In this document: in pieces, positions 1 to 64,000 of the stretch | Numbering within the stretch: position 1 is the stretch's first letter | How the letters are laid out: each line of letters opens with the position of its first letter | Assembly: GCA_948144175.1 (NCBI GenBank) | Contig: CANXME010000236.1 | Span: 58,100-122,099, forward strand | DNA length: 64,000 nucleotides | From: Closterium sp. NIES-65 | Taxonomy: Eukaryota; Streptophyta; Zygnematophyceae; Desmidiales; Closteriaceae | Direction: 5' to 3' | Made by a program: the position numbers and the translations under genes | The notes under the pieces: model-generated | Database searches by the model: none | What the model saw: the letters and a program-made list of their open reading frames with translations, nothing else | What the model was told of the DNA's origin: nothing

Positions 1-447
1 GCGTAATGCTATCTGCAGTGCAATGCCGATTCGGTGAGCTCCATTAAAAGCTCTTGCTGCAAAGCGTAAAGCAATGGGATGGAAAATCTGTAAGTGGTCG
101 GACCATCATTGTGGTGACCATCATTGTTGCAGGCGGCCTTATTCTCTCCCACGACCTCGTTTTCAAATCCCGAGGCTTCCTCATCCGCGTTTGCTATCGC
201 GGCGCGAAACGCGCCAGACCTCAGTGCAGGGCGGACTTCTCGAGGACAGATCAGAAGGACCTAGGAAAATGGTAAGTGGAGGCGCAATAAGAGTTCCCGG
301 AATAAGCTCAGTTGGCATTTAGGAAAACAAAAAGTGCATTTGGCTGTTGGAGATCCCGAGGATCCAGCAGAGAAGCATTCTCTTTGAGGTAGCTCCGTCA
401 AAATTTAATAACGATGCCATAGATACACTTTTATCAAAGGCGCAATC
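1..447. other. 3' flank of the sulfotransferase gene, no gene seen
   Basis: Only short open frames without recognisable protein features are present. The segment lies just downstream of the stop codon of the minus-strand sulfotransferase, so it probably holds that gene's 3' UTR. I see no RNA gene or repeat. Confidence 0.5.
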
Positions 448-3400
448 TTATGTCCCACTCCCGTACAACTCCTTCAGCTCATCTGGTGGTTCGTATACGA
501 TGCCATTCAGGGTGTTGTTCAAGTCGAGACTGTAGACATGACTGACCGTGTCAAAGGTTTTCTGAAGTGGGTGACAAGCGGGGAGGAGGGAGGGGGAGGG
601 ATGGGGGCAGAACGGGTGAGACCTTGACATAACGGCAAGCAACAAGACAGTAAAAAATCGGCTAAAAACACACACAGTCTGCCTCTGCCTTGCAACCAAG
701 AGCATACCTGTCACGTGGCCCCTGGGTTTCTAAACCAACAGCATACCTTATTGCCGAACGCATCGCTCAAGCGCCCCCGCGACTTGGTCTTCTGAAGCTT
801 CTTCCCGAAGCTGAACGCATCGCCAGGCTCCCTCCCAAACCGCCTCATCAGCGTCATCACATCCTCATCCATGCTCTCAAACCTCCCCACAAAGTCATAC
901 TTGATCCGGTCCAATGCACATAGCAGCGTCTGCGGCACTATGTGCACATCTAGGTGAAACCGGTTTTCTATCTCCCACGCCTCTCCAAGATAACCCACAA
1001 ACTCATCGAACGTGATTCGAAACCCCGTCCGCAGCTGAATCACCTCCCAGATGCTCCGCAGCCGGGCAGTTCCGGGGCCCGACCGAAACGTGGCAGCATC
1101 CCATAAGGAGTGCGTGATCAGCTGCCCGAAAAACGCCTGCGCCCAGAATCCTGCCCCGAGATCATCCGGGCCGCCCCCGCGAAGCATCTTGTCTAGATAC
1201 GCCGACAGAACGCGGGTGTACGGGTTCCGGAGGAACACAAAGCGGGTGAAGTCTCGTCGTGTGAGGGAGCGTATGGCTTGTGGCTCGGTGAGGGAGTACC
1301 AGACGGCAGTGACGTTGGTGAAGTGGGCGGTGTGGGCGGAGAGGAAGGACTTGGGGAAGGGGTGGTGGTGCTGCTCCCGCAGCCAGAACTTCCAGCTCGT
1401 GCACCCCGCCTTCTGCACGTAGCAGTACACCATGCCCACATCCTCTGTGGGAAGAGGGGGGGTTAAGAAAGGGAAGCAGAGGCAGCACAGCAGGTCAGGT
1501 GCACTGGAGACCCCGCAGCCAGAACTTCCAGCTCGTGCACCCCGCCTTCTGCACGTAACAGTATACCATGCCCACGTCCTCTGGTGGGGGGAGGAAAACA
1601 CGGGAATGGGAGCAAGGAGGGGTGGTGGGGCAGCAGGTTAGGTCACCTGAAGAGTGCTCCCTCAGCCGGACTGGACCCATAGTGGACCTAACAACTCATG
1701 CACCCTGCCTTTTGCACGTAGAGAAAAAAGGAGGAAGGGAGGTTTGGCAGGGCAACGTACCATCCACGATGAGTTGCCTGCAAATGCGGTGCTCTGTCAC
1801 AGGCAGTATCCTCGGCGCATCACACAGCCAACAGCGAGGAAGGGAGGTTTGACAGGGCAACAAACTTCTATCCACAATCAAGTTTGGCAGGGCCAGCCAC
1901 GTACCATCCACAATGAGTTGCCTTCCAATGCGGTGCTCTGTCACAGGCAGTATCTTCGGCGCATCGCACAACCCCCTCTCCTCCTCAAACTCCCTCCCCT
2001 CGCCTCCCACCTTCCCGCCACTCCCCCTATCCCCCCCTATCCCTGGTGGCGTTTCCCCCCGGGGGAAGCTCTCTGGCGCCACTAGCACATCGCGCATGCG
2101 GGGGGAGCTGCCCCTGGCGGAGGCCTGCGCGCGCGCGCGGATGAGGTCCGCCTGGGGGGAGTGCTGCAGGTGAATGAGCCCCTGCGCGGATGAGAGGGCG
2201 AATAGCTCCGCTGCTTCCAGCTGCGCGCATTCTACCCATGCTGCTGCTTCATCTGAGGCTGCTTCTGCTGTGGTTGATGCTGCTTCTGCTGTGGTTGATG
2301 CTGCTTCTGCTGTGGTTGATGCTACTTCGCCTGTGGTTGGTGCTGCGTCCACTCTGGTCGATACTGCTTCTGCTGTGGTTGGTACTGCTGCTTTGTCCGA
2401 TACTGCTGCTCCTTCGTCTGACACTGCCGCTGCTGCGGCTGATACTGCTGCTGCAGCAGGTGATAGTGATGGTAGGGATGCTAATGCTCCTGGTTTTCGC
2501 TCTGGGTATGCTTGGACTTCTAGCCTACGTCTTGTCCAACTGCTGCCACTACCGCCCTCTACACTACCAGACAAAAGCAGCCGCCTTGTTCCACCAGCCG
2601 ACTCGCCAGTCCCATTCGCCCCTCCTTTCCCCATTTCCAGTCCCACTTCTCCTCCCACTCCTCCTCGCGCTCCTCCTCCCAACCCCCCTGTACCCATGGT
2701 GTAGTAATCTCTACCATCTGCCAATCCAAGCCACCACATCCACTTAGCCGTCTGCTGCCTCACAGTCATCCCGGGGGGGATAATAGGCGGCGCTACATAT
2801 CCACCCCCAATGCGGTTACCGTCCTTCAAGCGGTTACCACTGGCTTTGCGGTTACCGCCTTCGCATTGCTGCGCACGGCGTCGCGTGGATTCTAGCAAAT
2901 GCGGCTGGCGGTTCTCGTGGAAAGTTTCTGCCACGGCTACAGCCTGAGACGGCCAGAAGCCCACAACTGTAGCGTCGCCTTCGGGCTGCCCGAGAAAAAA
3001 CCACATGAGGCGGCGCGTGGTGCAGTTGACCGCGAATTTAGGGTCGCAGCTAGAGCAAGGGTAGGAGGAGGGGAGGGAGAGGGAGATTGGCTCTACGTAC
3101 ACAGCTGTGCTCTGCTGGACACGTGTCATGTTCTCCTTGGCTATCAGCTCCTGCACGGCTGCGGACGGCTGTAGCAGGCTGTAGCAGCGCTGGAGGGAAG
3201 TGCGGAGCTGGGAGGAGCCGTTCACGTCAGCAAGGGCGGAGGCCATGGGAGGGAGGGAGGCTGAGAGGAAGAAATTGACGTGCAGGCGGCGAGAAGGGTG
3301 GGAGGAGGAAGACGACGATGAGGATGAGGATGAGGAAGAGGAAGAGACATTCTGTTGCTCTTGCTGCTGCTGCATCTGCTCCTGGGAGATTGGCTGGGGG

Positions 3401-4594
3401 ATTTTCGAGTTGAGGGTCTGTTGGAATATGCAGGGCCAGACAGCAAACGAGCAAGTGGATAACACGTGGTGAACATACACAAGCAACAAAACCACCCACA
3501 CAGTATATCACTGCAAGAAAGGAGACAAAAACATTGAACACACAAGCTTGCGCATGCCAACGCCCCTCTACAGAAACACATACCCCATAGGTGTAGAGCG
3601 GCGAGTTGAGCCAACTGGGGTGATGCAGCAGCACCAGAGTCTCATCAGACGGGTCAGCTGCACCGGAGGATGACCCGTCTGCTGCTGCGGATCCCTGCTG
3701 CTGCTGCTGCTGCCCGTCGTTTTGTGGCTGGGAGCCTTGCGGAGAGGAGAGCGCGCTGGGGCGAGGCAGAGGCCCGAGCACGTGGTTCAGCGTGGCGTGC
3801 GGCATGCCTGCGTCTGGCAGCCACAGCACGGCCAGCCGTAACGGCGCCTGCTGTGGTTGCTGTGGTTGATGCGATTCTTGTGATTCTTGTGCGGAGTTAC
3901 TTGGTTCGGAGGGGGAGAGTTTGGACGATAAGAGCTGGTGCAGAGCGTAGCCCGCACACACCGCCTCCAGCCGCTCGTGAAGCAGACCCTGAAATTGGGA
4001 AGAAGACTGAAGAGTAGTTAGCTTATAATTGCAAGCAGTATGAGCGCGACAGCTTGCAACGAAATATCTGATCTTTAGGCGGGATCTGGGTATAACCTCC
4101 GACAGATTCAGTAGAGATGATATTTCATCGAATTGTCATCCACAACATCCTTGGAAGAATCTTGGTCGCATTTCCAACAAGAATCTTGAAAGATTCGGAC
4201 GAACCTTCGCCCAGACAACGACATCTGGATGAGGAATGGTGTTGCTCACACTCCAATCCTCCTGATTCACTCCATGTCCTATTCTCCCGGGCAAAACCCG
4301 TAGAGAGAAAAACGAAACCGTTGTGCTGTCTTCTGTGCCGGTCATCCAAGCTTCACGAATCATGAGAACGATGCTAACGAATGTAACTAGAAGTAACCAT
4401 GTCAACGTTCTTCGCCACGACCCGTTCTTCGAGCACATGCGTGAGACAATAGACCTCACATTACAAGCAAAGCTTCTGTAGCCGCCTCGTGCATAAAACA
4501 TCCAAGATTGATTCTTGCTCATGCTAGGACTGACCGTCACGTTTTGTTTCCTCGTAGGAACGGCACTCGCCATCACGCGAACCTGATCTTGCAT
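448..4594 (-). CDS. Carbohydrate sulfotransferase (HNK-1/CHST family), type II Golgi membrane protein
   Basis: Probable sulfate transfer from PAPS to a glycan in the Golgi lumen. Exons read on the minus strand: 4594-4205 (donor tentative), 3988-3584, 3417-1905, 1444-747 and 561-448; the last four join in matching phases. The N-terminus has one hydrophobic anchor (around TWLLLVTFVSIVLMI) after a basic cytosolic stretch, as in type II enzymes. A long disordered stem with Ser, Gln and Ala/Val/Ser-Asp runs follows. The catalytic region shows LIVDEDVGMVYC then QKAGCTSWK, the 5'-phosphosulfate loop (usually PKxGxTSW, so Pro is replaced by Gln), and FLRNPYTRVLSAYLDKM, the 3'-phosphate loop. The C-terminus VSHVYSLDL matches the family end. 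About 1,040 residues is more than twice the usual length, because of the stem. Family assignment is firm; the glycan substrate is unknown. Confidence 0.8.
1511..1890 (-). pseudogene. Decayed duplicate exon ends of the sulfotransferase
   Basis: Positions 1580-1511 repeat the first ~70 bp of the catalytic exon, including the splice acceptor and the QKAGCTSWKFW codons, then break off. Positions 1730-1640 hold a third, degenerate copy in which the CTSW region runs into a TAG. Positions 1835-1752 and 1890-1848 repeat the 3' end of the preceding exon (TEHRI-RQLIVDG) with its donor. None can replace the intact exons at 1444-747 and 3417-1905. This is the first case of the exon-copy pattern seen through the window. 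Confidence 0.75.
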
Positions 4595-5368
4595 TAGTCT
4601 ACGCGATCTGTCTAGCGGGATAAAGAGATATCCCCATCACGTCAACCCTGCTCGTACGCAATCCGCCGTACGCATCACGAACCTGCTCGTCAGCACTGCT
4701 TACTGAACTTCACTCTCGCACACGAGTCAAGACAAACCTACTATGAAACGCACTCAGCAATTCAAGTCAGGAAAACTCGTCCTAAACATTCCCGCACTAG
4801 AATCTATCCAGCTATTACCAGGTACACGTATGTAATCAGGCAAAATTTAGGAGAGCCGGCTCGGGAGGGAGAATGGTCCTAAGTCTAGATTTGGGCCAAG
4901 AGAAGCAAGGCTTGGCTGGAGTTTGGAGCTCTGGTCTGGTGGCTGGTTCGGTTTACTGACAAACCTGCGATACGCGCCTGCCTGGCCAGGCAGGCGGGAA
5001 GCCCAAGGGTGACTGCCTGGCCAGCCTGACCCTGACAGGTTTCGGAACAGAACAAGCCACCAAAAGCTGGTGATTGGGCTGAAGGCCCTCTAGCTATGGC
5101 CCTAACCTTGGCCGAACTGCATCACCGTACTAGGAAAGCGCCGAACCAGCCTTTCACCGCAAAACCCCGAAATGAGCTGTGAAAGTTCGTTAGAGAACTC
5201 TAATTGCCTAGAAAGCTAGCCAACTACATAAAGAAGAATAAAGCTAGGCCACATGAATACACACAGGTGCCACATGGACTACCCCCCAATAGTCCACCTG
5301 TATCACCTACTTCATCTATGTCGCTCCTATCTCTGTTACATCCTTTTATTCACCTCTTTCCAGTTGGC
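4595..5368. other. Intergenic region between two minus-strand genes
   Basis: The segment carries the upstream region of the sulfotransferase and the 3' end of the giant coiled-coil gene. No coding exon is recognisable. It contains a perfect palindrome (listed separately) and a nearby partial copy of its core around 5021-5032. Confidence 0.5.
4975..4996. repeat. 22-bp perfect palindrome
   Basis: The half-site CGCCTGCCTGG is followed directly by its exact reverse complement. GCCTGGCCAG recurs about 30 bp further on. It is unrelated to the TTTTGAG palindrome family. Function unknown; it could be a hairpin or a dimeric binding site. Confidence 0.6.
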
Positions 5369-8300
5369 TCAAATGCCCAATTCTGGCTTGGGAACATCAG
5401 CCGAACAGGTGACTGAGTTTAACAATCCAGCCGGTGTGCCTTCCACATTATTGCCTTCCACGTCAGCACCTTCTGCATCAGCGCCTTCCACGTCAGCACC
5501 TTCTGCATCAGTGCCTTCCACGTCATCACCTTCCGCATCAGCGCCTTCCACATCAGCACCTTCCACGTCAGCACCTTCTGCATCAGCAACTTCCACATCA
5601 GCGCCCTCCACAGCACCTGCATCAGCGATCGCTTCAGCCACAGCAACCCGATCTGCCATGTCAGCTGCAGGCAGATCGGGTTGCTTTGGCACAGCTGAAC
5701 TGTGCGAGCTAACATCACCATGATCTCCCCTGTTGGCCGTGCCTTGGTTCGCCATGGCTTCTTGGACCGTGCTGTTTCCGAGAGCGTTGAGATAATCCTG
5801 GGTCTTTTCATTGCTCGCATCATCCTGCTTGCTGCATTCCCCATCCCTCTCATATTTCTCCCGTTGCTCTGTACCCTTCCCTCCCTCACTCTCCCCCACC
5901 TCACTCGCTTGCTCCTCACTCCCTCGCTCCTCCCTCCCTTGCGCATCAGTCTCTTCTTCGTCACTCTCTCCCTCCAGTCCAATGGTACCAACACTGCTCA
6001 TGTCTAGTGTGCTCTCTTCCCCATCGCTCTCATTCTCACTCTCGTTCTCTATCGAACTCTCACTCCCACTCTCACTCCCACTCGCACTCCCACTCCCACT
6101 CCCACTCTCATCCCCACTCCCACTCCCACTTCCACTATCTACATCACTGACCCCACTCTCTCCACCACCGCCTTCCCCACTCCCACTTTCCTCCGCTTCA
6201 CTCCCCAAGCTATCACAAGAATCAAAACCATCCGCCCCTTCATCCTCCTCATCAATCCCACTCCACTCGTCCTCTTCCCTCCCATCCTTCTTCTCACTCT
6301 GTCCCTCCTCCACCTCATCATTTTGCTCGTCCCTCCCAACCTCCTTCTCACTCCGTCCTTCCCCGATCGCTTGAGGCACCTCAGAGACAGGCTCGTCCTT
6401 TTGCTCTTCCAGCCCACCACCCTCCTCTGCTTCACCCTCGTCTATCCCACTCCACTCATCCTCCTCCATCTTATCCTCCTGCTGACTCTGTTCCTCATCG
6501 TTCCTCTGCGGCACCTCCGAGACAGGCTCTTCGTTTTTCTCTTCCGGTTGATTCTCCTCCTCTGCATCCTCCTCATCAATCCCACTCCACTCGTCCTCTT
6601 CCCTCCCATCCTTCTTCTCACTCCCTCCCTCCTCCACCTTTTGAGGCCCCTCTTCGTTTTGCTCGTCCCTCCCAACCTCCTTCTCACTCCGTCCTTCCTC
6701 GATCAGTCGAGGCACCTCATAAACAGACTCTCCCTTTTGCTCCTTCAGCTGATACTCTTCCTCTGCATCCTCCTTATCAACCCCACTCCACTCGTCCTCT
6801 TCCCTCCCCTCCTTCTCAGTCATTCCCTCCTCGTTCCGTTGCGGCACCTCAGAGACAGGCTCATCGTGTTCTTCCGACAGATTCTCCTCCTCTCCATCCT
6901 CCTCATCAACCCCACTCCACTCGTCCTCCTCCCTCCCCTCCGTTCCCATCACCTCCTCCTGCCCTTCCCCTTCATCCGCCCTGCTCCCAAGTTGATCCTC
7001 TACCGAGGGCTTTCGAGGCACCCCTTGAGGCGCCATTTGAGGCGCCTCAGAAGTCCTCTCAGAAGTCGCTTCCTCCTTCCCTTCCCCTTCATCAACACTA
7101 CTCTCAGATTGGTCATCCACCAAGGGCCCTTGAGGCGCCATTTGAGACAATCTGAGAGCATCAAAGATCTCCTCCTCCTGCCCTTTCCCCTCAACCATGA
7201 TGCTCTCAGCCTCAGATCGCTCCTCCTTGACCAAGAGAGGAGGACCAATCATGCTGCCCGGCTCTTGAGGCGCCTCACAAATCATATCTACCAGGAAAGG
7301 AGAAGCTATCATGCTGCCAGGTGTCTGAAGAATTCCTGGTGGAGAGATTTCAGCCCCATTCTCCTTCTCACTTCGTTCCTCCTCGTTCTTCCGATACACC
7401 TCGGAAACTGCCTCCCCATTTTGCCCTCTCGACCCACCCTCCGTGCACTCCTCGCTCTCCTGAGGCGCCTCAAATGAATTTTGAGAATTCTCAAAAAACA
7501 TACCCGACCCACCCTCCGTGTTCTCTATCCACTCCTCTCTTTCCTGAGGCGCCTCTAATGAAGACCCTTCCTTCTGCTCCTCCGTCTGATCCCTCTTCTT
7601 GCTCCACCCGTCCTCCTTCCCCTCATTGCCTGGTTTTCTCCCACGCTCATCACTTGCATCATCGTTAGCATCATCAACATCACTCCACAAGTCCTCATCA
7701 CCATCGTCATCGCAACCATCAGCATCAGCATCGCCATTGCCTGGTTCCCTCCCATCCTCGTCACCAGCATCACCGCTATCAACATCAACATCACTCCACA
7801 ATTCCTCAGCATCATCATCACCATCACCATCACCATCACCATCACCAGCAGCAACATCCTCTCTCTCCGCCACTACTTTCTCAACTTCCTCCTCTTTCCT
7901 CCATTCCTCCTCTTTACTCCCTTCCTCCTCTTTCCTCCATTCTTCCTCTTTACTCCCTTCCTCCTCTTTCCTCCATTCCTCCTCTTTACTCCCTTCCTCC
8001 TCATTCCTCCCTCTCTCCTTATTCCTCCCTTTCTCCTCTCTCATCCCATCCTCCTCTTTCCTCCCTTCCTCCTCTTTCCTACCTTCCTCCTCTCTCCACC
8101 CTTCCTCCTCATTCTCGTTCCTCCCAGCCTCCTCCATTGTAGACCCAGCAGCATCAGCATCCTCGTTACTAACATCACCACTATCGTCATCAGCACTCCA
8201 CGACGATTCATCATCCTCCTCCTCCTCCTCCTCCTCCTCCTCCTCCTCCTCCTCCTCCTCCTCCTCCTCCTCCTCCTCCTCCTCCTCCTCCTCCTCCTCC

Positions 8301-11300
8301 TCCTCCTCCTTCTCTTCCTCTTCCTCTCTCTCCTCCTCCATATCACTCCACCCTTCCTCTCCCTCACTAGAGCTCTCACTTTCCCTTGCTTCCCCTTTCA
8401 TCGAACCTCGCTTTACCAACACATTTTGCACACCTCGTCCCTCTAAACCTGACTCACACTCTTCCTTCATCACAACTGCTGATGACCTCCCTAGCTTCTC
8501 AACTCCTCCTTTCTCAACTCCTCCTTTCTCCTCAACTCCTCCTTTCTCCTCAACTCCTCCTTTCTCCTCAACTCCTCCTTTCTCCTCAACTCCTCCTTTC
8601 TCCTCAACTCCTCCTTTCTCCTCAACTCCTCCTTTCTCCTCAACTCCTCCTTTCTCCTCAACTCCTCCTTTCTCCTCAAATCCTCCTTTCCTATCCTTTC
8701 CTTCTCCATTCCTAGGTCCCACTGAACCTAGCTTCTCCACTCCTCCTTTCTCCTCCATTCCTCCCTTCTTCTCCTCAACTCCTCTTTTCTCCTCCATTCC
8801 TCCCTTCTTCTCCTCAACTCCTCTTTTCCTATCCTTCCCTTCTCCAGCCGCAACACCCAATCCGTTTCTCTTTTCTTGCTCCTCACTCCCCTCCTCCCCT
8901 GCAACAACCCCTCCTTGCTCCCGCTCCTCCCTCCTCCTCCTCTCCTCACTAGCAGCTTCCATCTTCCTTCTCACCTCCTCCACCCTCCTCCTCCTCTCCT
9001 CCTCTTTCTCCCTCTCCTTCGCCTCCCTTTCCCTCCTCTCCCTCTTTCTCTCTCTCAACGCTCTCTCTGCCTCTTCCCCTTCCTCTTCCAACTCCTGAGT
9101 CCACTCCAATACCACCCTCCTCTCTTCCTCTCCTCTCCTCTGCCCCGCCCCTGTCAACGTCTCCACCTTTTCAACCAACCATTCCGAAGCACCTGTTTCC
9201 GTCTCAACAAAACTCCCCACAGTCACCATCCCACGATGAGGTCTGGCTTTTGGGGAAACCAGCGGAGATCTACCTGGAAAAGCACCTGGCAAAACAGGAC
9301 TGGTGACACCGGGTGCACCAGCATGAGACCCAGCGCCAACACCTGTAGCAGCTGCAAGGGTGGTAGCAGCAGCCCTTGCCACAGCTGCTACAACCCCAGA
9401 CGGACCAAGCAATGGGGAGTGTGACGGACCCGCTCTGTCACCTGCTGTGCCTGGAGCACTAGCAGCAGCAGCAGCAGCAGCAGCAGCAGAGTCATCAACA
9501 GCAGCAACGGCGGCACCTGTCGCGGTTGCTTCTGCAACCGCAGGTAAAGCAGCTGGTGTAGCAGCGGTAGCAGCAGCAGTTGTAGCAGCGGCTGTAACAG
9601 CAGCTGTAGGAGTGGTTGTAGCAGCAGGGGTGGCACCGGCTGTAGCGGTGGCTGTAGCAGCAGGCACAGCAGCGGAAGAAGAGCCAAAGGTAAGGTGCGT
9701 GAGCGAATCAAATATCTGGATGCTGGCCCGCCGAACGTGACTGACCGACGCTGACTTGGGCAGGAAACTTGCAAAGAGACCCGGAGCAGCAGCGGATGAA
9801 GAGTTTTCCTGCTGCTGCTGGTGTTGCTGCTGCTGCTGCGGTCTCCTCTCATGCTTCACACGCACATTCCCTTCACCACTGTCCTCGACCTCCTCCTTAC
9901 CCTCCTCTCCTTCCACCTCCCCTTCCTCAAGAATCCAAACATCTGCCCCACCTCCCTTCTCATCCGCTCCTCCTCGTTTATCACCCAAAACTCGTCTATC
10001 CCGATAGGACCCCTCCCACGGATTCTCGCTTCCCATCTGCCTTCCTGCCTCTTGATCCTGCACCCTGCTGCTGCCCCACGGTTGCTCTATGCTTTCCTCT
10101 CTATCACCCATCCCCACTCCACCCAACCCCTCTCCTTTCTCTCCCATCCCCCAGCCCTGCCAGCCCCCTACAGAACGAACCCTGCCGCCCGCTGCAGCTG
10201 TAGCGGGCCTACGTGGCAGTGCTACAGTACCCGCTCCTGCTGCTACAGACTCACGACCTGCTGCGCCACCTGTTGCCGCTGCTACAGCCCCTGCTGCAGC
10301 ACTTGTAGCCCAGAAAGACACAATGTCTCGAACAGTGCCCTGTGCTGCTGCAGCAGCTTCGGATAGCAACGACTCCATCACACCGTCTCTACCACTCCCC
10401 TTGTGCGGCTCCTGAGAACTAGACGCGCCGTCCCGAGCACTCCCTTTCCAAACCTGCCGGTTACTTGCCAAACCACTAGCCTCGGTCCCACCCCGAGCGG
10501 TTCGGTCCGGTACACCAGAGTCTAGAGGTAAAAGAGCTGAATCACCCTGGTCACCCCTTCCTTGTATCCGTTCTCTTCCTGTGCCTGTGCTCCGCTCCTC
10601 CTGCCTACCAGCCCTCCCTCCTCCACTCTCTCCTCCCCTTCCTCCTCCGCGTCCCCCCGCACCCCACACTCCCCCTCTCTGACCCCCAGGTCTGTACAGC
10701 AGAGCACTCACCCTCCCACTCCCACTGCTATCCCCGCCCCCAACCGCTCTTCTAGCCGGCTCAAAAGTTGACCTGGACTTAGGCAGAGCGGTCATGGGGC
10801 GAGCAGGCATGCTTTGAGGCGAAGCGATCGCTCTATGAGTCCGCTCAGGAGGCACCTCAGACGCAGTCGCTCTTCTAGCCGCCTCTTGAGGCGCCTCAAA
10901 AGCGATCGCTCTTCTAATCAGCTCTTGAGACGTCTCAAGAATCGCGTCAGTCGCAATTGCTCTTCGAGCTGGCTCAAAAGTCGACCTGGATTTAGGCAGA
11001 GCGGTCACGGGGCGAGCAGGCAAGGGGTGGCCATCTAGACCATCCAGCCTCGTACCTGGCTGGGAATACTCGTCCTCCAGGCTTTGATTCCTCCTCCCTC
11101 TATCCAGCTGGACAGGGGTTTTCCTATCCAGACTGGTAAACCCATCTCCCTCACGACCCCCCCACGCAAGCGGCTGTGGCTGGTATTCGCCCAAGCTTTG
11201 GCCCCTCTGGCCCCTCCCTGTATCCAGCCTCGCAGCTGCTGGATCGTGACTCCCCCACGGGTGAGCATCCAGCCTGGTGGCTGCTCGCTGGTGGTATTCG

Positions 11301-14300
11301 TCTGGACTTTGGCCCCTCCCTGTATCCAGCCTCGCAGCTGGTGGATCATGGTGACCCCCCCATGGGTGAGCTTGAAGATCTGACCTGGTATCTGCTGGCT
11401 GCTGGTATTCGTCTGGGCTTTGGCTCCTTTGGCTCCTCTGTCCCCTCCCTGCATCCAGCCTCGCAGCTGCTGGATCGTGACTTCTCCAGGGGTGAGCAGC
11501 ATCTAGCCTGGTGGCTGCCGGCTGGTGGTATTCGTCTGGGCTTTGGCTCCTCCCTGCATCCAGCCTGGTGGCTGCTGGCTGGTGTCGACTCCCACTTCCA
11601 CCACTAGCCCCGCCCCCAATCGCTCTTCTACCCAGCTCAAAAGCCAACCTGCCACTCCCATCCCTTGCTGCTGTGTGCTGGAACCGATCTCTCGGCTGAG
11701 CAGTCATAGGGCGGGCAGGCAACGGGTGAGCGTCCAGTCTTGAAGCTGGCTGGGAATAGTCTTCCTCAACGCTTCGATTTCTCCCTCTATCCAGCCGGGC
11801 AGCAGAGTCATGACTCCCTATGGGGCGAGCAGGCAACAGGTGAGTGTCCAGTCTTGAAGCTGGCTGGGAATAATCCTCCTCAAGGCTTTGGTTTCTGCCT
11901 CTATCCAGCCTGGTAGATGCCTCACGGCTCCCCCAGACATCACGTCTCCTTTGCTCGCCCAGCAAAGGATCGTCTTGTATCCTGCTCTGTTCCCTCTCTT
12001 GCTGCCTGGACATAGGACGAAAGAAAGGCTGCTGCTCCCCTCCTTCTTGCCTGATTCCAGGCGCCAGCACAGCAGGGGACTCTGCCATCAGGTCAAAGGC
12101 GTTAGCGTTCTGTTGAGAGTTCCCAAAAGTGGCATTGGAGTAGCTAGAAGGAGTGAAGGAGCGAGTGAGAGAGTCCGCATGGTGGTGTACCACAACACCT
12201 CCTGTTCTTTGAGGCGCCTCAAAAGTCTGCCCCAGGGGTTTGGGTTTAGGGGAAGCAGTTGTGAGGGAGCGAGTGAGAGAGTCTACATGGTGGTGTACCA
12301 CCACATCGCCCGCTACCACCTCCCTTACAAACAAAACCTCCTCACTCTCCTCCTCTTCCCCTCTCTCCTCCCCCTGCTCCTCCCCTCTACCTGCCCCCTC
12401 CTCCTCCTCTGCCCTCCCGTCCTGCTCCGCCTTCTCCCCTTCCCTCAGCCTCAAAGGTCGTGCAACAGGAGTGTTACCGCCGCCACTAGTGGTAACCGCA
12501 TGTGCGACAGGCGTGTTACCGCCAGTCGAAGCATCCGCAGTTACAGGGGTGGTTACCGGCGACACTTGACTGTTAGCAAACTGATTTGGACTCCCCAAGG
12601 CCTGGGCGATGGGAGTGTTACCAGCAGTGGAAGCAGCAGGTGTGTTACCAGTTGTAGAGTAAGCAGCAGCAGTACCAGCAGCACCAGGAGTAGCAGCAGG
12701 AGTAGCAGCAGCAGAAGCAGCAGAGGTGGCTGCAGCAGCTAGCCTTGCTGAAGCCATCCCGAGGAGACCAGACACATTGAACCCACTGACAAATGACGCG
12801 GTAACTGCATGCGCAACAGGAGTGTTACCAGTAGTCGACATCTCAGCCATAGACGGTGTCCTGTAGATGGTCAGAGCGCTCGACCGCTCTCCACCCATTC
12901 CTCCTGATACACCACCCATCTGAACCGCTCCCCCTTGAGACATCGACATTCCTCCTGACATATCCCCTACAGCCCGAGCCACAGGCGTGTTACCATCCGT
13001 GGACATTCCCGAGGCTACGGAGGAGGTTCGGGCGATGGTAACCGCGTGCGCAACCGGCGTGTTACCAGCAGTGGAGGCCTCAGTAGTAGCCACCGAAGCT
13101 GACCTGTAGATACTTAGTGAGGCATTGTGTACCCCGACTGAGTAGACAACAGAAGGAGCTTCGGCAGCAGACACTGATCTACTCATGCTAGGAGTACTGG
13201 CAACAGAGGGACCAGCAACAGAGGGAGAGCGAGCTATAGCCAAAGCAGCCGACTGGAGACTCTGACCAATGCTCCACATGCCGTTGCCGCTGCTCAGCCC
13301 CCATCCTCCTCCGCCACTTTTTTCTCCTCCTCTCCGCCCCTCACCCCCACTCCCATCCTTGACAAGCCTTCTGGGAGCAGGAGGGACCAGGCCAGCCGCA
13401 TTTCTTCTCATGGCTGCCCGAGCCTTTGCTTCAACTGCCCGGACCAAAAGCTCGAGATCCTCTTTCACTGCAGCAGCAGCCGTTGCTGCTGCGTTCCCTT
13501 CCTTAGCCACCCCTCGGAATTTTCTCCTCACCCTGCCAACGCCATTCACATGCAACACGTTATGCACCTCCCTAAACACTGCTGATACCACCTGCTCCAC
13601 TTCCCACTCCGCTTTCTCCCTCTCGGCAGCCGAGACGGCTGTAGCGGCAGCTGTAGCGGCGGCAGAGGCTGACACTAACTCGCTTTCCCGCTTCGCCACT
13701 GCCAGCTGTAGCATCTGCAGCAACACGTGGAGAAAATCACCCTGGTGCTTAGCTAAAAGCTGCTGCTTATTGTAAATAGAGTCACCCCAATTGTAGTCTT
13801 CATCTGCCAACCCTACATCTACTAACTCCTCCTCCTCCTCTTCTTTTCCTCTCCCAGATTCTTCCAAGTCTTCTCTGTCATTCGCTCCACCTGTTGTCGT
13901 CTCTGTTCCTGAAAACTCCCCCCCTGATGGTCCCCCGAAGGTGAGCAGCAGCCCCACATCTGAACCAGTTCTGTTGAAACCACCTGAGTAAGACCCTGCT
14001 CTGTTGAAAGCACCTGAGTGCGAGTCCGCTCTGTTGAAACCCCCTGTGTAGGAAACCGCTCTGTTGAAACCCCCTGAAGGCATACCTGGGGCTTCCCTAG
14101 GAGCGGTTGTTATCTGACTGGCATAGGAAAAGGGCTGCCCTGAATAGGAGACTGCTCTAGCTGCGTTGGGAGAGGAAGCCTCATCAAGCGCTGAAAACGA
14201 GGTGGTGAGGGGCGGCGGTCCTTTAGCGGTGGGAGAGGGGGGTTCTTTGCTGGTGGGTGTGGGAGAGGAGGGCCCTTCAGAAAAGGAAATATCACGAGCA

Positions 14301-17300
14301 GAGTGGGAGGAGAGGAGGGTGGTGGTGGTAGAGGAAGAGGACAGGTTCGGATCAGGATAGGCTCGGCCTGAGTACGTGGAGGCTCGGCGGAAGGCCTTGT
14401 GGAGAGAAGAGCCTATACTGCCGGGATGGGGGCTTGCAGGAGCCAAGAATGAGAAGGCGTTATGGGTGAAGTCAGGAGCTGTGTCTGGGCTGGTGGTATG
14501 AGTCGTCTCTAGGCTGCTGTAATCCGTGTGTGGGGTGATGTGAGCCACATTAACAGGTGCACACGGTGAGGCAACTACAACTGTCGCTGCTCCTGCTGCT
14601 GCCGATGCCACTACTGCTGCTCCTGCTCCTGCTGCCGCTGATGCTACTACTGCTGCTGAAACATCTTCTCTTCCCTCACTCGCATCCTCTTTTCCGCTCT
14701 CCCAGTCCTTCCCATCAACTTCACCTAAACCGTTTTCCATAGCAACAGCTGCGACGCTCCTTCCTCCTCCACCTTCACCCCCTTGCTCCTGCCCATCCCA
14801 ATGGGCGAATTCCCCACTCGTCCTTTCCGCCTCCCCTTCCATTCCCCTCTTGACCTCCTCCTCCTCCGCCTCCTCCTCATGCTTATCATTATTATCACCA
14901 CTGCATTCAGCCACACTAGCCAGACGAGACTTTACGCGACCACCAGGAGTGCCGTTTTCACCTGATGAAGCACCTGAAACAACAGAAACACCTGAACCGT
15001 CTCCATCTGCGCCGCCTGCACCCCCAGCGCCAGGTGCTGCTGCGGTCACCACCTCAGCATCCCCATCCAACTGCATCCCCCGTAAATGAACCAGGGGTGA
15101 GTGCAGAGGCGAGAAGTTGCTCATTCTCCTCCGCAATTCCGGCAGCTTAGCACTGAAAAACTCGTCCTCACGAGGAGAAGAGGACTTGTAAGGACCCTCA
15201 CCAGTCATTCTCCTCCTCAATTCCGGCAACTTAGTGCTACAAAACTCGTCTTCTGCAGAAGAGGCAGACTTACGAGGCGAGTTTTGAGGGCCCTCACCAG
15301 TCATTCTCCTCCTCAATTCCGGCAATTTGGTGCTGAAAAACTCGCCTTCCCCAGGGGAAGAGGGCAGGCGCAGGGCCGTCTCCTTTTGAGGGCCCTCACC
15401 AGTCATTCTCCTCCTCAATTCCGGCAGTTTCGTGCTGAAAAACTCGTCTTCCCCTGGGGAGGAGGGTTGCCCCAGCGCAGCCTTAGCGTCTCTCACATAG
15501 GTGACTAAATCGGATGTGGCTCTAGGGAACGTGCGAGGGGGAGGGTGAATGTGCAGCAGAGGCCGGGAACTGCAGGTGTGACTTGGCTCAGGGTCGTGTG
15601 CATCAGTGAGACTTGGATCCTCACTAAATAGTCTACTCTCCTCCGTGAGTGACCTAGGCCAGTCCATCCGGCAAGACTGCCCTATCCTTCTTTCCTCCCT
15701 CTTCTCTGCCCCCTCCGTTTCCCTTTCCTGCCTCTGGCCTTCCCCACGCCTCTCCCCTTCCCCACGCCTCACCTCAAGCTCTTGTTCATCGTCTCCTTCA
15801 CTCCAGATCTCATCCCAGTCACCGTCCTCATTCTTCCCCTCAACTCCCTCCCCTTCCCTTCTGTAATTCTCTTCCTTCTCTAAGCTCAGCCGCTCCACTA
15901 CACTTGCTGCTCTGCTGGTGCGTGTGCCTGTGCTTGCTGTGGCAAGCGAAGAACCTGGTTCTTCTTCTTCTCCGGCTGCTGCACCCTCCTCCTCCCCACG
16001 CTCCTCTATTCCAAATAGCACCCTTCTCATCCCTCCCATCTCCCCCTCCTCAGCTCCCCCCTCTGCTCCCTCCGCCACCTCGCCACCACACAAATACGGC
16101 CAGCTTTCCTCCCCACCAGAACCCTCCAATCGCGGCCCGCCAAGCGGCGACACAAACACCCCTCCCACGCCCCCTCCCCTGCCATTCCTCCCCACCGCTC
16201 CCGACCCACTCAAACTCCCCACTAGCGGCGACATCGGCCTTCCATTAGCATCAACCACCACCCCCCCTTCCGCCACAGCCCCTCCAAACGCCTCCCCTAG
16301 CTGCCTCTCTAGCTGAGACAGCATTTTCACTGCCTCCTGTCGCCGCTCCCACTCCTTCTCAGCTAAAAGGCTTGCTTCAGCTGAGAGCTCCTGCTCCCGT
16401 TGCAACTCCAGGTACAAGTCCTCAAGCTCCCTCTCTAGGTCTCCTCTCACGGCGTGCAGTCGCTCGATCTCTGCTTCTGCTTCTGCGATGCTCCTGGTGG
16501 TGTTCGTGGCGGTGCTGGTACTGGCGTTCCTGGTGCTACAGCCGCAGCTACAGCTGCTGCAACACGTGCAGCCACAGGTGCTGTTGGTAGGCTGGCTGCT
16601 ACTCTGGTCTCCCCCAGCTTCGAGACAAGCCTTATCCAAATCAGCAACAGGGGCCTGTGACTTGCAATCGAGTTGAATGCGTAGAGAGTCCAACTCCCTC
16701 TCCAGATCTTCCCGCAGGTTGCGCAGAAACTCAAGCTCTGCCTCGCGGTCCATCTCGGGAAATGTCTTTCCAGGTGACAATTGTGCCTTGGGAAGCGACA
16801 CTTCCACCTTCTGAGGCTCTTTGAAGCACTCCACTTCGGCATCCATGTTTCCCTCCACACTCTCCCTCTCTCCCACAACCCCCTTCCTGCTGTTCCCATG
16901 CTCCTCCTTCCTTTGTTCACTCCCTCTACCTCCCGCATTGTTATCACCGAATGAGTCACGCGCGGCATTCGCATTCAAACCCAGAGTGTCTCCTGCTGCT
17001 GACCTCTCTGCAACTTTCAGGCGACCCTCAAGGCCCTTCACTCTTTCCTCTGCGTCCTCTCGTCCCTTCTCCGCCTCCTTCCATTCCCGCTCTGCTTCCT
17101 CCTTTCGCCTCTCTGCCTCCTCCCTTTGTCTTTCCGCCTCCTCCCTCTGTTTCTCTGCAGCATCCCTCTGTGCTTCTGCCTCTTTCAACCTCTGTTCCAC
17201 CTCCTCCCTGCTCCCCCCCTCCTCCCTACTTCCACTCTCCCTCAATCCCTCTTCTCCGCACTTATCCACGCGTGCGTGTGCGTCCGTCTCCCTCAATGCC

Positions 17301-18864
17301 TCTTTCAAGCATGCCAGCTCAGCACTCGTGTCTGCCAGCCTGGCACTTGTATCTGCCAGCGTGGCATTCACAGCTTCCAGCTCACGCCTCAAGCCCTCCG
17401 CCTCTCCCTCTGCTCTCACAGCGTGCAGTTCAAGGTCTTTTAGTCGTGCACTCGCCTCCCTTTCATCGTCACGCCCAGCTACCCTTCCATCCGCCTCATC
17501 ACTCCTGTCATCTGCTACACTGCTTCCATCCTCCCTTTCAACTCTTCTTCTATCAACTGACCCGCTTCCCTCCTCTGCTGCTGCATCAGCAAGCCCTCTC
17601 AGCACAGCACTCACCCCCTCGATCCTCTCACATTTGGCCTCAGCTTCCTCCAATCGCTGCTTGACACGTGCCAATTCCTCCTCCGCCTCTTTCCGCCTCT
17701 TCTTCTCCTCCTTCCGTTTCCCCTCCTCCTCCTTCCGCTTCTCCTTCTCCTCTTTCCTTTTCTGCTTCTCCTCCTTCCTCCCCTCCTCTTCCTCCTTCAA
17801 CCTCCTCTCACACTCCTCCAACCTCCCAAATAATTCCCCTCTCTCCCTCTCTCTTTCCTTCTCCCTCTCCTCCAAACGCCCCTCCAGAGCAACCTTTTCC
17901 CTCTCCACGCACTCATACTTAACCAGCAAATCGGTTTTCGCCTTTTCTGCCACTGCGAGCTGCTCCCCTGCTTGTTGAAGTTCACCTTTCAACCGCTCTA
18001 CATCCCCCCGCATCTCCTCCAATGCCTCTTTCTGTGGAAGGTAGGCGGAGGGAGCAAGTGCGCGGGGTAGGTCAGGTTGGAATGATAAGGGAGGGAAAAA
18101 GCGGGGTGGAAGGGTGGAAGGCAATGGGGATGGGGGGAGGGGGTGGATGGAGAGATGGTTGTAACTGGAGCGAGAAACAGGACAGGAGTTGTAACCGGGG
18201 TGCGAGGGAGATGAAACTGGGGCGCAAAAGGAATGCGGAATGCGGAATGAACACGAACTGAATGGAGAATGCGAGAGGACACGTGGACGGACCCGATGGC
18301 TCTTCTTCCCATCTTTGTGCTTCTTGCCCGTCGATTTGCCTTCCTCCTGCCCGTCCTGCTCACAAGGCATCACAAGGCATCACAAGGCATCAGAGTGGCG
18401 CGAGCTCAACAAAAGGAGAACAAAAAGCGCCTCAAGCGGAACGCCGCGGAAAGCTGGCGCAAGAAGGAAGGAGTAGCGGCGGAGCTAAAAAGAGTTTTGA
18501 GGCGTCTGAAATGTTGAGACGTCTCAAAACTCTTTCGAGACGTCTCAGAACGCCGCAGAAAGCTGGCGCAAGAAGACAGGAGTAGCGGCGGAGCTAAGAA
18601 GTACGCGCACGGGAGCCAGAACGGGACCCCCCGAAGGGAAGAGTACCTTCTGAGCCATTGCCGGGAACTTGAGACGTGAGCATTTTTTAGACTCCTCACT
18701 AACCGCATTTCGAACTGAAAAAACTTCCCCAGGTCCCAGTGTTCCCGGCAACGGCTCAGTGTACCTCTGAGGCTCTAGCATCTCCCTCAGATTAATCAGC
18801 TCACTGAGTCTAGCGTGGGAGTCTTCCGCATAAAAAGCATGCTTTCACTTACCTGTGCCTCCAT
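5369..18864 (-). CDS. Giant coiled-coil, repeat-rich acidic protein (~4,220 aa), unknown function
   Basis: The main exon is a single 12.66-kb open frame, 18031-5369, ending in TGA. A short first exon is proposed: ATG at 18864, donor CAG|GTAAGT at 18853/18852, encoding MEAQ, joined to an acceptor at 18033 so that the helix continues as MEAQKEALEEM. In order from the N-terminus: charged Glu/Lys/Arg coiled coils to about residue 590; four RMTGEGP repeats; GFNRA repeats; a helical segment near residues 1380-1560; STGNTPVAHAV repeats; RLDAG/HPW repeats; a Glu/Arg coil; GGVEEK repeats; a poly-Glu run of about 33; EDEWSGIDEEDAEEE repeats; and a VEGAD tail. No catalytic domain, signal peptide or membrane segment is seen. 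The coil near residues 520-590 faintly recalls plant myosin-binding (GTD-binding) coils, a weak inference. It could be a scaffold protein. The absence of stops over 12.6 kb argues for selection. Confidence 0.7.
5434..5620 (-). repeat. 15-bp coding repeat (VEGAD/AEGAD) at the C-terminus of the giant protein
   Basis: About a dozen five-residue units of the type (V/A)EG(A/D/T/N)(D/N) are encoded head to tail, with point differences between units. The unit length is a multiple of three, so gain or loss of copies keeps the frame. Confidence 0.85.
6230..6960 (-). repeat. Acidic coding repeats with EDEWSGIDEEDAEEE and PVSEVPQ motifs
   Basis: Six or so imperfect units each combine an EDEWSG acidic block with a SEVPQ/YEVPR block and a SEKE block. 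The (S/Y)EVP(Q/R) pieces resemble the F-E-A-P-Q peptide that the TTTTGAG palindromes encode further upstream in this frame, and may be mutated remnants of them. Confidence 0.75.
7036..7050. repeat. Coding palindrome of the TTTTGAG family, GCGC centre
   Basis: TTTGAGGCGCCTCAG lies in the giant open frame, where the minus strand reads SEAPQ. Related partial copies are at 7024-7034, 7263-7276 and 7542-7554. Confidence 0.7.
7462..7496. repeat. Two adjacent coding palindromes (GCGC and AATT centres)
   Basis: TGAGGCGCCTCA at 7461-7472 and TTTTGAGAATTCTCAAAA at 7479-7496 sit side by side in the giant open frame. The minus strand reads FFENSQNSFEAPQE. They lie between two copies of a ~50-bp coding segment (7430-7478 and 7501-7560). 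Confidence 0.85.
7876..8110 (-). repeat. Coding repeat KEEEWRKEEEGS
   Basis: Glu/Lys/Arg-rich units of about 36 bp are repeated in the giant open frame, next to the poly-Glu tract. They keep the frame and a predicted charged-helix character. Confidence 0.7.
8212..8310 (-). repeat. (TCC)n microsatellite encoding about 33 Glu residues
   Basis: An almost pure trinucleotide run on the plus strand is read as GAG/GGA-type codons on the minus strand, giving poly-Glu in the giant protein. Tracts like this are prone to length change. Confidence 0.9.
8497..8693 (-). repeat. 18-bp coding minisatellite encoding GGVEEK
   Basis: Ten to eleven near-identical 18-bp units (TCCTCAACTCCTCCTTTC on the plus strand) encode GGVEEK. 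Low divergence indicates recent expansion or homogenisation. Confidence 0.9.
10885..10939. repeat. Two coding palindromes (GCGC and ACGT centres) between repeated RAIA segments
   Basis: CTTGAGGCGCCTCAAAAG at 10885-10902 and the perfect palindrome CTTGAGACGTCTCAAG at 10924-10939 sit in the giant open frame. The minus strand reads AFEAPQ and ILETSQ. Each lies beside a copy of a GCGATCGCTCTTCT-like segment that encodes RRAIA. Confidence 0.8.
11030..11900 (-). repeat. Coding repeats RLDxGR / QSPDEYHQPAATRLD / HPWGSHDP
   Basis: Imperfect units of roughly 90-120 bp, in frame in the giant gene, share TRLDAHPW, DPAAARLD and GRGQ blocks. They look like stepwise local duplications. Confidence 0.75.
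12207..12224. repeat. Coding palindrome, GCGC centre, between duplicated segments
   Basis: CTTTGAGGCGCCTCAAAA lies in the giant open frame; the minus strand reads TFEAPQ. The flanks at 12161-12195 and 12262-12303 both contain GAGCGAGTGAGAGAGTC followed by TGGTGGTGTACCAC. Confidence 0.85.
12461..13075 (-). repeat. Dispersed coding repeat STxGNTPVAHAVT
   Basis: About eight copies of a Gly-Asn-Thr-Pro-(V/I)-A core occur in the giant protein, some followed by IARTSSVAS or IYRTPSMA. Spacing is irregular, so this is a motif family rather than a simple tandem array. Confidence 0.8.
13961..14084 (-). repeat. Coding repeat GGFNRAxSYSG
   Basis: Four units of about 30 bp encode GFNRA/T with a Ser/Tyr-rich spacer in the giant protein. 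Confidence 0.8.
15122..15460 (-). repeat. Coding repeat ELRRRMTGEGP (4 units)
   Basis: Units of about 86-100 bp encode EDEFFSTKLPELRRRMTGEGP-like blocks with variable linkers. The conserved block suggests a short binding motif repeated in the giant protein. Confidence 0.8.
18365..18548. repeat. First-intron duplication with three TTTTGAG-family palindromes at its junction
   Basis: The segment GAACGCCGCGGAAAGCTGGC and its continuation occurs at 18439-18488 and again at 18548-18598. Between them lie TTTTGAGGCGTCTGAAA (18495-18511, a hybrid of GCGC and ACGT halves), GTTGAGACGTCTCAAAA (18513-18529) and CGAGACGTCTCAG (18536-18548). A CACAAGGCAT decamer is repeated three times just before, near 18362-18391. 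Confidence 0.85.
18651..18758. repeat. Fold-back: 18-nt inverted repeat with 72-nt loop
   Basis: TGAGCCATTGCCGGGAAC at 18651-18668 pairs with 18741-18758 with one mismatch. GTACCT-like ends lie on both outer sides. It is within the proposed first intron of the giant gene. It may be a MITE remnant or an RNA hairpin. Confidence 0.65.
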
Positions 18865-20390
18865 TTCCCGCAACTGAGAACGCGCCTTGCCAACTATCCG
18901 AAACTCGCAACAGGCGTTTTTTTCGCTCGCATAAATACGTCGAATCAGCGGACGACCTCATCTGTGAACCTGCTGCGGTACGGACGCGCTGAGCAGCGGC
19001 TACTCCGCATATCTGCAGTCTGAATTAGGTGCCGATAATCGGTTGGTAGGTGGTTATCAAATTAGTCGTCAGGGCACGTCCCGAAAATACGTTTTTTGCC
19101 GAATACCCTATTCAACCATTCTGAAACATTACAAAACTTTCTAGATCGTATCAAGCCTCATCGAACCGCAATTGCGAGTTCGGTTGACACCAGGCGCGCG
19201 CCTCAGGGAGGGACCAAGCAAGGTTCAGGCCAGGCCCGGACGTTCTGTTCATGGGTACGTAGCTCACCGAACCGAAGTGTGATGCGGGGAGACGTAGGTA
19301 CGAGACTGCAGAGAGCATCCAGTGTACGGCTCGGCAAAGTTTTCTCACCCAGGCCATCCAAACCAAGCCGCCCCTGAGGCCGCCACAAGCCTTCCTTCCA
19401 CACCGTTTTCCCTGCCCGCCAGTCACCTTCCTATATTTTTTTTACCGAACCAGCAGTATATAGCACTAGTGCTTTTTCTTCTGGTCGCTCTTTGTTTCCC
19501 AGACAATTTGCGGTGTATCAAAATATGGATATGCGACAAAGCTGATTCGAAAAGTTGTATTCTTATCCCAAAACTCAACCTCCGATTTGGGTAAATCCGT
19601 TCAAGCGTTTGTGACAAATTCCCCTAATCTGTTGAGTCCGCCAAACTCAAACCACCCTTTCGAATCTTCTATTCTTGGTCAACCGCTCGCGCTAGCCTCG
19701 TACCCGAGCCAGGAAGCCCACCAAGGCTTGTGTCTCCCATATAGACTGCCTAAAAATAATATACGAGCGTCGATGCTGTAGAACCACGAACAATCAAGCG
19801 TAAACGTTTGTGGAGTGAATATGAGCCCTTTGGAATTTGGAGTATCATTATACCCATCTCATCAGCCATGCTTGGAGTTTCCACTACATTCTCACAGCCT
19901 TCATTCTAGAAGCTCACACCATCCCAATTCTCACCCTTCGCCCCCTCTTACCTCATTTCCTTCACTATCTCCTCTCTTTCTTCTACCGATAAGGCTCTTG
20001 TAGTTTGCGTGTGATGGCATTTTAAGCCTTCACGTGTTGTCCCTTCAGCGTGTCATGGTCTGTCGATAGTCAAAAGTGTTACCTCCGCGCATCCTGATCG
20101 GATTTGCCTAGGATTCCTAGATCGCCGTCACATTGTAATCTGGTCGAATTCCGGTTCCTTCCGCCGAAATCCATGGTGTGCCCAGCATAGCCCCGAGGGT
20201 GCCTAACGAGCGCTCGTTTCAGTCACACACCGAACCGACTCCAACCATCTGCAGGCATTTCCTGAGTGCTCATCTGCGCAATTGCCATTTTCGTTTCCCG
20301 CTGTAGTGTCTGATCGTTCGGCGGACGCTGCAGCTCAGCAGCTTAAGGTTCTTCCGATCACCTCTTTAATCACGGGCTGGAGCTGCGGAT
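18865..20390. promoter_or_regulatory. Shared upstream region of two divergent genes
   Basis: The giant gene (minus) and importin-11 (plus) are transcribed away from this 1.5-kb interval, so it should contain both promoters. On the minus strand TATTTAT near 18935 lies about 70 bp before the proposed ATG and could be a TATA element. I see no coding exon in the interval. Confidence 0.5.
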
Positions 20391-23300
20391 ATGGCGCTGA
20401 CCGCAGCAGATGCTGGACCCATCTACAACCTGTTAGAAGCAGCTCTTAACGAGGCTACAAGGAAAGAGGCGGAACAGGCTCTTAACGCGTTCGAGACCCG
20501 CGTGGGTTTCTGCTCATGTCTCCTGGTACGACAGATGGAGGCCCCCTCTCTCTTGCCTTCTTAATTTTGAAGCGTTATCATGAGAGCTTGAAGCATAATC
20601 ATCAGAGCTTGAAGCATTATCATCAGAGCTTGAAGCATTATCATGAGAGCTTGAGCGTTGTCCTGAGATGAGAGCTTTGTTGTCTTGTCATGCGACGGTT
20701 TCATTCATGAGACGGTTCATTTGACCTTCACTGAACCCCTCTTTTCCCCTCCGCCTCTCCCTAAATGCCGGCAGGAGATCATATCGCGCAAGGAGCTAGA
20801 TCAGAAGGGTGGAGCTAGGTGGCTGGCGGCCATCTATTTCAAAAACAGCATTAACAGATACTGGCGGGCGAGACGAGAGACACAGTGAGTCACACTCGAT
20901 CGCCTATAAACACATCTGGTCATTGACCAATTGCAATACAGGTGGCTGGCAGCCATTTATTTTAAGATTAGCATTAACAGATACTGGCGGGCGAGGCGAG
21001 AGATGCAGTGAGCCACACTCCCGTGTAAGCACATAATGTTCCTGTTTCCTCCTACCATCCTGTGGCCTTTCCATTTCCCCCACTCACCCCCCTCCCTCAC
21101 ACCCTCTCTCGCACGCTCCCACGCACCCTCCCTCACAACCTCCCTCACCCTACCTCAAACTCTTCCTCACCTCACCCTTCCTCACAACCTCCCTCACCCT
21201 CTCTCACCCGCACAGGGGCATATCAGACGAGGAGAAGCCGGTGCTGAGAGCGCGGTTGCTGGAGCTAGTAGCAGATGAGAACAGCCATGTCAAGTGGCCG
21301 TGAGAGTCACAGAGGAGAGGTGCAGAGTCAAGTAAACTTTTACCCTTTGTCTCGGCTCTCCCACCCGCATTGCCTCACCCGCACAGGGGCATATCAGACG
21401 AGGAGAAGCCAGTGCTGAGAGCGCGGCTGTTGGAGCTAGTAGCAGACGAGAACAGCCAGGTGGCCGTGCAGCTGGCCGTGCTGATTGCTAAGATCGCCCG
21501 CATCGACTACCCCAGGGAATGGTGAGGGAGGGACGGGCGTGAATGGTGTGAAGTGGGGCGTTTTGGCCTTGGCCTACGCACATCCAGCAAGGCTGTTGGA
21601 TCCAAGTGCCGCATGGCCACTTGGCTGTTGGATACAGTGGCAGATGAGGACAGCCAAGTGGCCATGCGGCTCGCCGTGCTGGTTGTTAAGATTGCCAGCA
21701 TTGATTACCCCACGGACTGGTGAGTCAGGCATGGGCGCGAGTGGTGAGGGATGGGCGTGAATGATGAGTTGGTGTATGTATGAGGGATTGGCTGGCATGG
21801 CAATAAAATGCACTACTCCATCGCAATTTTGTCATTGGAATTTCTCATAAGTGGTTGTCATATCACGACTCACCACGGTTTCCATGCAGTCACACCGATG
21901 GCCATGCAATGTGATGCCATACGATCCCACACGATGCCTATTGATGCCTTGTGTTGCCACATGATGCAATGTGATGTCATATGTGATTCCATATGATATG
22001 ATGCCATGCAATGCCATATTATGCCATGTGCTGTGCTGCCACATCATGTCATGCCGTGCATGCAAGGTCAGGTCAGAGCTATTTCCCACACTCCTGCTGA
22101 AGCTTCATACTGAGGACCCTCTGCTCACACAGCGCACCTATCTTTTTGTGCTTAATCATGTGCCGTCTGATCCCATATGTTCCCACGTGCTGCCATGCGA
22201 TCCCACATCATGCCACATGCATGCGAGGGCAGGTCCGAGCTATTCCCCACGCTCCTGCAGAAGCTGCAGAGTCAGGACCCTCTGCTCACACAGCGTGCCT
22301 ATATGGTTCTTAATCACGTACTTAAAGAACTCTCAACCAAGCGCCTGAGTGTGGACCAACGCACCTTTTCTCAGGTAAGAGCCAAGCTAGGTAGGTACTT
22401 AACCACATGCCTTAATGAACTTTCAACTAAGCGCATAAGTGTGGTGTGGTGTGGTGGATCAGTGCACGTTCACTCAGGTAAGAGCTAGCGTCAAAACACA
22501 CTACATCTCTCCGTTGGTGAAGGTGAAAAGCTGTAAGACCAAGGATAGAAAATACCGAGGATCACCTTTCTCAAAAATTTCCCGCCTCTCCCCTCCCCCA
22601 CATTTTTTTGTCCTTTTCTCAGGTGACCAGCCAGCTGTTTGAGCCCACCTGGGCGCACTGGGTGAGAGACACAGGGTCACTGCTGCAGGGCCTAACCGCC
22701 CTTGAGGCTGGAGGGTCAGACCCAGCAGCAGCAGCAGCAGGGGCAGGGGCAGCAGGAGGGGCGCTGATGCTGCTGTGTGAGCGGTGGCTGCTGTGTGTGA
22801 AGACTCTTCGTCGCATGCTCGTGTTTGGCTTCCCTTCTGATTTCAAATCCGTTCAGGCAAGTAAGTCGCTGCGTGCGTGGTGTGGGGGGCCTTCTTGTGT
22901 GTTTCAGCACCTTCTGTCTGTCACCATCACCGGCAACCTATCACCGTCTCTCATTTATCCTCCTTGCTTCCTACCGTGGGAGCAATTTCAACGAATATGG
23001 AATGGCATCTCAATATATGTTTCATTACTTTCAAGTGTTGAGAAGAATGGAGAATGCTGACCTTGAAGAGTATTGAAACAAGCAATGCTCTGCAGCCCTT
23101 TATTGTCACACATTGCGCTGACTGATAGCAACTTTTCCTTCAAGAAAGCGCAGTTACCTTTCCTCTTTCCCTGTGCACCTCTTATTTTCATCCTTCCCCT
23201 TTACAGGAGGTTCCGGTACTGGAACAAGTGGTGCCCGCATTTCTTGAAGCAGCGCAATCGCTTCTCAACTTCCGTAAGCCACATTTCTCCCCGCCACACA

Positions 23301-26300
23301 ACAAACCACTTGGCATTGTTCGCAAGTTTTTGTCTTGGAAAAGGTACACAAACGCTCTCTCTCTGTGAATCGACGCTCTCTCTGTGAATGGACGCTCTCT
23401 CTCTTTGAATGGACGCTCTCTCTCTTTGAATGGACGCTCTCTCTGTGAATGGACGCTCTCTCTGTGAATGGACGCTCTCTCTCTGTGAGTCGACGCTCTC
23501 TCTCTGTGAGTCGACGCTCTCTCTCTGTGAGTCGACGCTCTCTCTCTGTGAGTCGACGCTCTCTCTCTGTGAGTCGACGCTCTCTCTCTGTGAGTCCTCA
23601 TTCGTGAGTTAGAACAGCAAAGTACAGTAGAGTTTTGGGAATTGAAAGACCAACCTATGATTTTCCATCCCTCCTCTTCCCCACCCCACTCTCCTGCCTC
23701 TCTGCTCCATTCCCTGCTCACACACAGGTAATATCTCACAGCAGCGCCCAGCCCTGCACCCCCTGCACACCTTCCTCTCCCGCGCCGCATTCAAGCTCCT
23801 CAAGACGCTCGTGGCCTCCCACGAGCTGCACCCCTTGCTGTGCGATACCTCATAGTAGAACAAACCGTCCCCTTCCCTTCCCCACACCCCTGTCCCTATG
23901 CTCCATTCTCAATTCCCTGTTCCCACCCAGGCAATCTCTCCCAGCAGCGCCCAGCCCTGCAACCCCTGCACACCTTCCTCTCCCGCGCCTCAGTCAAGCT
24001 ACTCAAAACGCTCGTCGCCTCCCACGAGCTGCACCCCTTCTCATTCGCCTCCAAAAACGTCCTCCTGCCCACCCTCGACTTCTGCTACACACAGATCACC
24101 ACCACCAACCCCACCGCCTCCTCCCCCTCCCCATCCCTCTCCACCCCTCTTGCTGCTGCTACCAGTCCACAAACCCCCGCAACCGCCGCCGCCGCCGCTG
24201 CTGCGGCTACTGATGCGTCCGCCTCCTCTTCAGCTTCCAGCCACGGCCTGTTTCTGATAGAGTGTATGCTGTTTCTGCAGAGTGTGCTGCGATGTGTGGC
24301 ATACAAGCAGAACCCCACGGGGCATGTGGTGGGGGCGGCAGTGGCATCTGCTGAGGAGATGAGGGGGAAGCTGTCAGGCATGGCCCGGCAGCAGCTGCAG
24401 GGGTTCTTCTCGCAGGAGAAAGTGGTTACTCTGGGGGGAGAGCTCGTGCAACGGTGAGTCTAGCACCTCTCAGTAGTTTTGCATGTGCGATTTGATCAGC
24501 CTGGTGGGGAAGCTGTCAGGCATGGCGCGGCAGCAGCTGCAGGCGTTCTTCTCGCGGGAGGAAGTGGTTACGCTAACACTGAGACGCGTGCTCGTGCAAC
24601 GGTGAGTCTCAGATGCGATGTGCGAAAACATGCTCAGGATGCTCATGCTCCACACCTCGTCTTCCCTCTTTCTCTCCGCACCCGTTCCGCTCCCCTCCTG
24701 GCAGCCACTTGGTTCTGACAGCAGCAGATTTGGAAGAGTGTTGGTCGGAATCAGAGGTGTTCTATCACGAGGAGGGCGCCGTGCAGTGATAGGATAAGCT
24801 GCGACCTTCCTTGCCCTCTCTCTTCTTTCACTCCTGCCTGTTTCCCTCCTCTGTCTCACTCACAGCTACCTGGTGCTGACAGCAGGGGACTTAGAGGAGT
24901 GGGGGGCGGATCCAGAGGTGTTTTATCACGAGCAGGGCGCCGTGCAGTGGAAGGACAAGCTGCAGCTGTGCCAGTCCTCTCTTTTCCACCTCTCCCTCTT
25001 TCTCGCCCTGCCCGATTCCCTCCTCTGTCTCTTCTCGCAGCTACTTGGTGCTGACAGCAGCGGATTTAGAGGAGTGGGGGGCGGACCCAGAGGTGTTCTA
25101 TGACGAGCAGGGCGCCGTGCAGTGGAAGGACAAGCTGCGACCCCCCTTGACCCGTCTCCTCTTTCTCTCCTGCCTGTCTCCCTCCTCCATACCCACACAG
25201 CTACCTGGTGCTGACATCAGCGGATTTAGAGGAGTGGGGGGCGGATCCAGAGGTGTTCTATGACGAGCAGGGCACCGTGCAGTGAAAGGACAAGCTGCGA
25301 CCCCCCTTGACCCGTCTCCTCTTTCTCTCCTGCCTGTCTCCCTCCTCCATACCCACACAGCTACCTGGTGTTGACAGCAGGGGACTTAGAGGAGTCGGGG
25401 GCGGACCCAGAGGTGTTCTATCACGAGCAGGGCGCAGTGCAGTGGAAGGACAAGCTGCGACCCTCCTCGTACCCTCTCCATCTCTCCCTCTCATCATCTG
25501 TTTCCCTCCCCTGTCTCGCTGACAGCTATCTGGTGCTGACAGCAGGGGATTTAGAAGAGTGGGGTTTGGACCCAGAGGTGTTCTATCACGAGCAGGGCGC
25601 CGTGCAGTGGAAGGACAAGCTGCGACCGTGTGCTGAGGCGCTGCTGTTGTTGTTGTTTGAGCAATTCAAGGAGGTATGGAATGATGACATGAGATGCAGG
25701 TAGGTGTTCTATCACGAGCAGGGCGCCGTGGAGTGGAAGGAAAAGCTGCGGCTCTGTGCAGAGGCGCTGCTGCTGCTGTTGTTTGAGCAATTCAAAGAGG
25801 TATGGCAGCGCTGCTGCTGCTGCCGAAATTTTCTTGCATTCTCCCTATTTCACATATTGTGATATTTTATACGTCTCAATAATTTTCTCCTTGCGCCCCC
25901 CATAGTCCACAGTAATTAACGCGCCTCATCAAATCTGCCTGCTGCTAAAGACTTCCTCTTCACCCTTCGTCCTCCCTCCCATCAGGTGCTCTCCCCAGCC
26001 CTCATGAACATGCTACGGCAGTGCATAGAGGCATGCCCCCCGCCTGCTTCCCCTGATGCCGACGTGCCTGTCACCCCGGCTCTGCTACTCAAGGACGCAT
26101 GCTATGATGCCGTGGGGGTGGCGTGTTATGATCTGCACGATGTTGTGGACTTCAAGACATGGTGAGTGCGCTGATGGTGGGTGCTGTGGGAGTGGTTCTA
26201 CCTATATGTCGACGGGCCTGTCACCCCGGCTCTGCTACTCAAGGACGCGTGCAATGATGCCGTGGGGGTGGCGTGCTATGATCTACACGACGTTGTGGAC

Positions 26301-29300
26301 TTCAAAACATGGTGAGTGAATTTTGTGTTGTGCGGTGGGTGGTGATGGGTGCTGTGCGGTTGACAGCTGACACCGACGGGCCTGTCACCCCGGCTCTGCT
26401 GCTCAAAGACGCTTGCTACGATGCTGTGGGGGTGGCGTGCTACGATCTACACGATTTGGTGGACTTTAGAACATGGTGAGTGAGTGATGGCTCTGTATGG
26501 TGGTTCACTGAACCCAGACGTGACGTGTGTGCCTGTCTCCCCGGCTCTGCTGCTCAAGTGTGCATGCTACGATGCTGTGGGGGTGGCGTGCTATGATCTA
26601 CGTTGTAGACTTCAAGACATGGTGAGAGAGTGATGGTGCTGTGCTGTGGAGGTGCTGTGATGGTGCTGTGTGTGTGAATAAAGTCGGAACCCCCACTGCA
26701 GATATGCGTGCCTGTCGCCCCGGTCCTGCTGCTCAAGGATGATCCCGTGCGAGCAGCACAAGGACATGCGTACACAAGGAGCCGAACTCCATTTCTTTCT
26801 CTCACCCCTCGTACCCTCGCAGGTTCACCACAGCACTCCTCCCAGACATGGCATGCCGCCACCCCAACGCGCGGATCCTGCGCAGGCGGGCAGCATGGAT
26901 GGTGGGGCAGTGGGTGGGCAAGGTGGAGGGAGATCTCTGTGTGCCAGCCTACCAGGCGCTCATTTCCCTGCTGCCAGATGAAGACCTCGTGGTCCAGGTG
27001 AGTTCAGTGCGGTGCAGCACGGTTCAGTGCAACCCAGTGCGATTTAGTGCGGTTCAGTGCGGTGCTGGCTGCACAGGGTGTGGGCTAGCAGCGTGGATGG
27101 TGGGGCAGTGGGTGGGCAAGGTGGAGGGCGACCTGTGTGTGCCAGCCTACCAGGCGCTCATCTCCCTGCTGCCAGATGAAGACCTGGTGGTCCAGGTGGG
27201 TTCAGTGCGGTGCAGCGCGGTCCAGTGCGGTGCAGTGCGGTGCAGTGCAGTGCAGTGGCGGTTTAGTGCGGTGCAGTATGGTGCAGGCTGTAGCATCTGC
27301 TGGTGGGAGGGCAGCGTGGATGGTGGGGCAGTGGGTGGGCAAGGTGGAGGGCGACCTATGTGCCAGCCTACCAGGCGCTCATCTTCCTGCTGCCAGACGG
27401 CGATCTGGTGGTCCAGGTGAGTTCAGCGCGGTGCAGTGCGATCTAGTGCGGTGCAGGCTGTAGCATCTGCTGGTAGGTGGGAAGCGTGGAGGGCGACCTC
27501 TGTGTGCCAGCCTACCAGGCGCTCATCTCCCTGCTGCCAGATGAAGACCTGGTGGTGCAGGTGAGATGCGGCGCAGTGCGGTGCAGTGCAGTTTAATGCA
27601 GTAAATTCACCTCATTGCTGTCTCGGCCTTGCGCGTGCCTCTTAGTCGACATGCATTTTTACGAGGACCAGTTCCCTTCTTCACACATTGTTTCCTTATT
27701 TTCCGCTCCCCCCACTGCTCTTCCCGCACATCCCCGCCGTCCTCAGCTCACAGCAGTGTCCTCTCTCCGCACGCTCATAGACGATGTGCATTTCTATGAG
27801 GACCAATTCGCCCTCTTCCCCAACGCTTCCTCTTTCCTTCCCCCTTCCCTCGACACCTCCCCCACTCTGCCCATCCATCAGCTCACAGCAGTGTCCTCTC
27901 TCCGCACGCTCATTGACGACGTGCATTTCTACGAGGATTAATTCGCTCCCTTCCTCAATGCGTCTCCCTCTCTTCCACCCCCATCCCCCACTCTGCCCAC
28001 CATTCCCCAGCTCACAGCAGTGTCCTCTCTCCGCACGCTCATTGACGACGTGCATTTCTACGAGGATTAATTCGCTCCCTTCCTCAATGCGTCTCCCTCT
28101 CTTCCACCCCCATCCCCCACTCTGCCCACCATTCCCCAGCTCACAGCAGTGTCCTCTCTCCGCACGCTCATTGACGACGTGCATTTCTACGAGGATTAAT
28201 TCGCTCCCTTCCTCAATGCGTCTCCCTCTCTTCCACCCCCATCCCCCACTCTGCCCACCATTCCCCAGCTCACAGCAGTGTCCTCTCTCCGCACGCTCAT
28301 TGACGACGTGCATTTCTATGAGGACCAATTCGCTCCTTTTCTCGACACGGCAGTGCAGCTGCTCTTCCGATGCCTGCAGCAGGTGATGCGCATGACACAC
28401 ACACACACATGATGCACAAGATGCATGCACATGGTGCCTCCAGCATCATGCATTGTATTGTATATATCGTGGCTTGTGAGCGCTGTATACACCAGCAGCA
28501 TCAACCGCTCTTCCACTGCCTGCAGCAGGTGATGCACATGATGCCTGACATCCACCCAAAAACTGGCAATAGTAGATCGATATAGACTCATGCAGGGCGC
28601 CTCATGCCAGCTATTGTGATGCACGCAGCCCACGTGTACTCTCTCAGATGCCTCATCGTAGGGTTTTTTTGAGAATTCTCAAAACCACCCTACATTGCCA
28701 GCTATTGTGATGCACGCACGCAGCACACGTGTACTCTCCGATACGTGTACTCTCCGATACGTGTACTCTCCGATACGTGTACTATCCGATACGTGTACTC
28801 TCCGATACGTGTACTCTCCGATACGTGTACTCTCCGATACGTGTACTCTCCGATACGTGTACTCTCAGATACCTCATCGTATCACAAACCACGCACCACG
28901 TATCGGCATCCTTACTCTCAATATGCACCACAAACCACCTCCCTTCTCTCTTTCTATCTCCCCTTGCATCACTGACAGGTATCCGAGTTTGATTCGCAGC
29001 TGCGGATAGTGAACGTGGTGTCGCTCATCATAGAGCGACTTTTGAGTCGACTCAAAAGCTGCAGATAGTGAATGTGGTGTCGCTCATCATAGAGCGACTT
29101 TTGAGTCGACTCAAAAGCTGCAGATAGTGAACGTGGTGTCGCTCATCATAGAGCGACTTTTGAGTCGACTCAAAAGCTGCAGATAGTGAACGTGGTGTCG
29201 CTCATCATAGAGCGACTTTTGAGTCGACTCAAAAGCTGCAGATAGTGAACGTGGTGTCGCTCATCATAGAGCGACTTTTGAGTCGAATCAAAAGCTGCAG

Positions 29301-32300
29301 ATAGTGAACGTGGTGTCGCTCATCATAGAGCGACTTTTGAGTCGACTCAAAAGCTGCAGATAGTGAATGTGGTGTCGCTCATCATAGAGCGACTTTTGAG
29401 TTGACTCAAAAGCTGCAGATAGTGAACGTGGTGTCGCTCATCATAGAGCGCATGGGGGAGATGAATATCGTTCCTCTGGCCGACAAGATCACTCCTTCCG
29501 TCACTCTCTCTAATCTCTCTCTCTCTATTTATGTGCCTCCCTTTCTAATCTCTCCTTGCGTCACTCTCTCCTTGCATCTCTCTCCCTCCCCTTCCAACAG
29601 GTATCGGAGTTTGATTCGCAGCTGCAGATAGTGAACGTGGTTTCGCTCATCATAGAGCGCATGGGGGAAAAGATTGTTCCTCTGGCCTGCTTCTTTTAAA
29701 AGATCTAAAAAACAGCCTGGATGATCGTCCACTAACCTGTTTTTTGAGGCGACTTCCCCTATACTCTCTCCTTGCATCACTCTCCCTTTGCCTCTCCCTT
29801 TGCATCACTCACAGGTGTCGGAGTTTGATTCGCAGCTGCAGATAGTGAACGTGGTCTCGCTCATCATAGAGCGCATGGGGGAGAAGATCGTTCCTCTGGC
29901 CGACAAGATCCTCTCGTGCTTGCCTCAGGTGAGTGTGATGTAACACGTGTGGGATGCCTTGTGATTGTCGTGATCATGTCAGCCTTGGGATTGTCGTGAT
30001 CATGTCAGCCTTGGGATTATCGTGATCATGTCAGCCTTGGGATTGTTGTGATCATGTCAGCCTTGGGATTGTCGTGATCATGTCAGCCTTGGGATTATCG
30101 TGATCATGTCAGCCTTGGGATCATCGTGATCATGTCAGCCTTGGGATTGTCGTGATCATGTCAGCCTTGGGATTGTCGTGATCATGTCAGCCTTGGGATA
30201 GTCGTGATCATGTCAGCCTTGGGATCATCGTGATCATGTCAGCCTTGGGATTGTCGTGATCATGTCAGCCTTGGGATTATCGTGATCATGTCAGCCTTGG
30301 GATCATCGTGATCATGTCAGCCTTGGGATTGTCGTGATCATGTCAGCCTTGGGATTGTCGTGATCATGTCAGCCTTGGGATTATCGTGATCATGTCAGCC
30401 TTGGGATCATCGTGATCATGTCAGCCTTGGGATCATCGTGATCATGTCAGCCTTGGGATCATCGTGATCATGTCAGCCTTGGGATTATCATCTCATCGTG
30501 TCACTCGGCCCGCAGTCCCCGATCTTCTACCCACTGCTCTTCCCTTTCCAGATTATTTTGCACCTACCCATACCAAACCTTGCTGCTCTGTACCCTATGC
30601 CTCCGCTCTCACCAGGTGTGGGAGCAATCAGAAGGGCAGCCGCTGCTACGCATTCAAGTCATGCAGGCGTTACAACGGCTTATACTTCCCCCTATTCCTC
30701 ATGCTTCTGCTCCCAACATGCCTCCCCTCTCACCAGGTGTGGGAGCAATCAGAGGGGCAGCCGCTGCTACGCATTCAAGTCATGCAGGCGTTGCAACGCC
30801 TCATCGTGTCGCTCGGCCCGCAGTCTCCGATCTCCTACCCGCTGCTCTTCCCCATCCTGCGCTACAGCACCGACATCTCCCAGCCTGATGAACTCAATAT
30901 GCTGGAGGACGGGCTTCAGGTAAACCTCTTCTGTATGCATCATTTGAGTGTACTGGAAAGACTCATCTCCTACCCGCTGCTCTTCCCCATCCTGCGCTAC
31001 AGCACCGACATTTCTCAGCCAGATGAACTCAACATGCTGGAAGATGGGCTACAGGTGCGCATGCTTGTGTGTGCGTGTGTATCCATTCCCCATAATCCAG
31101 GGCAGGGGGTAGTCATATTCCTCTCTCGTAAGAATCTCGTACCCGCTGCTCTTCCCCATCCTGTGCTACAGCACCGACATCTCTCAGCCTGACGAGCTCA
31201 ACATGTTAGAAGACGGATTGCAGGTAAACCTTTCGTGTGTGTTTCCAACCAGTTCTCCTTCACCTGTCCCTGTAACATTTGTGTAAAACCACTCGAACGG
31301 CACGTCTCCTACCCGCTGCTCGTCCCCATCCTGCGCTACAGCACCGACATCTCCCAGCCGGATGAACTCAACATGTTAGAAGACGGTTTGCAGGTGTGTG
31401 TGTGCGTGGACGTGTGAGAAAGTTCCCTATAGTAAGGGGTACATACTGCGTCTGCTGCTCTTCCCCATCCTGCGATACAGCACCGATATATCCCAGCCCG
31501 ATGAGCTTAACATGCTGGAAGACGGTTTGCAGGTAAACCATTCCTTTCCACATCCTCCATCTGTGGTTAGTGTTGATGCACTCATGGGAGAGAGCACTGC
31601 TCTTCCCCATCCTGCGCTACAGCACCGACATCTCCCAGCCAGATGAACTCAACATGCTGGAGGACGGGCGGGCTTCAGGTGAGTGTCTCTCTAGGACCAC
31701 TTTCTCTACAAACCACAATCCAACAGCTTCTTTTAATTTGTCTCGTACTGTCCTCTTGCTCGTCTTTGCCTCTGACTTACTTTCTCTTCCTCCTCTTGCA
31801 CCTCACTCACACCCCTCCACTCGTCGCAGTTATGGCAAGCCACACTACGCTATAGCGAGCACCAGCCATGATGCCGGAACTCATGTTCACCCCCCGCACT
31901 CTCTCTTCATACCCCCCCACTCCTCGCAGCTATGGCAAGCCACACTGCGCCATGCACCAGCCATGGTACCGGAATTCATGACTCTCTTCGCCAACCTCGT
32001 GCCCATCATGGACCGCAGCTTTGAGCACCTGCCGGTAAGCCATTTGCATTGCCAGGTGAGCCATTGACATTGCCAAATAAGCTAGTGAGCCCTTCCCATT
32101 GTGTCCCCTTGTTGGTGAACTCATGACTCTCTTCGCCAACCTCGTGCCCATCATGGACCGCAGCTTTGAGCACCTGCCGGTAAGCCATTTGCATTGCCAG
32201 GTGAGCCATTGACATTGCCAAATAAGCTAGTGAGCCCTTCCCATTGTGTCCCCTTGTTGGTGAACTCATGACTCTCTTCGCCAACCTCGTGCCCATCATG

Positions 32301-35300
32301 GACCGCAGCTTTGAGCACCTCCCGGTAAGCCATTTGCATTGCCAGTTGAGCCTTCGGCATTGCCAGGTGATTGTTGGAGGGAGCTGATCAAGCATAAGGT
32401 TGGCCTTGCTCACTTGAACCAAGGCGCGCGCGTGGACCAAGGCGCGCGCGTGGACCAAGGCGCGCGCGTGGACCAAGGCGCGCGCGTGGACCAAGGCGCG
32501 CGCGTGGACCAAGGCGCGCGCGTGGACCAAAGCGCGCGCGTGGACCAAGGCGCGCGCGTGGACCAAGGCGCGCGCGTGGACCAAGGCGCGCGCGTAGACC
32601 AAGGCGCGCGCGTGGACCAAGGCGCGCGCGTGGACCAAGGCGTGCGCGTGGACCAAGGCGCGCGCGTGGACCAAGGCGCGCGCGTGGACCAAGGCGCGCG
32701 CGTGGACCAAGGCGCGCGCTTGGACCAAAGCGCGCGCGTGGACCAAGGCGCGCGCGTGGACCAAGGCGCGCGCGTAGACCAAGGCGCGCGCGTAGACCAA
32801 GGCGCGCGCGTGGACCAAGGCGCGCGCGTGGACCAAGGCGCGCGCGTGGACCAAGGCGCGCGCGTGGACCAAGGCGCGCGCGTAGACCAAGGCGCGCGCG
32901 TGGACCAAGGCGCGCGCGTGGACCAAGGCGCGCGCGTGGACCAAGGCGCGCGCGTGGACCAAGGCGCGCGCGTGGACCAAGGCGCGCGCGTGGACCAAGG
33001 CGCGCGCGTGGACCAAGGCGCGCGCGTAGACCAAGGCGCGCGCGTGGACCAAGGCGCGCGCGTGGACCAAGGCGCGCGCGTGGACCAAGGCGCGTGCGTG
33101 GACCAAGGCGCGCGCGTGGACCAAGGCGCGCGCGTGGACCAAGGCGCGCGCTTGGACCAAAGCGCGCGCGTGGACCAAGGCGCGCGCGTGGACCAAGGCG
33201 CGCGCGTAGACCAAGGCGCGCGCGTGGACCAAGGCGCGCGCGTGGACCAAGGCGCGCGCGTGGACCAAGGCGCGCGCGTGGACCAAGGCGCGCGCGTAGA
33301 CCAAGGCGCGCGCGTGGACCAAGGCGCGCGCGTGGACCAAGGCGCGCGCGTGGACCAAGGTGCGCGCGTGGACCAAGGCGCGCGCGTGGACCAAGGCGCG
33401 CGCGTGGACCAAGGCGCGCGCGTGGACCAAGGCGCGCGCGTGGACCAAGGCGCGCGCGTGGACCAAGGTGCGCGCGTGGACCAAAGCTGCGCGCGTGGTC
33501 CAAGGCGCGCGCAGACCAAGGCGCGCGGTAGTGACCGCCATCATGGAGAGCTATGTGCTGGTTGGTGGGCCAGTTTTCCTGAAGCAGCATGGTTGCACGT
33601 GTGTCTACCGCCTACATGTTTCTAATGTTTACCCTACCTACGCCACTCCCAACGGCCAGGTAGCCACATTAATCATGGAGAGCTAAGTGCTGGTGGGCGG
33701 GCGCGCGTTCCTGCAGCAGGAGTGCATTCTAGCGTGATACCGTATGGGTCCGTATTTCAACTCGCAGGTGGCCACGGCAATCATGTTGAGCTATGTGCTG
33801 GTGGGCGGGCCAGTGTTCCTGCAGCAGCATGCTTGTGTGTCTACTGCATGTTACTAATGTGGTACACTACTCTACCCTGACTGTCCATTCAAACTGCCAG
33901 GTAGCCACAGCAATAATGGAGAGCTATGTGCTGGTGGGCGGGCCGGCGTTCCTGCAGCAGCATGCGGGGAGCCTCACGTGTTGCCTGTGCATGCGTATGT
34001 TCTTAACGTGTTCCATGCCTTTGCCACTCGAACTTGCAGGTGGCCACAGCAATCATGGAGAGCTATGTGCTGGTGGGCGGGCCGGCGTTCCTGCAGCAGC
34101 ACGCAGGGAGCCTCGTGTCAATGATTGATGCGGTGGTGGGGAATGTGAAGGAGAAGGCGATGCTGCTGGTGGCGGGGCTTGTAGACCTCATCATCCAGGT
34201 GAGAGACAAACTTGTACGGCTAGCGTCTGTGTAGTGAGTCGGGCAATGGCATAGGGGAAGGCTGGCCTTGTGGGGATGATTGACGCGGTGGTGGGGAATG
34301 TGAAGGAGAAGGCCATGCTGCTGCTGATGCGACTGCAAGGAAGCAGTGTTTTTTTGTGCGTCTTAGTAATTGTGGTTTGCATTGCCTTGTGTCTCTTTTT
34401 GCAGTGTTATCCATCAGAGGCCCCTCCTGCTCTCGAGTCCGTCCTTCAGGTGACAATCAGCAATAAATAGGAAGAACGGTGTAGGCCACTTGCTGATTCT
34501 GCTGCTTCAGTGTGCATTAGAAGCAAGAAGCAGGAAGAATGGCGTGCATTAGAAGCAACATTCCTATTTGTTGTTTGCTTTCTTGTGTCAATTTGAGGAG
34601 AAAATGCAATCACTCATGCTGTTGATCTGTTTTATGTCGCCTATCCTTCCTTCTCTTCCCCTCCATCGTGCCCATTCCTTAGTCTTTTTCCATGGCCTTT
34701 TTCCAAAGTTATATTCCTCCTCCTGTCCTTCACCCCGCATTGCAGAAACTGCTGCTGATAATCATCGGACCAACAGAATACTCTGACCTCGTTAGAGGCA
34801 CATGCGCCACAGTGCTCGCACGGGTGGTGCTACAGAACAGCTCCTACTTCGCCCAGTTCATATCCGCCGACTCGACTCGCCACCTGCTGCAGCAGCAGTC
34901 AGCAGCAAAGGGCAACGCCCCTCCCCTTGCGCTATTCCTGGATGCTTGGTTGGATAAGGTGGGTGCTACCACTGCTCTCTCCCTCTCTCTTTCTCTGGCA
35001 AAACGACCTCATTCTTACCATCTGTCCACAGTTGCCCTTTCGTCTTCTCTCCCTTACCTCCCTCTCTGCTCCCCTCCCTCCCTGCTCCCCTCCCTTCCTG
35101 CTCCCTTCCTGCCCTCCTCCTCCCCCACAGGTCGACTCTGTCTCAGTTCCAGCAAAGCGGAAACTTTCCACTCTGGCCCTGGCATTGCTGTTGACGATGC
35201 CACAGCCGCAGATACTGGAGAGACTCGACCTCATTGTCTCTATCTCTATTCACCACTGCTCGTCGTCTCCCCTCCCTCCCTCCCTCCCTCCCTTCCACAG

Positions 35301-36611
35301 GTCGACTCTGTCTCAGTACCAGCGAAACGGAAACTCTCCACTCTGGCCCTGGCAGTGCTGCTCACAATGCTCTCTTCTCTCCGTGTGCACTGGCTCTTTA
35401 TTTTCCTCCCTTCCCCACCCCCTTCCTCCCCCACAGGTGGACTCTGTCTCAGTTCCAGCGAAGCGGAAACTTTCCACTCTGGCCCTGGCAGTGCTGCTGA
35501 CGATGCCTGAGCCACAGATACTGGAGAGACTCGACCTCATTCTCTCCGTCTGCACGGGCTCTCTTGGGGAGGACAATCCCGACAACACGCCGTTGCTGCC
35601 AGACATCTCCACCGTTGGGTGAGTTGCTAACTTCTCGTGACAGCCCTAGTTGGGAAAGGTGAGACCTCATTCTCTCTGTCTGCACAGGCTCTCTGGGAGA
35701 GGACGATCCCGACAACACGCCACTGCTGCCAGACATCTCCACGGTTGGGTGAGTTGCCGGCTTCTCGTGACGGCCTTCATCAGGAAGGGGCTCGACCTCA
35801 TACTCTCTGCCGGTAGCTTTTGAGTCGACTCAAAAGGGGCTCGACCATGTTTTTTGAGAATTCTCAAAACGTGTTTTTTGAGAATTCTCAAAAGGGGCTT
35901 GACCTCATACTCTCTGCCGGTAGCTCCCGTGACGAGAAGGCCAAGACACAGAGGCGTCCTTAGTCCCCGTGCACTGGGTGGGGGTGCGTGGGGAATATGG
36001 CTGGCTGGCACCCTTGTACCCCGTGCAATGTGCTGCCTTCCTGCTCCAATCTCTGTTCCCCAACCAACCCCGGTCCGCCCACTTCCCCACTCCACACCCC
36101 TCTTCCCCCCTGCAGTCACGACTATGCGTCTGTCTCGGATTACAAACAAGGAGGAGAAGGAGCTCCAGTGGAGTGGCAGGCGCTGAGGCGGCGCCAAGTA
36201 GCATCCATAGACCCCGTGCACCGGGTCACCATGGGTGGGCGATATGGGCCCTTGTGTAGACCCCATGCCAGGTAGCGTCCATAGACCCCGTGCACCGGGT
36301 AGCAGTGGGGCCGTTCCTGAAGGCAAACCCCCTTTTGCCCCTCTCCCTCTCCTCTCCCCACATCTGCCCCCTACAGCTACGACTATGCATCGGTATCAGA
36401 CTCGATTCAGGGAGGGGAAGGTGCTCCCGTGGAGTGTGAGGCTCTGAGGCGGCGCCAAGTAGCATCCATAGACCCCGTGCACCGGGTAGCAGTGGGGCCG
36501 TTCTTAAAGGAGAAGCTGCAGGCGTGTGTGGCTGTGCATGGGGAGCAGCAATTCCAAGCCGCCATGGCCCGCGTTCCCCCGCCTATTGTGTCTCAGTTGC
36601 AGCAGCTCTAG
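20391..36611 (+). CDS. IPO11: Importin-11 (plant KA120-type importin-beta family receptor)
   Basis: Importin-beta family receptor carrying cargo through the nuclear pore with Ran. Nineteen exons: 20391-20525, 20775-20884, 21387-21521, 22233-22374, 22623-22856, 23207-23273, 23931-24453, 25526-25673, 25986-26161, 26823-26997, 28269-28382, 29815-29928, 30737-30919, 31930-32034, 34040-34198, 34405-34449, 34746-34958, 35437-35618, 36377-36611. They total 3,195 nt with every junction in phase: 1,064 aa, close to plant homologues (about 1,030). Landmarks are N-terminal GFCSCLL, YFKNSINRYW, VLIAKIARIDYPREW, LKELSTKRLSVDQRTF, YLVLTAADLEEW, DPEVFYHEQ and TLIDDVHFYEDQFAPF. Residues from HEAT repeats run throughout. 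The 22856/22857 donor is GC (CAG|GCAAGT). Almost every exon has nearby defective copies in the introns. Confidence 0.93.
20578..20655 (+). repeat. 21-bp tandem repeat in importin-11 intron 1
   Basis: Four units of AGAGCTTGAAGCATTATCATC type are present with small differences. Confidence 0.8.
20940..21009 (+). repeat. Duplicate of importin-11 exon 2 (3' part), still open
   Basis: It repeats WLAAIYFKxSINRYWRARRE with an acceptor-like TACAG in front and CA|GTGAG at the end, without stops. It lacks the EIISRKELDQ start of exon 2. It could be an alternative 3' half or a dead copy. Confidence 0.75.
21216..21293 (+). pseudogene. Defective copy of importin-11 exon 3 (upstream)
   Basis: It has the acceptor and the GISDEEKPVLRARLLELVADENS codons, then a small insertion leads into TGA. 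The intact exon follows at 21387. Confidence 0.8.
21595..21721 (+). pseudogene. Truncated copies of importin-11 exon 3 (downstream)
   Basis: A copy lacking the acceptor and first half retains DENSQVAM-like and LAVLVVKIASIDYPTDW codons and the TG|GTGAG donor. A smaller fragment precedes it at about 21595-21625. Confidence 0.75.
22070..22480 (+). pseudogene. Copies flanking importin-11 exon 4
   Basis: A diverged upstream copy (22070-22160: ELFPTLLLKLHTEDPLLTQRTY) and a downstream partial copy (22391-22478: LNELSTKRISV, ending in CACTCAG|GTAAGAG) bracket the intact exon at 22233-22374. Confidence 0.75.
23340..23600 (+). repeat. 19-21-bp minisatellite in importin-11 intron 6
   Basis: About twelve units of GTGAGTCGACGCTCTCTCTCT or GTGAATGGACGCTCTCTCT. 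The two unit types are grouped, suggesting separate expansions. Confidence 0.85.
23729..23852 (+). pseudogene. Defective copy of the start of importin-11 exon 7
   Basis: It repeats the acceptor and SQQRPALHPLHTFLSRAAFKLLKTLVASHELHP, then ends in a stop after altered codons. The intact exon starts at 23931. Confidence 0.8.
24509..24600 (+). pseudogene. Copy of the 3' end of importin-11 exon 7
   Basis: It repeats GKLSGMARQQLQAFFSREEVVTL and the CAACG|GTGAGT donor, with no acceptor in front, just after the intact exon. Confidence 0.8.
24704..25475 (+). pseudogene. Five 5'-truncated-donor copies of importin-11 exon 8
   Basis: Copies begin near 24704, 24866, 25041, 25201 and 25361, a spacing of about 160-175 bp. 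Each has an acceptor and the codons YLVLTAADLEEWGADPEVFYHEQGAVQWKDKL, but none has the CAEALLLLLFEQFKE end or its donor. The first reads CAG TGA TAG and the fourth CAG TGA in place of Gln-Trp. They cannot be spliced as the real exon (25526-25673) is. Confidence 0.85.
25704..25798 (+). pseudogene. 5'-truncated copy of importin-11 exon 8
   Basis: It begins inside the exon at VFYHEQGAVEWKEKLRLC, runs through LLLLLFEQFKE and keeps the GAG|GTATGG donor. It has no acceptor, so it mirrors the upstream donor-less copies. Confidence 0.85.
26216..26755 (+). pseudogene. Four copies of the 3' half of importin-11 exon 9
   Basis: Copies near 26216-26312, 26379-26475, 26529-26622 and 26707-26755 repeat PVTPALLLKDACYDAVGVACYDLHDVVDFKTW with the donor. 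The third lacks codons in LHDVVD and the last is only a start. The intact exon is 25986-26161. Confidence 0.8.
27000..27300 (+). repeat. GTGCGGTGCA-type simple repeats between copies of importin-11 exon 10
   Basis: Degenerate 5-10-bp units (GTGCGGTGCAGTGC) fill the gaps at about 27004-27066 and 27205-27290 and recur near 27430 and 27565. Confidence 0.6.
27090..27562 (+). pseudogene. Three copies of importin-11 exon 10 (3' part)
   Basis: Copies at about 27090-27198, 27310-27417 and 27471-27561 repeat AAWMVGQWVGKVEGDLCVPAYQALISLLPDEDLVVQ with a GTGAGT/GTGGGT donor. They differ by small losses (a missing TGTG in the second, a missing 5' part in the third). The intact exon is 26823-26997. Confidence 0.8.
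27645..27830 (+). pseudogene. Diverged first copies of importin-11 exon 11
   Basis: A fragment near 27645-27685 (DMHFYEDQF) and a copy from about 27746 (LTAVSSLRTLIDDVHFYEDQFALF) precede the 129-bp array. Confidence 0.7.
27882..28268 (+). pseudogene. Three identical 129-bp exon-11 units, each with the same stop
   Basis: Units start at 27882, 28011 and 28140. Each has the LTAVSSLRTLIDDVHFYED codons followed by TAA where the intact exon at 28269 has CAA (Gln). The nonsense base and flanking intron are shared, so the mutated unit was itself multiplied. Confidence 0.9.
28667..28684. repeat. TTTTGAG palindrome, AATT centre, at a duplication junction
   Basis: TTTTGAGAATTCTCAAAA lies between two copies of GCCAGCTATTGTGATGCACG(CA) with a CACGTGTACTCTC end (about 28607-28650 and 28696-28740) in importin-11 intron 11. 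Confidence 0.9.
28729..28870 (+). repeat. 16-bp minisatellite GTGTACTCTCCGATAC
   Basis: About nine head-to-tail units in importin-11 intron 11, starting from the second copy of the duplicated flank of the adjacent palindrome. Confidence 0.9.
28979..29455 (+). repeat. 59-bp array: 41-bp exon-12 piece alternating with an 18-bp palindrome
   Basis: Seven palindromes start at 29040, 29099, 29158, 29217, 29276, 29335 and 29394, mostly TTTTGAGTCGACTCAAAA; those at 29276 and 29394 each have one changed base. Between them lies the same 41-bp piece of importin-11 exon 12 (codons LQIVNVVSLIIER). The period of 59 bp is not a multiple of three, so the array cannot be read through in one frame. The intact exon is at 29815. 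Confidence 0.92.
29602..29690 (+). pseudogene. Further copy of importin-11 exon 12
   Basis: It repeats VSEFDSQLQIVNVVSLIIERMGEKIVPLA with an acceptor, then breaks off before the end of the exon. A TTTTAAAAGATCT-like remnant and a half palindrome (TTTTTTGAGGCGA near 29735) lie between it and the intact exon. Confidence 0.8.
29960..30490 (+). repeat. 26-bp minisatellite, about 20 units
   Basis: The unit is GTGATCATGTCAGCCTTGGGATTGTC; the last five bases vary (ATTGTC, ATTATC, ATCATC). It fills importin-11 intron 12 and ends against a fragment of exon 13 (CATCGTGTCACTCGGCCCGCAGTC). Confidence 0.92.
30616..30690 (+). pseudogene. Partial upstream copy of importin-11 exon 13
   Basis: It repeats CACCAG|GTGTGGGAGCAATC and WEQSEGQPLLRIQVMQALQRL, then diverges. 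The intact exon is 30737-30919. Confidence 0.8.
30963..31680 (+). pseudogene. Five downstream copies of the 3' half of importin-11 exon 13
   Basis: Copies at about 30963-31053, 31140-31224, 31306-31394, 31455-31533 and 31601-31679 repeat SYPLLFPILRYSTDISQPDELNMLEDGLQ with the donor. The last has an extra GGGC near its end. None has an acceptor that gives the full exon. Confidence 0.85.
31829..31888 (+). pseudogene. Upstream defective copy of importin-11 exon 14
   Basis: It follows an acceptor-like CTCGTCGCAG but carries substitutions that bring TAG into the frame after about ten codons. The intact exon starts at 31930. Confidence 0.75.
32105..32345 (+). pseudogene. Two downstream copies of the importin-11 exon 14 3' end
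   Basis: Copies near 32115-32180 and 32258-32323 repeat FMTLFANLVPIMDRSFEHLP|GTAAGC together with about 75 bp of the following intron, a unit of roughly 143 bp. Confidence 0.85.
32418..33530. repeat. 18-bp GC-rich minisatellite, about 62 units
   Basis: The unit is GGCGCGCGCGTGGACCAA, with scattered single-base variants (TAGACC, CTTGGACC, AAGCGC, GTGCGC). It fills most of importin-11 intron 14. The length divides by three and lacks stops, so several frames on both strands stay open by chance. GCGCGCGCGTG is an alternating purine-pyrimidine run, the sequence type that forms Z-DNA. Confidence 0.95.
33531..33972 (+). pseudogene. Four upstream copies of importin-11 exon 15
   Basis: Copies start at about 33531, 33661, 33769 and 33902 and repeat VATAIMESYVLVGGPAFLQQ. 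The second reads GAGAGCTAAGTG, a stop for Tyr. They end before SMIDAVVG. The intact exon is 34040-34198. Confidence 0.85.
34268..34330 (+). pseudogene. Downstream fragment of importin-11 exon 15
   Basis: It repeats GMIDAVVGNVKEKAMLL, without acceptor or donor. Confidence 0.75.
35131..35400 (+). pseudogene. Two upstream copies of importin-11 exon 18
   Basis: Copies at 35131 and 35301 have acceptors and VDSVSVPAKRKLSTLALA codons. The first continues to PQILERLDLIVS; the second stops matching after LLTML. The intact exon is 35437-35618. Confidence 0.8.
35655..35760 (+). pseudogene. Downstream copy of the importin-11 exon 18 end
   Basis: It repeats the GACCTCATTCTCTC piece through PDNTPLLPDISTVG|GTGAGT, without acceptor. 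Confidence 0.75.
35788..35927. repeat. Three palindromes (TCGA, AATT, AATT) between copies of one segment
   Basis: TTTTGAGTCGACTCAAAA at 35818-35835 and TTTTGAGAATTCTCAAAA at 35852-35869 and 35876-35893 lie between two copies of GACCTCATACTCTCTGCCGGTAGCT (about 35793-35817 and 35901-35925). Importin-11 intron 18. Confidence 0.92.
36115..36330 (+). pseudogene. Two defective copies of importin-11 exon 19
   Basis: A copy at 36117-36235 (YASVSDYKQGGEGAPVEWQALRRRQVASIDPVHR) is cut off before the C-terminus. A short piece at about 36272-36328 repeats VASIDPVHRVAVGPFLK. The intact last exon is 36377-36611. Confidence 0.8.
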
Positions 36612-38081
36612 TTCCCGTTCGTACTCGGCCTTAAGAAGGATACATGTTGTGTTGCAGGCGCCTCAACGTTTGCTGTATTGAGGCATAAATGGTCGTTTAT
36701 AAACCCTTAGTTATAGCAGATGTAGTCCTGTCCTGGGCTTCAAGACTCTTGAGTTTGTTCTCATAACCTCTGAATTTAAAGTCAGCTGGATTAATCCACC
36801 CATGAGCAGGGTATGAATTTTAGAGATGCAGTTAACTGTGGCGAAATAAGATAATTTTGAAGCATGGACTAAGAACATTCTTTTCCTGACAAAAAGAAGG
36901 GAGTTTAAAGCCCAAAACCTGAATTACAAAAAAAGAGGGCAAACTGTGCACAGTTTGCCTGCCGCGCCCCAGAGTTTTGCCTGCAGTTGACTTCCGTTGA
37001 ACAATTCAGGTTTTGGGTTTTAAGATAAGTCATGAACAATAACCTCAGGGGTTTGGCTGACAAATTGTGTTACAGGTCATTTTCACCAGTGCACGAAAAT
37101 GGTTGCACCTGATTCGCAGCTGCCCAGGCAGGGACGCCTACGATTAGATGTGAAAGTTCTTGTTTTTTTGCGACTTGCACTGCCCTTCAGCTGATATTTG
37201 GTGAGCGAGAGTATGTGGTGTTGCTTGAACTCGCCAGGGAGTCATTTTTTTCCGCGCATAAACTTGTAGAATACGCCCGTGTCAGGTCAGATGGTCATTT
37301 TTAAAAAGAACGTCCGCCGTCACTTCGTCGTGGCTGACGGCTGCCCGAGTCCACTCCTGGAGCGGCTCCGTCAAGCCTCAGCATTTCTCGATGTACATCG
37401 CCGTAAGACACGGAAATTCCTAGGCAATGGCGGCGCGCTGCGAGCGCTCTGCTCCACCAGACCTGGCCCATCAAAGTGACGGTGGAACCAATCCCAAAGA
37501 GATGCATCTCAGGGTTCACTCTGGTGTGCAATGGTCTGAAGCTTGGAGATTTGAAAGCAATTGTACGGAGTTGGAGATAGCTACGCAACGCAACCCAAAA
37601 AACTACCAGCAATTATTGTACTGTGAAGTCCGTGGAATGGAACCACAGCAGCAGCAGTATCGTACCTGGCTGAACAACTAATAACGCCGTGTTTCACATC
37701 ACACCAATAATTCCGTTCCGAGCACACGGAGGAGATAAGGTTGCCATAGAGAATAAAGCTATGAGCTTAGAGCTGACGTATCCCGTCCCACCATGAACTA
37801 GTTAAACGGTTCATCGAAGACCTCTTATCATTCTTGATACTATCTGACCTTTTAGAAGTTGCCTCATCTCGTCATTCTCAGCTGACTTATCACCATCTTG
37901 CTGCACCTCACTGCACCTCGCTGTACCCAGACGCTCTGCGATCTGTTACGCATTTCGCTTACCTGAAGCTCTTTATGCTGCGGGACGCTGCGTCAAACTA
38001 GCACTGAACGCGGAAGTACTAGCACTTAAGGCGGAAGCGCTGATTTAATACTGCTCGTCTCGTCGTCAGGATACAAAAAAC
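36612..38081. other. Intergenic region between importin-11 and the beta-helix gene
   Basis: It holds the importin-11 3' UTR and the promoter of the secreted protein. I found no coding exon. The nested inverted repeat at 36905-37023 is listed separately. Confidence 0.5.
36905..37023. repeat. Nested inverted repeat / fold-back element
   Basis: The outer arms (36905-36925 and 37003-37023; core CCCAAAACCTGAATT) pair over 21 nt with one mismatch. Inside lies a perfect 22-bp palindrome at 36938-36959 with half-site GGCAAACTGTG. It may be a small non-autonomous DNA element; no clear target-site duplication was found. Confidence 0.7.
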
Positions 38082-41000
38082 ATGCGGAAAGTTGCGACGT
38101 TTCTGTTAGTAGCAGTTCTTCTGGTTGTCGGCTCAGGCGATGCAGAAGCACTCCACTCTTTAGGTAAGATCCAACGGCAGTGTTTTATGCGAAATGCCGC
38201 CTTATTATTTCAGGTGCTTCTCGGATGGTTCCTGTAGCTAAGATCCTCGAGTAGATCAAATCCCAAGGTTCTCGTGCGAACATGTGCAGGAAATGAGCGA
38301 CAGGGTCAGCGACGGATTCTGTCGCAGGGCTCGTCAAACTTCATCAAGAAGCCGACGATCTTCGTCACCGCGAGCGGCAGCAACGCGGAGTCGACCATTC
38401 GGAGCGCGATAGCTCAAGCAGGCTCCAAGGTAAAACCACGAGCAATAATAACCTTCAGCGTTCAGTGCTGGTTTTTCCAGGCCTGAAGTTTCAGCATACA
38501 GTCTGCTGGTCGGATGAATGAAACAACATATCAGCATTACAGCCTGGTTTTATCAGTCTGTTGAGCTCGCCGCTCGTGTCATGCATCGACCCCCTTGATT
38601 ATAGCTTTCGACGTTGTTTTTTACGACGTTCTGACTGGCATTCTATCTTGCACCCATACCCCGCATTCTCCGTAACTGACAGACAGCCATGGTGGAGGTG
38701 ACACTCAAAAGTGACATCACGCTTACCAGGCAAGCATACATGTCAATGCTACAGTCCCCCCTCCAATGCAGTATTTTCCATGTCAGTGCATTATAGTACC
38801 TTCTAACATCTCAGTACTACCCCTCAATAGCACCTCAGCGAGTTCCAGTAGCCGGTTTCTGCCCAGGCTCTGTTACGTGGTAACCTCACCTCATTCTTTG
38901 CGTTCGTGTCCCCTCCTTTCGCCTCGCTTGCTCCGCGCAGTGGGTTCCCTGCCATCGGGTTCGCTTCCGGAATCATCCTGAAAGGCGCCTGTGACAACAG
39001 AAATAATAAAGTGTGAGTAGTGACATTTGCTCCTTGGATGCTACTTACTGTTACGCTGAGGTGATTTCTGAGTGGTGTGAGTTCGTCTTTTGAGGCGCCT
39101 CAAAATTGCGGGTAATGAGACGACTTTTGAGACGCCTCAAAATGTTCCTTACTGTTACGTCGAGGTGATTTTTTAGTAGTGCGAGTATTGACCTGCGTCG
39201 AGGAACAAACTCAAGGAGTCAGCGTGTGTCGTCTACCCTCCTCCGATTGTAAATCAGCGTAGTAGGAAGTTCCTACTACGTCGAGTGCGCGCAAATCTTC
39301 GACATTCGTGATAGTTACATAGTTACCATTCAAGACTGGTACTCACTTGCTCATGACCTCCCTGTCAGCTCTCGCGCCTCGTTCACTCCGTTTACCTCAC
39401 GCCCTTCCCCCTCAAGCGATCCGTTTTCCCTCCCGTCACGCCCCTCGCTGTCCTTCTCTCCCACCCCCAACCCCTCTCAGTTGCATCGTCGACGGTAACA
39501 AGAAGTTTCGCATATTCTCGGGTAACTTCGCGTGCGGCATCGTGCTGGAGAACCTGGTGGTGCAGCACGCGCTCAACGGCGTGCACGTGGGCGCCTGCCA
39601 GTTCGCTGCGCGCCGAGTCACCTTCCAGCACAACGTGGCGGACAAGAGCTCCACAGGCGGGGCGGTTTTCAAGTGAGTGCTTGTAACGAACTAGATCAGC
39701 CCAGTTGTTAGATCAACGGATCATAAACGAGCTAACAGCTGCGCGCCGAGTCACCTTCCAGCACAATGTCGCGGACAAGAGCTCCACTGGATGAGCGGTT
39801 TTCAAGTGAGTGTCAGCTAGTGAGTGCCTGAACGCTTCAGCTAGTAGATGCGCGCCGAGTTCCCTTCTTCCAGCTTTAAGGACAGCTCACCTACCGCTGG
39901 ATCGCCCCTGCAGTTCACCTGCTTCTATCTCAACACGTTTGCTCTGCCAACAGGAGAGTGGGCAGGTCGATCACTCACAATCTCTCGCTCCCCTCACTGT
40001 CCTTTGTATCTCCCTCTAACCCCCCGCCAGCTCGAGGGACAGCTCACCCACGGCTGGCTCGCCCCTGCAGTTCACTACGTGCGTCTTCCTCAATAACACC
40101 GCCGTCACACGTCTCTCTTCCCTACTGTCCTTCTCCCCCATCTCCCCTTGTCCCTTTTTCCTCTCCAGCTCTAGAGACAGCTCACCCACCCCACGGCTGG
40201 CTCGCCCCTGCAGTTAACTTCCTGCTTCCTCCTCAATAACACCGCCCTCACATGTCTCTCTTCCCTACTGTCCTTCTCCCCCATCTCCCTTTGTCCCTTT
40301 TTCCTCTCCAGCTCTAGAGACAGCTCACCCACTGCTGGCACGCCCCTGCAGTTCACTACGTGCGTCTTCCTTAACAACACAGCTGCCGGCAATGGCGGCG
40401 TTATCAACGTGGGGAGGGACCCCACGGGAGGGCCCGATGTGAAGATCGCTAAGTGCACTTTCAGTAAAAACTCAGCGGGACGCAGTGGAGGCGCGATTTA
40501 TTCCGAAGGGAGTGAGCTTTACCTGCGCCAGTCGACGTTCTCCCAGAACACTGCTGGTAATTACAGTTGCTCATCTGCTGGTTTTTGAGGCTCCTCAAAG
40601 ACAGGCCACAATTTTTTCCGAAGGGAGCGAGCTTTACCTGCTCCAGTCGACCTTCTCCCAGAACACCGCTGGTAATTACACTTGCTCATCAGCTGCTGGT
40701 AACGCATATGTTACACATGCTCGCCTTTTGACCGGCTTTGCGGCGTAACAGAATCTAATCGATCTGTGTGCAGAACACTGTTGAAAACCACACACACAGG
40801 TTCGTCTTGGTGTTACTTTTGAGAATTCTCATAACACACACTTAGGTTCCTCTCAGACCCGATGCCACATTCTCTCTTGAGTCGACTCTAAAGTCAAAAG
40901 TCATTTTGAGTCAACTCAAAAGTCAACTGTGTGTAGAACGCTGTTGGCAACCACACACACACATAGGTTCCTCCCAGACCCTAGGCCACTTTCTCGCGTC

Positions 41001-44000
41001 CCTCCTTCTCTACTTCCTCATTGCCCCCCTTCCCCATCGTCCCCGTTTCCCTCAGCTCGTGGCGGCGGTGCTATCCTCACCACCAGTCCAATCCTCACCT
41101 CCATCGGCACTAGATTCTCTGCCAACGCAGTGGTATCCACTGTCCCCCCTCCCTTCCCCCCCCCCCCCCCACATCCCCCCGTTCCCCTCCTCAGCTCGTG
41201 GCGGCGGTGCTATCCTCACCACAAGTCCAATCCTCACCTCCATCGGCACTAGATTCTCTGCCAACGCAGTGGTATCCACTGTCCCCCCTCCCTTCCCCCC
41301 CCCCCCCACATCCCCCCGTTCCCCTCCTCAGCTCGTGGCGGCGGTGCTATCCTCACCACAAGTCCAATCCTCACCTCCATCGGCACTAGATTCTCTGCCA
41401 ACGCAGTGGTATCCACTGTCCCCCCCTCCCTTCCCCCCCCCCCCCACATCCCCCCGTTCCCCTCCTCAGCTCGTGGCGGCGGTGCTATCCTCACCACAAG
41501 TCCAATCCTCACCTCCATCGGGACGCGCTTCTCAGCTAACGCAGTGATGAACGGGCGAGGCGGTGCCATCTCCATACAAGCGCAGGGCGCGGTGGTGCAG
41601 TTCTGCAGCTCCAACTTCCGACGCAACAGGGCGCCGGTGTATCCCGTGTCGAATGACATGAACGCCGGGACGAGTGACGGCACGGTGACTGCGTGTGGGA
41701 GCACTGGACCCAGGAGAATAAGGAAAACGCCTGCCTTGAAGGAAGTCCAGAGCTGCAGGTGAGACTTCTGAGCCCGGGAAGTAGGGTTCAGTGTTGTGCA
41801 AGAGTAGCTTTTGGCGCAACAGGGCGCCGGTGTATCCCGTGTCGAATGACATGAACGCCGGGACGAGTGACGGCACGGTTACCGCGTGTGGTAGCACGGG
41901 GCCGAGGAGAATAAGGAAAACACCTGCCTTGAAGGAAGTCCAGAGCTGCAGGTGAGACTTCTGAGCCCGGGAAGTAGGGTTCCTGTTTCACAGGAGAAAC
42001 TTCCGCCGCAGCAGGGCGCCGGTGTATCCCGTGTCGAATGACATGAACGCCGGGACGAGTGACGGCACCGTGACTGCGTGTGGTAGCATGGGGCCGAGGC
42101 GGATCCGGAAAACCCTAAACCCTGAAGGAGGTTCAGAGCTGCAGGTAAGGCGTCTGCCCTTGCATGTGAGCCTCCTCTGCCTGTAAGGCTCATGCCCTGT
42201 GTTAACCTCCTCTCATTCCTCCTACCTTTCCCCCTATCTGCTTCCCCCAAAACCCACTCCCTTCCTCCATCCCTCTCCCTCCCAGTGGCTGCACCGGCTG
42301 CTCTAACGACTGTAACAGCCGCGGCACCTGTGCACTCGACTCCGATATGAACCCCTATTGCAAGTGCCAGAACCAGTTCGACCCTGCCAAAGCCTGCACT
42401 GTGTGCAAGATGGGGTACACGCTCGAGTCCAAGTGCGTGGCCTGCTCCCCGGGGTTCTTCTCCGGTCAGAAGGGGCGCTGCACAGTGTGTGGCACCGTGG
42501 ACAAGGTGGGTAGCAATGCAATGGGGATAAGGTGGTTTGGACTTTCATTTTGCAGGCAGTGGGAGAGTGTATGTGAGAGGGAGGGGCAGGGAGCACTGTG
42601 TGCAAGATGGGGTACACGCTCGAGTCCAAGTGCGTGGCCTGCTCCCCGGGGTTCTTCTCCGGTCAGAAGGGGCGCTGCACCGTGTGTGGCACCGTGGACA
42701 AGGTGGGTAGCAAGGCAATGGGGATAAGGTGGTTTGGACTTTCATTTTGCAGGCAGTGGGAGAGTGTATGTGAGAGGGAGGGGCAGGGAGCACTGTGTGC
42801 AAGATGGGGTACACGCTCGAGTCCAAGTGCGTGGCCTGCTCCCCGGGGTTCTTCTCCGGTCAGAAGGGGCGCTGCACCGTTTGTGGCACTGTGGACAAGG
42901 TGCGTGGCTGTGAGAATAAAGCATGCGACGATAATGCATGTGATGATTAAGTATGTGAGAGGGAGGGGCAAGGAGCACTGCGTGCAAGATGGGGTACACG
43001 ATGGAGTCCAAGTGTGTGGCCTGCGCTCCGGGGTTCTTCTCAGGGCAGAAGGGGCGCTGCACCGTGTGTGGAACCGGATAAGGTGCGTGGTAGTGTGGAC
43101 AAGGTGTGTGGCACCATGGACAAGGTGTGTGGCACCGTGGACAAGGTGCGTGGTAGTGTGGACAAGGTGCGTGGTAGTGTGGACAAGGTGCGTGGTAGTG
43201 TGGACAAGGTGCGTGGTAGTGTGGACAAGGTGCGTGGTAGTGTGGACAAGGTGCGTGGTAGTGTGGACAAGGTGCGTGGTAGTGTGGACAAGGTGCGTGG
43301 TAGTGTGGACAAGGTGCGTGGTAGTGTGGACAAGGTGCGTGGTAGTGTGGATAAGGTGCGTGGTAGTGTGGATAAGGTGGGTGTCAGGGACAATATAGCA
43401 TGTGAGAGTGAGGGACTCAAGGAGCACTGCCTGCACGGTGTGCAAGATGGGGTACACGATGGAGTCCAAGTGCGTGGCCTGTGCCCCAGGGTTCTTCTCA
43501 GGGCAGAAGGGGCGCTGCACCGTGTGTGGCACCGTGGACAAGGTGGGTAGCAAGGCAAGGGGGATAAGGTGGTTTGGACTTTCATTTTGCAGGCAGTGGG
43601 AGATTGTGTATGTGAGAGGGAGGGGCAAGGAGCACTGCGTGCAAGATGCGGTACACGATGGAATCCAAGTGCGTGGCATGTGTCCCAGGGGTTCTTCTCC
43701 GGTCAGAAGGGGCGCTGCACCATGTGTGGCACCGTGGATAAGGTGCGTGGCAGGGAGAATAGGGCGAGTGGGTGTGAGAATAAAGCATGTGAGAGGGAGG
43801 GACAAGGGGCACTGCGCACTGTGTGCAAAATGGGATACACGATGGAGTCGAAGTGTGTTGCCTGTGCTGAGGGGTTCTTTCTCCGGCCAGAAGGGGCGCT
43901 ACACCGTGTGTGGCACCGTGGACAAGTTGCGTGGCTGCGACTATAAAGAATGTGACAGTAAGGGACACAAGGAGCACTGCACTGCCTGCACTGCCTGCAC

Positions 44001-45234
44001 TGTCTGCCCTGTCTTCACTGTGTGCTGTGCAACAACGCCACACAAGCTGCTTCCTCCAAGTGCTGCCAGCAGGATGTGCCAGAGGGCCCAGAACCTCATC
44101 CCATTCCCCCCATCCATAACCCTCCTCTTTTCCGTTCCCCGCCCCCTGCCTCTCTCCCCTCCCACAAGCAGATTCAAGAGCTTACAGGCGAGCTCTCGAG
44201 CCTCAACAACGCCACACAAGCTGCTTCAGCCAAGCAGTGCCAGCAAATGCGCCAGAATTCCCAGGCATGGCCCCCACCAGTGTACGAGCCCCACATTTCT
44301 CCCTCTACCCTTGATCCCCTTCTTCCTCTCTCCCCTCCCACAAGCAGATTCAAGAGCTTACAGGCGAGCTCTCCAACCTTAACAACGCCACACAGGCTGC
44401 TTCCTCCAAGCGCTGCCAGCAGATGCGCCAGAATTCCCAGGCACGGCCCCCACCAGTGTACGAGCCCCACATTTCTCCCTCTACCCTTGGTCCCCTTCTG
44501 CCTCTCTCCCCTCCCACAAGCAGATTCAAGAGCTCACAGGCGAGCTCTCCAACCTTAACAACGCCACACAGGCTGCTTCCTCCAAGCGCTGCCAGCAGAT
44601 GTGTCAGAGGGCCCAGACACAGACGAAGCTGTACAAGAACTACTGCAACCTGTGGGCCTTTGTGGAGAACAGGTGAGAGATCCAGAAGTAACGGTGTTGA
44701 TGTCTGGCACCTCTTCTCCAAGGAAGAGCCAGCAGATGTGCCAGAGGGCCCAGTCACAGACGAAGCACTACAAGAACTACTGCAACCTGTGGGCCTTCGT
44801 GGAGAACACGTGAGAGGCATGTTCACATCCCCTGTTGGATGTGTTGTGCTGGTTTAGGATTTCCAGAAACATCTGCGACAAAGCGGTGCCAGAAGATGTG
44901 CCAGGGGGCCCAGGCTCAGCAGAAGCAGTACAAGAAAGAACTACTGCAACCTGTGGGCCTTTGTTGAGAAGAGGTGCAAAATGACATTCTTGCACCTTGC
45001 TATTGCATGTGTCGTTACAAGTTTTCACCCTGCCGGGATTTTTTAGGCGCCTTAAAAAAACCACTCTTTAATGTGCCTTGCTTTTGTATGTGCAGTTACA
45101 AGGTTCCTTCCTGCCGAGGCAGCTGTCTACTTTTCAATGACGAGTCGGAGTGCGGGGTGCGCAATGTAACGCGGGACGCGAAGAGGAACGTTGTCTACCA
45201 ATTCATGGAGCCCAGTTTCCTTAACTGCGACTAG
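38082..45234 (+). CDS. Secreted right-handed beta-helix protein with a cysteine-rich EGF-like module
   Basis: Predicted extracellular protein. Exons: 38082-38163, 38290-38429, 38683-38729, 38941-39012, 39481-39672, 40312-40556, 41470-41758, 42286-42505, 44524-44672, 45096-45234. All phases match and total 1,575 nt, 524 aa. An N-terminal signal peptide (FLLVAVLLVVGSGDAEA) is followed by repeated beta-strand turns with FSxNxA and GGAI motifs (residues ~100-330), the pattern of pectin-lyase-like and Pmp-type beta-helices. A cysteine-rich region follows, with CTGCSNDCNSRGTC and CKMGYTLESKCVACSPGFF, then a helical stretch and a Cys-rich tail. It may bind or modify wall or matrix polysaccharide; no catalytic residues are clear. 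The third intron starts with GC (CAG|GCAAGC). Many exons have defective copies beside them. Confidence 0.82.
39047..39186. repeat. Duplication with two palindromes at its junction
   Basis: CTTACTGTTACG-GAGGTGATTT and continuation occurs at 39047-39082 and 39148-39186. Between them are TTTTGAGGCGCCTCAAAA (39088-39105) and TTTTGAGACGCCTCAAAA (39125-39142). The second joins an ACGT-type left half to a GCGC-type right half. Intron of the beta-helix gene. Confidence 0.9.
39738..39806 (+). pseudogene. Copy of the beta-helix exon 5 end
   Basis: It repeats CGCGCCGAGTCACCTTCCAG through AVFK|GTGAGT, with TGA in place of the GGC-GGG codons. Confidence 0.8.
39873..40240 (+). pseudogene. Three copies of the start of beta-helix exon 6
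   Basis: Copies at about 39875, 40029 and 40170 have acceptors and repeat (K/R)DSSPTAGSPLQFTTCVFLNN with changes, then run into C/T-rich intron. The intact exon is 40312-40556. Confidence 0.8.
40583..40698. repeat. Palindrome TTTTGAGGCTCCTCAAAG between two exon-6 copies
   Basis: The palindrome (40583-40600, one centre mismatch) separates the end of intact exon 6 with its intron start (40495-40580) from a second copy of the same segment (40611-40698; FSEGSELYLLQSTFSQNTA|GTAATT). Confidence 0.9.
40771..40965. repeat. Duplicated CACACAGGTTC segment with three family palindromes
   Basis: TTTTGAGAATTCTCAT (40817-40832), CTTGAGTCGACTCTAAAG (40877-40894) and TTTTGAGTCAACTCAAAA (40904-40921) lie within a region where TGTGTGCAGAACACTGTTG and its ACACACAGGTTC tail occur two to three times. 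Confidence 0.8.
41055..41469 (+). pseudogene. Three copies of the start of beta-helix exon 7 with poly-C introns
   Basis: Units begin at about 41055, 41193 and 41332 (period about 138 bp) and repeat acceptor, ARGGGAILTTSPILTSIGTRFSANAV, then a C-run of 9-13 bases. The intact exon begins at 41470 with GGGACGCGC where the copies have GGCACTAGA. Confidence 0.85.
41805..42145 (+). pseudogene. Two downstream copies of the beta-helix exon 7 end
   Basis: Copies at about 41805-41952 and 41995-42144 repeat RRNRAPVYPVSNDMNAGTSD and the KEVQSC|GT end, with small changes; the second has a short duplication at AAACCCTAAACCCTGAAGG. Confidence 0.85.
42595..43080 (+). pseudogene. Three copies of the EGF-like exon 8 end
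   Basis: Copies at about 42600-42696, 42799-42899 and 42980-43080 repeat CKMGYTLESKCVACSPGFFSGQKGRC and TVCGTVDK|GTG. No acceptor precedes them. The first two repeat the intron as well (unit about 197 bp). Confidence 0.85.
43082..43385 (+). repeat. 21-bp minisatellite derived from the end of the EGF-like exon
   Basis: About fourteen units of GTGGACAAGGTGCGTGGTAGT. The core GTGGACAAG|GTGCGTGG is the exon end and donor of the preceding copies, so a splice junction has become a minisatellite. The frame reads DKVRGSV. Confidence 0.9.
43430..43926 (+). pseudogene. Three further copies of the EGF-like exon 8 end
   Basis: Copies at about 43435-43541, 43632-43741 and 43818-43926 repeat CKMGYTMESKCVAC and the GTVDK end. 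The second and third carry single-base gains that shift the frame (CCAGGGGTTCTTC; GGGTTCTTTCTCC). Confidence 0.8.
44028..44430 (+). pseudogene. Copies of beta-helix exon 9 start
   Basis: Copies near 44030-44095, 44169-44268 and 44348-44445 repeat IQELTGELSSLNNATQAASSKRCQQM with acceptors and then break off. The intact exon is 44524-44672. Confidence 0.8.
44715..44975 (+). pseudogene. Two copies of beta-helix exon 9 end
   Basis: Copies at about 44715-44812 and 44871-44974 repeat CCAGCAGATGTGCCAG through YKNYCNLWAFVEN and the GTGAGA/GTGCAA donor; the second contains a GAAA insertion. Confidence 0.8.
45039..45060. repeat. Palindrome TTTTTTAGGCGCCTTAAAAA at a duplication junction
   Basis: A diverged GCGC-centre member of the family separates two copies of the exon-10 start: about 44992-45036 (TGCACCTTGCTATTGCATGTG...CTGCCG) and 45071-45117. 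Confidence 0.85.
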
Positions 45235-46520
45235 TAGGCATAACCTCGCCTTCGCCCATACCCTTGGGGTATTGAATCTAGTGATCCTCTCATTTCTCCA
45301 CCGGCCCATTGTTCCACGAATTATGATGCTATATATGGTGGCAACACCATAAGAAACCTAAGTTTCTTATGGTGCTTCCCTTCTGAAAACATTGGCGTTA
45401 TATTTTTTGCCAATGTGTAGATTGAAACGTGTGGATGGAAACCTGGCCACAGCATAAAAAAATAACGTTTCTTTTGGTGAAATTGCAAATGGTCCAGATG
45501 TAGAAAGCGATAACCACGCATGGGTGCATTGAGTAACGAATAATGTCCAACTCGTTGATGAGGATCTGTCTCTTGTTGAGTGGGAGTTGTTGAAAGCCAA
45601 GCTTTGCGAGCCTCTTCCCCTGATGCAAGGCTGGCAGAGCAACAGATGGGATGCAGCGATCCCACAGTCATCAACAACTTACAACTTATTTCGCGTACGA
45701 ATGGGTAACGCTCACGAGATATTTGAATTCGCAGGCACAGTAACTTGGAGTGTCGTCATCCGGTCGTATTACAGTATGTGTAACAGGCGGCTCGTTGGAA
45801 CCGAGGCTTTCGCCGGGCAACGACTGCTCTGCTCTCGATTCCCTGTGATGTCTGTCACACCACCGCCAATGCCCTCACAAGAATTTTGTGTGGTGGATTG
45901 GTCGAGCTATATGAGTGGCCATCCGTCTTCTGCTGCACTGATGTTTCAAGGACTGGCGTAATTGTCCATTGGTCATCCAGTGCGGTTCGGTCGAATTCGA
46001 GACGTTACAAAACGGTTATTGTCTATCACCGTGTTAGACCGTAACGCACCTCCTCATATTTTCAGTGAATTTCCCTGCTGCTTTTCACTCCCTTCCATGT
46101 CACTCGCATTCTTGCTCCTAACTTTCACTTCAATAGTTCCCTCTACTATAATAACTTCAGCTGCAAAGGTCGTTCTGTCATTTGTGTCCTAGATATTCAA
46201 AAGGTTTACGTACGCGACTGCAGACGATAGGGAAGATCGTCCAGTAGATTGTAGTATTTTAGCAGTTTAGCACATGATCAACTAGTGTGCTAGTGGATAA
46301 TGTTTCTTATTACCGCTCTCGCATACAATAGTCCCTTTCAGCTATTATTGCTGTCTTCCTTGTTTACCTTTAGGCAGGAAGGCTTGCGCTGCAGGCGATG
46401 ACATATCTAAGTACTGATTCGTCAATTCTTACAACTTAGCGGGCATTAGTAGCCACGCGCCTTCTTTTCGCGTTTCGTAATTTTCTCCGGCCACTCGCTT
46501 GAAGCCCGCCACTCAATTGT
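45235..46520. other. Intergenic region upstream of the neurochondrin-like gene
   Basis: No exon is recognisable; short open frames lack homology that I can see. It contains the 30-bp palindrome at 45345-45374. It should hold the downstream gene's promoter and the upstream gene's 3' UTR. Confidence 0.5.
45345..45374. repeat. 30-bp near-perfect palindrome
   Basis: CACCATAAGAAAC pairs with GTTTCTTATGGTG, with a mismatched pair in the centre. It lies about 110 bp after the stop codon of the beta-helix gene, so it could form a 3' UTR or terminator hairpin. Confidence 0.65.
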
Positions 46521-47455
46521 ATGCGTGCTCTGAAAATGGCGGAACTTAAGACTCAAGAGTTCGAAGCAGATGGAGTCGACACCATAGTTACAGCAGACGA
46601 CCGACCTTCACCGCGCAGCAAGCCTGCTTATGGCACGTTTCTGCGAGGGATGTGGCCGTTCAGTCACAGCGCCAAGTATCACTCCCACAATAGTCACACT
46701 CCCAACGATCACAATTTCGCGCACACTCGGTCTCTGAAAGAGACGATCAAGCACCACCTTTCTCCCGACCCTAAACCATCCGAACCTGCAGCCGTACCTT
46801 CAACCGAACCTCTAGCCGAACCAGGCACGCCGGAGCTACAGCAAGCGAGCCGCTCCCCTGGGAAACGAGGCTTTCTCGGCCTGCTACAATCCCGATCGCG
46901 CCGAGACCGAACCTCGTCCCATACCTCGTCTATAGGCTCGGAGTCGAGCAGCGGGACAGGTGGGAAGTCTGTATCTGGACCGACGACAGCCAGACGCAAA
47001 ACTGCGTCAAGATCGTCCTTTGGGATGGAGTCGGGAAGCGAAAAGGAACTTGAAGCGGTCCCTGGCAATGTCACTGAAGCTGCTGACAGCGGCGCTTCTG
47101 CTGCGGCAGACCCGTTGCTGGACATGTCGCACGCGTCGCCATCCCAGTCGCACACGTCGCCGTCACAGTCACACACGTCGCCGTCGCAGTCGCAGTCGTC
47201 GGAACTGCTGCTGGGAAACCCGCTCAAGAAAACCAACGTCAAGGTTTTGGACGATGACGAAGTTCGCCAGACGTTCGCAGGCCCTTCGCGAATGGAGGTG
47301 GACGAAGGGCCAATGCATCAAGGGCCCGCGGTTTCACTAGCGGATAACACGGAAGACGAAGTGACTAGTGCGAATTCTGTTAGCCATCTAGTCGGAGACA
47401 GAGAAAATTCATCAGTTGTGGAGGAGGAGAAAGAGGCTTCGGCGTTTGCTGCAGG

Positions 47456-47506
<51 letters not shown>

Positions 47507-48831
47507 TGCCGCTGCTGTCGCTGCTGCACCTGCTACTGCTCCCCTTGTTGCTGCTCCTCCTCCTGTTGATCCTCCTGCTGCCGTTCCACTTGCTGCTGCT
47601 CCTCCTCCTGCTACTGTTCCCGCTGCTGCTGTTCCTCCTCCTCCTGCCGCTGTTCCCGCTGCTGCTGTTCCTCCTCCTGCTGCTGCTGTTCCTCTCACTG
47701 AGGCCAAGGCTGTGGAGAATGGCATGCAGGAACTGACCATGAATGAAGTGCCAGCACACAGCAGCACGGAGGCTCCACACAACAGTGATGGCTTAGATGA
47801 CGTTGGTGGGTCTTCACTGCTTGGGTCTTATACATCTGAAGGGCTGCTGCTCGTGACTGCTGCTGCCCCTGCTGCTGTTGCTTCTATTGCGCCTGCTGCT
47901 GCTGCTGCTGCTGCTGCGCCCGCTTCTCTTGCTCCTGCTGCTCCTGCTCCTGCTGCTGATGCGATCCCGTTGGGGGTTACGCTTGCAAATTTTATCCCAG
48001 AGTCTGCTGCTGCTGCTTCGGCTGTTGCTGCTTCGGCCGCTGCTGCTGTGGAGGAAGTAGGGCAGGAGGGAGAGGAGCAGGATGATAGGGGGAGGAAGGA
48101 TGGGGAGGAGGCGAAGGAGGAGGAGGACATGGGGGAGAAAGAGGATCAGGAGGAAGGGGGGAGGAAGGTTGAGGAGGAGGGTGAGAGAAAGGAGGAGATG
48201 GAGGGACCGATGACAACAGAGATTGTCAAGGAGGAGAGAAAGAGGGAGGAGGAAATTGAGGTGGTTGAGGAGGAGACGAGGGGGAAGGAGGAGGGGGAAG
48301 AGGAGGGCGGAGGGCCTGTTACTGTGAGCATGGATATTTCAGTTGGTGGGGACGATGGAGCATGGGATGAAGGGATGATGGAAGAGGAAAGTGCCACAGA
48401 GCAAGGGGGTGCAACCTCTGCTGCCGCTGCTCCTGCTGACGCCGCTGCTCCCTCTGTTGCCACTGCCGATGCAGCAGCTGCTGCTCTTGAGTCGACTCAA
48501 AAGTCACCTGCTGCTCTTGATGCCCCAGCACACCCCTCACACGAGCCTTCCACGTCTCTTGATGCCCCAGCACACCCCTCACACGAGCCTTCCACGTCTC
48601 TGGACGCATGTCTGCACCTGCTGATGAGCATAGACGAAGCTGACATGGCGGCAGGCCTGGTAGCTGCAGCAGGCCACGTGGCATGCGGGGACGCTGACGT
48701 GGTGCATGAGGTGTTTTGACGCGCTGCCCTTTCACTTCGTCCGATCGCTGCTGGAAGAATCAGTGGGGGAGAGGCTTGAAGCAACAGCACTGGGACCAAC
48801 GCAGGATCCACCAACATCAGCGTCAGCAGCA

Positions 48832-48862
<31 letters not shown>

Positions 48863-51800
48863 TGTCTGTACTCGTGGTGGTCACTGAGCAACCGGAACTA
48901 GCCTGTCTGCCTCCTGTACTCCACCTGCTGGACCCTCTCAGCCAGATTATTCTCCACGGGTGATGTGAACGTTTGAGCCGTCTCAAACTCTGTTTTGGAG
49001 TCTCTATCCTGCTGCTCCTTCCCCTCCTCCCTCCCTCCCCACAACCACATGCGCACTGTTTCTCTCTTCCAAGACGCCTGCCTGTGTGATCTTGCTTGCC
49101 TCTCTTCCTGTGTGTATATATATGGTTACACATACATACACATTTTGATCCTTCCCCTCCTCCCTCCTTCCCCACAACTACCAGGCGGACAGTGTCTCTC
49201 GTCCGAGACGCTTGCCTATGTGTGCTGGCGGTGGCGCGGGGATCAGAAGCGGGCATGCGGGCGTGCAGGGAGCAAGGCATGCTCGGGGTGGTCGCTCGCT
49301 CTCTTGCTGCCATCACAGGTATCGACACACCACTTGTGACTGGTCCCATATTGAAATCACTTTTGAGAATTCCCAAAAGTGATTTCAATATAGCCGGGGT
49401 GGTCGCTCGCTCTCTTGCTGCCACCACAGGTATCGACACAGTGACTGGTGCCATTGCTGCCATGACAGGTATCGTGATGTGGCACATGCATGGGTGGGTG
49501 GTAAAGCATGTGAGGTCATGAATGAACGGCTCAGAAGGAGGCATGAGGGCATGAGGGTAGGAGGGCAGGGCATGAGGGAGAAGAGCCTCTTGTGACATGG
49601 TCACATGGTCACATCACATGGTCACATGGTCACATGGTCACATCACATGGTCACATGGTCACATGGTCACATCACATGGTCACATGGTCACATGGTCACA
49701 TCACATGGTCACATGGTCACGTGGTCACATGGTCACGTGGTCACTTGGTCACATGGTCACGTGGTCACACCACATGGTCACATGGTCACGTGGTCACATC
49801 ACATGGTCACGTGGTCACATGGTCACATGGGCTGGTGTGCAGGGAGAAGAGCATCTTGTGTTGGCCGCACGCTCTGTTAGCTTGTGTGGTGTTGTCACCA
49901 TGGTACTGTGTTCACCCTTTTCCCCTTCACACATGTGTCATTCATACACCCCTTGTTGTATAAGATTTTTCAATCAGACTCCCTCTTCCCCTCCTCCCCC
50001 CCCTTGCCCCCCTTTTCCCCCGCCCCCCGCCTTTCCCCACCCTCCTGTTGTTAACGCTTCTCTCAACTCTCCCCTTTTCTTCCCTCCTACTCACAGACCC
50101 TTCCTGTTCAGCTCTTAAGGTCTCTTTTGAGGCGCCTCAAAGAGGTCGTTTTTGAGGCGCCTCAAAGAGGTCGTTTTTGAGGCGCCTCAAAGAGGTCGTT
50201 TCTGAGGCGCCTCAGAAACGTCCTGTTGTTAACGCTTCTCTCAACTCTCCCCTTTTCTTCCCTCCTACTCACAGACCCTTCCTGCTCAGCTCTTGCAGCG
50301 GACCTGCTAAGCGTTCTGGTCAATGCTGCATCTCCCCTCGATATCTTCCAACACGGAGACTCGCTTGCTGCTGCTGTGAGTTCCCCCCTGTCCCCCATCC
50401 CAGTTCCCGTTTCCCCCTCCCCCCCCGTCACCATTTCTTGTCTCAAATTCACCAAACTGTTCCTATCATGCTCCTTATGCAAGCAAGTGCTAAGCTTTCG
50501 TGTTGCCTCTGCCCCTTCTCTCAATAGTTCATTCGTTACCATCTGCTTCTCAGGTGCCAGCCCTAGCAAGGCAGCTCGCATCAAGCGAGTTTTGAGACGT
50601 TTCAAAGTTTCATTACCATCTCCTTCTCAGGTGCCAGCCCTTGCAAGGCAGCTAGCCTCAAGTGAAGACAGCAGCAGCAAGCACAAGATAGTGACCCTGC
50701 TGCTCATTCTTGTCTTGATTACCACCACTCTGTTCTGTTACCCTCTGGTCACCATACCAGGTGCCAGCCCTAGCAAGGCAGCTAGCATCAAGCGAAGACA
50801 GCAGCAGCAAGCACAAGATAGTCACCCTGCTGCTCGCTCTGCTCTCGACAACTCAACAGCAACAGAACCACCGCCCTGCATTGTCTAGCGCTACTCAAAG
50901 CACCGCTGAGCCGGAGCAGTTAGAGGGTCTGGTTCAGCAGGGCGTGAAGAGGCTTGAGCCTGTTGTGGCTGGTCGAGTGTGGGCAGCAGACCTTCGGGGT
51001 GGCATTCAGTGCATTCTCTCTTCCACCACTGGTTAGTACTGCTTCCCTGGCCTCCTTTCCTGTTCTCTGGTGAGGTTCCTGCTCTCAGGGTACTGCCTCA
51101 ATGCAAGGTAGCAGAGCAGCCAGATGGTTTGGTGTGCTGCAGAGCGCGAAGAGCCTCGAGTCGAGCCTGTTGTGGCTGGTCGGGTGCGGGCGGCAGATCT
51201 TCGGGGGGGCATTCAGATTATCCTACTGTCTTCCACAGGTTAGTAGTGCTGGCCTATTCCTCCTTTCTTCCTTGCGGCTCCGAAGGTAGTGAGGCTCCTC
51301 AAGGTATCTTCTCAGGTATTCTCAGTGCGAGTTCAGTTGCACTGCCCTCGTTTTCCTTTGCTGTGGTTTTGGCTCATTGGGTTGATGCCACCATGAAAGA
51401 CACCTGGCACCTGCCTTGCCCCCGCAGGCTCTGATCTGTCTGGAGGGCCTTGATTGATTCCCTGCTTGCTGTCTGGTTGTCGGCAGCCAAAAACACGCTC
51501 TGTTCTCCTTCTCTCCCCCTCTTCCTCCCCTCCCGCTTCCCTCCCCGACGCTTCCCCTCTGCCAGTATCGAATGAGAGTCAGCAAGACGCTTTTCACCTG
51601 GCTCATGTGGTTACCAGCATTCTTGGAGATTCTTGGCTCGCCGGGCCTCCTGAAAATACACCTGAGAATTTCCCTGGCTCTTCTCCTCCGGAAAATATTC
51701 TAGACTACAGGTGAGACTCTTCGAGTCTATATTACCTTGATCTCTCTTTGGCCAGGTGCTTAAATCTACAACCTGCAACCTTTGTTTGTTTGTTTGCTTT

Positions 51801-54800
51801 TTGTGTTCTTTTCTGTGATTCCAAGGAAAATATTATTCCCTGCCCGCCTAACCTCGTGCCCTTTCCTACCCTCGTGCCCCCCCCTTCTCTCACTCCAACC
51901 CCACTCCCCATCCCTGCTCCAACCAGCTTTGTGCTGGCCCTCTTGCGAATAGCAAAGCAGGATATTCCCTGTCTTCTCGACACCCTAGCTCGCCTTACAA
52001 TTGAAACTGACCCCGTCACTGACCCCAATGCTGACCCCGATACTGACCCCGGAACTGACCCCGAGACTGACCCCAGTTCTGACCCCATTACTGAAACCAT
52101 CACTGACCCGCATCAACCAGAGGACAGCTTAAAGCAGAACAGCATGCGAGAGAGGAATGGGGAAGACTGTAATGGAGAAGCAGCAGAGAGTGCAGAGAGT
52201 AACACTGATAGTGGTAACCACATGCTCAATGGTAACCGCACTCTCAGTGCTGGTAACCACACATCCGCAATGGATACAGAGGATAGCACTGGCAGCAGAA
52301 GCAGCACTACCAGCACGGGTAGTAGCACAGGGATAACCAAGCTGCATGGCACTGGTAAAGCCGAGAGCAATCTGAGCAAGCAGAGCAATCTGAGCAAGCA
52401 GAGTAAGCTGAGTGGCAGCAGCTGGGCGGATCAGAGCAAACTCAATGCGGATGCTGCTTGGGTTGCCCTAGGAGGCAATCTAGACCGTTTCGGGCCTGGA
52501 AACGCAGGAGTTCTGGCGGTATAGGGGCCAGTGCAGGAGGTGGAGGAGGAGGAGGGGGAGGAGGAGGGGGGTTGGGGAGATCTGGAGGGTTGGCGAGAGG
52601 AGGGGGGTGGTTTGGGTAGGTCTGGGGAGGTGGGCTTATGAGGAGTGGAGGGCTAGGGGGAGGCGGAGGGGGAGGGTTAGGGGGAGGGGGGGGGGGGAGG
52701 TTTGGATAGAATGAACTCTATAGTGCCTACGAATGAGGATTGGAGATCTGTAGTGAAAGATATGAAGGATGCGATATGGGAGCCTCCTACTAACGCGGAT
52801 GGGGGGAGGAGGAGGTGCGGGGGGTGGGGGAGGAGGTGGAGGAGGAGGAGAGGGAGGGGAGAGTGGTCTAGGGGAGCTCAGTATAGAAGAGTTTGCAGCT
52901 ATGGAGGAGGATGCAGGAGGTGCGGAGGATGCCGGACCTCCGGATGAGGTTCGGCAGGCACAGCAGCAGCTGGATCGGTGCTTCAGACTGGTTGAAACGG
53001 CTGTGGGCTTACTAACGAGAGCTGGAGAAAAGGCTGAAGGGGGGGAGGCTGTATCAGCTGAAAGGCAGACCAACGGGGTGTCTCTAGGGCATCTCTCTGA
53101 AAGGCAGCTCTCTGTAAAGGAGCTATCTGTAAGGGAGCAATCTGAGAGGCTCAGGCTATGTACAGAGCTGGTGGATGGAGCATTGAAGGACGTCCTAGTG
53201 TTTCTGCAGCTGGCCCAGCAGCGGGAGTGGTGGTGTGGGGAGGCGGTGGTGGCGTGTGTGCGCGTGGCGGGGGCGTGCCTGGCTGCTGCGCCCTCGGCTC
53301 ACAGGAAGAGAGCTGGGCGGCTGCTGGGGTTCCTGCTAGCAGTCACAGGCGCGCAGGAGGAGAGGTGAGTGGGGGACAGAGAGCGCATGGATTGGTTATG
53401 TGAACTCTGTGCCTGTCTGCTGCGCCCTCGGCTCACAGGCAGAGGGCCGGGCGGCTGCTGGGGTTCCTGCTAGCAGTCACAGGCGCGCAGGAGGAGAGGT
53501 GAGTGGGGGACAGAGAGCGCATGGATTGGTTATGTGAACTCTGTGCCTGTCTGCTGCGCCCTCGGCTCACAGGCAGAGGGCTGGGCGGCTGCTGGGGTTC
53601 CTTCTGGGAGTCACAGGCGCGCAAGAGGAAAGGTGAGCACAGGGCAAGGGAGAGGCTTGAACGGGGGTTTGGAGGAGGTTTAGGAGGGAAGGTGGGGGAG
53701 GTAGGGGTGGGTTCTTTCCTTACCATTCCTTGCCTGTTCTTATCAATCCCTACCAATCTTCACCTCTCCTCCCGCTCTGTCCTTCAATCCCAAGCCATTC
53801 CTCCTAGCTGTATGTTACCTGTTGTCTGCACTGTTGTCAATCCTCTGTGCCTGTGGTACCACTCCTTACATTTTCTTACCTCTCCGTACCACTCCTTACC
53901 TTACCACTCTATACCTTCTTTCCTCCCCTTGTCGCACCTCCTCCAGGCCACTCCTAGCTGTGCAGTACATGCTGCCTGCGTTGGTGCACATCACCAGTGA
54001 GCCACGTGGCTGCACATCATTGGTCAAGAGAGGAGGCCACATCCACGTGAGCAAAAAAACGCACATAGAAGACACAATAGAAAACACTATCTTGTCTCCC
54101 TAGATCTTTTCTCATAGAGCATTGTAGCAATGTAGGGATGCTCAATGTAAATAGAGCAATGTACATTGAGAGCTGCAATGCTCAGCTCACTCATTGAGCT
54201 TGCCCAAAACATGGCCCTTGAGATTGCCCAAACCAACATACATAGACTGCAGCAGTATCCTCAGACTGTACTGTACTGTACTGCAGCAGTTGGGGCTGTA
54301 CTGTACTCACCAACTGCTGTACTGCAGTTGGTGTTGGGTCATCTGTGGCATCACACGCATGCATGCATGTCTCCTTGTCACTCATGGCGGGAGGGCAGCA
54401 GCAGCAGCACTAGAGAAAGGCTTTAGCAAGGATGAAAGAGAGTGAAAAAAAAAACCCTAGCTAGGAGAACTCTGATTGCAAAAAGCTGTACTCGCCAGCT
54501 GTACTGCAGTTGGTGTTGGGGCACCTGTGGCATCACACACATGCATGTCTCCTCCCCCATCCCTCCTTCCTTTCTCCCCTCCCGCCCATCAGCTCATAGA
54601 CTACATGGTGGAAACAGCGCGCACCAACATGCACCACAGCTGTGGTCAGGACCGAGGAGGGGCAGACGAGCCTCATGCCTTATGTGTCCTCCCACCCCGC
54701 CCGCCTCCCTCATCCCCTCACCCCCCTTTCCCCCCCCATCAGCTCATAGACTACATGGTGGAAACAGCGCGCACCAACATGCACCACCAGCTGTGGTCAG

Positions 54801-57800
54801 GACCCCGAGGAGGGGCAGACGAGCCTCATGCCTTATGTGTCCTCCCACCCGCCCGCCTCCCTCATCCCCTCACCCCCCTTTCCTCCCCCCCATCAGCTCA
54901 TAGACTACATGGTGGAAACAGCGCGCACCAACATGCACCACCAGCTGCGGTCGGGACCCGAGGGGCAGACAAGCCTCATGCAGGCTGCTGACGTCATCCT
55001 CAACATCCTTGCATGTGTACGTGCATGTGGCTCGAAGCACTGTCAGACACCAAGCACTTTTTTACACCCCAAAAAACGCATCAAAACACCTCAGAATTCC
55101 TCGACACAACCGGAGCACCTGAAACCCTTTTTGAAGCACCACAAACACCTCAAAACGCCTCCAAATACCTCAGAAACACCGTCCATGGTTTATTCTACGA
55201 TAGTGCCGGTTCATGGGAGATGTGTGTCTCCCCCAATCATATGCTGCCACTCCTCTCCCTCCGTTGCCCTCTCCAGCGGCAGGGCATGCGAGTTCCCTTG
55301 AATCCGCACAGATTTTTCATCCACTCTCGTTCTGTGTCCCTCTCATCTATCTATCCGCCTTTCTTCTCCCTCCCTCTCCTCTCCCCCGCCCTCTCTCCCT
55401 TCCCCCCTCTTCACCCTGCAGCGGAAGCAAATGCGAGTGCCCTTGGATCCACACGACTTTGTGTCGCTGCTGCCTGCCATGGCTGGATGGAGCAGCGTCA
55501 AAGGTGAGGCAGTAAGATGAGAGGTGAGCAGCCCTCCGGTAAGGTGGGCATGCCATGCCATATGAGTGGGTTCATCGCCTTACCTCTGGATCCGCATGAC
55601 TTTATGCTGCTCTGCCGCCGGCCTTGGCTGGGTGGAGCTGCAAAAGGTGAGGCAGTAAGGAGTTGACAGGTAGGCAGTGGGTTCCAGCAAGGCGAGCAGC
55701 TCTCGGGTGGGTAGTTGGCCCATGCCATGCCATGCCATTGCCATGCAAGTGGAGCGATCCCCTTGCTCTGTCCTTGGATCCTCATGACGTTTGTGCTGCT
55801 GCTGCCTGCCATGGCTAGATGGAGCACCGTCCCAAGGTGAGCAGTGAGTGTGAAAACTATGTATTCGCAATAGCATGTAGGCATGCCATGCCATAGCGGT
55901 GTTGAAATGTGAGCAGTGACGGGAGGGTGAAAGTTGAAAACTGGGGGAAGTGGGAAGCGGTTCTTACCCACGTTTTACCAGTCTTTCCCCCCCCCTTTCC
56001 CAGGACCCCCTCCTTCCACCATGCAACCCCCCTTTCCCCTGCACCTACTCAACCTCTTTAATTCCACCTGACTTTCTCCCTCGACCGAGCATCGACCCCC
56101 GCACAACCTACAAGACCGCTGGCGCTAGCAGCGTGCGTAAACGCGTCAATCCTCGAGCTCTCACTGTGAAGACGTGGGTGAAGTCGCTTGTAAATGCTAC
56201 CTCTCCTGTAATGCATGCCCTGCCCTCCTCATCAGGCTAACGACCCCCGCACCACATACAAGACCCTGGCGCTTAGCAGCATGCGTAAACGCGTTCAATC
56301 CTCGAGCTCTCCTGTGAAGACGTGGTGAAGTCGCTTGTAAATGCTACCCTCTCCTGTAATGCATGCCCTGCCCTCCTCATCAGGCAACGACCCCCGCACC
56401 ACATACAAGACCCTGGCGCTAGCAGCATGCGTAAACGCGTCGATTCTCGAGCTCTCGTGTGAGGATGTGGTGAAGAAGCGACTAGACCTGGCGACCTACA
56501 AGAAGCTGCCCAACTCGTTTGGTGTCATCGTCAAGTTTCTGGAGTTCGGCCACCGGGTGAGTGGGTGGGCAGGCCTGAGAGCTTTCAGGTAGGTGGTGGG
56601 TGGGTTGAGTCGGTGTGTTGGCGGGTGGGTTAGGCCGGGTGTGGGCTTGAAAGACCCAGTGTAGTGGGAGCTCTCATGTGAAGACGTGGTGAAGAAGCGA
56701 CTAGACCTGGCAACGTACAAGAAGCTGCCCAACTCGCTCGGCGTTATTGTCAAATTCCTCGAGTTTGGCCACCGGGTGGGTGGATTGGTGGGGTGTGCCT
56801 TGTATTGGGTGCATGCTGGGTGAGTTGAGAGTTCTGGGTGGATGGGTCGGTGGGTCAGTGCGTTGTTGGGTCGGTGGGGGGTAAGGCCAGGTATGGGCTT
56901 GCGAGGATGTGGTGAAGAAGCGGCTAGACTTGGCGACCTACAAGAAGCTGCCCAACTCTTTCGGCGTTATCGTCAAATTCCTCGAGTTTGGCCACCGGGT
57001 AGGTCCGTGTGATGAGATGAGAATTATGTGGAATTCTCTCTTAAGTGTGCTGGTGTTCTGTATCAGGTGCTCTTTGAGTTTCTGTTGTTGTCATCCCATG
57101 GCATGGCTAACCTTTTCCGTCGTCGTGTTTCCGGTCATCTATTGCCCCGCTTGTGTTCGGCGTGCTCGCTGCTCCTGCCGCCTTGCTCTTGCAGAATAGC
57201 GGATCATTCAGTAGCGAGACGGAAATCAAGGAACTCTGGGACATCACTGTTGCATGTGAGTTTAGGGTTTAGTTTGGTTGATTATGTTATCAACGTCTGT
57301 CACTTCAACAGATCCTGTGAGTGTGGTGTGTTGCATGGTCGCTATTCAACTCTCAGTTATTAAAGCAACGCTGCTTGAACCTTGTCCCTGTCATTTTTTT
57401 CCCTGCCAGCATGCACGGAGTGCCTGCCCCTGTGGCCCCAGCTGAAGCCAACTGCTGTACTGTTCATGCTCCCTTCACATCCTGCCCCTGTTCACCATCC
57501 GTTCCCCCACTCACTCGTCCCTATCCCCCTCAATACACCAGCATGCACGGAGTGCCTGCCACTGTGGCCCAGCTGAAGCGAGCCATGGTCAAGTCGGAGT
57601 ATTGGGGCAAGGTGTCGCGAAACAAGTGAGTCAGACGGGTGGGGTGAGTGAGTTGAAGTGAACTGCCTTGGAAACAAGGTGTGTATGAAGTTACAACAGA
57701 GCTGCCTTTGAAATTCCCAAGGCCCAGCTGAAGCAACCCATTGTAAAGTCGGAGTATTGGGGCAAGGTGTCGCGAAGCAAGTGAGTCAGTGTGTAAGGAT

Positions 57801-58866
57801 GTTATATATGAGCTGCATCTGAGCATTCTCTAAGGCACAGCTGAAGCGAGCCATGGTCAAGTCAGAGTGTTGGGGCAAGGTCTCGCGAAACAAGTGAGTC
57901 ATTGTGTATAAAGTTACCGCAGAACTGCCTTTGAGAATTTCTTCCTCTGCACCTGAAGCGAGCCATGATCAAGTCGGAGTATTGGGGCAAGGTCTTGCGA
58001 AACAAGTGAGTGCTTTCCTGGATGTGAGTTTGTGTGAAGCTCAATTGGAACTGCCTCTGGAGATTCCCAATCGGAACTGCCTCTGGAGATTCTCAATTGG
58101 AACTGCCTCTGGAGATTCTCAATTGGGACTTCCTCTGCACCTGAAGCGAGCCATGGTCAAGTCGGAGTATTGGGGAAAGGTCTTGCGAAACAAGTGAGTG
58201 CTTTCCTGGATGTGAGTTTGTATGAAGCTCAATTGGAACTACCTCTGGAGATTCTCAATCGGAACTGCCTCTGGAGATTCTCAATCGGAACTGCCTCTGG
58301 AGATTCTCAATCGGAACTGCCTCTGGAGATTCTCAATTGGAACTGCCTCTGCACCTGAAGCGAGTCATGGTCAAGTCAGAGTATTGGGGGAAGGTCTCGC
58401 GAAGCAAGTGAGTCATTTTTGGTGAAGCTCACTTGCAACTGCCTCTGAAGTTTTTCAAAGGCGCAATGAAGGCTGGTAACCCGGGAACGCCTTAACCAGG
58501 TGTGCAAGGATGCGAGGCTGAGGGAGCTGCTGACAGTGGTGGCCTTCAGCCCTCAGCCCGCACTTCACTCTTTCCCCTGCTACTTTTCCCCTCCAACACC
58601 TTCCCCCCACCCTGCCCCCCCCACCCCCTAGGCTGGTAACTCGGAAGTGGCTGAACCAGATGTGCAAGGATGCGAGGCTGAGGGAACTGCTGACAGTGGT
58701 GGCTTCAGCCCGTAAATTCCCTGGATTCCACTCCTCATTCCCCATCCCTTCCCACTCTCATCCACTCTTCCCCGACACTAGGCTGGTAACTCGGGAGCGT
58801 TTGAACCAGGTGTGCAAGGATGCGAGGCTGAGGGAGCTGCTGGCAGTGGTGGCCTTCAGCCCATGA
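46521..58866 (+). CDS. Neurochondrin-like protein with long disordered N-terminus
   Basis: Armadillo-like helical protein of the neurochondrin family; its role in green algae is not established. Exons: 46521-48959, 49185-49318, 50275-50375, 50761-51031, 51566-51710, 51927-about 52518, about 52710-53364, 53947-54046, 54897-55016, 55422-55503, 56384-56556, 57195-57255, 57542-57625, 58782-58866. The first ~690 residues are low complexity (poly-Ala, Pro-Ala, Glu/Lys). Then come the family blocks: LDACLHLLMSIDEADMAAGL, FDALPFHFVRSLLEE, ACREQGMLGVV, ALLRIAKQDIPCLLDTLARL, TELVDGALKDVLVFLQLAQ, LLAVQYMLPALVHITSEPRG and LMQAADVILNILA. The frame slips by one base at TTTT 48714-48717, in G runs near 52800-52860, and in the exon at 57542 (one C short). 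These may be assembly errors or decay. Confidence 0.78.
47447..47520 (+). repeat. (GCT)n tract encoding poly-Ala
   Basis: About 20 Ala codons lie in the disordered N-terminus of the neurochondrin-like protein, followed by Pro/Ala-rich repeats to about 47700. Confidence 0.85.
48486..48502. repeat. Coding palindrome, TCGA centre, in the neurochondrin-like frame
   Basis: CTTGAGTCGACTCAAAA reads LESTQK in frame, between two copies of CCTGCTGCTCTTGA-type sequence. A 42-bp repeat (LDAPAHPSHEPSTS, two copies) follows directly. Confidence 0.85.
48971..48988. repeat. Palindrome GTTTGAGCCGTCTCAAAC
   Basis: Family arms surround a CCGT centre; the right half matches the ACGT type. It lies 11 bp into the intron after exon 1. 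No clear duplicated flank was found. Confidence 0.75.
49285..49440. repeat. 44-bp extended palindrome between two copies of an exon end
   Basis: The palindrome at 49348-49391 has the core TTTTGAGAATTCCCAAAA and outer arms ATATTGAAATCAC/GTGATTTCAATAT, with one mismatched pair. It separates two copies of GGGGTGGTCGCTCGCTCTCTTGC...CAG|GTATCGACAC (49286-49330 and 49394-49440). Only the first belongs to the intact exon. Confidence 0.92.
49594..49832 (+). repeat. 9-bp minisatellite TCACATGGT
   Basis: About 26 units occur, with a higher-order pattern from a recurring CATCA variant and a TCACGTGGT variant in the second half. Intron of the neurochondrin-like gene. Confidence 0.9.
50041..50296. repeat. 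Four palindromes at 25-bp steps between two copies of an acceptor region
   Basis: Palindromes (GCGC centre) start at 50125, 50150, 50175 and 50200, with AGAGGTCG spacers; the last has a T-to-C change in the left arm and the matching A-to-G in the right arm. They sit between two copies of TGTTGTTAACGCTTCTCTCAA...ACAGACCCTTCCTG (50046-50112 and 50223-50290). The second copy is the working acceptor and exon start. Confidence 0.93.
50554..50760. repeat. Exon-start copies separated by an ACGT-type palindrome
   Basis: GTGCCAGCCCTAGCAAGGCAGCT(C/A)GCATCAAGCGAG at 50554-50590 is followed by TTTTGAGACGTTTCAAAG (50590-50607), then CAG and a second copy from 50631 (VPALARQLASSEDSSSKHKIVTLLL). The intact exon starts at 50761. 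Confidence 0.9.
51085..51301 (+). pseudogene. Degenerate copy of the neurochondrin exon ending at 51031
   Basis: It repeats CTGCCTCAATGCAAGG...EPVVAGR-like sequence to TCTTCCACAG|GTTAGT with frame changes. A remnant palindrome TGAGGCTCCTCA lies at 51290-51301. Confidence 0.75.
52010..52095 (+). repeat. Coding repeat (TDPxxDP)n
   Basis: Units of ACTGACCCC with variable codons give DP-T-DP runs in the neurochondrin-like protein. Confidence 0.8.
53423..53635 (+). pseudogene. Two copies of the neurochondrin exon end (AGRLLGFLLAVTGAQEER)
   Basis: Copies at about 53423-53502 and 53561-53633 repeat the CTGCGCCCTCGGCTCACAGG start and the GAGAG|GTGAGT donor of the exon ending at 53364. Intron sequence (GACAGAGAGCGCATGGATTGG) is copied too. 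Confidence 0.85.
54165..54600 (+). other. Intron with AT-rich and GTACTGTACTGCAG simple repeats
   Basis: CTGTACTGCAGTTGGTGTTGGG and CATCACACGCATGCATGTCTCC occur twice (54304-54373 and 54496-54555), a partial duplication of intron sequence. No exon is seen. Confidence 0.55.
54595..54830 (+). pseudogene. Two copies of the exon LIDYMVETARTNMHH
   Basis: Copies at 54592 and 54740 have acceptors and the same first codons but extra or missing bases after HH(Q)L, and end in GADEPHAL. The intact exon is 54897-55016. Confidence 0.85.
55583..55845 (+). pseudogene. Two copies of the exon PLDPHDFVSLLPAMAGW
   Basis: Copies at about 55583-55650 and 55773-55838 repeat LDPHDFMLL and LLPAMARWS with small indels; the intact exon is 55422-55503. 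Confidence 0.75.
56095..56345 (+). pseudogene. Two upstream copies of the exon DPRTTYKTLALAACVNASIL
   Basis: Copies at about 56094-56185 and 56237-56330 contain extra or missing bases at GCTGGCGCTAGCAGC and CGTTCAATC that break the frame. The intact exon is 56384-56556. Confidence 0.8.
56668..57000 (+). pseudogene. Two downstream copies of the exon end EDVVKKRLDLATYKKLPNS
   Basis: Copies at 56668-56776 and 56903-57000 retain KLPNSxGVIVKFLEFGHR and a GT donor without an acceptor. Confidence 0.85.
57411..58411 (+). pseudogene. Six extra copies of the exon QLKRAMVKSEYWGKVSRNK
   Basis: Copies lie at about 57412-57460 (start only), 57721-57780, 57836-57894, 57954-58006, 58140-58195 and 58352-58409. 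A 25-27-bp unit, GGAACTGCCTCTGGAGATTCTCAAT, is repeated between them (58046-58125, 58231-58340). The copy at 57542-57625 best fits the gene. Confidence 0.8.
58467..58712 (+). pseudogene. Two upstream copies of the last neurochondrin exon
   Basis: Copies at 58469-58552 and 58630-58712 repeat LVTRERLNQVCKDARLRELL. The first lacks a good acceptor; the second reads KWLNQMCKD and loses a base near its end. The intact exon is 58782-58866. Confidence 0.85.
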
Positions 58867-59332
58867 ATGGCCCTCGTTCTGCTAACAAGGTTTATCATTT
58901 CGAAAAGACAACCTATTCATTGGTTCTTTTGAAGATTATTCATATCTTATCTTGTGGGAGACGTAGTGCAAGCCAGTCATTGGTTGCGGAGCAAGGAGAG
59001 TGAAGTCTCCTGGCTCTGACACAATTGATGGATATAATAGAGATGTAGTTGCTAATTGTAGCAACTTTTAGCCACTAATCATGGCAACTTTTGGCAATAT
59101 TCATTTGTGCTAGGAGCACAAGATCTCTAACAGGAGCAGAATCAACTCCATCCCTGGTTGGTCCGCGTGCTGGTTCAACACGAAATGGTTGAACCGCGAT
59201 TTCATTAGTCCAGGAGCATGTGCAGTATTGAATTACATCCACTGGATTTAAGATAATAATGCTACAGTACAACTGCATTGCCGGAACAATCTGTGTTTGC
59301 CCATGCAACCACATCACAAGCAATCGCGGAAC

Positions 59333-59835
59333 CAGGGCCCAAAATTGGTTTGGCCCACCCTGTCAAATCAGAGTTCCAGGGTGGGCCAACCCTGACTCCT
59401 AGGGTAAAAAATCTCGCACCCTGATGAAAACAGGGTAAAAAAAAACTTCCTCGGATTCCATGAATAATGATATTTTATGCGAACAGAGCAAGTTCAAATG
59501 TCTCACTTGGTTAGGGTTGATGCTGTGGGCGAAAGGTCACCAGTTCGGCGAACTTGTTGGGAAGCAAGCGTAGTGCATTACTCGCCGGCGTCATTTTGCG
59601 CAACATCCACCGTATCCTCGCTACGAAAGACTCGGTATCAGTGTAACAGGTTTAAAACACTGATGAAAGTCAGGGGAAACAATCTATAACTCGGATTTCA
59701 TAAGGGTACAAAACTTCTAACTCTTTATGAGTCAGGGTAAGAAATCCGGGAGCCTGACTGGGTCAGGGTAACCCCAAAAAAAGCGGCCGCCAGTCAGGGC
59801 AATCAGGGTATTTTACCCTGACATTTTGGGGCCTG
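59333..59835. mobile_element. hAT-like MITE with 8-bp target-site duplication
   Basis: Terminal inverted repeats CAGGGCCCAAAAT and, reversed, CAGGCCCCAAAAT (13 nt, one mismatch) bound a 503-bp element with no transposase frame. CGCGGAAC occurs directly on both sides (59325-59332 and 59836-59843). CAG-type ends and an 8-bp duplication are typical of the hAT superfamily. CAGGGTAAAA-like subrepeats recur inside. Confidence 0.85.
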
Positions 59836-59844
59836 CGCGGAACA

Positions 59845-59965
59845 GCTGTGTGACGCACTTTCTCTGGTCAGGACAGCTCCCGGGATAGTCGGGAGCGGTA
59901 CAGGGCACAGCGTTGCTACTGGGGCAGCCTCAACTCCTCGTCGGTTCAAAAGGAACCGGCCGGCG
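59845..59965 (-). pseudogene. Decayed copy of the GH20 last exon
   Basis: The minus strand reads FLLNRRGVEAAPV, then loses one base relative to the intact exon (60069-60244), so the frame is broken; the remaining bases still match (SNAVPCTAPDYPGSCPDQ in the shifted frame). The MITE's target site lies in its 3' end. Confidence 0.85.
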
Positions 59966-60068
59966 GAACACGGAGGTGATGAGCCACACCACAGTACCGT
60001 ACTCCTCCGCAGGACCATACTCTTCTGCTGGACCATACTCGCATGGTACCCTTAAGGCATTTTCTCTA

Positions 60069-63000
60069 TTATTGATCAAGGCAGCCCCCGGGGTTTTCGG
60101 GATTGGAACGGGGAACTGCATTGCTCACAGGAGCAGCCTCAACTCCCCTTCGGGTCAGAAGGCATCGAAACACGTGCAATCGTTTCTCTGCCTCTCCGCT
60201 TGCTAGTGCAGCATCGGCATATGCTTTGGTGCTCCATAATCGCTCTGATAGGAGGGAGGGAGAAAAACATCAACAAATTAAAAGTCAGATGAGTTGACCT
60301 TCTCCCCCCACATGCACATCTCGCCCCTTTCCAGTAGCTAACAGGGTGCAACGCTCTTCATACTGCAACATGATGGTACAGCAGCTTGCCCTTCATCTCA
60401 CCAGCAGCAGCAGCAGCTCGTGGCCAGATGGTCGGCATGAAGTCGGACGAGTCAACCTTCTCGCCCCACATGCACACCTCGCCCCCTTCCAGTAGATGCT
60501 CCGGTACAGAGCCATCCACTACAAGGTGTTGTGTTGGGTCTGTACTGTACACTCTATTCCAATCCTGCATAAAGGATGAAGGGAAACGGACAGGGAAAGG
60601 AAGAGGAGGTAGTGAGAGCCTCGTTATATGCTACTGGATGGATGGTTGTTGCTCAGTTTCCTATTATTGAGTGCCCCAATATATAGCACTTCTCGTGCCC
60701 ATATAATGTACCCGCTAAAGTAAATTCCTGATACACATTGCTGCAGCTAATTTAGAAGACTTCACATGTCCTGCTTCAAACAATGTCCTCTTTTTTAAGT
60801 GCTTCGCCATAAGCCACTCACCACGTCCATAGAGTCGGGGTACCATCCGCCATACACATTGCTGTAGATTATTCGGAACCCTTTAAGCATCATGCCCTCA
60901 ATGTTATCCTCGATAAAAAGCTTTTCGTTATAAGCCGCTCACCACATCCATAGAGTCGAGGTACCATCCGCCATACACATTGCTGTAAATAATTCGAAAG
61001 TTGTCACGAGCCATGCTTCCAAGGATGTCAACATTCAACCTGACACAAGCGAAACAATGATATATTCTGTCAGAGCCAGGGCAGAAGCAAGGGTAGCATG
61101 TCAGACGAAGAAAAGAGAAGAACGTGGCATTTTCTTGTATTCTAAACATGAGAATTTTTTTGCTATCGACCTAAGATAGATATTCTTTTAATCATACCAG
61201 TTTTGAAGGATGGTGGTCGTCTTGTTAAGGTCCTCTGAAAAACCCTGGTATGATTCCTCCCTGCACATGTGAAGGGAAACAAGCAGAAAGGTGACTTAGA
61301 AGTTCACTCCAGAATTTTTTGAAAGTTTTGAAGAATGGCGGTTGTCTTGATGAGGTCCTCTGAGAAACCCTGATAGGATTCCTCCCTGGATGCAGAGGGG
61401 GAAGAAGCAGAAAGGTGCCTCAGAAGTTCACTCAGGAGAAGGTTGAAAAGTTTTGAAGGAAGGCGGTCGTCTTGACTAGGTCCTCTGAAAAACCTGATAG
61501 GATTCCTCCCTGGATGCAGAGGGGGAAGGAGCAAAGAAATGAGGAGGAAAACAACAAGGTTAATCCCTGCCAAGGGGTAGGAGGGAGACGTGAACAACTC
61601 GGCTAGAGAATTAAGATGAGACCATAATACCGTGGGACATGTGAGCTTGGATGGGAGAAGTCCATGGGATGAGATGACACGAAACCATAATTACCACAGC
61701 ACACATACCATACAATAGTCTTCTCCCATCCCAACTCCAAGGCAATGGATCGAACTCGGTTGGAAGAAGTAGGACGGCATCCCTTGGCTGCATTCCCTGC
61801 TGGTTCATCCTGTGGTGTGGAGGGCAAGCGTGAGAGGTGGGGCAGAGAGAACAGACATCTTGAGACGTCTGAGACAAAATGATACATCATAGCAACTTCA
61901 CAACAAAATGACGATTCAACATTCTTCTGAGACGTCTCAAGGGACATACGTAGCTAGCTTGTGGTATCACTGACTGACACAATGATACATACATCATAGC
62001 AACTTCACAAGAAAATCATTGGGAAGCCTTGTGCTGCTTGAATTCGTAGCTTACCACTGGGAAATCCGTTCAGACTGTATCCAGCAGTCTGGTGGAAGGG
62101 AGGCAGGTACAGGATCAAGGGGGAAGCGGGGAGAGAATGGAAGAGGTAAGCGAGAATGCACTGCACACCACTGGAATATCAGTTCAGACTGTGTCCAGCA
62201 GTCTGGTGGAAGGGAGGCAATGGAAGAGAGAACAGGCGAGGCGAGTTTAGGGTTATACCTATTCGACTTTGAATATTTCATTGAGTTTGAATATTTCAAA
62301 TAAGTATAACCCTAACCCAACCCCCTTTCCCTTCTCTCACTCTCGTCCCATCCCACTGCCACTCATGTGCCCCGTCCTGTTCCCGCCCTTCTCTCATCCT
62401 GCCTCTCTCATTTCCCCTTCCCAATCTCTCTCTCCCTCCCCCTCCCTGTCACTTACCTTCCTTCACCTCATCCCCGCCTATGTGTATTCTGCTGCCTGCC
62501 AACACTGACCATAGATCTACCTCCCTTACCTCCTTCTCACACTCCCTCCCCTCCCCCGCTCCCTCCCCTCCCTGTCCCCTACCTTCCTTCACTTCATCCC
62601 CGCCTATGTGTATTCTGCTGCCTGTGAACACTGACCGCAGGTCTGCAGGGGAGGTTGATTGGGGTGTGTGGGCATGAAGAGGGAAAAGTGCAGAAGGGAA
62701 GGGGAATGGAAGAAAATTGGAGTGGAGTGAAGAGGAACGAAGGAGAATGAGGGCGAATGAGGAAAATGAACGGGAATGAAGGGGAACGAAGGGGCAATCA
62801 GCTGGGTAAAATTCCACTCCAATGTGTATCCTGCTGCTGGCAGCAAACACTGACAGGGAAAAAGAAGAGAAAGACGAGGAGGAATTGAAGCCCTATCTTT
62901 AACGTACCTGTGAGCACGCTTTTGATCAGCTCAAATGTGAAGTCGTTTGAAACATCAAGAGGCTCCTTGCATTGCATGTGGGGTTGGGGTGACTTTTGGG

Positions 63001-64000
63001 TCGACTATGAATATTCGGCCTTTTGGCGCTCCTGTGAGTGAGGATAGGCATGTTAGGTTGTAACGTACCAGTGAGCACGCCCTTAATCAGCTCAAATGTG
63101 AAGTCGTTTGAGACATCAAGAGGCTCCTTGCAGGTGGGGCTGGGGTAGAGCACAGGGTAGCCCACTCCCCTGTAAGGACGGATGGGAGGGGTAGGGTACG
63201 GAGGCAGTGACAGGAAGTGAGGCAGAAGAGGCAGGGAGGTTCTACAGGCACACCCTGAGGCTCTTTGCGGGTGGGCCTGGGATAGAGCACGGGGTAGCCC
63301 ACCCCCCTGTAAGGACGGATGGGACAGGGGGTAAGGAGGCAGCGACAGGAATTGAGGAACGCATAAGAGGGAGGGAGGTTGTACAGGCGGGACTCCTTGC
63401 AGGTGGGGCTGGGGTAGAGCCCGGGTATCCCACTCCCCTGGGAGCACGGATGGGATAGGGAGAGGGGAAGGAGAAGGGAAGGTGTAATCAGAGGCGGGCG
63501 GTGTGAGCCATGTCTCTAGGCACATGCAGGGACAATGAGAGGCCCTTGCAGGTGGTGTGGGTGTTGGGGTAGAGAAGAGCACGGGATAGCCCACTCCCCT
63601 GAGGGTATGGATGAGATGGGGTAAGGATAGAGATGGGACTGCAGGGAAGGGAGGATTGGGGAAAGTGTGAGTCATGAACCTAGCCTAGGAGCATAAAGAG
63701 ACTCCTTGCGGGAGGGACCTGGGCTGGGATAGAGCACGGGGTAGCCCACTTCCCTGGGAGGACGGATGGGTTGGGGCAGGGAGGGGGGAAATGGGTACGC
63801 ATGGATGGCCTGGGCAGGATTCAGTCAAGTGTTGAAACATGTCAGATTTGGACTGATCGCTACATGTCTTCATGAAAAAAAAGGCATGGGCAGTAGCCCA
63901 TTCAGACAAAATGTCTCACCATGAGTCGCATGGGCGGGAGTGTCGATTTTCAGGGATGACACGATGCCACGGGTGCTGCATACCTGGTGGGTGGAGAGGG
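60069..64000 (-). CDS. Beta-N-acetylhexosaminidase, GH20 (5' end beyond the window)
   Basis: Removes terminal GlcNAc/GalNAc from glycans by substrate-assisted catalysis, in vacuole or wall. Exons on the minus strand: 63169-63069 (GYPVLYPSPTCKEPLDVSN), 62495-62457 (HIGGDEV, with the catalytic Asp-Glu pair), 62202-62169 (DCWTQSELIFQW), 61809-61709, 61260-61198 (EESYQGFSEDL to LQNW), 61039-60943 (IIYSNVYGGWYLD), 60564-60402 (GGEVCMWGEKVDSSD and IWPRAAAAA), 60244-60069 (ERLWS, then FRCLLTRRGVEAAPV and stop). Phases match from 63169 on, except that the 61809 exon has two extra C bases that shift RDA-SYFFQ-RVRS. An exon near 63983-63912 (IDTPAHATHG) is likely but its frame and phase do not fit cleanly. 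Plant HEXO proteins are the closest relatives I recognise. Confidence 0.85.
60288..60350 (-). pseudogene. Fragment of the GH20 MWGEKVDSSD exon
   Basis: The minus strand repeats GCGAGATGTGCATGTGGGG and the EKV codons with frame changes, in the last intron. Confidence 0.75.
60800..60905 (-). pseudogene. Second copy of the GH20 exon NVYGGWYLD
   Basis: It reads NIEGMMLKGFRIIYSNVYGGWYPDSMDVV|GTGAG. Leu in the conserved WYLD is replaced by Pro. The copy is open and has a donor, so an alternative exon cannot be excluded; the copy at 61039-60943 fits the family better. Confidence 0.7.
61321..61520 (-). pseudogene. Two upstream copies of the GH20 exon EESYQGFSEDL
   Basis: The copy at about 61395-61321 reads to QNFQKILE and a stop without the TG|GTATGA donor. 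The copy at about 61517-61443 has lost a base (CAGGTTTTTC) and reads into TAG. Confidence 0.85.
61856..62020. repeat. Duplicated intron segment with two ACGT-type palindromes
   Basis: CTTGAGACGTCTGAG (61858-61872) and TTCTGAGACGTCTCAAG (61925-61941) lie at and within a duplication: ACAAAATGATACATCATAGCAACTTCACAA occurs at 61872-61906 and 61978-62012. Confidence 0.85.
62060..62125 (-). pseudogene. Copy of the GH20 exon DCWTQSELIFQW
   Basis: It reads SLPPDCWIQSERISQW, with the intron start copied too. Intact exon: 62202-62169. Confidence 0.8.
62560..62850 (-). repeat. Two extra copies of the GH20 catalytic exon HIGGDEV
   Basis: The copy at about 62619-62580 is identical in coding potential to 62495-62457 (SRIHIGGDEVKE) but has the weaker donor GTAGGG. 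The copy at about 62842-62805 reads SRIHIGVEF and has lost the Asp-Glu pair. So two of three copies keep the catalytic motif. Confidence 0.8.
62907..62985 (-). pseudogene. Downstream copy of the GH20 exon end EPLDVSNDFTFELI
   Basis: It begins inside the exon after an AATGCAAG run, keeps FTFELIKSVLTG|GTACGT and has no acceptor. Confidence 0.8.
63240..63770 (-). pseudogene. Four upstream copies of the GH20 exon start GVGYPVLYP
   Basis: Copies at about 63313-63237, 63440-63385, 63605-63545 and 63765-63695 keep an acceptor and (G/E)VGYPVLYPSP with frame changes, then break off into purine-rich intron. The intact exon is 63169-63069. Confidence 0.8.

Follow-up and report, generated by a model that had tools for sequence, protein, structure and literature searches.

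MITEs and foldback DNA transposons are non-autonomous, high-copy inverted-repeat elements; MITEs make a target duplication of fixed length and usually have an internal region. SINEs, the retroposons mobilized by LINEs, have target duplications of variable length that arise from staggered nicks, and many LINEs are loose in their endonuclease target motif. We know of no long flank duplication at bacterial REP palindromes and, to our knowledge, no palindromic element has a target duplication as long and as variable as the one proposed here. In Volvox carteri, short palindromic repeats of the organelle genomes are reported to be high-copy and thought to be selfish, with copies also in nuclear DNA (PMC2670323).

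The palindromes analyzed here come from a window of 64,000 nucleotides and from the 874-Mb eukaryotic assembly that holds it, whose rbcL is of the green type. Like the Volvox repeats, they are high-copy short palindromes in a green alga; yet the Volvox repeats are described with loops of 3-5 nt and other sequences, whereas ours have no loop, and the Volvox report treats their nuclear copies as inert transfers, whereas the copies that we sampled sit among nuclear genes, most of them with a long flank duplication (PMC2670323). Yeast mitochondrial GC clusters offer another likeness, since GC42, for example, is a 42-nt palindromic mobile element without a gene of its own (PMC4478555). Bacterial REP sequences are likewise dispersed palindromes, presumably mobilized in trans by TnpA-REP, but this system is bacterial (PMC8266576). 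Small tandem duplications at staggered breaks copy the flank as a direct repeat of the size seen here, yet as reported they give a plain A-A and supply no recurrent palindrome (PMC8355091). Such repair would leave abutting copies or random filler, whereas the filler here is one palindrome family.

The fit to transposons and retroposons is also partial. Instead of the fixed-length target-site duplication of a MITE or DNA transposon, we found duplications spread broadly over 16-128 bp (median, 44) and, instead of terminal inverted repeats around an internal region, an inverted repeat throughout. A variable-length target duplication is shared with SINE-like retroposons, but here the element is a palindrome and the duplications reach 128 bp. 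By eye, no recurrent 3' tail was noticed in 47 inserts, a few of which had one-sided extra bases. No target motif, for an endonuclease or otherwise, was found at the duplication boundaries of 74 loci (at most 0.13 bits). Reverse transcriptases do occur in the genome, although the RVT_1 matches (150 scored of 15,064 candidates) pool LINE and LTR types and are weak evidence.

A dispersed palindrome family

The window's palindromes form one family, CTTTTGAG-NNNN-CTCAAAAG, which is dispersed genome-wide: the assembly search returned 15,729 exact 20-mers, against 0 with the reversed control. Inner arms (TTTTGAG...CTCAAAA) enclose a self-complementary center that is nearly always exactly 4 bp, most commonly TCGA, GCGC, AATT, or ACGT. 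The arms are spaced by 4 bp at those 15,729 sites, by 0-3 at 32, and by 5-30 at 909, the last being mainly adjacent or nested palindromes among the matches listed. An intact copy is a perfect palindrome of 20-64 bp in all, with neither loop nor internal region. Outer arms differ by subfamily, and copies of a long-armed subfamily (~50-62 bp) are dispersed. Left and right arms co-vary (own-arm match of 0.86 versus a shuffled mean of 0.78, with 0 of 2,000 shuffles as high), and 42 of 50 sites among those listed were symmetric by hand count. Arm lengths on the two sides correlated at r = 0.42 (25 TCGA loci), and their independence is only suggestive. The outer ends are ragged and, among the rows listed, a GTGAC extension is often confined to one side; some inserts (e.g., L179, L005, L169, and L173) have additional bases, not palindromic, on one side. 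Palindrome perfection showed no relation to flank-copy identity (Spearman coefficient of -0.09, n = 47), a value biased by the fetching of most loci through an exact palindrome match.

Viral contigs contained the motif in at least 120 stretches, which we presume to be chance for 14 fixed bases. A single 3.9-kb stretch of plastid DNA with rbcL had no TTTTGAG palindrome. Literature searches with the palindrome strings brought up no work recognizable as related from titles and the beginnings of abstracts.

Each palindrome could have been made de novo, without any element, by local fold-back synthesis at a break. Its arms are indeed inverted copies of each other, and fold-back inverted insertions are reported at yeast breaks, most of them 5-34 bp (PMC11724301). 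Yet one core is found 15,729 times over, the outer arms are common to unrelated loci and, in the inserts read by eye, these arms are not copied from the adjacent flank. Because both core and outer arms are shared, fold-back synthesis is excluded for the family as a whole, and we give it almost no credence. The same dispersed family, near-constant center, and non-local arms tell against a fold-back end repaired by strand slippage, which the first-pass annotation had offered as an example. Long arms at L147:8298 and at window position 49368 had looked locus-specific; they have relatives elsewhere, and locally copied inverted flanks were rejected as their source.

Flank duplication at the palindromes

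The palindromes of the window and the direct copies of their flanks are as follows.

7038..7049: palindrome TGAGGCGCCTCA, within a large minus-strand ORF; flank copies 6954-7029 and 7071-7146
7266..7277: palindrome, center GCGC; copies 7230-7261 and 7290-7321
7461..7496: two palindromes (GCGC, AATT); copies 7430-7445 and 7505-7520
10886..10940: palindromes GCGC and ACGT in a stretch of 39-bp period; wider copies 10746-10809 and 10959-11022
12208..12223: palindrome TTTGAGGCGCCTCAAA; copies 12153-12197 and 12261-12305
15285..15398: two palindromes, center GGCC, in an array of 102-bp period
18498..18547: three palindromes, two with one mismatch; copies 18443-18492 and 18552-18601
28667..28684: palindrome TTTTGAGAATTCTCAAAA; copies 28605-28643 and 28696-28738
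28998..29450: array A(PA)7 of period 59, in which seven TCGA-type palindromes, two of them degraded by one base, alternate with copies of a 40-bp exon segment
29586..29687: paralogue of array 28998-29450 in the empty state, with one A copy and no palindrome, 84% identical
29793..29910: empty paralogue of the same array, with one A copy and no palindrome, 89% identical
35817..35893: three palindromes (TCGA, AATT, AATT); copies 35788-35816 and 35895-35923
39088..39142: two palindromes, one with a non-palindromic center; copies 39044-39082 and 39148-39186
40583..40600: degraded palindrome, center GCTC; 85-bp copies 40496-40580 and 40611-40695
40820..40921: three palindromes (AATT, TCGA, TCAA); copies 40834-40873 and 40955-40994
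45039..45058: diverged palindrome TTTTTAGGCGCCTTAAAA; copies 44995-45034 and 45076-45115, 80% identical
49348..49391: long-armed palindrome ATATTGAAATCACTTTTGAG-AATT-..., one mismatch; copies 49284-49349 and 49395-49454
50126..50220: four GCGC palindromes of 25-bp period; 74-bp copies 50043-50116 and 50221-50294, 99% identical
50590..50608: degraded palindrome, center ACGT; 57-bp copies 50532-50588 and 50609-50665
61861..61939: palindromes at 61861 (degraded) and 61928; flank copies 61873-61909 and 61976-62016

The first-pass annotation had placed palindromes between two direct copies of a flank at 15 places, and realignment recovered this arrangement at 14 of them (16-85 bp, 80-100% identical, scores of 16-71.5). 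At 61858-61941, the block as a whole failed (score of 7), while palindrome 61928 taken alone lies between the two copies given above. A position at the junction is only loosely true of three places: one copy lies 73 bp from the palindromes at 10885-10939 and 32-35 bp away at 12207 and 40877-40921. The proposed size of 25-90 bp proved too narrow for the range that we measured. That these are not fixed-length target-site duplications is literally correct, but a long target-site duplication of variable length describes them best.

With unanchored alignment, 34 of the window's 37 palindromes had a flank match score of at least 15, versus 41% of 1,500 random sites, a high background that reflects the repeat-rich DNA of the window. 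An anchored comparison covered the window and eight 10-kb blocks, which together contain 57 loci, 35 of them with one palindrome each; the blocks were picked for containing palindromes and not for duplications, the sample being palindrome-bearing DNA rather than whole chromosomes. Flank copies lay within 30 bp on both sides at 22 of the 35 single-palindrome loci, against 14.1% (701/4,979) of sites drawn at random from the same window and blocks. The stricter arrangement, in which the palindrome separates two flank copies and has no repeat close by, occurred at 18/35 loci versus 152/4,979 random sites (3.05%; nominal Fisher p = 4e-18). Among all 110 gathered loci, a set that counts one locus twice (L018/L019), the match score reached 15 in 87 and copies lay within 30 bp on both sides in 75; for its single-palindrome loci, the figure was 47/73. 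Long-armed loci fetched by sequence alone, some of which are repeats of one another, scored at least 29.5 in 20/20 cases; in 18/20 neither copy was more than 46 bp from the center, and the duplicated segment measured 37-100 bp in the 19 that could be resolved. Flank duplication at the palindromes is confirmed. It is not universal: 23/110 loci had no detectable duplication.

The association is also specific to the family. Seven unrelated palindromes of up to 46 bp, some of them mutually related by eye, had no flank copy at a score of 15 (0/7), and we rejected the idea that palindromes as such cause duplication. Most tandem arrays in the window lack a palindrome, and many palindrome-free duplications have periods of 100-260 bp, exceeding most of the palindrome-linked ones.

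Ordinary tandem duplication of DNA that already held a palindrome, that is, minisatellite growth, might produce similar arrays. This genome is rich in tandem repeats, and arrays are many (periods of 24-102). Such growth, however, predicts two palindromes for two flank copies, whereas the rule seen is that flank-segment copies equal palindromes plus one. Loci with a single palindrome, together with the clusters of at least three palindromes, 15/17 of which have the flank segment no more than 30 bp away at either outer end, make this origin very improbable.

Order of gain

At 5/5 informative loci, a neighboring paralogue lacks both the palindrome and the second flank copy. These empty copies, which are 81-90% identical, are paralogues rather than alleles; one-sided matches (X-A only or A-Y only) were left out of the count, and the flagged locus L005:1500 was excluded, its hits falling in a 28-bp minisatellite. 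Since the empty paralogues lack both parts, the palindrome and the second flank copy were gained together, as the first-pass annotation had suggested in proposing that a palindrome is inserted while the flank is copied. Its other option, a palindromic element that drives duplication, fits poorly with this joint gain. No convincing paralogue with only the palindrome or only the duplication was found within the fetched DNA. A comparison of haplotypes was rejected: over 3.7-5.3 kb, the four contigs with the locus differ by indels of 1-3 bases, and none has more than one substitution.

These results bear on a scenario in which the palindrome came first and its flank duplicated later through hairpin-induced slippage or breakage. 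The palindrome does lie at the duplication junction, and imperfect palindromes are reported as sites of template-switch mutation (PMC7202029; PMC8794818). Against this stand the empty paralogues, the lack of a palindrome-only paralogue in the fetched DNA, the single unrepeated palindrome between two flank copies at 18 loci, and the unduplicated unrelated palindromes. The scenario is disfavored on these grounds, and we consider it improbable.

A candidate mobile palindrome

The reading that we prefer, with a probability of roughly 0.6, is that the palindromes are high-copy, non-autonomous mobile elements of tiny size, which enter at staggered breaks and have their target duplicated when these breaks are filled in. 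A new palindrome copy (P) would be placed at a break with its strands cut 16-128 bp apart; fill-in of both single-stranded ends would copy the stretch between the cuts (A), turning X-A-Y into X-A-P-A-Y; and later slippage or unequal exchange between A copies could give A(PA)n arrays. We infer the staggered cut and fill-in from their product, and likewise that the palindrome moves by copying. For the flank-copy step there is a reported precedent, in which fill-in and joining of broken ends with 43-nt 3' overhangs yields tandem duplications (PMC8355091). A small search (Pfam on 20 ORFs, 10 from the window and 10 from the blocks, and the RVT_1 search) found neither an enzyme nor a master copy. 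No transposase was among the Pfam results, whose five family matches were a sulfotransferase, importin-11 repeats, GH20, a molybdopterin-binding domain, and CHRD.

The serious rival, although in our judgment an unlikely one, is passive capture by ordinary break repair: end-joining of staggered breaks would duplicate the flank, and an abundant palindromic fragment derived from DNA or RNA, with no insertion machinery of its own, would be caught as filler. Staggered breaks alone are reported to give tandem duplications of this size (PMC8355091), and palindrome-free duplications are common here, with anchored copies at 14% of random sites. The lack of a target motif, the ragged outer ends, and the one-sided GTGAC and extra bases noted above also suit capture. 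Yet random filler should vary, whereas the insert is one family with a near-invariant center and thousands of exact copies; many palindrome-free duplications are longer than most palindrome-linked ones; and capture leaves the source pool of palindromic fragments unexplained.

If mobile, the palindromes would rank with the smallest transposable elements of eukaryotes. More tentatively, they could represent a novel class of mobile element in eukaryotes: a non-coding perfect palindrome of at least 20 bp, lacking internal sequence, with its own staggered-cut pathway and a target duplication of 16-128 bp, renewed as a symmetric sequence each time, possibly from a half-palindrome template. Such a class, if real, would be a main source of its host's minisatellites and in-frame protein repeats. 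The palindromes also make testable how staggered breaks gain recurrent filler in plants and algae. Growth from A-P-A to A(PA)n offers a concrete route to minisatellites and a route to in-frame protein repeats. Within a 4,334-aa ORF, duplication offsets (entered by hand) were a multiple of 3 in 6/6 cases versus 1/9 outside it, or 2/12 when three further outside places are added.

Direct flank copies around the palindromes

The first-pass annotation listed 15 places in the window where palindromes of family P (arms around a 4-bp self-complementary centre) lie between copies of a flank segment, here called A. Direct flank copies are present at 14 of these; at the fifteenth, they appear only if its second palindrome is considered by itself. 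Among loci sampled from the assembly, flank copies lie at most 30 bp from P at 75 of 110 (one locus counted twice). Without anchoring, flank matches turn up often in such repeat-rich DNA, at 41% of random window sites; therefore, the anchored control is the useful one. In nine blocks chosen for containing P (the window and eight 10-kb stretches), 18 of 35 single-P loci have anchored copies on both sides with P itself unrepeated, and 152 of 4,979 random sites pass the same test.

At 74 loci, A measures 16 to 128 bp, and neither of its boundaries favours any base. Between the flank copies, the 47 inserts read span 11 to 60 nt; most are barely more than P, and some carry additional bases on a single side.

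Empty sites, arrays, and reading frame

Among the genes of the window are a sulfotransferase, an importin-11-like gene, and a GH20 hexosaminidase. Tandem duplication of host exons without any palindrome is frequent here and supplies natural empty copies; the importin-11-like exons (~29-31.6 kb) are one example. Many segments of ~130-260 bp occur in two to six P-free tandem copies, and by our reading several of these units are an exon plus an intron edge. An 18-bp tandem repeat, ACCAAGGCGCGCGCGTGG, spans 32418-33527 (61.7 copies).

P-free tandem duplications in the window
24702-25624
27740-28343
31972-32365
41050-41546
53275-53637
56089-56475

We reconstructed the empty site X-A-Y (a single A without P) for 74 entries, representing 73 loci (L018 and L019 share one), and searched the fetched DNA for further matches, which flagged six distinct loci. 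L005 was dropped because its matches fall within a 28-bp minisatellite; all five others have an X-A-Y paralogue.

Loci with an empty paralogue (L, sampled loci)
Window array 28998-29450, paralogues at 29793-29910 (89%) and 29586-29687 (84%)
L142:571-622
L143:5145-5204
L146:8013-8164
L018:2365-2451

Since these paralogues carry one A and no P, P and the second A were gained together at the loci readable in this way. Searching the fetched DNA for paralogues with P only or the duplication only gave matches at a single locus, at 70-74% identity, which we discounted as probable chance hits in repetitive sequence.

In 15 of 17 clusters with at least three P, A lies at 30 bp or less at both outer sides, as expected if A-P-A formed first and then grew by slippage. 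An ORF at 5369-18373 (minus strand) encodes 4,334 low-complexity residues, with no Pfam match. Duplication offsets, entered by hand, are multiples of 3 in 6 of 6 cases within it, versus 1 of 9 outside (2 of 12 when 40583, 45039, and 50590 are added, with offsets of 115, 81, and 77). This suggests that the ORF is translated and that frame selects which insertions persist.

Centre, arms, and copy number

The assembly comprises 874 Mb in 2,400 contigs, and the window locus is found in four of them (C236, of which the window covers 64 kb, C2027, C2101, and C1969), differing almost only by short indels; this redundancy inflates the genome-wide counts, namely 10,778 occurrences of TGAGGCGCCTCA versus 36 of the reversed pattern and 15,729 of CTTTTGAGNNNNCTCAAAAG versus 0 for the reversed control. 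The window has 27 exact sites of TGAG-palindromic 4-mer-CTCA and others with one mismatch. Among the matches listed of the 15,729, the centre is TCGA, GCGC, AATT, or ACGT in 47 of 50 and a one-base variant in 3; the window also has a GGCC centre. The spacing at the centre is nearly always 4 bp (0-3 at 32 sites; 5-30 at 909, mostly nested or neighbouring palindromes among the matches listed). P is thus loop-less with little slop at its centre, which argues against looped snap-back synthesis and crude head-to-head joining as its origin.

Some half-palindromes are fused beside a full one (e.g., CTTTTGAGGC-GACTTTTGAGGCGCCTCAAAAG), possibly by nested insertion or slippage.

Half-palindrome plus full palindrome (assembly contigs)
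C9:134017-134053
C56:109924-109955
C109:60367-60398

A different palindrome of 44-46 bp, CCTGTTCGGTTCGCCTCGAAC..., is common to two contigs (L143:1472-1515 and L176:665-710), and neither copy has a flank duplication.

A longer-armed P at L147:8298 has dispersed matches (85-98% over about 50 bp). Twenty long-armed loci, taken by similarity to this palindrome alone (L202/L203 are one locus; L209/L210/L213 are related copies), all show a flank match, with scores of at least 29.5 (unanchored, a score of 30 is attained at about 28% of random window sites); in 18, neither flank copy is more than 46 bp from the centre. The arms co-vary: GATAGG, GAGAGG, and GCGAGG types agree between both arms in most copies. 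Own-arm identity is 0.86, versus a shuffled mean of 0.78 and maximum of 0.85 (2,000 shuffles, 18 arm pairs, three redundant loci dropped). By hand count, 42 of the 50 sites listed of 129 are symmetric and 8 are not, three of the latter (C6, C347, and C913) being one locus. Such symmetry could stem from copying of one half; alternatively, it could reflect quasi-palindromes corrected by template switching, a process reportedly able to keep stems perfect (PMC8794818).

Possible routes and related elements

The duplication of A is consistent with staggered-break repair. Breaks with 43-nt 3' overhangs in mouse cells are reported to be filled in and joined, giving tandem duplications, a route at which natural insertions in humans and plants had hinted (PMC8355091). 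An unseen mobile element may supply an enzyme that places P in the joint, or P may enter it by reverse transcription, for which the abundant RT domains of the assembly are weak evidence, or by capture of abundant P fragments. We favour a mobile element as the source, given the near-invariant centre, the subfamilies, and the copy number.

The palindromic elements that come closest are those of Volvox organelles (PMC2670323) and yeast GC42 (PMC4478555), but as reported both are looped and organellar; GC clusters are said to bear AG/ACT repeats (PMC4478555). Among the open-licence papers listed in literature searches, none describes such an element in its title or abstract opening. We class P as a variant, itself new, among palindromic mobile repeats, and give about one chance in three that it merits its own class.

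The assembly contains a green-type rbcL, whose best PDB matches include 9chz and 4hhh; 4hhh is from pea, and further best-matching chains are from plants or green algae. We read the genome as probably that of a streptophyte alga. Contigs C1848, C40, C75, and C2174 each hold several rbcL copies in mixed orientation, resembling concatemeric or chimeric plastid contigs.
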